A DNA stretch of 54,514 nucleotides from Chromera velia (Eukaryota; Sar; Chromeraceae), in contig JAHBMJ010000183.1 in the NCBI GenBank assembly GCA_018398765.1, positions 1 through 54,514 on the forward strand, written 5' to 3'. The first letter of the stretch is position 1. Each line of letters begins with the position of its first letter. The position numbers and the translations under genes are program-made. Shown here one piece after another: positions 1 to 54,514 of this stretch. The notes beneath the pieces were generated by a model. The model ran no database searches. It was not told the origin of the DNA and saw nothing but the letters and a program-made list of their open reading frames with translations.

Positions 1-2400
<2,400 letters not shown>

Positions 2401-2428
2401 TCTAATCGGACCGCGTGTCTCCACTCAC

Positions 2429-2506
2429 CTCGCGCTTTTCCATTTGGGCCGTCAACTCGTTCATCGGGTCTTTCAACTTCACCAGGCCCTGCACGTATTG
2501 ATCCAT
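2429..2506 (-). CDS. Possible short coding exon (unrecognised)
   Basis: A 26-codon minus-strand open stretch starts at an ATG (2506-2504) and ends at a good donor (GAG followed by GTGAGT). It reads MDQYVQGLVKLKDPMNELTA and continues for six residues; it is hydrophilic and probably helical. It lies just downstream of the HNH-nuclease ORF on the same strand and could be its last exon or the first exon of a separate small gene. No family recognised and no continuation exon resolved. Confidence 0.18.
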
Positions 2507-2624
2507 AGATATGACACATAAACATGAACACACAATTTTGGTTGCCTCCTTAATTGGGATCATACGGCCGATCGATTTCACCAACTCAAGGGGGGCCCTC
2601 CTCGTCCATGTGCCGACGTTGTGT

Positions 2625-3677
2625 CTATATTCTTTCCGCTCTCAAAGAAAATCTCTTCCCCCGTTCCTCCGAGGGCCAATAGCGTCGCAAACCTGATATC
2701 AGCCTAGCCTTCAAAAAAAGAAAAGACGGAAAAAGGAGAGCTGCGGAGGTACGTTTTTTTGAAAATACTTGATGACAGAAAGGAGTACCGTAGGCCTTGC
2801 ATCGCCTGACATTCAAATTTCTTTCCTGTAGTACGTGTTCCACCATGTGCGTCACTTTCTCGCGTGACATCTGCGCTGATCCAGTCACCTTCTCTGGACA
2901 TCGAGCGCGGCCTGTGTAGTCAGCGCTGTTGAATTCCCCACAAATCAGCACACAGTTCTCCGGTGTGTAGCCTTTCTGGTTATTCACCCGCTCGATCGAA
3001 ATTCGCCAATCCATATCCCGATGATGTCCGAAAGGGATGTTCGAGTACGCACACCGCAACCCCTGGCTCTCCAGCATTTCGCATATATCCGTCCACTTAA
3101 TTGTGTGAATTCCAGCTACCTCCCGGCCTCGCCACTGCCGACCGCGTGCGTTCAGTCGACTTGAAAACAGCAGGCGGGCAGTTTCTCCCCGCAAAGTTGG
3201 GGCGTCTCTCATCTCATTCTCTCGTACGGGACCCCTAATTCTAAGTTCTTCCCACCCTTCCTCGGCTTCTGGCAATACCAGCTCCGCCTGCTTGCCTGGA
3301 AGGGACCGGACCTTCTCATGAGACCACATGTTGACAGTTTTCAACTTCTTGGACCCACACACTCGGACATACCGGGCAATGTTCAACTCCCGACAGATCC
3401 ACTGTACGTTTCCCACCTTGTATCCTTGGCTGGGGTTCAAACGCTCGAGACTCCCCCCCCAGTGCGTATGCTTTGCCGCTTACATCTGTATGCCTGAGTA
3501 ATTACACCGCTCGTTCTGAGAATGCCACAAATATGGCAGGTAATCTTTATCAAGAGGACATTCAACCAATCCCCACCTCTGTAAGCCGTGTTTCCGATGG
3601 CGGGCCCTCACGTTACTGAATGTCTTTGTCATAAGCATCTTGAACGCTGACATGCTTTGAAGATCCCTCTTCATCCC
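2625..3677 (-). pseudogene. Tandem HNH endonuclease-like ORF, interrupted by an in-frame stop
   Basis: Two copies of an HNH-nuclease module lie in one reading frame on the minus strand. The upstream module (3674-3390) has the family pattern: a basic FSNVRARHRKHG helix, W-x6-RCNYSGIQM, then SLERLNPSQGYKVGNVQWIC. The second (about 3180-2850) has W-x10-GLRCAYSNIPF, DWRISIERVNNQKGY and ENCVLICGEFN. The C-x-YSxI, SxERxN and KGY..xNxxxxCxEFN pattern is known from HNH proteins of large algal DNA viruses and of algal genomes that carry their genes. The expected role is metal-dependent DNA cleavage as a homing- or mobile-type nuclease. Oddity: a TAA (3482-3480) falls inside the first module, directly after SGIQM, while the same frame continues with the rest of the motif. 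Either the gene is decayed or a tiny intron is removed; GTAAGC overlaps the stop. An acceptor-like TTTCCAG at about 3678 suggests an upstream exon. Confidence 0.6.
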
Positions 3678-3696
3678 TGGAAACAGTCAAGATTTT

Positions 3697-4246
3697 ATGG
3701 CACTGAGCTGCCAGCAAAAAGTTATGTCGGCAAATTGTCTGCACAGGAAGGTGACGTTCAACTTACAACACAGCGTGATCGTTTCATCTGGATACGTCGA
3801 TATTCACGACCAGTTTGACCCAGCTGTTGCTTGTCCGATGTTGTGTTCAACCGCCGGCATCCTCAAAAGCTCGGGGGTAGATGTTCTCGACGACCTTTCG
3901 AAAACTTGCGAATCAGTGGTTTCCGATCAATCCCTGAAGAAAATTTGCACTCAAGTCATACTCAAGTCTCTCGATCGTTTTGCGACGTCATGACATGCTG
4001 ACAATCACCCCTGCCATGCGGTCAATGGGGGGGTACCCCATTAAAGCCGACGACGATGAGGGCTTTTTGCCGATCAATCCCCCGGCCCTCCCGCGCGCGG
4101 GGAGGGGGGGGGAGTTCCACGACGATGACGGACGGAGCTTCAATGACCCCCCCCCCCATTCAGCCCCCTCTCCATTGACTCTCACTGCCGCCCTCAACTA
4201 CAACGTCCTCTTCTGGCAGGCAGTGCATGAGGATGAGAGCGGATGA
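3697..4246 (+). CDS. Two overlapping unrecognised ORFs, doubtful
   Basis: An ATG-started 98-residue frame (3697-3993) has balanced amino-acid composition and several cysteines. An 88-residue frame (3980-4246) overlaps it by 14 bases in another phase and is rich in Asp, Pro and Gly. Read together they could be one decayed, frameshifted gene or two exons of something larger. No domain, signal peptide or membrane segment is visible and I do not recognise either. They lie just upstream of the HNH ORF on the opposite strand. Confidence 0.2.
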
Positions 4247-4667
4247 CCTGCAGCCACTGACCATACGACTGGCCACGGTCAACGAAAACCTGAGGAAAGC
4301 GAGAAGGCGATCGAGGTTTGTAGTCTAGTGAAAGAGACATGCCGTCTCCAGCCGTCTCCTGCAAAGTTCGTGAAGCAAGCCAGACAAACACTCCCAGAAC
4401 TTCATCTTACGATGTACTCTAGCATATCTTTGATAGGTGTCTATTCAAGAGTATCTGTAGGTGGCCGTATTGCGCATGTACACGGGGCCATTTTCGCCTA
4501 CCTCCGTGCCCCTTGCTTCTTCCTGTTTCGCTCTTCTGTCTTCTATCCATGAAAGATGGAGCTCGGGCTCGGGCTTGGAAAGAGGAGATCAGCAATGTGA
4601 CCACCCGGTATGTGAAGCATCAATTTGATAGAGCTTCGCCCAGCTCGCTGACACAATGAGTGGGTTT

Positions 4668-5560
4668 CCTTGTTCCCTTCCTTCCTTCCTTCCTTGCTTC
4701 CTTCGAAATCGTTCCCTTATTCCTTCTGTCCTTCCTTCTCTCTTTTTTCCTCTCTCTGTCCCCCACGCTCTTGGCCCTGTGTTGGTGTGTGTCTGTGTTC
4801 CTCTCGCTCCGCATGTGTATGTGTGTATGTATATGTGTATGTGTATCCCCCCCCCCGATGATGACAGTGGTGTGCCTGCCACTATCGGAGGGGGGCACAC
4901 AAACATGTAGGCACTCAGGGACGCACCACCGAAGGAATACAGGCCAGTGAGTCATTCAGTCAGCCAGCCAGCCAGTCAGTGAATCAGTCAGTCAGTCAGT
5001 CAATCAGTCAGTCAGACAACCAGTTAGTCAGTCAGTCAGTCAGTAAGTCAGACAACCAGTCAGTTAGTCAGTCAGTCAGCCAGCCAGTCAGTCAGTCAGT
5101 CAGTCAGTCAGTCAGTCAAACAACTAGTCAGTGAATCAGTCAGTCAGTCAGAAAGTCAGTCAGTCAGTCTGTATGCATGTATGTATGTATGTGCGTATGT
5201 GTATATGTATCCCCCCCCCGATGATGACAGTGGTGTGCCTGTCACTGTCAGAGGGGGCACACAAACATGTAGGCACCCAAGGAGGCACCAAGGCAGGCAC
5301 ACAGGCCAGCCAGTCAGTCAGTCAACCGCAGTCAGTCAACCAGTCAGTCAGTCAGAAAGTTAGTCTGCCAGGCAGTCAGCAAGTCAGTCAGTCAGTCAGT
5401 CAGTCAGTGATCTCTTCAGTCAGTCAGTCAGTCAATCAGAAAGTCAAAAAGTCAGGCAGTCAGGCAGTTAGCCAATCAACCAGTCAGTCAGCCAGCCAGA
5501 CAACCAGTCAGTCGGTCAGTCAGTCAGTCAGTCTGTCTGTGTCTATTTGTGCGTGCGTGC
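4668..5560. repeat. Compound tetranucleotide repeat block: (TTCC)n, (GTAT)n, (CAGT)n
   Basis: (TTCC)n occupies about 4670-4750. (TGTA)n lies at 4810-4845 and again at 5170-5210. A long imperfect (CAGT)n occupies about 4948-5165 and 5310-5535. A block of about 80 bases starting with C8-9 and GATGATGACAGTGGTGTGCC occurs twice, at 4849-4920 and 5211-5285, so the whole array looks like a segmental duplication. The open frames across it (Ser-Gln-Ser-Val repeats) are products of the repeat, not genes. Confidence 0.9.
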
Positions 5561-5631
5561 GTGCATGCATATGTGTGTGTGTATATGTGTGTGTATGTAT
5601 GTGTGTGTGTGCGTGCGTGCGTACTTTCTGT

Positions 5632-6050
5632 CCCCAGTCTCACTGTTCCACTTGTTCTGGTTCAAGAGGTATGCCTGCATGTCTACATATTTTCTTCCTT
5701 CTCTCTGCAGGTAAGTTGAGGGTCCATGGAGGTAGAAGCAGTACGGGTGTTTTGCAGGCAACGTCGCCTACCTGTTGCAAGTGGGGGGGTTCAAGAGGTA
5801 CAAGATGAACGTTTTTCTGCCTCCAGTCTCACTTATCCACTCATTCTGGTTCAAGAGGTATGCCTGCATGTCTGCATGTCTTCTTCCTTCTCTGTACAGG
5901 TGAGTTGAGGGTGCATGGAGGTACAAGCAGTTGGGATGTTTTGCAGGGAGAGATGTCGAATTGGAACAAGTGGGGGGGATCAAGAGGTACAGGATGGATA
6001 GCTTTCTCCCCTTTTGTCTCATTGTCCCACTCGTTCTGGTTCAAGAGTTA
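5632..6050. repeat. About 190-bp tandem repeat, 2.2 copies, with AG|GT splice-like core
   Basis: Unit starts near 5632, 5821 and 6010 (period about 190). Shared landmarks are CAGTCTCACT, TTCTGGTTCAAGAGGTATGC, CTTCCTTCTCT and GTTGAGGGT.CATGGAGGTA. Copies 1 and 2 each carry a pyrimidine tract ending in CAG immediately followed by GTAAGT (5710/5711) or GTGAGT (5899/5900). The third copy is cut short. No long open frame supports a coding role. Confidence 0.85.
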
Positions 6051-6334
6051 TAGGAGCCCACGAAGCTCGCCGCGAGGGCGCGTAGTCCGCCGTCTCCCTC
6101 AACTTGCAGTCTCCCCGATGACCGTACAGTCTTTTTTTTTTTGAAAGCTTCCACCGTGTGCTGACAGATGCTGATAGTGTGCTTCGATTTTCTTCTCGGC
6201 TAGAGGCTGTAGACATACACAGAGTCTCACAGAGGATCAGTCACCCCTTTGAGGCATATTGTTATCTGTGTTGATACTGTTGCCGTTGACTTACATTTTC
6301 TTCCCTCACTCGTGTTATTAATACTGTTCCCCCC

Positions 6335-7478
6335 ATGACCCCGACTGCGTGTTTCTTTCTACTTCTTTCTGTGACCGCCGCGGCGGAGTTTGTTGGTGGT
6401 CTATCACGTCGGCTGCTAGGTGAAGCGGAGCTGCAGCAAGAAAACCATCAGCTTCAGGTGAGGTTGCGGAACAGTGAATTTCATATGTTATGAATGCATG
6501 TGCTCACAGTCGTCCTTTCGAAGGAATAGCTCGTTGTACACCTCATAATTCTTCCACGTCTTTCAGGCGCTTCACACATCCCTCCCCTCCTCATTGTCTC
6601 TGCAGGTGGATAACGACCTGGCCGAACGCCAGAAACGAGTGTGCGATGAGGTGAAGAAGGGGCCGAAATCGACGCGTCACATTCGCGTGCGCGCAATTCT
6701 GGAGGAGACGGAAGAGCCAATGAGTACCCACATGTGGTGTCAGGTGGGATGGTTCCAGAGGGCCACGCCACTTGACTACGCAGCTGCATTCAATGACATG
6801 GCCACTGCTGAAATGTTGCTTGAGCACGGTGCGCTCGTGAATACTGACAGTTTTCGAAACCGCCACCCCCTCTTCAACACGATGGCCGGAGACCCACCTG
6901 CACCCAGTCCAGCGTTCGAACTGGTTGAGCTGCTTCTGGACCACGGGAGTGATGTGAGTAAGACGGACAACTGTCCTCTTTCTGGTGGTCAGACAGCTTT
7001 GCACGCAGCTGCTATGATTGGTCGAAATGATATTGTGGAGTTGTTGTTGAGTGGGGGTGCGGATGTGAACCCTGGAACCAACTCGGGGGGCAGAACACCG
7101 CTTCTGTATGCTATTTATGAGAAGAGCACCGATGTCGCACGGACATTGATTGAAGCAGGAGCGGATGTCAACACAACTGATAGCGATGGCGATACGGCGC
7201 TGCACAACACAGCAATCTATGGTTTGCCTGAGGTCATCGGACTGCTGTTAGAAAACGGTCACCGTGTTGACATCCACCCGCTCAACAACAAAGGGCAGAC
7301 AGCCCTGGACATTGCAGCAGAGGAGTCAACCGATAGGCGCGACTCGCCCTGTACAGAATGTGTGACTCTTCTTGAAGGGGCTGTTGATGCTGCAGAGGCT
7401 GAAGGAGAAGGAGAGAAGGTGTTAAGTTCCAGTGACGACTTCGCGGAGGCGGTTATGATTGGTGAGGGTGGTGAATGA
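6335..7478 (+). CDS. Secreted ankyrin-repeat protein (two exons)
   Basis: Exon 1 is 6335-6457 and exon 2 is 6606-7478, giving 331 codons plus TGA in one frame. The donor is CAG followed by GTGAGG, and the acceptor is TCTCTGCAG. The N-terminus MTPTACFFLLLSVTAAAEF is a typical signal peptide, followed by a short coiled-coil-like stretch (residues 30-55). Ankyrin repeats follow from about residue 95: TPLDYAAAFNDMATAEMLL, TALHAAAMIGRNDIVELLL, TPLLYAIYEKSTDVARTLI, TALHNTAIYGLPEVIGLLL and TALDIAAEES, about six repeats in all. The tail is acidic. Ankyrin repeats bind proteins and are usually cytosolic, so the signal peptide is notable. It implies passage through the secretory route or, in an alga with a complex plastid, possible plastid targeting. 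The start is the only ATG that gives a signal peptide in phase. No neighbour suggests a pathway. Confidence 0.85.
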
Positions 7479-8520
7479 ACAAGATGAGGTGGGTAAGGAG
7501 ATGAAAGTATAACAAGATAAAAGCAGTCTAGAGACTTTATCCCGGGGTAAGAAAGCAGCGGTTGATGTGTGCGAACAGAAGCGAAGAGTGGCAGCAAAGC
7601 GACGAGAAGACTGTATGCAACTCTTTGTTGTGACTATCTATCTGTGACTGTGCTTAGTGCAAATGAATGTGGGGAATGCTCCGATCGAGCATGTCATACC
7701 ATCGAAACCGATGTCGAGGAAGTCTGCATGACTCTGTTGTTTATCAATACTCTTGCGACCCCTTCTCTCTCTTCCCTTTCTTCTTTCTCTTCTGATGTAT
7801 TGCTTGTTCTCCAGACTGCATGTGTGTTGAGATGACGATTTTTGTGGACGAATGATGCATGGGAAAAGGGGAAAACCAAGTTGTGTGTGCAACTCTGTGG
7901 TTGATTTGGTTGTGCCTGTTTCTAATCTGACATCTTTTCATTTACAGCTTCGAATGACTTGAGTAGTACGTGCTCTCGTCTTGAATCGTCATTCCTTTTT
8001 TCGTATTGTTTTCGTGCCTTTTTTGTTCGAGCGTCCTCTATAAGACCCCTCTTCTCTTCAGCTCTTTCTAGGGTTCTTTCTGCCGCAAACTTGTTCCGTC
8101 CATGCTCCTGCTGCCTGGGTGCGAACACCGTGTGACCTTTCCGACTAGCTTTCCGAAAAGAAACCATGTCTACAACAATGTGCATTGCAAAGCTTGTATA
8201 ACAAGAGTATATAGGAATGATGTTCGTAAAATGAAGTTTAATGAACAAATGTTCAGCTTTTCTTAGCATAGCATAGCATAAAAAATAACAACTTTTCCCT
8301 GTCTAACGTTAGAAGTATCCAGCTAGCTCTGGGTATGGATAACACTGACGCATCATAGCATAGCATAGAATGTGAAGCTTCACTCACTCACAATCAAAAT
8401 ACAATGTATACTCTACATATAGAAGGTTATCACTGTAATTTTAAAAAATGATTGTACATGCATATATTCATGTTTTAATCTATAATAATGCATATCACCT
8501 TCATATAAGAGGCTAATGTC
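7479..8520. other. Non-coding stretch after the ankyrin gene
   Basis: Contains the 3' flank of the ankyrin gene. A minus-strand open frame of 115 residues (8269-7922) is rich in Arg, Lys and Glu and unrecognised; I do not support it as a gene. Short (TAGCA)n clusters occur at 8262-8281 and 8352-8368. AT content rises from about 8160. Confidence 0.5.
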
Positions 8521-9459
8521 CTGGACTGCCTGGCGGTGCCAGGACGACTCAGGTCAGATGGTGACACCAGCGTAGGCTCAGGCATTCTACACGCACCGAT
8601 GCGACGCGGGCCTTTCTGCAGGTATTTGAGTGCTGGGGTCTTGGTCTTTACGGACTGTGACTGCCTTGCAGATGAATTGGCTCTAGGATATGGATGTTGT
8701 CGTGTAGCTGCTGTCCTATAGCTTGAGTTTGTCCTGTCTCATGAATTCAGTCTGTTTGCATATCACATTTAATTCTTTGTCAAGTACGGGGATGAAAACG
8801 ACTGTTCTGGAGAGAGATTGGATTAGAAGGAATGAGATGTAGATTAGGTTGATCGAGGTATCTTGACGATCTTTACTTGAAACCTTTTGAACCTTCTGGA
8901 GTCAATCAGTTTAGGACAGAGTCTTTCTGCCGCCATCTAGCTTAGCCTCTTAAATGTCATGACTAGCTCGTGACATGATATGGTGACGCCAGGGGGCATG
9001 TGTCTTGGACTGCCTGGCAGCGCCAGGATGGCTCGGGTTGGATGGTAACACCAGCACGGGCTCAGGCATTCTACACGTACTGATGTGACGCGGGCCTTTC
9101 TGCAGGTGTTTGAGTGCCGGGGTCTTGGTCTTTATGTACTGTGACTGTCTTGCAGATGAGTTGGCTCTAGGACATGGATGTTGTTTTGTAGCTGCTGTCT
9201 TGTAGCTTAAGTTTGTCCTGTCTCATGAATTCAGTCTGTTTGCATGTCACGTTTAATTCTCTGTCAAGTACGGGGATGAAAACGACTGTTCTGGAGAGAG
9301 ATTGGATTAGAAGGAATGAGATGCGGATTAGGTTGATCGAGGTATCTTGACGATCTTTACTTAAAACCTTCTGAACCTTCTGGAGTCAATCAGTTTGGGA
9401 CAGAGTCTTTCTGCTGCTATCTAGCTTAGCCTCTTGGATATCATGACTAGCTCGTGACA
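8521..9459. repeat. 484-bp direct tandem duplication
   Basis: Copy 1 is about 8521-9004 and copy 2 about 9005-9459. Landmarks keep an exact 484-base offset along the whole length: GGACTGCCTGGC (8522 and 9006), CTCATGAATTCAGTC (8738 and 9222) and GACTAGCTCGTGACA (8961 and 9445). Divergence is a few percent, mostly transitions. It has no coding potential. It could be the remains of a repeat family such as a solo LTR or satellite monomer, but no terminal motifs confirm this. Confidence 0.9.
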
Positions 9460-10213
9460 CTAAGTTGTCACTAACTAGTGGACTAATATAGGATCACCGA
9501 TTACGTTGATCACTGCCAGGATTAGAGCCAGAGCCCCCAATTATACCCCCAATTAAAGGTTGCCAAGTTAGGTTGGTTTATCGGCTTAAACCATAGTACT
9601 TGCAAGAACTGTCGATAGGCTCGACGATACTAGACTCGATAACATTCGATAGCCAGGTCAATATGAATCCTAGTATGAATCTAAATAGAGATAAACTAGG
9701 AGATAAATCAATGAGTTATAATTAATTAAGGTGGTTAAAACCGTTAATCGTCATAATAATCGATCAAATTAATATAAATTCCGAGTCTTCAATTTTACTT
9801 TTTCAAAAATTGTAAAAGTGATGTACGGCCTAGCGTGCGGCATACGTTGTACGCCATCGGCCGGGATTCGGCCCATGGTTAAGCGTTTAATGTTCGGTAA
9901 GTCAACACAGGTGGTACAGGTTAAATTGACCAATTTGAATTGATTTCTGCCAAAGAGGCTCAAAACTAATTCTATTTTTAATTACAGCGCTGCACTAGCT
10001 TACCGAAGTCACACGGTTTCTAGCACGGTTTTTATGATTTTCACCACTGGCAGAAGCTGGCCTAAAATATATTTTATAAATAAAGAACTTAAATGTCAAT
10101 AGTTTAAGTAAAAGTCGTGCAATATAACTACGTATATAAGTTTTCATTAATTCTGGATATGTATGGATCATGGAATGTATAGAGATCATTTGTGGAATAA
10201 ACTCGGATTTGAG
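9460..10213. other. AT-rich spacer, no gene seen
   Basis: Base composition differs sharply from the coding regions on either side. Short open frames only. It contains the 3' flank of the sushi-protein gene (stop codon at 10216-10214). Confidence 0.5.
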
Positions 10214-11578
10214 TCATTGACTCTTTGAAGACTTCGTATTCGAGTTTTCTGGAGGTCCGTCTGGATAGCCCGCGGACATCTTGGGCCCGGGAAAACTCTC
10301 CTCACCTGAGACCTGAGTTTTTTCTTCGTCTTCGGGTAAGTATCCAGGATACCTGTCCCAGTTTCGGAAATCCTTCGGTTCTCCCACGTCCCAGCCTTCC
10401 CACAATTCAGACTTTGTTGTGTTATAGGCATCCAACACGACGTCTCCGTCTGGACCTCCTCTGATGTCCTTGATGTTGTTTTGCCATGGGGTTTTGGCCT
10501 TCCTTCTGGGATCAACGAGTGTTGGAAGAACAGGCTCGGAAAAGTAAAAGTCTTCACTTGTGCGATGCTCGGGGACTGCGTGGAGGTAATGATACTCTGG
10601 GTGGTACATGATCGTTTGCACGCTGTCTTGTGGGAACTTGCCGGAAGAAATCCTTTCTGAAGGCACCCACGTCCCACCGGCGTTGCAAAACGAATAGTAG
10701 ACCTCCCGTCCAGTTTCTCGCTTGCCGTCTGAGAGACGTTCAAAGACAACCCAACTTCCCCGGCCCCACCAACGCGAAGAACATTGGTTCTCTGACGGAC
10801 CCCACAACCCCCTCCAGCAATTGGTCGGGTCGCAACACCCGGGCCCCCATATTGCCCAGTGTTTGTACAATGGGATGGTCTCGTTGATGTTTTGGATGAA
10901 ATCAGGGTGTCGTCCCTCCGTTGCGAATTGAGTCTCTTTGTACATATCCTTCAGATCTTCGTCTGTGTTTGTGGAGTCCCCGACTTTCTTTTTCAAGGCA
11001 GCTGCCAGTCTTTCATACTTTTGCCAATTGTAGGTTGATTTCAGATCTCCCGGGTAGTTCCCCTCTCCCAACTCGTACATGGTCCACCATGGGGCGGCCA
11101 GGAGGCCCATAATTCTTCGAGCCTCTATTTTCCAAATCAACGCGGGCGCACGTTCTGCCCTCCCCAGCTGCATCCATCCATCACAAATCATGAAGCAGTC
11201 AGGACAGCAAAGAGAGGGAGCCACGCGGCTTTTTCTGTTTCGGTGCAAAGGAGAACAAAGACATGAACGAATCACCCCGAGGCTTAGAGGGAGGCTGGCG
11301 ATTGAGGAAGGGGGGGCGGGGGGGTAGAAATCAGGAACGAAACAAGAAGAAGGACTGAGGGGGGGTGGGGATCCAGAGCTTTTTTGAGTCTCTGGTCGAG
11401 AGTTATGGAGGGAGAAGGATCGATGGAGAACAATCTGAATAATTCGGGCTCTAGAAGGATGCATGCGGGCATAGAGCTTGGAAGAAGAGAATCATGTGGT
11501 CGAAGCCAACGTGCACATAATGAAGCAATGCGTGGAAATGAGAGGACAGGTACGTCCACATACAGAAAAAAAGACCAG

Positions 11579-11651
<73 letters not shown>

Positions 11652-11675
11652 CACACACGCACACACACACACAGA

Positions 11676-11725
<50 letters not shown>

Positions 11726-11998
11726 CAGAGAGAGAGAGACAGAGAGAGAGACAGAGAGAGAGAATAGAAGAAAACAGAGAGAGAGAGAGAGACGCACCCA
11801 CCGAGTCGTGTGTGTTCACGAAACTCCGCATTTCGTCTGAAGCGAGAGGTCCGTGTATTCTTTTCTTCATGGGTTTGGCGGGCGCCTCTGCCTGCACCTT
11901 CGCCTGGAGTTTGTAGTACTCGAGTCTGTTCTGCGTGAACAAAGGCAGCCACTGATTCTTCATCGGGTCGTAGATGTCGAAGGGTCCTGGGCAACCGC
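10214..11998 (-). other. C-terminal Trp-rich domain exons of the sushi-protein gene (unrecognised)
   Basis: Exon 11998-11802 starts [19 protein letters not shown] like a CCP beginning, then turns basic and helical. The last exon (11167-10214, 317 residues plus TGA) has many tryptophans: [75 protein letters not shown] Pro, Ser and Lys tail follows. No family recognised. The Cys/Trp content suggests an extracellular fold, perhaps glycan-binding. The intron between the two exons holds long (AC)n and (GA)n runs. Confidence 0.7.
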
Positions 11999-14900
11999 CT
12001 GCATTCATCCATCGATCGATCGATCGATAAGCCACGGAGTGATTTTGTGCCTATACAAGACTCGATGGAGATATACATATATGTGTATAGAATAAGAAGA
12101 AAGACATGAGAAACTCCCAATTCTTTAATTCAGATTCTTCATCGAGTCGTGAAGATTACACGCAGAGACCGAGCAATCGCCCTAGCGAGTCTTAAGAAGG
12201 ACCTGGAGCTAGGCCTAACTTGTGGAAACAAAAACGCAGAATCCATGCGGGGTGTCAGTCAAAGAGGGAGGGCACTTTGGGTGACGGGGGAAAAGCGAGA
12301 GCAAGAAAATACAGACACACAGCTCTCATAGAGAAACGGTCATGGTCGAGAGAGAGCAACTGCGTGCGTCAAACAGAAGTCGGCCGGGGGATGAGAGGGA
12401 TGAAACGAAGGGAATATGGACGAAGTGGAACGACAACATGTCTTGTATCGGAGAAATAAGACAGAACGAAGAAAGAAAGAAACCAATTGCATCAGAGAAG
12501 GAAGAAGATGAAGAGGAAGAAGAAACAAACGACTCACGATCGCACTGAAAAGGAAGCTCGGACCATCTCCCGTCGTTGCACTGGACAGTTCCAACCTGCA
12601 ATCGCCCATCCATCCATTCACGCTTCCAACCGTCCATCCACTCTTCTTTCTTTGCATCGCCACTCGCACTCCCTTTTGCTCTTATTGCAGCTGCTGCGAT
12701 CTGTCATTTTTCTCTCCGTCTGCCTGTTTGTCTACTCGCGTTTCCAATAGACATAGCCTCACGGACATCGGGCCAAAAAGCCGCTTTTGCAACTAAGGGC
12801 AGAGTGTCTTAATTGTTCTTACGGATCGTTTCGCGTGTCATTTCTGTCTGCACCTTTTCCTACAATCTGCCTCTGTTAATACAATCACGCACCCAGTATT
12901 GTCTGAGTGAAAAAATAAATCAAGCAGAGTTGACCGACCGACCGACCGACCGACCGTATCAAAATGGTTCTGCTCGAAGTGGAAGGAATCCATTTGCCTC
13001 CAAACAGGCGAGAAACCCTTGCCGGTGTTGCAGGTGACGATATGCAGGTCGCCGTGCTGCAGTCAGGAGAGGAGTTAGGGGGCGCACAGACAGAGAGAGA
13101 GGGATATCTGATTGTGCCATAGTCGTCTTTTTTGAAACGACTCCACGCGCATACCAGAGATTTCCCCTCCACACTTCATATTCACACGTACATGTTCCCC
13201 ATGTACGGGTATGTATCCACCAGATACACAAAAAGAGCCAATGTACTGACGCGAATGTGTCCTAACTTCCCCTTTTTCTTCCTGATTGCCTGACCAGACG
13301 TGCGCGGTCGAGCATGTCCTCGTCGCCTATGATGGGCCCCCCGAGGGGGTCGAAGGCCGCCGGGTTGTTCCTAAGGATGCTCCTGACGATCTTGTAGGGA
13401 GAATTGTCGTTCTTCGTGCATTGCCGCTCTGCACACTTGTAGATCTGCGTGTCCATCTGCACGCACGTTTGCAGACAGACAGAGAGAGACAGGCAGTGAG
13501 GGAGGGAGGGATGAAGCACAGAGAAGAAAAAGACGACTTACAAGTGAAGACTCTGCAGATGAAATGACAGGACACGGAGCATTCAACGCCCTCCAAAAAA
13601 CAGGGAGCCTGCTCTCGACAGAATCTGCACACCGTCTATTGAAAATGTTCTCCTACAAGCATATTGCCGAGCTGGCTGTGTGTTTCAAATGGTTGGCCAA
13701 TTTTCCCTTGCTGCCCACTCTTCTGCGACACATGCAGAAAAGCAAAAGAAAAATGGGAGAGGGGTGAAATCAAGGAACTTTTCGTTTAGCGTGTCAGAAA
13801 GAATCTCCTCTCATTTTCGACACTTGAAGCCGCTTACTCTTTTGCTCTGCATTTTTGAGCTAGCTGTTTCTCTCTCTACCTTTTCTCGCCGTGGACACTC
13901 ATGCACGTACTTACTTTTGACTTTGAAGTCATTCTGTTGGTCTTGGAGGGCGGCTTGAAACCCTTTTCCTTCGCTTCTTTGTGGAGACTGTTGAGCTGCG
14001 CTTGCTCTGCCCTGATCTTTGACTCGTCTTTCCCTTGGTCAAAATCCTCTTGGTCTTTGATCGCGTCCTCCCATTCGGCTGCGGCATCAAATTCATTCGT
14101 TCATTCATTCATTCATTCATTCATTCAGTCAGTCAGTCAGTCAGTCAGTCATTCAGTCAGTCATTCAATCAGTCAGTCAGTCAGTCAGTCAGGCAGTCAG
14201 GAAGTCAGGCAGTCAGGCAGCCAGGCAGTCAGTCAGTCAGTCAGTCAGTCAGTCTGTTTATTTGTTTGTTTGGGTGTACACATTCTTTCGTTCGTTTGGT
14301 CTGGGTGTGTGTCTGTGTCTGTGACACACTCCATGCACAGCATTCTGCGTTAGCGTCTATGTCGTCGCTCCTGTCTTTCTCTGTTGTGTGTGATTGTACG
14401 TTCATTCTTATTGGATGGCATACGTACGCGGATGGGGCACTGACACTTCTCTCACATGAGGGCACGTTTTGTCTACTTGGGAGAGCTAGAACATTCCTCT
14501 CTCTCTAGGCAAGGCATTCTTTTTTGTATTTCTCGCTGTGTAGCCAGACTAACTGACACGCTGAGTATCTTGAGAGGGCCTTGTTGCAAGGAGAGTGGGC
14601 GTTCTGGGTGTGGTAGTCGATGCATTTGTTCCTCAAAACGGCCGTGTAGGTGGGATTACACCGCCCTGCACGCCACACAGACACTCATAACACAAAGGGG
14701 AATAAAAGAAAATGCTTCTATATTGAGACTGAGGCACTCGTACAGAACACCCGTGTCTGGTCAGTGAAAGAGAAAAGAGGTCTGTCCGTAAACAGACGGA
14801 TCGAGGGGGGACACATCGATGGATGGACAGGACGGCAAGGGTGTTCATGCGTCATTGAGCTTTCTGTGTATGAACACCAAGGGGACTCAAGCAGCTGTGG

Positions 14901-15723
14901 AGAGATGAAATCAGTAATGAAAGCAGGACTCCAACCTTTCTGAGGCTCGGAACACAGAAAGAAGCACAACTCCCTCCCTCGATCCAAACTGACTGAGGCA
15001 GAGAAGAGAAGCCGGACTCCAGTGCCCATCCAGACAAGTGACCTCCTCGAATAGACTGATGTCATGCCGCACCTGCAGGCAGGGAGGCACCATTGGTCGG
15101 TCAACAGAATGACGAGCTAAAAGAAGAAGTCAATCGTCTGAAATATAAGGTCCTCACGACCAAGATGTCCTCTCATGTGGAATGATTGCAATCTGGTGAA
15201 CATGTGTGTGTACCGTTTTTTTCCACAATCAGAATCAAAGATTCGCACTTCTTCTTTCCTTGTGCGCGCGCCTTTTCAGCCAGAGGTCTCCAAAATACAC
15301 CCATTAACGAATGCAGATCAATGACCATGCAATCTTACCAACCATCTGTCTAGCGGCAGCAGGGAAAAATCCACTACGCCTGTTCGTGTCACCCTTGCAC
15401 CTCAACAGTCGCGTTGTGCCATGAAGCACCTCGGGAAAGCTCTTCCCAGTCTCCTCCTGCATGAATCAAGAGAATGCATGCACAGTTTTTTGAACTTTCT
15501 TTTGGGTCTTTTTGGCGTCTTGGTTGCCTTCGCGTGAGTCGGAGCACACATTTTGCGCGTTGATTTGCTCTTGTTCATAGCAATTTATCTCAAAAGATGC
15601 ATGCACACCTGAATAGATGGAGAGATGAGTCAGTGAAAAGGCACACACAAGAGTGCATATCTAAGAATGAACGAAAACTCACAGGCCTTTCTTCCGTGCA
15701 GCGGAACATCAATTGCAAGCATG

Positions 15724-15760
<37 letters not shown>

Positions 15761-18700
15761 ACAGACAGAGATCTTCCTGCACACACGCACACACACACAC
15801 ACACAATCACAGACAGAGACAGAGACAGAGACAGAGAGGCAGACAGTCGCACCGTGAGGTCATCTCCTTTTGGTTCCACCAAATGATTGGTCTGGTACAC
15901 TGCGACGCGGGAGCTGTCGGGTATGTACTCCGGACAAAGCTCTGCATGCAGACACAAAGGGAATCAAGAGTTGACTCGATGCCTTCAATCCACACGTTGG
16001 GTATCGAGTGCGCCCTCGATCGGGTTCACAACTTTCAACAAGAAGCTGGCCGAACATAAAGGGAACGGAAGGTGGCCAACAGGAAAGAAGAGAGGGCAGA
16101 AAGAGTGTGACGGTCTGCAACGGGCCTCACTCGCACACAATGAATTCTCCCATGAATTGATCGTCTGCTTCTGAAAACGACGTACTGCAAGATGGAAGAT
16201 CATGACAAAATGAATTGTGCCGAGCGACTTACGCGATTCACCGTTCAGGGCATTCAACTGCTGTATCGATATCTCGACTGACTTCTGCAGACCATGGTAG
16301 ACCCAATCCACCTGCCCCCATTGCAGACGAGTCTGTCCTTCCAGGGTTCCCCTTCGACTTTCGGATAGAAGGTCTTTTGGACCTCCACGGCTCCATTGTT
16401 CTCCACAGTCATCTGACGGCAATCATCGAATGAATCAAGGGATTCATTTTTTTATTTGTAAACAGACGTGACAAAGGCGCACAAATAAAGGGAGACAGAA
16501 TGTAGAGAAAGACATGGAAATGCGCAAAAAGTGCACATCAAACACAGAGCATGCCAGTGAAAATCGACAAAGAGACAGGCAAATGCTTCCACCCCTCTTC
16601 TCCTAAATGAAATCTCTTACCGGTCCGTAGCCAGGTTTGCATTTCAGTGTCGCTGTCGCTCCTGCTTTAAGATACTCCTCCATCTCGCCATACAGATCAT
16701 ACTCGAGTTCATATTCCTGCATGCAGTTCATTTGATTGTGTACGCAAGTGTACCGAACCATGCAAGAGACTTGAACAGGCGGTGTGCACAAATGAATGAA
16801 GAGATCCACATGATGCACATAGAGAGACTTTCCTGCAATCTGTCTGGGTGATCGATCTTCAGTTAAAAAACAAGGTAGGAGAATAGAGCAATCATTTTGT
16901 GCATCCGCACACAAAGAGACTGAGGGAGGCGTGGGGGAACCCAGGTGGCAAAGAGGCTCCAAAGGAAGACATCAACACAACGACTCAACCGACCAACCTT
17001 CGAATCCACAAGGTGATGAATACCCTCGTCTTCCTCAAAAAACTGGCAAGACTCTGCAAACAATTCAGATAGGGGACAAGCACAGTGTCCTCACTTGCGA
17101 GGGCTGGTGTCATTTGATATCTGGTGAAAGGCTTATCTTGGCTGCGTTATCATTCCTGGAGCAAGGCAACGAAACAAACACTAGAAGATTAACTACTGCG
17201 TCCCGTCCTTTTCTCCCCTCACCAGCTTGAGTATTCACATCCATCAGACACACAAAGAGATGGACTGACTGTCGCAAGCGATTGAGGGAAACTCCCACCG
17301 TCCGTGAATGCAGGTCAACTCCTCGGTGGCGTTCCAAATTGAACTTCTAGAGGAGTACCGACTGTCGATGTTGCACCGAATCTGCAAACGGCCACACGAT
17401 CAATCACGAAAAAACGTGAGCGCACTCACGGCATCCACACCCACAGCATTCATTTTTATTCACAACGTTCTTTTTACTGTGCATCAAAATGAATGAATGA
17501 ATGAATGAATGAATGAGAGCTCACTCACGGCGTCCACACCCACAGACGCTTGTATACACAAGAAACATGTCTTTCACCGACGGCACCCACGGACAGAAAA
17601 AAAAAAAACAAGAGAGAAGCAGAAGGAGAGGATGAGTACAAGGCGGAGAACACGAACAGGAGTTTATGCGAGGGACAGAGAGAAAAACGGGAACAGCAAT
17701 AGAAAAAAAGACTTCCTTCCTCTTTCCGACCGACCTCGACTTTGCTTCCATGGGGGGCTGTGAGTCCCCTTCTCCACTCGATGTCGTCTGGCACAATCAT
17801 TTTGAGTTTGTGAAGTTTCGGATTGAAGTTTCGCCATTGGGTTTCGAAGGGAGGGCACTTGGCTGCACAAACCATGTATGATCGGTAGTACCGATCCATT
17901 GAAGTTTGCTTCACAGACACACGCGCACACACGGAGAGTGAGAGAGAAAGTCAGAGATCCAATTCTCAATATTCAGGCGGACACGTTTCCTTTGTGCGGC
18001 GACGGTGGACAACCCTTTCCTCTCATTGCCTTCTTTTGCTCTTCCTCCCTGTATGCATGCATCTGTGTTTAAGTAGGGGAAAGCAAAGTCGAATAAACTC
18101 CAAAGAAAAAACGAATCAAAAGAATTCACCCCCTCGAGATCCACTCCCCTTACCATTCCATTCCATTACGCGCACGCGCGCGCGCGCGTGTGTGTGTGTG
18201 TGTGTGTGTGTGCACTATGGGAGCAAGAAACAACAGAAGAATGAATTAGCACGAGCTCCTCTCCCCCCCGCTCCCGTTTCTTCCCCTCCCCTCCTCACAC
18301 ACCCATGCACTCCCCTCACCATTGCATTGCAAATCGACTCTTTGCATCATGCCGTTGTTGCACGAGATTTGAACGTTCGAAGGAGAGATGGCCCCGGCAG
18401 ACTGCCCATACCCAGCGGCGCACATCACGTTGACGGTGTGGCCGTGCCGGAGTCCGGTGGGGAACTCTAGCGCCAGGCTGACGGCATGCAGGCGAGCAGG
18501 CAGACAACGGCAAGCAGCATGCACAAACGCTTTAAGCAGAGATGGAGGAAAGAATGAGTCCAGGAAAGAAAAGAAGAACGTGGCAGGCACACGTACATGG
18601 AAATGCAAAGCGACCTCCATTTCACAATTAGACATACACAGTTGAAGGCAGATGGATGGAAGGAAGGGCAACATCTCAATTCAAGCTTTCGCTGCAAATA

Positions 18701-18988
18701 GGTCATCCTCTAGCTGTGGGAGTTGCATTGTCTTTTTCTCTTTCGCCTTTAGTGGAGTGTTTTTCGCACCTCGACACACCGATGGGCACTGCGCAATTGA
18801 GCAAGCAAGCGATCAAATAAGCAAAACTTTGCCTGAGAGTGATGAACTGATGAGTGTTTTTGTGGCAGATCAAGAAAGGGCCTGACAAACGAACCGCGCA
18901 AGTGAGGGGAAGTACTCGTAGCCGAGGCCCTTGGAGACTGGAAGAGGGCACCTTCCTGTACAGACACACAGACACACACAAAAGAATG

Positions 18989-19029
<41 letters not shown>

Positions 19030-20072
19030 ACACACAGAGAGAGAGAGAGAGAGACTGACTGTAGCAGACGATTCTTCTGTCCATCCAGACCCCGTGGATG
19101 CACTCCAGAATCTCATGGTCGAACATCACAGGTGTGCCGTCTGCCAGGGCAGCAGTCGAGAGTTGCTCCTCGCACCTCACGTTGACCATCGACCTTTCCT
19201 GTGTGGTCCCCCCAATCCGCGTGTAGATGTACCCCTCTTCCTGTCTGGAGAACTCGGGACACTTGGCTGCATGCGGAAATAATTATATGAATGAAGCGGG
19301 GCACGAAGAACACGAAAGGCTCTGTGCATAGAAATCAGAACACTAAGGCAAACCGAGGTAAGTCAAAAGCGTCGAGAGACAGCGAAAGAAAAATTGTTTG
19401 CGGCCTGGCGTGCAAAATTCATGCTTTGTGCCGAACCTGAACGCATCTTCTCTCTCTAGCTTTCATGTATGCACTGTTGCAAGTTATCCGACATGTAGTA
19501 CATGGAAAGGCGCCCGTTTCGGCCGAAAGGAATACAAAAAGACAGACACAGGGAGAGAGGGACAGCTTTACGAACAGAAAAGCGAATGGAATCAGAGACA
19601 AGCTTGTGGAAAGAAGCCCCGCGACGTACCTCTACAGAAGATGGAGACCTTCTGAAAGGCGCCATTGAGACACACATTTATTTTCATGCAGAATACAGAA
19701 GAATGCAGAAAAAGAGACGTACCTCTACAGAAGATGGAGACCTTCTGAAAGGCGCCATTGAGACACGAGAGCACTTGAACGTTCTCCCTGTCCAAAGGCT
19801 CCGCGTCGTCTCTGCACTCTACGCGCACCATCCCCCCTGGCTTTGTGGCCTCCTCTACCGTCCCGACAGTTCGAACAATGTACCGCCCTCCCATTTTCAC
19901 CACATCTTGTCTGAGTCCATCTAGGTTGCAGGGGGCTGCAGGGAGACAAGCAGGCAGGCAGGAAGGAAATGAAAGGAAAAGAGGAGACATACATTTGCAT
20001 CATCTGGAATTTCCATCACAGATGAGAGAAGAAGCAAAACCTCAAAAAAGAATCAAAAGGAAAGCGAAGGGA

Positions 20073-20107
<35 letters not shown>

Positions 20108-23100
20108 CGCTGACTGACGGTGGCATCGCAACAGCGGCATGCTGAACGTTCCCCATCTGCACTTCATCTCCCCCATGTTCTCCTCGTTGGCCGTTCCTGG
20201 AACCGGGAAGGTGCCGTCCTCGCACTTCACGTTCAAATCGACCCCATGGGACATCGGCAGGCCCCTCCACTGCATCTCTGGCCCTGTGTTTTCGTATCCC
20301 ACAACGCGCATGTGGGACTTTGAGTGGATTGGCACATCCTCTGGCCGGCAGTCCTCTGTAGGCAGGCAGGAGGCAGATCATCCGAGAGGTCGATAAGTGA
20401 GTGGAATGATTTGCAGGGAACGAGGTCAATATGGAACAAGGGGGCGGTTTGTGGGAAATGCAAGAAAGAATCTGTAAGTGGAGAAATGAGAACCATCAAG
20501 ATGCAATGTATGTATAAGAGAGGAGGAGGGCTAGGAGCAGGGTGAGAAAATTCGCGAGCTTGCGTGTAAGTCAAATGGAAAGGGCGAAGGACACACGCAC
20601 CTGCGCAGACAAGCCAGAGCTTTGAGAATTCGCCGTCGTCGCAGAGGACGGGAGAGGGCTCCGATCCACTCGAAGGACGCCAGCCGTCCGCGCACTCGAC
20701 GTACATCTTGCTTCCATGCGGAATGCGGGCACTGTTGAGGGACACGCGAGGGGGGGTCTCCGTGAGGTTATAGCCCCAAGGGGGGAAGTAGAGGCGGGGG
20801 TCATCATCCGGTCCTGTCGCCTTCTTCTGTTGGATGCAGGACTCTGCAGAGGTAGGGGGAGAAGCAATTTTGCGTGCGTTAATGAACTGTTTTGTTTTCA
20901 GCTTGTACACACAAAGGTTCGCATGGAGCTGTGCCACAGCTGCACAGACGTCGCATCGTCTTCTCTTCTTCGGTGTAGGAAGAGTGGGAAAAGAGGAACA
21001 GAAAATGAATGGCTTTGAAAAGCATTAGAGACGAAAGAGGACGAAGATAGAACGAATCCGCTGGCCATACAGTACCGGAGCAGGCAACAGGGCAAGGTCG
21101 AGAAAAAGAGACAAAAAGTGCTTAAAGCCTCGCAAACAGAGAGAGAGACACATGCAGACTAACTCTTGCACTGAAGGTCAAAACGCATCCACGCGCCGTC
21201 TTCACAAAGCGCAACGCCCGTTTTTTCTTTCGTGATAGGATGCTGGAAGTTCGTCTCATTGCAGACGACGCGGAGGGCGTGACCGTGATGTGCCGTCTCG
21301 TTTGGCCCCACAGGATTCTCAATCACGTATCTGCAGACATCAAAATCAGAAATAACGAGACGAAGAATGATTTTCAGTCACTTCGCCACTATGCATTTCC
21401 ACACAAAGACCGGTCTTTAGTAAATGGCTATAGAAAGTAGGGGAAGTCGTGTCCAAGAAGAGAAGCGTATGGAAAAATGTTCACGGAAAAGAGGAGGGAG
21501 AAAAGCCTGGACGACTCAGAAAGAAGAGGACGGAGACCGGAAAGTGGAAGGCAAATTTACGACGAATCCAAAAGGCAAAAAAGAAACAAAAGGAAAGAAC
21601 AAGAAAGACCCCCCGGAAAGCCACAGACAAACAAACCTGTTGTTTCGGATGTCGTCTGGGAGCATCTTGAAATCCGGGCAGTCCTCTGCAGATAGAGAGA
21701 GAGAATGTGTAAACGCATTTTATTTCATACAAAAAAAAAAAGAATTCCGGGAAGTCCTCTGCAGATAGGGAGAGAGAATGTGTGAAAAGGAGAAACAAAT
21801 CTCAATGTACACAAGCAAGAATGGCCTGGGGATACGAGAACACATGAGAAGCGCAGGCGGTTTCGTCGGGATAAAGCTGGACTGATTGAAGCTCCTTGAA
21901 TCCGGTTGAAGAGGCAAATGTGGAAACAAAATGGTTCAGCTGGTTATCCATGAGAAAGTTGGCGAGGAACCAGGATGGGGCAAGTCAGTTCTTGTGAGGA
22001 GGGGGGAAAACCTTTATTGGAAATGATGCACTATGCGTGTATCCACTGTCACGATTCAATCCGACCCCACTGTTGCCAACGAGCATCGACAATTTGAGTA
22101 CTTACATGCATACCTATACAAGCACACGCTCACATTTTTGTGTGTGCAAGCAAATGAACACACATTGCTGTAAACACCATCAGACGCACTCACTGACTCT
22201 TGCAGACAAGTGTCAAAGGTTCCCACTCTCCGTCTGAGCACGTGAGCGTCTGTTGCTGCGCCACCTTCCCCGTGAGGCTTTTGGGTCCCTCCACTCCGTA
22301 GTGGCCCTCCGTGCACATGACCTTGATGCTGTCTCCGTGCTGCGCGCCTGCGTGGTCCTTGCTGAGTTGGTATCTCACGAGGTCGGGGGCAGGCATTTTG
22401 TTGCATCCTCCTGCACAAATACATCCATCGTGGAATGAAGGGGGGGGGTGCTTTCAATGGTCATGGTTGGGGTGACCTGTCCGGCTGGAAGTTCGGATTG
22501 AGTGCAAAATAAAAGGTCCTTATGACTTGCTTCCGTAAAAAGAGGCCTCTTGGGGAAGTGTGCATGTTGGTGCGCTCTATTTTCAGCATTTCCGCGCAAA
22601 AGAAGGGAAAATGTATGTAAATTTCCACTTGCGTTTTCCAGTGCATCTCAGAAACACTTCAGGAAAGTGCTTGCAATGAGGCAAGAAAGGCCACAAGAAC
22701 ACGAAAAGAACAAAAACAAAAAGGGAAAAGAACCACTCTATTTCCGTTTGTCTGCTTGCTCGCTCGTTACAAAACCGAAAATGTTACGACTGTTTCTCTC
22801 TGTCTGTATAGCTTTCATTTCCTCTTCCCCAGAAGAAGAAAACCCGACTGACTCATGCAGAGGAGCGTCAACGGTGAGAACATTCCATTGACGCACGCAA
22901 CCTGCGCAGTGTTGTACCCCGTGTCTTCCGGTTTGGACTCCTTACACCCCTTTCCCCCGTCGCACTTGACAGGGGAGAACCCTGCTTCGGTGTCACACTG
23001 GAACCTCCAAACCGCTCCGTGGGAGGTGTACGGTCTGTTCGGGTTGCTGCCGTCGTGCACAAGCTCGCGACTGTACCCTCTTCTTGCATTGGGCAGGTCA

Positions 23101-26100
23101 CCCTCGGCGCAATCGCCTGCAATGCGAAAGAAGAGGAAAGGGAAAATGCTTATTCTGGGAGGCAACAGACAATTAAGGGAAAAAAGGGGACAAGGGCGAA
23201 AGAAAGGAAAGAGTGGAAGAAGGGAGAAGGAGATGGATGTGAAAAAGAAGAGGAAAGGAGGGAGTCAAAAAAAGAAAGCAGGACGGAATGACACAAGCGA
23301 GGAAAGCAGCATATTAGGTAGCAAGGCTTCGCACTCTCACTAACGTCGGCAGATGAGGGTCCGTGCCGTCCACAATCCGTTGACGCATCGCACCACCTGC
23401 ACGCGTTCCTCTGTGGCTGATGAGGCCCTGTCTGCGCAGGTGATTTCTCTTTCATTGCCGTGTTCTGTCCCCCTGCCCTTCACCGAGTACTCTGGGAAAT
23501 GTTCCAGCTCTGTGTACTCTGGACACAGCGCTGCAAGAAAACGAAATTATCAGAAAGGTTATTGTGTTGCCTTCTCTTTCATTCACAAAAAAGGGAAAGA
23601 ACAAGGAGCAAGGATGCATCAAAAACATGGAAGACTCAGAAACACAGGCGCCTCCCTAACCAACACACGCATTCATAGTCTCGACTGAATGGGTGGAAAT
23701 CGGAACAACAAACTGCGACAAGCTACCACCATAAGACGTGGTAGTCTCAGTGCAGATATAAATCGGTTCAACGATTAAGTCTAATGTTTACAGAAAGTCG
23801 AATGAAAAGGAACTTACGAGCGCAGGCCAGCGTCCTAGCAGACCATTCCCCCTCAATGCATCGAAGAACGTCAACTGCTGCTGCTTCGTTGGCCACCTCT
23901 GCATCCTCCCCCTCGCCCTGTAGGGACAAGCAAAGGTTGACATGCAGCGTTTGATCTTCGGTGGGTCTCTTCCTCGCTCTTCCTTTTTTGCATCCCTTCC
24001 TTTTGTTTTGTCTCTTCTCTTTTTTCTCTTTTCTTTTTTCTGCTTTTCTTGTCTTCTTTCCGTCTCCGCGCCTCTTGCACAAAGAAAAAGAGAACACAAA
24101 AAAAGGCAGGGAGCAAGCAAAGATAGGGGCGGTCCCATCTGACAGTTTTCTTTTCCATTCCCGCCCTATACTCAGTCTCCTTCTTTCTGAAACCTCCAGC
24201 GACCAGAGAAACGCAGAATGCTAGAAGTAAGGCAACGACGTGTCAAATGGCCCACGTAATTGATCTGTGTCTCTTCTTTTTTGTTCTGTTCATGGCTGCC
24301 TCCCCATTGTCCCCCTCACCCACCTGCAGGAGACTCGAGGAGGAGAAGTTTGCTGCACACACAATGTTGGCCTCTGCGCCCGGATCAAATTTGAGACGGT
24401 CTTTCATTTCCATTGCCGGTGTGAAGGTCTCCTTGCCGGGATCCCGGAAGGCGACCTCGTAGGCTGGACTGCTGAGAATGTCCATGATGTCTTCACGGGA
24501 ACAGACCTCTGCAGGCAGGCAGGCAAGGAGAAGGAAATTGTTGCATACGTGCACAAATGCAGCTATTTGAATATATATGTGTGTGTGCGCGCGCGTGTAC
24601 GCGCGCGTGCGTGTGGATGCAGGAGTGTACGCAATGTCTCGATTTTTGTGCTTTCTGTTGGATACAGGGATGGATGAAGTCCAAAAAAAGATTGAGCACC
24701 GTTCTCCACATCTAAACATGCGTCTGAATCACCCGACGCCCCTCCGTTACTCTGCGGTTGTCTAAGTTTGGCTGTGACAGCTGTCTGTCTTTTCCATGTG
24801 GCCGCATAAGAGCCGTCCATGCACCTTCCTGGAGAAAGGAGAGAGAGACTGACTTTCACATGTGAGGAGCAGTGAAGAGAAGAATGAGAGCTCGACTCTG
24901 TCTGCCTGCTGGAGGTCTGGGTCACCCAAGCAGCTGATCTGCTGCTCCTTCCCGATCTCGCTCTCGATTGCTCGGAAACCCTTCTTTTTGTTGCACCTGC
25001 ACACATGAACACATAAACATGGTTGTATACGTACATGAAAAACACAGAGAGACATACCCATGAACGAGGACTAACATGCACCCCCCCACGTGTACACGTA
25101 ATTTCTGTATTGCACACACACGCATGTACACATGCAGTGGGGTAAACCTCCACGAGCACGCACTCGCATACACCCACCCACACGAGACATTCAAAAATAC
25201 ACGCTCACACACATATATTCAAAGAGGTCACCACATGCGAAGAAAAGTAAATCTGAAAGGGCCTATGCTTCAAGTGTTTATTATGAAACCGCAAAAAACA
25301 AAATCCAGTTGATCGCATATTTTGTCTGTTGTATCTTTCAGTACTCGTATTTGTCAGCTCGACTTTCAGGCACCTTATCCCCGTCTGTGTTTCTTTGAAC
25401 ACCTTCCCCTCTCTCGATCTGCAGCTGACTTGACGTTAATCTTCGTTCCATAAGAGATCTCTCGAGGCAGAGATCCGGCAATGGTCTTTCCCTCCGTGTC
25501 GGTCATCTGGGGGATGTAGGGGCCGTGGCAGCCCGATCCGTCAGGCATGGGGTCGCATAATTTTGCGTAGAGGTCCGTTGTCGGGCAGTTCTCTGCAGTG
25601 TGGAATTTGAAAGAGAGCAGAGATGGGCAGGCAGGCAGACAGGGACGTATGAGATTGGCTGGACTGCCGCAACACAAAAGAACTCCAGCGGGTAACACGA
25701 GAAGGTTTTTGAAGAACGACGACGGATCTCTATCCAGACATGCCTGGCTGGCTTTTCTTTGCAAGAACAAAAACAAGGTCGTTCGATGATTTGTCGCATC
25801 ACTTGGATCCCGGACTCAGTGGAAGTCTCCACAAAGGTTCCTAGAGTGCTATCTTTTCTTTTCCCTTCTGCTGGTCTCCTTTTTCTTTTTCTTTTAGAAC
25901 AGCATGATATGGAATGCTGGTCAAAGATCCTATTTGCCAGACTGCTGACTCACTGACGTTTGCACACGAGCGTCTGCAGTGACCATTCTCCGTCGATGCA
26001 GAGAAGCTTCTCTTTCCGAGAGACCCCCACAGGGCTATATCCAACCTTGCAGCTGATCTCACGAAACGCGTCGGCACCGAAACCAGAGTCCTGCCCACCA

Positions 26101-26419
26101 GATATGTTGTACGCCTTTTTGTCGTCCAACGAGAACATTGGACAACGACCTGCTCGGAGCGACAAAGAAGGAAATTCGAATATTGAGAAAAACACACAAA
26201 TATAAATTGGCCCGTCCTTCGCAGGAGATCAGGAATCCTGCCTAACGCGTCATCGAAACAACAAAGAAAAAGGCAGGCGCTCATGAGAAACAGATTCACT
26301 GAAGAACGAAGATCACACTCGCAGTTGGAAGAAACGAAGTATCGATCCTCCTTACGACCCAACAAACGTGGGCAGACAGTTGACCTCAAGAATATTCCTG
26401 CATCTGATTCATGGACGTG

Positions 26420-26453
<34 letters not shown>

Positions 26454-28492
26454 CGCACACACACACACTCATCAAATCAAGCACAGAGGACGGGAGGGAC
26501 TTACGATGGCAGTCCAACTCGAGGGCTTCGTAGGATCCCTGCAGGCACTGGATCTCTTGGGACTCTCCCTCCTTTCCGTATCCTTCTTTGCACGTGACAA
26601 CGGAGACAGACCCGTGAGCGTTCCCTCCGAACTTCACTTCATACCGATCCGACACAGCGGGCGAAATGGGGAAAGCCTCAAAGGGGGGGCATTCAGCTGC
26701 AGAATCACAGACAGAGTGAGAAACGGAATTATTCATGTGACGACGGACTTCAACACATATCACACGCACAAGGTTAGTTTCTCACTTTTTCTCACTTGTC
26801 TAAAACCCAACCGCCTAGCTGTCCGACTCACCGAAGCACTGCAGTAACAGAAAGTCCCACACGCCTTTATTTTCATACAGAATTTATTTTAGTACAGAAA
26901 AAGAATGCATGCACCGACTCACCGAAGCACTGCAGCAACGGAAAGTCCCACACGCCTTTATTTTTATACAGAATTTATTTTAGTACAGAAAAAGAATGCA
27001 TGCACCGACTCACCGAAGCACTGCAGCAACGGAAAGTCCCACACGCCGCCCCTGCAGTAGACTCTCTCCTCCTTCGGCCGAGTGCGTGTTGATGCAGGAG
27101 CGTACCCTTCTTCACAGACAATGGGGATGAAATCTCCGTAGCGAGTCGCCTTCTGGAGATCTCCAAGACCGAAACCCTCCTGCAGTCTGTAGTGGCCGTC
27201 CGTCGGCATCTCAAATGCCGGACAGTCAAGTTGGCAATCCAGCGTCTGAGCTCCCCATTCACCGTCAGCACACCAGACAATCTGAGGGTCTGTGCCTGTT
27301 GACTTCGAATACCCCTCTGCGCATGTGACGTTGCGAGTTGCCCCATGTCTGAGAGACCCGGCGCCCCTTCTGGGGGACACCACATACGCACCATTCAGGT
27401 CTGTGTACTCTGGACAAAGAGGGTAGCAGGACAGGGCAGGTTTAGTCCACTCCCCGTCGATGCACGCAACCGTGCGAGAGGTGTCGGTAATGCCCTCGGC
27501 AGGCGCCGTTCCCCCAGGGCAGACGACCTGCAGCTGGGTGTTGTGCCTCCTCGACTCTGTGAAACCAGCCACGGCTAGCTCGGGGGGAGGAGAGTACATC
27601 GTTGTGCAGTCAGCTGCAGAGATAGATGAGGATGTTGCAGACAGGCCAAACATAAAAAGAAGAAAATGCAGGAGACGAAAATAAAGTGACAGAAACGCAG
27701 AAAGTGAGACAGGACAACCCGCAGTATATCATTTACACAGACATAAGAGTAGAAAGCAGAATGCCTCACTGTTGGACCGACTGGCAGAAGCTTTTTCTCA
27801 TTTTCCACTGCGTGACGCAAGCAGGCCTCTTCTATAATTGAAGTTCATGCAGCACCAGGCCCATTCAAGGCTTCTTATGCACCTGGCCATCCGGGCTTTC
27901 CCATGTTCTTCCAGCAAGTCCTGAAAAAAATGTCCCTACACATACAATCGCACACGATTGCCCACTCCCACAAGAGCTCATCTTTTTCAAACTCACCCAT
28001 GCATTGAATTGTGGGGATTTCCCACTCTCCCTTTCCCTTGCACATGACGACCTCGTCCTCCCTCGCCGGATCGTTTGAGGAGAATCCCTTCTGACAGGAG
28101 ATCCGTCTCCAGTCTCCAAACCCATTCCCATCACTTCCCCCCACCAACAGATGCCTTGAGAACGTCTGGAGGTACTCCTCGAACATCGGGCACTTCGAGT
28201 GACACGTGCACGAGCAGAGGTTCTTCGGGTCGTTCAAGGGATCACAGTCCTCCCCTCCCTCCAACTGCCCGTTGCCGCATGCAGTTGTCCTGCCTGCAGG
28301 CAGCAGTAAGGGAGGGGAAAGGATGGGAGCCATCCCGTCCAATCCAAAGAAAGTCATTCATTCATACGGAAAAGGCAGAAGTGAAGAGACTGCTTCTTCG
28401 TCTTCTTCTTCTGCCCCTGTCCTCGCTGTATGCATTTACTTTTATACAGAATTCTTTCATACGGTAAGAAAACAAAAAAGAAAGACTTCTTC

Positions 28493-28524
<32 letters not shown>

Positions 28525-31500
28525 CTTCTTCTGCCCCTGTCTTCACTGTAACGTCTCAGAAGCAGACTTGATCATTCATTTGAAGACGCAAGCCGACCTA
28601 GATCCATGCATGCATCGATGATGCATCACACAGGCTTGTTCTAATTTGTTCACATTTCTTTTCTTTTTCTCTTTTCCACACAGCTTCGACGAGCAACAGA
28701 GCTTCGATCTGCCAGAGAGAATAGCGGGCTCTCGTTTAACCCCCCTTCTCCCATTTCTCTACCAGCGAAAACGCACAAGTCTATCCTTGTAGAACCTAAG
28801 CATGGATACCCCCCGACTGACGCACGCACGCACCTGCCAGACCGTCCAGGCCGTCTATCGTCTGTGCGACCTGCACAAGGGAATCTGCCTGAGACTTCAT
28901 CACAAACTTAGCGGCGTAGAGGAGACCTGCATGAGGGAGAGATGAGACAAGAGAGACAGGGCCAAGCAAAGTGAATGAAACATGTACGTTGGATTTATTC
29001 GCGTCTCATGTATCGTGTAAGAACATGTTTATTCATCCACCTGCAGAGGAACAAACGACAAATATTCATTCTTGCTTGCCCACTATCGTTGTTTGTGACT
29101 TGGTGACTTCAGTCATAGAAACACAAAGGAAGGCACATAATCTCACCGTCCCCCAACCAAACCCACGAACCCTTATTAAAAAAAAAACACGGACCGTCAA
29201 AGCAATGCTTGGCCTCCACTCCACACCCGAGCACCCACTGGCCCTCCTGAGCAGGCTTGGACCCCTCATCTCCCGAGAGATGGGGATCCGATGCCGTCTG
29301 CTTGAATCCCCCCCCGATCTCAAAGGCGCTCCCTGCCAATTGTTCTTTGTAGATTGAGAGCTGCATGCATCGATGCCAACAAGGATCAATGGGTCAACTG
29401 ATGTGAATGAAGCCACGCAACACAAAGAGAATAATGAGATTCGAGAAGAAATCAAGTCAGAGGCGTAAATCCTCGAAGAAGCAAATTTCAAACCTCTTTT
29501 GTTCGCGTTGATGCACGATGAGACCGATTGAAGATGCAAGGTCATCATGTGGTCTTCAATGAACTCTCCTACTTCCAAATGCACATTCCTCTTCTGGTCC
29601 TTCCTACCCACCCTCATCATTCCTCCAGCAGTGTATCCCGAGAAGACAAAACTCTGCACATGGCCAAAGCAGGTTTCCACAAAGTACCCTCCCCCCCCTG
29701 TGTCTGCGCCTGCTTGTGTCCCCCCCTCCTCTCCCTCCTCCGAACTGGCCGAGTCCCCTTGCCAAAGAAAACCGACACGGAGACCGGTCAGCTCCTTCTT
29801 CAGGGATGGAAGCGCAACAATCTGCATTCATTCATTCATTGGCAAGTGAAGGCGTCGGTGGGGTCAGTAAGTGTACGTGTTTATTGAGTATGGGAGTGCT
29901 TTTTGTTCTGCTCCTCTGTTGTGCAAATGCAGAAAGAAATCAGTCATGGAAAGCGTTCGGAAAAGAAGAAAAACTCCGATGCCATCAAAGAAGGGGCAGA
30001 CAACGAGCAAAAAGACAAAAAAAAGTCATGAATCGAGAAAGACGCTGTCATGACGACAAAGAGAAACCAATGCACCCAGAAACCTCAAGAGAGAAAAAGG
30101 CGAACAATCAGGAAATGTTTCCAAGGGGAACCTTCACAAACAAGCAAAGAAGATTGAAAGACTGAAGCACGAAGCAAATATCCGGCTCAGGGGGGTAAAT
30201 TTGTCCCCCGACGGTTCGCAAAGAGCCCTTTTTCTTTCTTTTACGAAAACCTTTCGACTTTCCAATTTCGTTGTCCTTTTCACTCATCCTTTTCAGACCT
30301 CACCTGAAAACCGTGTCCGTTGTCGAAGAGCACCTGTTTTCTTTTTCCCGCCGCAGAGGCAGCAAACTTGAGGGTGAGGTAAATAGTGAAACCGTTCGCG
30401 AGCCCGTCTCCCCTGCGGGAATAGAACAGACCCGTGAAAGAGTGGAATAGGAGGAATGCCGTTGCGAGTCCTATCCCATGCGCAACCACAAACCATATAG
30501 CCACCTATATGCCCGCTTTGCCGTTCTCTCCCACCGTGCATACACGCATACGTTTTCCGGTGTTGTTCTTTCCAGATTGGGACTCTTCATCCATTTGCAT
30601 GCAGAGACAATCAGCGATTGCGTGAAAGAAAAAGAAATGATTTTGGCTCTTTCGACAGAAAAGCATTTGGGTCAAAATGGGAAGAATGTCTTTAAAAGAA
30701 GGCACGAGACACACAGAGCTATCACATCGTGGAGGAGCGAAGAAAGGCGAGAAGGAACAAAAACAAAAATATATGGCGCCTTTTGTCTCTTTTTTTCTCT
30801 TCTCCTGTCTTCCGTTTTCCGAGTCTGACCTTATCAATGGAGGCATCATCCCATGAATCCTCAGAGCCCCCCCGTAATGGAAGAGGACTCCTTTGGCAAA
30901 CGAGACGCGACCCCCCAAAGGTTGGACGAATGAGAGCTGGTCGGGGAGAGTGCCTTCCTCATTCGGCCAGGTCTCAATATGATTAAATCCTGTACGCTTG
31001 ACGGATGTGAAACCGAAAGTGATCTCTTCAAAAGCTCCAACAGGGACAGAAGTTATAGAGTCGTCTGACTTCGTGTCATCTTCCCCCTTGGATGACTTTT
31101 GTTGTAGAAAATCCGTAAAATACCCCCCTGGCTCTCTTCTTCGTCTGCGTTTTTCTCTTCTTTTCTCTTTTGTTGTATCTTTTGTATCTTCTGACGACAC
31201 ATCTGTCTCCTCACTAAAATTTAAACTTGGAGGCCCCGGCGTGCCTCTGTGAAGATGAGAGGGATCCTCTTCCTCCTCTTCCTCTTCTGAATCACTCAAA
31301 TCTGAATCACCTTCCTCCTCTTCCCCCTCCTCCTCCTTCTCCTCCATCTCAACAAAAGAAGACCCCCCTAAACTTCCCCCCCCCTCTCTCCTCTCATCCG
31401 TCTCCCTCCCCCCCAGGTCCGATTCCCGACCCCGGGAGGAAGAGAGACCCCACGACTCCATCAAGTCAGGCCCCAAAGAGACAGACGCATCGTTGCGAAG

Positions 31501-32294
31501 CACAGACTCCCTCAGTGCAGCAAAACGCATCGAGGCACTCACCCCCACCTGCTGCTGTTGGTGTCTCTCCTGAAAAAGAGGATGAGTCTTCTGGGGTGCG
31601 GACGGAGAAAAAGAAACCGCCCCTTGACTCTCCTGGTTCGAACTGCTTACTTCCTCATTCTCACTTTCTCCCTGCCGGGCTGTATGAACTGCATCTGCGG
31701 TCTTCCGTCGATTTCGGGCCTTTCTGTGACTCTCTTCATTTCCACCTGCACACAGCGGCACATAGAAGGTGAGCGAGCGAGCGAGCTACTGAGTGAGTCA
31801 GTGTACGTCTAGATAGAGAAACCGTGGGATATTGAGGTGCGGGAGCGGGGAAGAAGGGGAAGTGGAGCACATATGCTGTCATACAGACAAGCTCAAATTC
31901 GATCGAGCAGGGAACTGCAAGATATTGACAAGCCAGTATCAACCATTTGCTCCTCCTTTGTCTTTTCCAATACTCTCCTTCCTCTCCCTCCCTCTCTCTT
32001 GGTCTGCCTCTTTCTTTGTCAACCATTGTGCTCGTCAGTTAGACAAAAGACTCGGACGACAGAGGGGGGGGAAGTGAAGGATGGCGGGAAAGATTAAAAA
32101 AAGCTGAGAGAGTCTCCGTACCTTTCTGCCCCAGAAGAATTCCGTCCCCAACTCCCAAGACACCCTGCAGAATGCGGGTGCATTAAAAATGCAGTGAGAA
32201 AGCTCTTTATGCTAATGTCCGCAGAATCATATTCATATACAAGTGTGCACTTGGAGAACCTTCTGTGTCGAAATGGGCTCTCTCCCCTGTGCCT

Positions 32295-32326
<32 letters not shown>

Positions 32327-32649
32327 TCCTGCCTGCCTGCTTGCCTGCCTGCCTGCCTGCCTCAGAAGGCAGGGCCAGAGAAGCGCATGCTTTTGCGTCA
32401 AAGACACGGTTTTTTCTGTCACGCAGGCGTCCATGCAATAAAACCACGTTGAATTGCATGCATGCAAATTCAGGACAGCGTCTCGATTACTTCAACGAAA
32501 AGCAATTAATTGCATGCAGAGCCGAATGAGGGAGAAGCAGGCAGAGAGAGAATCAGACTCACCTTGTTCTGCCACAATAAACAAATCGCCACCAAACAAA
32601 TAAAGGGAAAGCGCCCCAGACCCGTGACAAGTCGAGGTCGCCTCCTCAT
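10214..32649 (-). CDS. Giant secreted LamG/sushi (CCP) multidomain protein, at least 44 exons
   Basis: Exons, 5' to 3': 32649-32563, 32164-32122, 31745-30830, 30412-30304, 29821-29525, 29360-29195, 28926-28834, 28293-27997, 27613-27014, 26696-26505, 26149-25958, 25592-25430, 24996-24854, 24828-24751, 24508-24324, 23917-23818, 23530-23345, 23116-22853, 22410-22198, 21685-21637, 21330-21164, 20843-20601, 20355-20119, 19935-19723, 19266-19060, 18955-18895, 18477-18320, 17862-17735, 17381-17270, 17053-16998, 16716-16621, 16412-16283, 15941-15853, unresolved 15.8-15.5 kb, 15456-15343, 15072-14994, 14665-14558, 14078-13915, 13635-13542, 13456-13295, 13056-12955, 12595-12538, 11998-11802, 11167-10214. 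Phases agree at nearly every junction. Exceptions are the unresolved part and the exit of 13635-13542: phase 1 at 13542, whereas the next exon needs phase 0, so an earlier donor is possible. The product is about 2,800 residues: signal peptide, acidic linker, LamG-like domain, CGNG Cys-rich motif, about 22 CCP modules, Trp-rich C-terminus. No C-terminal membrane segment is seen, so it is probably secreted. CCP modules bind proteins and glycans; the ligand is unknown. It could be two adjacent genes, but no internal start with a signal peptide was found. Confidence 0.8.
11573..11800. repeat. (CA)n / (GA)n / (GACA)n microsatellite in an intron
   Basis: It lies between the last two exons of the sushi-protein gene and begins right after the donor at 11801. 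Open frames here (Cys-Val or Ser-Leu repeats) are artefacts of the repeat. Confidence 0.95.
14095..14253. repeat. (ATTC)n and (CAGT)n tetranucleotide repeats in an intron
   Basis: They lie immediately upstream (gene sense) of the acceptor for exon 14078-13915. On the gene strand the repeat reads (ACTG)n then (GAAT)n. Confidence 0.9.
15710..15840. repeat. (CA)n and (GACA)n microsatellite at an unresolved exon
   Basis: On the gene strand a run of TG sits where the second half of a CCP module is expected. One continuous reading (about 15785-15670) would translate the repeat as Cys-Val repeats before FRCTEERP and a GTGAGT donor. A splice acceptor right before that piece is absent. Repeat expansion may have altered this exon. 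Confidence 0.6.
17418..17545. repeat. Direct duplication flanking AT-rich insert (locus A)
   Basis: Copies GAGC.CACTCACGGC.TCCACACCCACAG lie at 17418-17446 and 17517-17545 (two mismatches). Between them is a 70-base insert starting ATTCATTTTTATTCACAACG and ending in (GAAT)n. It is intronic, close to the acceptor of exon 17381-17270. Confidence 0.85.
19623..19766. repeat. Direct duplication of an exon end with donor, flanking AT-rich insert (locus B)
   Basis: Two identical 51-base copies (19623-19673 and 19716-19766) contain the last 44 coding bases of exon 19935-19723 plus its GTACGT donor. The 42-base insert between them reads ACATTTATTTTCATGCAGAA and onward. Perfect identity suggests a recent event. 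The downstream copy offers a second usable donor at 19629. Confidence 0.9.
21672..21784. repeat. Direct duplication of an acceptor and exon start, flanking AT-rich insert (locus D)
   Basis: Copies around GTCCTCTGCAGATAG lie at 21681 and 21754 (period 73). Each carries the gene-strand acceptor and first bases of exon 21685-21637. The insert includes CGCATTTTATTTCATAC and A11. The outer copy would encode EDFPEF and run into the insert. Confidence 0.85.
24575..24618. repeat. Alternating (GT)/(GC) purine-pyrimidine tract
   Basis: GTGTGTGCGCGCGCGTGTAC followed by GCGCGCGTGCGTGTGG, a Z-DNA-prone sequence inside an intron of the sushi-protein gene. A similar tract lies at 18168-18211. Confidence 0.8.
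26825..27047. repeat. 91-bp tandem triplication of exon end, donor and AT-rich insert (locus C)
   Basis: Three copies of a 41-base unit (26825-26865, 26916-26956, 27007-27047) contain the end of exon 27613-27014 and its GTGAGT donor. Two similar inserts separate them, each TTTATTTT.ATACAGAATT followed by TATTTTAGTACAGAAAAAG and ATGCATGC. The copy nearest the exon is taken as functional because it alone continues the CCP frame. Confidence 0.9.
28383..28550. repeat. Direct duplication flanking AT-rich insert (locus E)
   Basis: Two (CTT)n-rich copies end in TTCTGCCCCTGTC.TC.CTGTA (28410-28430 and 28530-28550). They flank an insert (28431-28483) with TTTACTTTTATACAGAATTC and TTTCATACGG. It is intronic in the sushi-protein gene. 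Confidence 0.75.
29195..31745 (-). other. Acidic linker and LamG/ConA-like domain region (exons 3-6)
   Basis: Exon 3 opens with about 220 residues that are Glu-, Ser- and Arg-rich, with long Glu runs near 31260-31350. The folded part starts at [20 protein letters not shown] and continues [20 protein letters not shown] (exons 3-4), [31 protein letters not shown] (exon 5), then [10 protein letters not shown] and [15 protein letters not shown] (exon 6), ending LLYAAKFV in exon 7. The order [12 protein letters not shown], then a short strand with IYKxQLAG, then FDGxLYxAKFV, matches laminin-G/pentraxin-type beta sandwiches. This is assigned by pattern, not by a search. The exon 5 donor is an unusual GTCTCA, chosen because it alone keeps the frame. 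Confidence 0.55.
32293..32362. repeat. (CCTG)n tetranucleotide repeat in intron 1
   Basis: It lies in the first intron of the sushi-protein gene, between the signal-peptide exon and the 43-base exon 2. Confidence 0.9.
32563..32649 (-). other. Signal-peptide exon of the sushi-protein gene
   Basis: Starts with [20 protein letters not shown] and ends AICLLWQNK before a GTGAGT donor. A basic n-region is followed by a hydrophobic core, a normal signal peptide. The next exon is only 43 bases long and ends in phase 1. The large acidic exon 3 completes that codon exactly. Confidence 0.8.
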
Positions 32650-33641
32650 TTTTTCAAAACCAAAACTTGTCTGTTGACTCTTCTGCCAATTCTCGTTCAA
32701 TTCTTTGAGACAACGATTAAATAATTGAACTGGACGTCTTTGCCCAATGAACGCCTTAATTAGTACAGAAAGTCTTTCGTCCACCGTCGGACTGCACTTC
32801 AAGCACCCCCTCTGTGGAAAAGGAGCCGTCTACGCGTGGCAGACTTGGACATTAAATTTCGATTCGGAATTAGATTGGTTTTTTGAGCACAGCGTGTCAG
32901 AACTGAGCAAGAGAAAGGCTGACGGTTCCGCGACCAAAGAACCTATGTGCATTAAGCGGGAGGTCAAAGGACTGACAACATCCTCTCCTCGTCTGTCTGT
33001 CTGTCGGTCTCCCAATGAAAGGCGTTGGCCGACACTGTACACTTACGTCGATCCTATATAGCGCTAGCTAGCTGTTTGAATGCATGCGGTGTAAGTACCG
33101 ATCGACCTGCGTCTGCATGTATCTGCATGCATTGCATGGGCCCCGCCGTACTTTTTTTATCATTGCTGTGAGCGATTGGTCCCGGAAAGCGCATGCAATC
33201 GCTGTTTTTCACCGAAAATCGATTTTTTGTTCGAAATGAGGTAAAAAAACTCGATCGATCGAGTTTTTACGGCTTTTGAAGCTGTAGAAAAATTCGAATT
33301 CTTGGATTTTTATACGTGTGTGCAGTGAAAAATTTACTGCTTAATTGAGCAGGTTTAATTAAATTGAGCTTTCCGGGGCCATCATCTGTATGGACACTAA
33401 TTTAATTTGTGCATATATGCATGGAATTTAAAGAGAAAATCATTCCATGCATGCATGCATGCATGCAATTCATGTACTGAGTCCTCTGCATGAACTTTCC
33501 TCTCATTCGACGCACTTTGAAGAGCCCGCTCCCGGTATGCCCTGTGCGCAGCTTTCTCTGAGACCTCGTCTGATCTGTACGTAAGAAAAAGCACGTGGAA
33601 CTTTTATTCTTCCAAAGAACCCAAGGTGCCCGGGAAGCAAC
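32650..33641. promoter_or_regulatory. Divergent intergenic region (putative bidirectional promoter)
   Basis: This 992-base gap separates the two start codons of the oppositely transcribed giant genes, so it must hold both 5' regions. It contains palindromes: AAAAACTCGATC and its mirror (33245-33268), (GATC)n at 33251-33262, TGCATGCA runs at 33450-33468, and GCTAGCTAGC near 33064. No TATA box can be assigned with confidence. Confidence 0.5.
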
Positions 33642-36600
33642 ATGCAGATTCGCTGTGTGTTGCTCTGGGGCTGCACAGTCTCTCTTCTACCTCAGCTGGT
33701 AGACTGTGCGCTCGGTGAGTACTTCATTTTCTCTTTGTTCATTCACTCACGACCTTCAGACTCTGTCCATATATTGGTGTACATAATTGTTTTTGCAAAA
33801 ACGTGTGCGTATGTGGATTTGTGCGTGCAGATGAATGCTCCCTGCTGACACACAACTGCGCAGAAACGGCGGCATGTAGCGACACTGTGTCGTCCTTCAC
33901 ATGCTCTTGTAACAACGGGTACAGTGGAGATGGGATCACTTGCTCAGGTCTGTCTTTTGGGTCTTACAACTGAAGCGCGCTCCAAGATTGGATCAGAAAC
34001 AGTGTACGACAGACAAACCTTGTCTATTCAGGTGCGAGGGCCTGATTCGCGAAACCAAGATATTTGCACGTATTTTTCTCTCAATTTGCCCTCGATTGTG
34101 TGCAGACATTGATGAATGTACTACCGGAGTTCATAACTGCGCTGCCGACGTCATGTTCCCTTTTCGGTACTGCGAGAACTCAGTCGGATCCTTTATTTGC
34201 GACCTCCCGTCGGCGGGGGATCAAGACGCCGCCAGGGCAGATCCCGCGGCATCTGCTGCTGCGATTCTGCTCGCAACAAGCGATGAAGACATTCTACAGG
34301 GTCTGGAAACAGTCGCAGCCACCTCAGATTCTTTTGTATCTTTGCCTGACGAGGTCATAGCGGTTGTCGATAAGGCAGTCGGGGCGACAGAGAATGTGCT
34401 GACAAGTCTGGAAACGAGCATCCCGCCAACGTTTGAGCTTGTCAACTCAGTAAATACAAAAATCACCGCCATGGGCAAATTGACCAAGCAGGCAGGGGAG
34501 ACACAGGCAGCCTCTCTCTCCCCAACCTCCGGCGACACCTCATCGAAAGTCGCGAGCACATCCAAAACACTTACTCGGGTCGGTAGACTGTGGTGCTCTC
34601 ATAGGACACTGCGTTTACTCATTCATGGGTGCAATTGACTATTTTTCTCAACGACGCATCTCGTCCTTTCGTGGGGTGGCTGCCGGACTTGAATCTCTGC
34701 GGTTCCAATGAAAAGAGGCTCCACGATTTGTCTGTAGTGGGTTTTCAAAATAAAAATTGAATCCTTCTGTTTTGTGTCTCTCAGGTTGGGGGCACAGTCG
34801 CCCGCATGGCCACTCTTCTGAAGTCCACTGTGGGGGACGACGACGACGCATTTGACCTCCTCTCAGGGAGCACGGAATCCCTTGCGGGCCTCACACAGAC
34901 ACTCACGAGAATGGGCATTGCATCTGGGACTGCGAAGGCTTTCGAGGGGGTACGTCAATGGGGGATTCTGAGATTAGGCAGAGTGTGCACTTTTGAATAT
35001 CGAAACAAACTCCCCGGATGTGGGAAAAGACGGCGTCTGTTTGTGTTTTCTTTCTTTGTGGGGTTCCTTAGAGAGAAGACTCCGTCTTTCCGTCTGGCGA
35101 TGTTTGGTAATTCACAACAACAAAGACACTAAGGCTTAATTTCTCTCGATTTCCATTTTTCGATTCTATGCCGAGTTGAAAAGATACTGAGATCGAGAGT
35201 GAATGCCCGTCCATTCCTCTCTCTTTCGGCCTCGCTTTGGAGTGATTCACAGCTTTTATCTGTCATTCCGATTTCCTTCGATATTTCTCTTCCCACTCTT
35301 ACCCCTTCCCTGTTTGTGCATTGTTCATGTCTCATCTGACGGCGTGGATGCCTTTTTTTCCCTGTAAATGTATCCCTGTTTGTGCATTGTTCAGGTCTCA
35401 TCTGACGGCGTGGATGCCACAGAGCTTGCCAACAGAGAGACAGAGATGAAGGAAGTCTCAAAGGCAGTCATCAGCGGAGCAACGCAACTTTGTGAGTCGA
35501 CCGACTATGCATCGGACCATCAGACCATCAGATTTTTTATTCGTTCTGCAGCAGCGTGTTTTTTACTCCCTTCTTCTGCCCGCCAATCTGAAAAGAAAAC
35601 AGACACAAGAAGGAAAAGAAAGAGATAGACAAAGAATTCCAGTCAAGTGGTGGACAGATACAAACGCCGAATGTGCATCGAAGAAACTGTTACAGAGCCT
35701 TGTGCATGCAGCCCGGCCTTCCAACCGACGGCAAGACGGAAACATTCACAGCCATGCTAACTCTGAACGCGAATCCCCCGACCCCATAGGGAAAGTTTGA
35801 ATAGACACGAGTCTTCTCGAAGTGCTCTTTTTATTTTTATTCCAGTCTCACAGACACAATGCCCCACTTTTTCATGTCATTAACAATCAAATGTGCTTCT
35901 CTTTTCTGCAGCTGCTGCTATGGGTCGGACCCTTCCCGCAGGATCCCAACAGGTGATCTCTCCAGACGGTGCGGGCCTCTCCATCGCCACACAGACCCTC
36001 AACCCCATCGTAGACATTGTGGCAAAGGGGTACTTAGAGGTCCAACTCGGGCGAATCAAGTACAAGGTGGTGTTCTCAGAAGCCCAGAAGACCCGACTGA
36101 TGGAGATCGGCGAGGCAGGGTGCTCAGATGCGAAGTTGGCGTCCCTGTCTGTGGGGAGTTTCGATTGGGACTCGGGGCCGCATGATTACTCTGAAGCGAG
36201 TGCGAACCTGAAGGGGGGGTCAGTCGATCGGTGTGGAGACATCTCTCTCTCCCCCCCCCCCCCCCNNNNNNNNNNCCCCCCCCCTCTCTCTCTGTGTGTG
36301 TGTGTGTGTACTTTTGTCTGCTGTGTGCAATAAAGACATCCATTCGGCTGAATACACCTGTAGTCGTTTGCTTTCCCACTCTATGTGCGTGCATCTAACT
36401 GCATGTCTTTCCTCTCTTTTCTGTCTTCATGCATGCAGGTCCGCTTCTCTCCGCTGGTTCTACTGCGGGAATGACGTGGGGAAGAGCATCTTCGCAGATG
36501 ACTCTGTGATTTTGGAAGTGACTTTGCCCACCACAACGAAGAGCACTCTAAACCTGACGGGAAGACGGAGACGGCTGCAGGACTCCAACAGCACAGAGGA

Positions 36601-38237
36601 GGAGACCGAAGGCTCCGGGTGCGGGTATTGGGAGGATTCAGAGAGGAGGAGAAGGAGACTGACAGCACTTCCGAATGAGACCGCAGAGGGGGCGGTGCGG
36701 AGACTCGAGGAGGAAAGTGGATGGTCCCAGGGGTGTGGGAAGTTGGGAGAAGCCTCGGGAAGTGTGAGTTGCTTCTGTTCTGGTATCGGGAGTGAACTTG
36801 CAGAGACAGAGTTTGGAGAATTGGCCTTGGATGTCATTGATGTGATTGCAAATTTGAACTTTGACACCTTGTGGAACTTCACGAAGGCACTTGACAACAT
36901 CAAGATCGACAACATCATTCTCTGGCTCGTGGGGGTCCTTTTCCTCGTCTTCATCGTCAGAATGATTACGTGAGTTTGTTTCCTTTTCTTTAGGCATTGC
37001 AAAGAAATGCTTTGGTTTTTTGAAATTGGACTTGTGCTTCTGTGTGTACTTTTATATCAGTGTATCTCTCTCTCTATTTGTGTGTGAGTGGGTTTGTGTC
37101 TGCGTCCGATGTCTTCAAATCTGTCTCTGCTTACCGACAGATCCCCCCCCCCCTCTTTTTTTTAGAATCCCCTTTTTCTTGGTACGATCGATCGAATGCA
37201 TTGCGTTGGCTGGATCATTCGTTGAATAGATTAATTCAATCTTCCTTCTTTTTCGATTTCTGTTTCTCTTTCTTGTTTTCTGATCTATCGACGTGCAGCG
37301 CAATCATTCTGGATGAAAGGGACCCCATCGTAGACCGCAAAAAACTAGAGATGCTCTATCTCTCTAATCGGTGAGCGGGGTCGGGTTGTGTCTCCTGCTC
37401 TGTCTGAAACCTGAAGACTAGTCTCTTTCGGGAGACTGTTCCAAATTGGGTTCTTTAATTTTCCCAATGTGATAGGAGAGGAACTCTTGCATAAAGAAAG
37501 TAAGAAGTGGAGACCGATTGTTGCATGATCGCTTTCTCCGATACCCAAGTTTCGCTTTTTTCTCTTTCTCCTGCATACAAATTCCCACTGCAAATGCGGT
37601 GCGACGGCAGGATTATGACTTTGTGTATCCACATCTTTTTTCTTCCCCACCCCCCCCCCCCACTCCCTTTCTCTGTGTGTGTGTGTGCGTGTGTCTGCCT
37701 GCCTGCCACGTTGTTTGATTGTTGGTTCTGTTCTTTTGTCTTTGTTCTTTCTTTCTTTTTGTCTGTTGAGAACATGGAGAAAAGAAGGGAGAAGAAGAAA
37801 CATACAGTCTGTCTGTCTGTTTGTGTGTGTGTTTGCAGTCCTATTTTGGCCAGAGTCGTGGAGGGACCCCCTCCTGCCTGCTCGTGCTCTGCGTGCTTCG
37901 CGATTTTCCAACTGGCAGAGCTCGCCAAAGCCTCACAGAACCGATTCCAAAATAACTATTCGTCTGCGGCAGAATATCCTCTTTTTACGTCAGTCGAAAT
38001 CCTTTTGTTTGTTTTTCCTCTTTTCCTTTTCTTCTTTTACTTCTTTATACTCTTCTTCGTCTTGCGTCTCTCACCGCCTTTCTTTCTCTTGGTCTTTTTA
38101 ATTCGCTAGGTTAAGCGCGTCATTTGATCTAAAGGCCTTTCTGAACGTTTTTGGGATTCGTTCTTTTTTCTCAATGCAACCAAGGAGGGAGCGCTGATTC
38201 AAGACAGCTTTATCATCTCTCCCCCCCCCCCTCTCTC

Positions 38238-38276
<39 letters not shown>

Positions 38277-41200
38277 ACGAGACAGGAAAGACGTTGTTGA
38301 CACTATCGAGGTCGACACTACAGGCACTGCCTTCCGTCACGCAGACCTCGTGGAACTCTTGGAGGCATTCGCGACTGCTGCCGTTCTCTCCGGAGTGACG
38401 GGGGACGAAGCTTCGGATGACAAGAAACTCTTCTTCCTCTGTGGGGCGTATCCGGTCAGTCAGTCAGTCAGTCAGTGAGCAGATGCAAAGCCTATGTGTA
38501 TCTTTAGATGCGTTCTGCGTGGAAACGAGAAGATTTTTAAGGACTTGAAACAGGAAAGACATAATGAGAGCATCGTTTCCTTTGGTTGAGTGCAACCAGT
38601 GTGTTTCCATGGGACTTGGAGTGTCCTGTGGGGTTCTTCCTCCAAGTTGCCGAGTCTCTTATCTGGACTCCAGGTGTTCTTTTACAGTACTCCTCCCGCT
38701 GCTGGGAGACTCACATACATTCTCTCATACATTTTTGAGTGCTTTTGATTCTTGAAGAGCGCCGTAGAAATGCTCGCAGAGGCCCCCTTCAGACTCGTCT
38801 CTTTGATCGGATGTTCTCTCTCTCTCTCTCTCTCGACTGCATGCCTGATTCATTGCAGCTGATTGCTTACGAGTCCCGCAAAGCAGCGATGGAGGCCGAA
38901 ATCCCTTTCGACAAAAACGTCCGGAACGCAAAATGGCTGGAACTTTTCGGCAGATGCAAGAGGAAGATGCCTCTCTCACTCGAACCCACAAAGGTCAGTC
39001 AGTCCGTCAGTCAGCCAGATAGGACGTCTCATCATTTGATGCCGATCCCAGTCTTCCAAGTCTCTCTCCCCATGTTTTTCCCAAAACGTTCGTTCAAGTT
39101 TCAAAGACAAACCTGAGTGTGCCATGCTGCCTCTTGTGCTTTCTTGCATACTCGACTTACGTATATGTGTATGCAGATAGGGCATCAGAGAGACGCATGT
39201 ATGTATGTATGTGTGTATGCAGATAGGGCATCAGAGAGACGCATGTATGTGTGCATGTGTGTATGCAGATAGGGCATCAGAGAGACGCATGTATGTATGT
39301 ATGTGTGTATGCAGATAGGGCATCAGAGAGACGCAGAGATCGATCCAGTGGATGAAGACGAGACCGCAGACATGGTCCGTGAGTCAGTCAGTCAATCGGA
39401 GCATGCATTGGGCAAATAGATAGACAGAAGGGGTGATGAGAAAGTCTAAAGAAGAGCGTTGTGCGGAAGAACCATACGTGTGTATCTGTTTTGGGAGAGT
39501 GAAGGGTGGTGCTCAGGAAAGAGTGAACAGCAGGACAACTCTTGGGTGCCCACTCAATTGTAAAGAGCTTTTTGTCTTTGTTTCTTTTCGTCTTCGCTTC
39601 TTTTTGTCTTTGCTTTTGAAGAGTCCTCCCCTTTTTCTGCTTTGCTGCTGCTACTGTCACTGTTGCAGGTGAAAGTTCTGATCAAGTGCGGCGCGTTCAA
39701 GCAGAGTCTTACCCTGCTTGCGGAGGCACAAGTAGCAAGAGAGAGAGAGCTGCGTGCTCATCTGTTCAGAATGCTGGGAGGGAGGGGAACAGGAGGTGTG
39801 GCAGTTGGTTTTCCTGTCCATCAGCAGCCTTCTCAGGAAGAGGAGGAGAAGCCCCTGAAGGGAGTCCCTGCATTGATTGCAGAGGAGGATGAAGGAGAGG
39901 AGGCGCAAGGATCCCCTCAGCAGCAGAATCGGTACGGCATCCGTCTCTCCTCCCACGGGACTGAAAGCATTGAGCATATAGTGCAAGGAATGGGGGATGT
40001 GCTTCAAGAACTTGACTCGAAGAGCGTGCAGGAGGAAGAGGAAGAGATGCATGAAGAAGAGAGAGAAGAAGAAGAGGAGGAGGAGGAGCAGGAAGAGCAA
40101 AACTCAAGATCACGACCAGAAAGTAGAAGAGCATGGGAAGATGCAGAACAAGAAGAAGAGCAAGAGAAAGAAGAGGAGGAGGAGGAAGCGGCAGAAGAGG
40201 AAAGTGCAGGTCCTCAAAGTGCCGAAATGGAAAATCTAGCAGACGAATTACGAGATGAAGTGGGGGGACAAGAGAACCAGCACGCCAAGCTCAGTCTATC
40301 TGACGGTGTAGCATCCCGCTTCCTTGAAGAGATGGGGTCGGATTTCGTAGATGAACTCCAAGCGGACCTCGAGGATGACCCCCCGGGGAATGTCGACGGT
40401 CAAATCGAAATCAATTTTGATGGAGAACACGAAGCACCTCCCCCCCCAACTGTGGGAGGAGATAGTGAGATGGGTTCGGTTGATGGTGAGGTAGGCAGGT
40501 CCATGACTCGGGGCGTCGCCCCCCCCTCCTCGTTTTTGGGCCCCAATCCCGGCCCTGGTGTGTCTCAGTACGGCCCTCCTCTCGGCAGTTCGGAGGATCA
40601 CGAATCGAATCTGGAGGCTTTCCCGAAATCCCACTGGGCCCATATCTCAAGTCGCAGTCAGAACATGAAAGAGGAGATTCCGGAAGAGGCAGAAAGGGAT
40701 TTGGGATCTGAAAAGGCAGAGGTTGCGGAGGCGGGGGCAGGAAAGGCACGTGTGATTTTGCTCCCTCCCAATCCCGCTCTCCGCTTTCGTGCACGAATGC
40801 GGGTGTGGGAGCTTCCAAAGGGGAGGCGCGCAGATGACGAGGAAGAAGAAGAGGAAGAGAAGGAAGAAGAAGGAGAGGAGGAGGAGGAGGACAGTAAAGA
40901 AAGCGAGGAGGGATCAAATGCCCCCCAGGTGGCTGGCAAAGGAGGAGAGGAGGATGAGCTGAGATCGTCCTCATCTCGCTCTAACAAGAGTGGAAAGAGT
41001 GGAAAAAGTGGTGGAAGTAAGGGAAGTAAGGGCAAGGGTAAGAAGAAGAGAAAAAGTCTGTTCCGTGCAGGCAGCTCCACCGAATCACTAGGCACAGATG
41101 GAGTTCCCCAAGTGCCCATCCTCCTGACCATCTTCCCTCACTTCATCATGGTCAGTGGGCTCTTTTGTCTCGTCGGCTTGTCTGCATACACACCTCTTTT

Positions 41201-44200
41201 GTTTGTTCGTCTGTTCCTTGATTTGTCCCTCCGTCTTTCTGCTGTGGTCTGTCTTCTTCTGATTTCCTCTGCGTGGATCACTTGGGCAGCCCCCAGCGTT
41301 CCGTGTCTGTCTTTCGTTTTGAAACGTTTTGTTTCTTTTTCCTGTGCAAAGCCGCTCTCATCTCTGGTCCACTTCATCAAGACGGTTGCGTGCGCTATCC
41401 GCCGAAAATATACGGTTAACTCCTGAATGCAACACATGTTGAAAAGGAAAGGTGCTTGCGAATCCGTGTGCATCCAAAAAAGCTTACTGCGTTTCTTTTT
41501 TTGCTTTCCGTGGAAATGCGAGAGTGAATGCAGGTGGAGACTGAAGTGGCCTCAGAGGTCCAATCTGTGACAGAGGCCAAGAGGAGTGCCAAGAAGTTTA
41601 TGGGGGCACTGCCTGAGGCCCTCAAAGAGCGTGTGTTCTCTCGGACAGAGCGGCTGTCCCCCCAGACCCTCAGGAGTCAAATGTGGCGTCTCCAGACCGC
41701 AGTCTCCTCCAAGGCGGGCAACCTGCTCGCCTCAGTACAGGACGAGAATGAGGCTTCAGAGGGAGACGAAATGGCATCGCTGAGTGAGGTCGGAAATGGA
41801 AAGGGGGAAGGAGAAGAAGCAAACGGAAAAAATGAACAGGAAGCAGGAGGGGATTTTGGGCCCAGAGTCACGCCCGGTCGGCAGGCCCCCCCCCAGCTGT
41901 CTGTGAGTGACTACGACGACGGTGGTGGTTTCCCCGAAGGCTCAGACGGAGGGGGGGAGGGTAAATTGGGGGCTAAGTTTCTTACAGCTGCCAATGCGGA
42001 AGCTCCCAAAGGTGTAAGGCCTGAAGGGAGAAAGATGTCTGTGGCCGACTCAATCCTATCCTCCCAGGCGCCCGAGGGGTTGATTGCCAATCCCTTTCTC
42101 CTCCTACCGACTAACTCCGTCAAACTCGCTGAGATCATCAAAAAAGAGCCCAAGCCCGAGAGACGCAGAAGTATTCTTCAGGTGGTTTCGGATGAGGTCA
42201 ACAAGATCGCAACCAAGGTCAAGCACTCAGTCATGAAAAGAAAGTCCGAAGCAGCAGGCGCAGAGCAATCTCCCCATTCAGCAGGGGCAGAGCAGAGCCC
42301 CCAAACCCCACTGCAACAGTCACAGCCCGCACAAGCCCTCGCAGACCTAGGAGAAGAAATCGACCCCCTTGCCCCGTCTCTAGCAACAGCACTAGGGCCT
42401 GGACAACTAGGAGAAGAATGGGATGAGGACACTCTTCGCGTCTACCTGCGTACTGAGGGTGTCTTCTTCGCCTTCGATTTCCAGCCGACCGAGGAAGATG
42501 CGTCTAGCAGTCTCTTCGGTTGGCCTCAACTTTCCGAAGAGGCCCGCGAGCTCTTCAATAAGATTGCCAACGCACAACACGAAAAACTCCAAAATGACCC
42601 TGCATGGGCCCCCAAAGCGAAGCAAATTGAAGAGGACATGGAAACGTGAGCGCGTCTCCATGCTTTTTGTTTTGTCCTTTTCGATTGCTTGTTTCATCCT
42701 TTTCATTTTTTGTCGAACATCTTTGCGTGTTGTGGACAGTGCAGCAACGTTTTCGATCAAGAGAGAAGCAAAGAGAAAAGCAAAAACAAGGTGGAGAAAC
42801 GCATCACCAAGAAGAATGTTTCACGGTGATGAAATTCAGCCATGTAGGAAACCTCAGGACGCTATCTCAGCGGCTCTGCATATCAGCATTTCACTTCAAA
42901 GAGCGGATCTGAACTCTGCCAACTTGACCTTTATTTGATAAAGGCAAGACCCATACACGTTGTCTCTTTCTTTCCCTCTCTTCCCTCAGGGTGGAGTTTC
43001 TCTCTTGGAGCAAGCCTCGGCTGATCTGGAAGGCGGTGGTCCGGGGGTTCTCGAAGAAGGAAATCCCCACTGGGCTCTCTCGTACAGTCTTCTGCATCTC
43101 CAGCTGGGCCAACATCTTCACAGTGGTGATGACCCTAGGGCTCTTCTATGGTGTTGTGCCTGCCGCCGATGAAGAAGGGGGGGACGAGAGTGTGCTCCAA
43201 GTAATCATCAACACCATCGTTTTCTTCGACAGACGGGTTGGTTTGGGGTCTACAGGGACAGGGGGCTAGAGACTTCAAAGGACATGTGTCTGTTTCATTC
43301 TTCTCTCTCTGGCCCCAAGCCCGCTTTCCTCTCTGCTTGCACATTGGTCAACCAACACATGTGTAATTTGCATATTTATTATCCCGACGCGCATGCATGC
43401 AGGCTCTCCTGGCCGTCTTCCTCGCCGACCTGATGGCTCTGCCCATCATCCTACTCCTCGATTGGCTTTTCTACCCCCACACCCCCTACGCACAGCAGCT
43501 GAGACCCCTGGCTCGGTTCGCGAAGGCGGGGGCGAGAATTACCCTCGCGATGGTGCGACGATGCATCGACTACGAGCAACCCACAATGTTCGCAGAGAAG
43601 AAACGGCTGCTGTACACAAAGCTCGTGGAGGTTGACAAGGGAGAGAAAGCCCGCATTGATGCGTCCGAGAAGAATCTAGAGGAGATACAGATAGCAAAGA
43701 AGAATGGAACAAAACCCCCCAAACGCATCCACAGAGTCAGGTACCCCGATTGCCTCCATTGTTGCCTCCGTCACCGAATCCGACGAGCACGCACGTACAC
43801 AGAGATGCCTCTACAGAATCTGAAAGTCGATGAAGACGAATATGGGGAGAAGGGCGCCTCGATTTTCCAGCCCACAAAGAAATTCATTCTACCCGAAGCA
43901 TACAGAGCACAGTGGCAGCACGACAGAGAGCGACGGACTCTCATCGGTTTGTCCATTGCAGGCGTGTGGATTTGTTTCTGTGTCTTCTATCTGTTCACCT
44001 TCTCCCTTTGTTTCGCTGCCACCCCCTCCGAAATTGGATCCATGTTTGCATCCGGTGCCATCTCCGGGATCATCAATGGCCTCCTGAGGCCCCTCATTGC
44101 CGCCATCCTCGCGGCACTGCTGATCGTCACCAGTGTGCGCACACGTAGGGACCCCCAGACAGCCGCGTTCAGCACCGGCGGCACAAAGGCGGCAACGATC

Positions 44201-44401
44201 GAGGACGAAGAGGACAAGAAGAAGGTCAAAAAGCCAAGAAAGAGCGAGCAGGAGAGGGGAGATAAAGACAAAGACCAATCCGCTTCCAAATTCATGCAAG
44301 TAAAGGACGCCAGCGGGAGATCGGTCTTGAATGAAGAGTCGAAGAAAGAGGAGAAAGAGATGGAGGTCAAGGGCGGTGAGGGTGGGGAAATGGCTGTATA
44401 A
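33642..44401 (+). CDS. EGF/GPS-type multipass membrane protein, polycystin-1-like (16 exons)
   Basis: Exons: 33642-33714, 33831-33947, 34106-34578, 34785-34949, 35395-35491, 35912-36230, 36439-36969, 37299-37370, 37839-37988, 38277-38454, 38859-38993, 39315-39374, 39669-41150, 41534-42645, 42990-43236, 43403-44401. They total 6,210 bases (2,069 codons plus TAA) with every phase matching. Residues 1-22 are a signal peptide (MQIRCVLLWGCTVSLLPQLV). Two EGF modules follow (DECSLLTHNC with CSCNNGYSGDGITC; DIDECTTGVHNC). Near residue 510 is a GPS-like motif, W-x3-C ending VSCFCSGIGS, then TM1 (IILWLVGVLFLVFIVRMIT). About 1,090 probably cytosolic residues follow, Glu/Ser-rich at 850-1270. Membrane segments near 1685-1712, 1723-1762, 1915-1945 and 1950-1985 precede a charged tail. 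GPS before TM1, then a long inner region and a late helix bundle with a hydrophobic ALLAVFLADLMALPIILLLD helix, recalls polycystin-1/REJ proteins. No PLAT or REJ domain is seen. Likely surface receptor or mechanosensor, by inference. Confidence 0.8.
35308..35418. repeat. 66-bp tandem duplication of a splice acceptor (locus G)
   Basis: Copies of 45 bases (35308-35352 and 35374-35418) differ by one base. The downstream copy has the working acceptor TTCAG before exon 35395-35491. The upstream copy reads TTCAT, so its AG is lost. A 21-base pyrimidine-rich spacer separates them. Confidence 0.9.
36251..36284. other. Assembly gap in a poly-C tract
   Basis: Ten N (36266-36275) are flanked by C15 and C9, inside the intron between exons 36230 and 36439. 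Gap length is nominal. The coding frame across it is carried by the splice junction and is not affected. Confidence 0.95.
38204..38276. repeat. C-tract plus (TG)n forming a splice acceptor
   Basis: Pyrimidines with C12, then (GT)n, run straight into GTGCAG at 38276. The microsatellite itself serves as the branch and pyrimidine region of the exon 38277 acceptor. Confidence 0.85.
38455..38478. repeat. (GTCA)n microsatellite overlapping a splice donor
   Basis: The donor of exon 38277-38454 is GTCAGT, which extends as (GTCA)5 and ends in GTGAG. Similar (GTCA)n starts at the donors at 38994 and 39375. Confidence 0.85.
39169..39335. repeat. 46-bp tandem repeat, four copies of an acceptor and exon start (locus H)
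   Basis: The unit GTATGCAG then ATAGGGCATCAGAGAGACGC has AG|A boundaries at 39176, 39222, 39268 and 39314, an exact 46-base spacing. Only the last copy continues into the open frame of exon 39315-39374. Using upstream copies adds 46, 92 or 138 bases. Even the 138-base addition meets a TAG. Confidence 0.9.
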
Positions 44402-44479
44402 GGAAAACCCAGGGCGGGGAAATGGCTGTATAAGGAAAACCCAGGGGGGGGAAATGGCTCTATAAGGAAAACCCAGGGG
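44384..44479. repeat. 32-bp tandem triplication across the stop codon
   Basis: The unit GGGGAAATGGCT.TATAAGGA starts at 44384, 44416 and 44448. The TAA in the first copy ends the polycystin-like protein, and later copies carry the same TAA in shifted frames. Poly-G grows from G4 to G10 between copies. Confidence 0.9.
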
Positions 44480-46300
44480 GGGGGGAAAGCCAACAGTCTT
44501 CATTTGTTTCTGTCTTCTCCGTTTGTTCTTCTTGTTCTTTCTGCCCGATGTCTCGCCTCGGTTGACGGTCAAAGTTTTTCGCAACAAAGAGGCCAGACAA
44601 AGGAAAGAAGGGACTGAGGAGCCACACACACATATACACACACAGACACACTTGTTGCGGACTAAAAAGTGGGCATGTATTGCGTAGACGGAGCAGAAAA
44701 AAAGAAAAGAGATCAGAGGGGAAGGAAAGGGAAGGGATTGGAAGGGGAGGGGGAATGTCTTGCTTCTTTCCCGTTTCACTCCGTCGATTCACTCGCTGCA
44801 GGTCCACGTCAAACAGAAAGAAATCAAAACACATTAATACAGCAGATCGACAAAGAAATAGACGAAAAAGCGAAGATTCAAAAGGACGTGGATAGGTGGC
44901 TGGAAAGATGGGTGGTTATCTCAACTGCTTCCTTCTCTCTCTGTAAGATGGTGTTCCGGTATTCATCATCTCTTCTTCACTTGACCTCATCAAAAACTTT
45001 CTCCTCCAACGCAAGAACGAGCTCACGACGGAACAAATGCATATGAATGACTTCAATTCGATCAGAAAAAAATGACCGATCTAAATTCGAGGAGTTTCTC
45101 CTTCCCTCAATCCATAGGATTGTGACCCTTGCTTCTTCATTTTGCGTCCGACATCGAGGAATGAAGTCGCATTGCCCGTGTTCCTCCCATCTCTTTCTCT
45201 CCCCCCCTCTTCCCCTCTCCAGCACTCTTCTCCTCCGCCTTCCTCTTTCCCTCTCCGGCTTGACATATTCCCTTCACATCCTCCCCCTTTTTCCTTCCTC
45301 TTCGTTTTTCCTTCCTGTCCCGACGGTCCCGCCTCCCCCCCCTGTTTCCTCTTTGGCTTCCTGTCTGTCCGTGTCTGTCGACTCGAACTGGGAGGAGAGG
45401 AAGGTGAATTGAGGAAGCGCCCGTCGATGCCGACGCAGATGCAGGGTTGGGGGATGGGGGGACTGAAAAGAGAGAAAACGGCATTGTCTGAAGTTTCATG
45501 CACCTCCGTGCGTGCAGACACTCCTTGTGCCGAAATGAGAGAGAGAGAGAGAGAGAAACAGACGCGTTGTCAAACAGACGGAGAAGGGGGTCGCGTGCGG
45601 ACAGAAAGAGAGAATGCAGATAAGCAGAGGGAGAGAGTCGGTGACATCTGATCACTTTGTCTACTTCCACTTCGATCACAATCGGGCACGCATCAATGTC
45701 TTTTTCCTTCACTTCGTTTATCTTTTTCAATCCGCCTTTTTTTTTTTTTGCTGTCAGTGGATCTGTCTGTCTCCATGGATGGATGGATCTTCGCCCGATT
45801 TGATTTTAAATTTCAAAATTCAGCTTCGTCCGTCTTTCCTACAAACACTCTGGCTTAAGCATCCATTCATCTGAATTAATGCTGTCTTAGGCACTCGATC
45901 ATTCCATCACATGCCCTCCCATGCAAACAGACAGAGAGACCGACAGACAGACAGGCAGACAGGCAGACAGTGTCTCTGTCGTGTGGTGTGGTCTGAGGGG
46001 TTGAATCCACTCGACCGATCACACATTTGGGAAAGAAAATTGACAACAAGACCTAGACCAGGCAGATCGACATGGAAGTGGAGAGAAAGAAAACGCCTCT
46101 CGGAGCAAAAAGGAATCTACTGCAGAAATGTCAGGCTACTGACGAATAGAAGGAGAAAAAAAGAGTGACAGAGGAAAAGTCGTTTCAACAAGGCTGAATT
46201 TGAAGAAGCGCTGAGACGTTCTAATCAAGGACAAAGGGATTTCTTTGGAAGGAAGGAATAAGAAGACTCTTTAACTCAAAAAGTTACGAAGAAAAAAGGG
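44402..46300. other. Gene-poor spacer with low-complexity DNA
   Basis: Contains purine-rich 44690-44760, pyrimidine-rich 45180-45360, (GA)n at 45537-45556 and (GACA)n at 45920-45970. A weak plus-strand exon-like piece at 44957-45074, after CTGTAAG, would read LDLIKNFLLQRKNELTTEQ and end at TGA. Another at 44840-44895 reads QIDKEIDEKAKIQKDVDR. Both look helical, but no complete gene could be built. Confidence 0.35.
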
Positions 46301-46317
46301 AGAAGACGAATAAATGA

Positions 46318-46415
46318 ATCTGAGTCACGCCTATTGTAAAGCGCCTTAGATACATTCAGAACTCAGAGACAGTGTCTGAGCGGCTGAGCCACACGTTATT
46401 CCAAGTCTTTCTTGT
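46318..46415 (-). mobile_element. Possible tRNA-derived SINE fragment
   Basis: On the minus strand TGGCTCAGCCG fits the Pol III A-box consensus exactly. About 20 bases later GAGTTCTGAAT is a weak B-box. A tail reading TAAGGCGCTTTACAATAGGC resembles 3' ends seen in some SINE/LINE families. No poly-A or target-site duplication found. Confidence 0.25.
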
Positions 46416-46565
46416 TGTGGAGTCTACTACTCAGTAATATCTGAGGTCGTTCAAAAATCACTTTTCATACAATATATAATCAAATAATCCGATTCAAATT
46501 TACAATAATTATTACTCATCTATGAGCTTCTTTTTACCTCCTTAACATACTACCGAACACTTGAT

Positions 46566-46618
46566 CGTGGAATTAAGTTGCTGGGGCGGCCCGACTTAAT
46601 TACCAGTGATATTCCACG
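46566..46618. other. Strong hairpin-forming sequence with weak 5S-rRNA resemblance
   Basis: Nested arms: CGTGGAA (46566) with TTCCACG (46612), ATTAAGT (46572) with ACTTAAT (46594), and GGG with CCC at the tip. The wider stretch 46543-46640 has CATACTACCGAACACTTGATC, GGAATTAAG and GGATGACTCCGGGA, which recall 5S rRNA segments in the right order but with poor overall fit. It could be a degenerate 5S copy or an unrelated palindrome. Confidence 0.35.
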
Positions 46619-47632
46619 CCGGATGACTCCGGGACGAGTTGATAGCTCTTCAGTTCAAGTGTCCTATAGTATGAAGGAGATTTATCATCACCATACGCCA
46701 TTATTATTATTGATTGGTATATAGGCCATCATGCAATGCATGACTTGGCAGCATGAGTCTAGGACACTGCATGTTGTATTGCCCCTTTGCAATGAACTGG
46801 GAAGAGGGGTGGAGGGTTCTGGAGGCAAATAGCTTCCGTCAAAAGGAAATGCCGCATACAAACATAATCAATCCTATAAAACTAAGTTAAATTCCCCGGG
46901 AATTTAGTGGAATTTAATGCAATTTACCCTTAAAATTTAGTGGAATTTGGTGGATTTTAGTAGAATTCACCATAATTTTGACTTACGATTTTTGATAACC
47001 GGGTCGACATTTTTTTTATTTATAAAAAAAAAATGTCACAGGCCTTTAAAACTAGCCTTTAAAAGTTAATGTTTGCTTTTAGGCGTTTTAAGCCCGCTTT
47101 GTATACAAATTTCTATACAAATTTTCAACTTCATACTCCATATACTTCTTGAGATCCACTAAGCAGACTTTTTCAAAATCGTAAGTTGACTTTTCAAAAA
47201 GGTAAGCTAGAAGGTAAGCCAAAATGTCTGATAACCAGACTTTTTTGTTCTAGTTTTCATCAGACATTCTTTAAGATGTGACCAAGCATATAGCTTATAA
47301 AGATTAGTACTAGGAAAAGGTTCAAGGTTCAATGTTCAAGTTTCACTTCAAAGTAGTGAACCTGAATCAGGTTTAAATTTCAAAAACAAGTTCAAAAATA
47401 GGTTTACTTTTAATTAGCGCAAACTTGCAGTTTAAATTTTGATACTGCATTTTAACTTTTTATATGTTTGTTTAACGTTTTACTGCTAGTTTTAGTGCTT
47501 TAAACACTGCTTTTTAGTGCTTTTATTTTGTTTTTTAAACAAAATTTCTTTTAAAAAAGATATAAAACTATTAAATCTAAAGATTGTGAAACTTAAAAAG
47601 AAAATGTAGGTTTGAGCTAGGCGTATCATAGC

Positions 47633-47881
47633 AAACCCCTCTGACACTCCAATCTGTCTTAAAATGGATTTTTCAATGCTGGCCGTGCCTGCAGCGCGGT
47701 TCTTTCAAGACTCTAGTCAAGACTGTCTGCGCCTTTCACAAAAAAATTTAAGTATACTTTATTTTGGCCATGCCTTCGGCGCGCTACCTTCAAGTTAAGC
47801 CGAGCCTGCGGCGCAGGCGTTTCAAGTATGGCCGCGCCTACGGCACGGCGTTTCAAGTTTACTAGAGTGTCAGGGAGGTTT
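47633..47881. mobile_element. MITE-like element with 19-bp terminal inverted repeats
   Basis: The left end AAACCCCTCTGACACTCCA and the reverse complement of the right end AAACCTCCCTGACACTCTA match at 16 of 19 positions. Inside are four degenerate GC-palindromic repeats of the type GGCC.CGCCT.CGGCGCGG followed by TTTCAAG (47681, 47766, 47799, 47830). The flanks are AT-rich. No clear target-site duplication and no coding capacity. Confidence 0.5.
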
Positions 47882-49564
47882 CACAGAAAAAAAAAAAAAG
47901 TAACTGGAAAATGGTCTACATTATTTTTTTATTTTTTTTTTTCATATCCTACACCTTAAACTAGCGTGCTAAAAAAAAAATAATGATGATCCCTAGTGAT
48001 GATCTATAAAATATAGTATATGTGAAGCGTTCGATCAAAGGAGGCCTGGTCCCTGACCTAGTCCCTAACCAATGTGTGCAACGGTGTGCAATGTTATATA
48101 ATAATGTAAATACGTACGAAAAAGGGCAGGAAGTCCCTCTAGAAGTCCCTTTTCTTCTTCCTTCTCAGAGAGATGGCCGACTCCGCTGTGTCACTCCTAT
48201 GTAGGAGGGAAGAAAACTATGAAAAAGAGTTGTCTCGATCGGTTTTGATCCCATCAATCTAGATATTATTAATGGAGGGACGAGGCTGTATGTAGGATGC
48301 CATTGGAAGGAAGAAGAGGAGCATGCATTGGGAACAAGAAGACGAGGGAGAAGGAGACGAAGAAGAAAGCGCTAAATAGTTACGCCTGGCTGGCACAGGC
48401 CTCGTCGATTTGGAGAAGACTGACTCGTTGAACGACGTGCTTCAGTTATCAACGTTTCGGGATGAAACATTGTATGACGATGAAGACTCTGATGGTGATA
48501 ATGACAGTAAGCAGGAAAACAAACGAAAGAAAATGTTTGAAAGTAAAAAAGAAGCTATGCCTAGAGAAGGAAGAAACGAGTCAGACGAGAACGTTGGAGA
48601 GGAAGGTAATAACAAAGAAAAGAGAAGAGGGCGTCAGCAAGTTCAGTTGCCAATGGGTAGGAAAGAAGACCTTGTTTCTTTTTTTATAAAGAAGCTTTGG
48701 AAGAAAAAAGAAAAGTGAAAAAAAGTTGGGAGCACAAGCTCAAATCTTGCAAGGGAAGGAGACTCGTCTCCATGATCACGTTCAGGCAGGATCTTCTAGC
48801 TCTAGTTCCAGCTTTGCAGACCCGGCAGATGATGGTTTGCTTGGTTAAAAGCTTGTGTGCAAATCTTTAAAAATCTTTGAAAGCTATAACGTTTACACGT
48901 TAGTAGAAGCCCTAGCTAGAGCCTAGCGAGAGCTAGAGCCGGCTAGAGTGAGAGCTTAAGACTTTTTAACTAATGATTTTTTTTTTTCACTTTAAGTTTT
49001 CTACTAGGTTTTCTAGTCGCAAAAAAAAAAATAACTGAACATTGGCTTTAATTATTTTTTTTTTTTCTGTGATAGGCCTAAGGTTTGAGTACCGTTCAAT
49101 GCTTGGTCCGATTTATTAACTGGTCCGGCTGGCCTAGGGTCCGGCCTAACTGGCTCTAGAACTGGCCTTCCTGCCGGCTTGGCCTAGCCGGGCCAGGCCC
49201 GCCCTAGCGGCCCTGCCCGGCCTTGTCTACCCCCCGGGCCCCCTTCTGGCCGGCAGCCACCTCTGGCTCCCTTGTCTAACCTCATCTACTCTTTAACTCC
49301 ACCGTGCGTCCGGCCTATAACCTAGTCTGGCCCCTAAGTCGGCGCTTTTATGGTTCGCTTTAGGGTTTGCTTGACTCCAATTACCCGGACCCGGCCAGAA
49401 AGCGCAGCCATCAATAGATTAAAACAGTTAAAAACAGTTGTTATTTAGTAAATTAACTTGCTAGACACCCAACTCCGGCTCTTTATTTCTCTTAAGCCGC
49501 GGACGGCGCGCGCCAGCCTGGTTAGGCTTGTCCTAGTGGCGCCGTGCATGCATAGTCCTAGCCA

Positions 49565-49635
49565 TGGTCTCGAAAACAGGTTCAAAACAGGTTCACCAGG
49601 TTCAACAGGTTCAAATCAGGTTCAACAGGTTCACT
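49565..49635. repeat. Degenerate CAGGTTCAA tandem repeat
   Basis: About seven copies of AGGTTCA(A/C), each separated by a few bases. Scattered AGGTTCAA-type words also occur at 47318-47400. Confidence 0.8.
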
Positions 49636-49850
49636 TTTTCAAATTTGAACCTTTTCTAAATAAACCTTTTCCCAGTCCTAATAGAGATAAATTTAATATA
49701 AATTCTCTAGTTTTTTAAAAAACAAAATGAATAGTTTATCAACTTGATCATCATGAGTCATTGCTAGCTTGATTGGTCGAGTTTTTCACTAGAGTCACCT
49801 CTAGAGTCACCCAACCTAGCACCCAACGCTATATAGGAAGTCTTGTTTAC

Positions 49851-52619
49851 ATTTGACTTTGTAGTTTTTTGCAGAGACAAGCGTTGCCTGCGGTCCGAGC
49901 TGACAGCTAAAGAATCAAGCCACTTTTATCCGCCATGCAGTTGTTTGCCCTCACCTCCTTCATCACCTCCCCCTGTCTGTCTCGGCGACGCTGAAAGACC
50001 AAAAGAGATCTTCTGCTTCGATCCGTCTCCAATGCATGCATCAATCGTGCAACACTTTGATCATGTCATGAATCACGCACTGCAATTTGAACACGGGATC
50101 ACAGCAAACATGCATGCATGCAATAAACGAAGCATTAAAATTTACGCACACAATCCCAAAACGTGAACCCCAACAAGAAATGCACATGCAAGATCAATTA
50201 ATTGATCCGTCACTTGAATTGACCCCAAATCATCATGCACTGATCGACGCACCCCCCCTTCAGCTTGCGTACATGCACGCACGCAAAGCAACCGACTCTC
50301 TTCCACGGGAGTGCATGCATGCTTTGCGTGGACGGAGGATGCGTAAGGAAGAAAATGAAAGAAAGTCTCGCGAGCTCGGTGTGTCAATCTCTTTTGAGCT
50401 GAACAATCTACGAAAAAAGGACGTTGAAGAAGGAAACAGCGACGGTGGGAAGGAAGGAAAGAAGGAAGGAAAAAAGGAGGGCAGTGAAGAAGAAAAGAAG
50501 GAAAGAAGGAAGGCAGGAAGGAAGGAAAGAAGCAAGGAACGAAGAAAAGTAGAGGACTGATCGAATGAATTTTTTCTTTCTGTCTCTCAACGAACAAAAA
50601 AGAGAAAAGAAGAGAAGAGAAGGATTACAGGTGAGGCGAGATTGATTGAATGATACACTCACTTGCCTTTTCACTTTAATTACTGATCTCCTTTTTGCCG
50701 CCGTTCTTTCTCGCTGTCTCTCTGTCTGTACGATATGATCTATCTCTTCCTCCCGCCCCCTCTCCGTGCAATTAATGAATTTTGGTCAGCAGATTCTATC
50801 GCTGAGACCATTACAGTGAGAAGGGGAAGAAGGAGACGAAGCACGAGGGCAAGGAAACAAGATCAGTTGGTCGGTGGATTTTGGCGCAGATCGTTTAAGT
50901 CCAAATCCATCCACCGTCGTATGCCTCCGAGATGAAGAAGAAAGGAAGAGCCTGCAGGAATTCGGACTGCCAAGTGACTTGGCGATCTTCTCCCAGTTTC
51001 CTCTGTATGCAGGTCTTCTTCCCTTCCAAAGACCAAACAGATCGACAGGCCAGACAGACAGCTCGACTGACCCTCCTGCTCTGTCCAAAGATACCGAATG
51101 TCTGCATGTTCTCTCTTTCTGTGACTCTCTGCTCCTTTTTGCGTTTGAAAACGGACGTCAGAGGGAGTCCTCTCTCCCCAATTGCGCGCGATTTCCCCAA
51201 ATCAAACAGAAGAGGGCGAGACAATCGGATGACAAGAACAGACACGCAGGCAGGTGGACAGCAGGAATGCCCATGTGAAGAGAGAAAGGCAGGCAGGCAG
51301 GCAGGGAATTCGACTGACAGGACCACAGGCAGGGAAGAAGAACGACAATAAGACGGAGACAGATAGGCACACAACAATGGGGAGGGGGAAAAAAAAAAAA
51401 GCAGTCAATCAATCAATTGACAGAGAAATCAGCCCATCAGTTCGACAAACAAGACCGTCTATCTTCATTTTCCCCATACCTGCTCTTGGTTTCTCTTCAC
51501 ATGAGTGAATCTTCCTGTCTCTCTTTTTCTGCAATTGAGTTGTTCTGCATCCCTCCCCCCCTCCTCCCTTCCTTCTTTCCCACCCCCTGAGTTTGCCTTG
51601 AGCAAGCAAGAAAGAAGAGAGAAAGAAAAAAAGAGAAGCAAAGGGACGCAACTAAGAAAGGAGCTTGCAGGATCGATTCGAGAAAATTCGATTCGAGAGG
51701 ACAAGTTGACAAGGATGAAAGGAGGAATGAAGAAAGGAGGAAAGAAGGAAGATGGAGTGAATGGAATGCACTTGCGAGAGCAGGCAGGAAAGAGGAAGAG
51801 AAATTCCCACTTAGAGCCAGACAGGGGAGGAGAGGGAGAAAGGGAGGGAAGGAGGGAGCACACCAGCAGCAAGACAGCCAAGCCATCACTTTAATTCGCA
51901 TGCCGCCTTTCCTTTCAGTCGCTTCCGTCGACCTTGCAAAGACTACCGGTCAAAACGAAGCTTCTTTTTCACGCCTGTCTCTCCACCTTTGAAAATCGGA
52001 TTAACGGTAACAGCTGCTCCATGCAAATATGAATGCAGTGAAGCCCTACCTTTTCTTCAAGCGCCCCTTTCACTTTCAGTCCAGAACGCAAGAGAGAATA
52101 AAGATTCAGCTGGCTGCTGTAGATCTAGAATTAAAGACGAACTTAGGGCTTGCCAACAGAGCATGTTGTGTGAGCAGACAAACAAAGGGGAGGGACAAAA
52201 TGACGCTAGGAGACAAAAAATAAAAATGAGACAAGGAACGATTATTCTCAAGCAGAAGGAAAGCTCATGCAAAAAAAAGGCAAAGAAGGGACGGTCGGGC
52301 AAACAAGATGCATGCATCCTCCACTTCTTCCGGAAAGACACACAAGCACCGTCCTCTCTTGAACAAGCTCCGTTTAACCTCTTCTTTCTCCATTCATTCA
52401 TCGAAAGAGAAGGAGAAGAAGACAATTTGTTTTTTTGTTTGTACATTAATCGATTGGTCGAGGACGTCACTCTGCTGTAATCATCCATCCATCCAACCAT
52501 CCATCCCTCCATCCATCAAGTCGATCTACGTGCATGTGTCGATTTATTCCAACCACACAGAACCGCATGTCAGGAAAAGAGCCCCCACAGACTGGCCCCC
52601 GCATTCTCATATTCAAATT
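49851..52619. other. Gene-poor low-complexity stretch
   Basis: (GGAA)n/(GAAG)n at 50440-50545, TGCATGCA words at 50034 and 50112, (GGCA)n at 51286-51304, purine-rich 51600-51860, and (CATC)n at 52484-52518. Open frames here are Lys/Glu or Ser/Phe-rich products of the repeats. The 3' flank of the trehalose-phosphatase gene is at the right end. Confidence 0.45.
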
Positions 52620-54278
52620 TTATCGTGGAGGTGGGGGCGTTCTGACAGGGGGGCTTTCGCTGGGCCTCACGGCCCGACTTCCTGTTGAAACCGTACAAGC
52701 AGCAACAGCAACAGGAGGAGGGGGAGAAGAAGAAGAGTGCAACAGAGCTTCGCCACCGACACCCCCGGCAGCATCCCCACCAGAACCCGAACCCCTGAAT
52801 CCCTCAACCCCCCGCGTCTCCATTGCAGGGGGCGAAGCTGTGGCTGCAGAAGAAGCTGCAAAGGAAGAAGACGAGGGGTAGGAAGGGACACAGGTCGACG
52901 CGACAGCTGCACCCCGCAAAATGTTCCTTTCATTCTTCACTTTCTCTTTAACGTTCTCTTCACAAAGCAGCAAATCCTCTTTTCTTCCTGTATCCTTTTC
53001 ATGGGGTGCGAATTGCCCCTCCGAGAGATTTTGCGGTTCTCCTGAAGCATTCGATGCAGGAGGAGGGGAGGAAGAAGACGAAGAACAAAAGGAAGACGAG
53101 GGCACTTCTTTTTCTCCTCTGCACACATCCCCCTCTTCCGTCTCCCTCTCTGTCTTATCACAACCAGAGACAGAGACAGAAAAAGGGACCCCCAACTCTC
53201 CTACACGAGACTGAGCCTCACATTCTGCAGGAACCTGTCTCTCTCCTTCCTCCTCACCGTCCTTCTCCTTCCTCATCCCCCTCTCTCTTCCCTCTGCTTC
53301 CCCGATTCCCTCCACCTCTGGAGACGGCTCCTTTCCCCCCAACGGAGGGGACTCTGAAGGAGAAGAAGACACACACACAGCCGCCCCCCCTTTTCCCTTT
53401 CCGTCTTCGCCTTCCTCTCTTCCACTGGCAGGAAGAGAGTCAGGACCGGAAGAAATCGTGCCGCCAGAGAGCACCGTGAAGACGTCGGACAAAAAGGACA
53501 GGACCTCCTTAGGATCAGACAGGATGTGGGAAGCCGCAGTGGGTCTCTCCTCTCGGGACACCAACACCGACAGCACGTTACTCGAGTGCACTCCCGAAGA
53601 ACTCCTCAAAGCTCTGAATGCGTCTTCGTCTGTCACATCGTCCCCTGCATGCATACGTGCGTGCGTCAATGGATTAATTCAGTGATTCTGTGTACAAGCA
53701 TTGAAGAACGAAATGAGAAGTCGGTCTCGACAAGGGTGGAGGGATCTTTCTTTTCTTTGCTTTCTTTCCCTTGCTTGCTTCCCTCCTGTTGGAGGGATGC
53801 GTCGGATATGATCATTTATTCACCCGTCTTTGTGAGGGGTGTTTTGTCTTTCTTCGGAATCTGCTGGCCTTTTCAGAGTCGTCACGGTAAGGTATCTTCT
53901 GCCGACTCTTGGCTGTCACAGAATAATCTTGTGATTCCGAGAAAGAAATGGAGAAAGGAAGGAAGGACATTTCCTTTCCTGGTTTCTTTGCTCCTTCATT
54001 TCAGGCACAAAACTCGAAACGGTAGAAAGAAATGCATCTTTGTCTGGTTTATCCTTCCCCTCGGATCACCCGTGCACCCACCCACGGACCTGCATATACC
54101 AGAAAGACAGAGTCGTCATAAGCAGAGACCCCGGAGGCCTCCAAGAGCCAGAGGACCGCCCTGCCCTTGTCCCAGTTGACGTTGATGCGCAGTTCGAACA
54201 CACACTTCCCGAAGGACTTCTTCAGACAGGGGTAGCGAGCGATCACCTCGTCAACGCACGACTCCACGAACGGAACTT
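52620..54278 (-). CDS. Trehalose-6-phosphate phosphatase domain protein, C-terminal exons (5' part outside window)
   Basis: Two exons are visible: 54278-54090 (phase 1 in, phase 1 out) and 53644-52620, which ends in TGA. The first gives FELRINVNWDKGRAVLWLLE, the substrate-contacting motif of the phosphatase (E-x-R...KG-x-A). The junction makes VFLVYAGDDVTDEDAF, the GDD-x-TDEDAF acidic motif that binds Mg. SVLVSREERPTAASHILSDP and EVLSFL then finish the HAD-type fold. The enzyme removes phosphate from trehalose-6-phosphate. The nucleophile motif and any TPS domain would lie upstream, beyond base 54514. After the domain comes about 270 residues rich in Ser, Glu, Pro and Gly with no recognisable fold, an unusually long tail. 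The acceptor for 53644 is GCATGCAG and the donor at 54089 is GTCCGT. Confidence 0.85.
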
Positions 54279-54283
54279 CTGAA

Positions 54284-54394
54284 GGATCTACATTTCTGCA
54301 TCATCCACACATCAAGGTGCATGCGTTCATTTTTTCTGTATGAAAATGAATTCGTATGAAAATGAATGGATCTACATTTCCGCTTCATCCACAC
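54284..54394. repeat. Direct duplication flanking AT-rich insert, opposite orientation (locus F)
   Basis: Copies GGATCTACATTTC.GC.TCATCCACAC lie at 54284-54310 and 54368-54394. The insert between reads TGCATGCGTTCATTTTTTCT, then GTATGAAAATGAATTC and GTATGAAAATGAAT. It is in the intron just upstream of the trehalose-phosphatase exon. Relative to that gene the insert is inverted compared with loci B-E in the sushi gene. Confidence 0.85.
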
Positions 54395-54421
54395 AATCAT
54401 CCATCAAGGAACGGATTCACC

Positions 54422-54442
54422 ACACACACACACACACACACA

Positions 54443-54514
<72 letters not shown>
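54422..54514. repeat. (CA)n microsatellite at the window end
   Basis: Three (CA)n blocks separated by CC interruptions at regular distance. Intronic for the trehalose-phosphatase gene. Confidence 0.95.

Follow-up and report, generated by a model that had tools for sequence, protein, structure and literature searches.

Very short inserts, often hairpin-like and mostly with palindromic ends, form a large and recently active family in the nucleus of Chromera velia. Most of the checked copies lie between two host copies of roughly 20-80 bp, frequently at an exon boundary. The explanation that we favour, with about as much confidence as doubt, is a long staggered break at which a putative enzyme extends both 3' ends on a putative template.

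All six loci that the initial annotation had described as inserts with flanking duplications were present in the window (the whole stretch of DNA that was analysed, 54,514 nucleotides), five of them within a few bases of the positions it gave and locus E as a 41-bp pair inside the span it gave (Table 1). The identity over 51 bp claimed for the two copies at locus B was also found. When the whole window was scanned without gaps for near-identical direct pairs, 14 were obtained; five of these were loci A, B, C, D, and F, while the pair of locus E, which is of low complexity (a TTC run), was recovered separately. The nine remaining pairs contained no motif and were located at 4.8-6.1 kb (six pairs) and at 35.3, 39.2, and 44.4 kb. 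The window held 8 matches to the motif with up to three mismatches, where shuffled sequence averaged 0.08, and each of them lay inside loci B, C, D, E, or F. Locus A resembles the family at its outer ends only, its inner motif being absent and its tail being expanded to (GAAT)n. Many inserts are not simple doublings but inverted-repeat structures, and locus D, which had been taken as one insert with duplicated flanks, is already an array of three duplication copies and two inserts. The motif is on the plus strand at locus F and on the minus strand at loci B-E, and locus A had no clear orientation. No RNA families or tRNAs were detected within the window at default thresholds.

Table 1. Duplication copies and inserts at the six loci of the window.
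Feature	Position	Length	Strand	Remarks
Locus A duplication copy 1	17418..17446	29 bp	-	93% identity to copy 2
Locus A insert	17447..17516	70 bp	.	outer ends CATTCATTTT...AAAATGAATG
Locus A duplication copy 2	17517..17545		-	direct-pair scan
Locus B duplication copy 1	19623..19673	51 bp	-	identical to copy 2
Locus B insert	19674..19715	42 bp	-	single conserved end TTCTGCATGAAAATAAAT
Locus B duplication copy 2	19716..19766		-	direct-pair scan
Locus C duplication copy 1	21669..21710	42 bp	-	direct-pair scan
Locus C insert	21711..21741	31 bp	-	TTTTGTATGAAATAAAAT
Locus C duplication copy 2	21742..21783		-	direct-pair scan
Locus D duplication copy 1	26823..26865	43 bp	-	direct-pair scan
Locus D insert 1	26866..26913	48 bp	-	motif match
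Locus D duplication copy 2	26914..26956		-	direct-pair comparison
Locus D insert 2	26957..27004	48 bp	-	motif match
Locus D duplication copy 3	27005..27047		-	sushi exon end ...WDFPLLQCF and donor GTGAGT
Locus E duplication copy 1	28390..28430	41 bp	-	low-complexity; alignment
Locus E insert	28431..28509	79 bp by alignment	-	motif match; expanded TTC run
Locus E duplication copy 2	28510..28550		-	alignment
Locus F duplication copy 1	54284..54311	28 bp	+	direct-pair scan
Locus F insert region	54312..54367		+	contains TTCTGTATGAAAATGAATTCGTATGAAAATGAAT
Locus F duplication copy 2	54368..54395		+	direct-pair scan

The genome-wide consensus search proposed in the initial annotation showed that the family extends far outside the window, with at least 2424 matches to the core motif (up to two mismatches) in the 177.8 Mb genome against 16 for the reversed control. 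In the fetched DNA, 168 sites were selected by the motif, and 135 of them were single sites. Using a duplication filter with a score of 36 and an entropy of 0.78, which excludes pairs below about 18 bp, 108 of the 135 single sites passed, compared with 6 of 300 random positions, four of these six lying in overlapping fetches of genuine arrays; at a stricter entropy of 0.82, 3 of 300 random positions passed. Without the entropy filter, 134 of the 168 sites and 35 of 300 random positions passed, since microsatellites make false pairs common in this genome. The possibility that copies mostly lack duplications was thus not borne out, as the majority of this motif-chosen sample was flanked by one; 27 of the 135 single sites failed the filter, and three sites (L012, L056, and L066) had no clear duplication. 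Microsatellite slippage, raised at the outset as another possible source of the flanks, was ruled out as a full explanation by the entropy-filtered controls, and it is also countered by non-repetitive identical duplications of 51-55 bp. In the 108 passing sites, the duplications were 22-79 bp long (median 38, 5-95% range 26-56 bp) and the median insert was 62 bp; the two lengths were uncorrelated in 86 sites. Among the longer fetched loci, themselves chosen by the motif, 18 of 76 duplications were free of it. No empty paralogous site was present among the first 80 of 1878 pairs kept from the all-against-all BLAST of the fetched loci, these 80 being insert-to-insert matches or overlapping fetches.

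Each insert consists of one or two arms, which read from outside to inside as (TGCA)n-TTTATTTT-CATACAGAA-(TTCTTTTTCATACAGAA)n and meet in a centre that is private to each copy apart from motif pieces. In 71 of the 108 passing sites, the outer end recurred in inverted form on the opposite side, and the other 37 had one recognisable end. Among the first 86 sites, 61 had the inverted outer end, against 2.6% of shuffled inserts, and pairs of exact 14-nt arms no more than 30 nt apart were matched 32 times in the genome, on 23 contigs, with none in the control. The arm consensus decayed inward: of 110 arms, 60 reached TTC, 43 the following TTTTT, 18 CATAC, and 17 AGAA. Motif pieces accounted for 65% of insert bases (4% in shuffled inserts); given the choice of sites by motif, this value shows the remainder of the insert to be motif-built as well and says nothing on the frequency of other fillers. 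In 49 sites with duplications at least 95% identical, the right tail between the core and the duplication was 1-31 nt long, with a length of 4 in 14 of them (TGCA in 11) and a prefix of (TGCA)n in 25, while the left tail was 0-26 nt in the 27 of these sites having a left core; this raggedness is somewhat overstated, since some lengths stem from a mis-assigned core. The centres are private in the sense of being private beyond the motif, because unmasked centres were far more alike than shuffled ones (a score of 28 was reached by 90 of 2850 pairs, and by 2 after shuffling). Of the 1431 pairs of residual stretches left after masking, 3 scored at least 30, a count with no shuffled baseline, and all three were GTAT-type repeats.

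Sequence analysis of the duplications showed a link to splice sites, and 3' splice sites are enriched at the duplication edges. Of 216 such edges, 24 carried TGCAG, compared with 2 of the 216 positions just outside. Inside the duplications, TGCAG was found in 37 of 86, against 16.4% in matched controls (p=5e-9). AGGT was present in 38 of 86 duplications (27.4% in controls, p=0.0009), and donors were not enriched in the duplications (10/86, p=0.64). Plain CAG was raised at the left edge alone (left 31/108, right 13/108, outside 15 and 20). TGCA without a following G was not enriched at duplication edges (9 edges, compared with 11 outside and 13 inside), which gives no support to priming on TGCA as such. 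The initial statement that the insert is not simply a splice signal stands, yet splicing matters, as the duplications frequently straddle splice junctions. In the window, copy 1 of locus A contains a donor-like GTGAGT on the minus strand, the duplication of locus B appears, from the translation, to comprise an exon end and a donor-like GTACGT, that of locus C crosses an acceptor-like junction between TCTGCAG and AGGACTGCCC preceding a sushi-type exon, and that of locus F probably lies a few bases from the predicted acceptor of a minus-strand gene. The only homologue of the sushi gene in the protein search was from Vitrella, none being from Chromera; it was used for the exon edges, and the sushi exon end at locus D is consistent with it.

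Protein-level evidence came from a proteasome gene (L049) carrying two inserts, whose duplications cross an acceptor and a donor. The Chromera protein P0004, whose sources include mmetsp, lacks both inserts, and the joined exons matched it in 91 of 91 residues; removal by splicing was thus seen for both inserts, at the protein level only. Both introns exist independently of the insert, and the duplication just spans the intron edge. The ORF test of empty sites for exon location gave p=0.13 (52 sites). A Pfam search of 30 ORFs beside inserts (58 sites tabulated) gave two weak matches below the curated cut-offs. The ORF beside another site, L002, is probably non-coding, because the protein search found no homologue at E 1e-5.

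In the mechanism that we favour, insertion would begin at a break where the cuts in the two strands are separated by tens of nucleotides, so that long 3' overhangs remain. Both 3' ends would be extended on one short putative template, RNA or DNA, with the 3' end ...TTCTGTATGAAAATAAATGCA; the two extensions would meet and be joined by microhomology or end joining, and fill-in of the overhangs would produce the target duplication. An exonic copy would persist if its duplication brought a splice site along, so that the insert could be spliced out, together with one of the two copies of the duplicated exon piece, inside a pre-existing intron. We propose that exonic insertions are tolerated because the duplicated target supplies its own splice site. 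Later unequal exchange between the duplications would give rise to tandem arrays.

The initial annotation had offered two readings, a tiny mobile element or repair of staggered breaks with a preferred filler, and the truth looks like a mixture of both. The first corresponds to a MITE-like DNA transposon, in which the arms would be terminal inverted repeats, a putative transposase would make long, loosely measured staggered cuts, and the centres would come from aborted gap repair after excision. Like MITEs, the Chromera inserts are short and non-coding, with inverted ends, high copy number, and target duplication; a genome-wide family with separate duplications at each site fits this reading, and the inverted ends are equally expected from such a transposon. 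Variant outer ends, present on at least one side of 12 inserts, agreed on both sides in 6 and disagreed in 6. Five hand-picked two-armed inserts folded as strong DNA hairpins (z -4.7 to -8.5; loci B and D of the window, -2.4 and +0.7). Long duplications are also known in bacterial DDE elements: the IS1202 group, in the available portions of PMC10132070, has 16-28 bp duplications, its own transposase, and examples of about 1.5-2.5 kb, and shares unusually long duplications and inverted ends with the Chromera inserts. However, the inserts differ from MITEs in duplications that spread over 22-79 bp with no fixed length, in imprecise, ragged outer ends, in interiors unshared between copies except for motif pieces, microsatellites, and weak matches, and in a second end that is unrecognisable in 37 of 108 sites. 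The variable duplication length, the ragged ends, and the private centres fit a cut-and-paste transposon poorly and agree better with end extension at a staggered break, and we regard the transposon explanation as rather unlikely.

Less likely still is that ordinary staggered breaks were repaired by fill-in and end joining with capture of an abundant small DNA or RNA, the sequence itself being immobile. The variable duplication length, the ragged outer ends, and the unshared centres are all in its favour, and tandem duplication from breaks with complementary termini has already been described (in part of PMC8355091). Direct repeats likewise surround the inserted DNA in Daphnia, where new introns with 4-12 bp repeats arose from staggered breaks (according to sections of PMC4202315), although the Chromera sites share one recurrent insert sequence. 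Residual centre pieces shared at least 8 nt with their own locus in 15% of cases and with other loci in 5% (54 stretches), a small effect that slightly favours the capture of filler. Against it, the same arm and a similar outer end recur at most examined sites, on both sides in 71 of 108, and random filler would not predict such recurrence.

Retroelements of the LINE/SINE type, which insert by target-primed reverse transcription, resemble the Chromera inserts in variable-length duplications and inverted pieces; a common end with a variable opposite end may be shared as well (one recognisable end in 37 of 108 sites, the same end on both sides in 71). In the youngest class of Entamoeba SINE1, the duplications are mostly 18-24 bp (from parts of PMC2996970). 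The Chromera inserts differ in that the same end is often on both sides, that poly(A) is lacking, and that no long copies were found in the fetched sample. It is very improbable that the inserts are introners, elements that give rise to new introns within exons and persist in that role: the likeness to introners (such as those of Symbiodinium, Micromonas, Aureococcus) and to the introner elements of Amoebophrya extends to short genic repeats, often with inverted ends, and to absence from the protein at the two checked sites, and the enrichment of AGGT and of acceptor-like TGCAG speaks for this reading, but at these two sites the introns pre-exist, the locus D duplication carries the donor of an intron with Vitrella-consistent exon edges, donors are unenriched, and the duplications are several times longer than the 3-9 bp of the duplication-bearing introner families characterised earlier (parts of PMC9860276) and the 3-5 nt direct repeats of Amoebophrya (parts of PMC7789003).

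In the open-licence literature, no description of a hairpin-like insert combined with a long duplication was found for any mobile element. The Chromera inserts are not described in the titles and abstract openings of the papers listed, nor in the available portions of PMC4501334, PMC7789003, and PMC9860276, and the word Chromera is absent from the main text of the last. Tentatively, the inserts may represent a new insertion process, in which a putative dedicated enzyme would make widely staggered cuts and use one small template, the hairpin would be rebuilt at each insertion with no transposing DNA copy of fixed ends, and exonic hits would survive through the splice site of the duplicated target itself.

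If the favoured mechanism is true, the genes of Chromera would hold many recent, readable insertion scars. Chromera velia is among the closest photosynthetic relatives of the apicomplexan parasites. From the duplication length one could read how far apart the two cuts were at each site, and from the unshared centres how the ends were joined, so that insertion and repair could be studied from sequence alone. The link to splice junctions would provide a simple route to a harmless exonic insertion, in which the splice site is duplicated and the remainder is spliced out. The inserts may also account for direct repeats near intron ends in the Chromera lineage.

All six insert sites that the initial annotation had described in the window (loci A to F) were confirmed in the sequence, and the TTCTGTATGAAAATAAAT motif, the core sequence of the inserts, matched the window eight times with up to three mismatches, against a mean of 0.08 in shuffles. 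The window is contig 182 of an assembly of 177.8 Mb in 4040 contigs; the published C. velia assembly, according to the part of its description cited here, has 193.6 Mb in 5953 scaffolds with about 30 Mb of transposable elements (PMC4501334). A genome-wide search with the motif, which had been suggested together with these loci, gave a large excess over the reversed control: at least 1190 plus at least 1234 places with up to two mismatches versus 6 plus 10; the counts are lower bounds and take in tandem arrays as well as the two arms of a single insert. Because arrays and paired arms were counted repeatedly (2.05 motif matches per site in the fetched sample), the independent sites are fewer than the motif places, and perhaps about 1000 exist genome-wide. 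The sample consisted of the DNA around the listed motif places, selected with the motif and some variants of its pattern rather than at random. We call these inserts a short non-autonomous insertion family.

Most single inserts in the sample lie between two copies of host target DNA. A first, ungapped scan found the flanking duplication at 68 of 84 exact motif instances. Among the loci behind the other 16, nine were inspected by eye: L033, L053, L057, and L061 were tandem arrays, L055 had a slipped duplication, L048 had one of about 13 bp, and L012, L056, and L066 showed no clear duplication. The gapped scan of the fetched DNA yielded 168 sites (135 single, 33 arrays or complex sites), window loci B, D, E, and F included. 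The claim that direct duplications flank the inserts held against controls, since 108 of the 135 single sites passed the filter (score 36, entropy 0.78). Random positions passed it in 6 of 300 cases, and four of these lay in overlapping fetches of real arrays. With the entropy filter off, the figures were 134/168 and 35/300, and at entropy 0.82 they were 103 of the first 146 sites and 3/300. Because the entropy filter drops low-complexity targets, the sites that remain are biased towards exon-like DNA; locus E was among those dropped. In the 27 failing singles the best pairs were 10-41 bp, many of them 11-18 bp, and part of these may be genuine short duplications. The 108 duplications were 22-79 bp long, the lower limit being set by the filter (5-95% range 26-56, median 38), with a median identity of 94% and 16 identical pairs, and the inserts were 24-104 bp (median 62). 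The two lengths were not correlated (rho 0.08, 86 sites).

A proteasome ATPase gene of the 26S regulatory subunit Rpt4/10B type (locus L049) contained two of the inserts. The first lies about 45 nt into the exon VVASGIVDKYIGESARIIREMF, with a 49-50 bp duplication that extends back to the acceptor TGCAG. Exon copy 1 leads into the insert and then a stop; copy 2 leads into the remainder of the exon. The second lies 11 nt past a donor, which its 40-bp duplication spans. Four joined exons matched the C. velia CCMP2878 protein P0004 over 91 of 91 residues (100%), the sole match at this level among the 120 matches listed, and P0004 contained neither insert nor the duplicated residues. We take the assembly to be of this species, with some of the scaffolds missing. 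We read its source as a transcript assembly (mmetsp among the sources; longest contig 1663 bases). Removal of the inserts by splicing is thus supported at the protein level for two sites in one gene.

Acceptor-like splice signals were also enriched at the duplications. Read from outside inwards, TGCAG started between -3 and +4 of 24 of 216 duplication edges, compared with 2 at -25 to -18 and 10 at +10 to +17. Plain CAG was raised at the left edge only (31/108; the right edge had 13, and the outside positions had 15 and 20), an asymmetry for which we have no explanation, and T-runs were 1.3-2 times commoner in the 15 bases immediately outside the edge (172 edges). Within the duplications, TGCAG occurred in 37/86 (p=5e-9) and AGGT in 38/86 (p=0.0009), the entropy-matched controls having 16.4% and 27.4%, respectively; the donor GTRAG was not enriched (10/86, p=0.64). 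We think that many insertions hit or touch exons and persist if a splice site is included in the duplication; the enrichment at junctions would then arise with no need for a nuclease that recognises splice sites. Splice junctions may instead be targeted during transcription.

Similar contexts were found in the window. Locus D is a small array of three copies of a 43-bp target and two inserts, and what it duplicates is the final part of a sushi exon, with an exon edge in agreement with the Vitrella homologue. From sequence, we read locus B as a duplicated exon end carrying a donor-like GTACGT and locus C as a duplicated acceptor ahead of a sushi-type exon. Locus A possibly contains a donor, locus F appears close to a predicted intron end, and locus E is probably intronic.

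Coordinates of features in the window and at fetched loci
Feature	Location	Strand	Description
ORF	window 2625-3479	minus	284 aa; two similar stretches, SLERLNPSQGYKVGNVQWICRELN and SIERVNNQKGYTPENCVLICGEFN
Sushi-domain gene region	window ~15000-28300	minus	multi-exon; contains loci A-E; homologue, 1547-aa Vitrella brassicaformis protein
Duplication pair	window 35307-35352 / 35373-35418		46 bp, 98%; 20-bp spacer TTTTTTTCCCTGTAAATGTA without the motif
Minisatellite	window 39163-39381		unit 46 bp
Low-G+C segment	window 46001-48000		G+C 0.365, lower than both sides (~0.45-0.50)
Proteasome ATPase gene (L049)	G000:C593:39400-41400		two family inserts
Short insert	L037:1614		33-bp duplication; family-like outer ends only (ATTCAT...GAATGCA)
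Short insert	L029:526		24-bp duplication; family-like outer end only (...AAATAAATG)

For the duplication pair with the 20-bp spacer there are two readings, a family relative that has decayed or the same break process acting with a different filler. The two stretches of the 284-aa frame are, as we take it, reminiscent of HNH-type nucleases; a Pfam search with the frame returned no match.

The arms of the inserts shared the order (TGCA)n-TTTATTTT-CATACAGAA-TTCTTTTT-CATACAGAA from outside inwards, with no consensus further in (110 arms). The inner 17-bp unit can be repeated, and three successive motif units were found at five genome places with up to three mismatches, three of which were read (L166-L168). 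The second side also had the outer end in 71 of 108 inserts (61/86 among the first sites, versus 2.6% of shuffled inserts), and exact arm pairs 0-30 nt apart gave 32 matches on 23 contigs and none in the control. Typing of both sides was concordant in 33 of 39 inserts, 27 of these being of the common type; inserts with a variant end were concordant in 6/12 and discordant in 6/12. Five hand-picked two-armed inserts formed strong DNA hairpins, and folding was weak or absent at window loci B (z -2.4) and D (z +0.7). The inserts were a patchwork of motif pieces (65% of bases versus 4% in shuffles) and AT-rich DNA. Unmasked centres resembled each other via extra motif copies (90 versus 2 of 2850 pairs at score 28, the shuffled control covering this set only), and among masked centres 3 of 1431 pairs, all GTAT-type repeats, reached score 30. 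The outer ends were ragged, with a right tail from core to duplication of 1-31 nt in 49 sites with duplications at least 95% identical (length 4 in 14, TGCA in 11). A mis-assigned core accounts for a few of these values, and microhomology leaves the position of the edge uncertain by some bases.

The completeness of the two target copies means that each 3' end of the break must have reached across the target, and this geometry points to a starting state of a break with duplication-length 3' overhangs or an equivalent nicked state. Each 3' end would be extended on one short template, and the extended ends would then be end-joined. The two ends often bear one common sequence that starts at nearly the same position; its (TGCA)n tail varies, it is cut short inwards, and the join is not shared. 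We consider the chances about even that template extension of both 3' ends with end joining explains these features as one process. A terminal-inverted-repeat transposon is no worse an explanation of the inverted ends, but it leaves the variable stagger, the ragged ends, and the unshared centres unaccounted for; we consider it rather unlikely.

Tandem arrays of [duplication-insert]n with a unit of about 70-115 bp were present at L057 (C709), L053, L033, L045, and L108, and they resemble a CRISPR array turned inside out, in which the spacer is conserved and the repeat is host DNA.

In the cited accounts, duplications are 3-9 bp in those introner families characterised earlier that have target duplications (PMC9860276), 3-5 nt as direct repeats of Amoebophrya introners (PMC7789003), 4-12 bp in Daphnia staggered-break introns (PMC4202315), 18-24 bp in the youngest class of Entamoeba SINE1 (PMC2996970), and 16-28 bp in IS1202-group elements (PMC10132070), and tandem duplication is known at breaks with complementary termini (PMC8355091). 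As described there, none of these pairs such long duplications with a recurrent palindromic insert. The Chromera inserts may represent a new class, although we consider this less likely than not. The two short inserts with family-like outer ends suggest that the family has members beyond those captured by searching with the motif.
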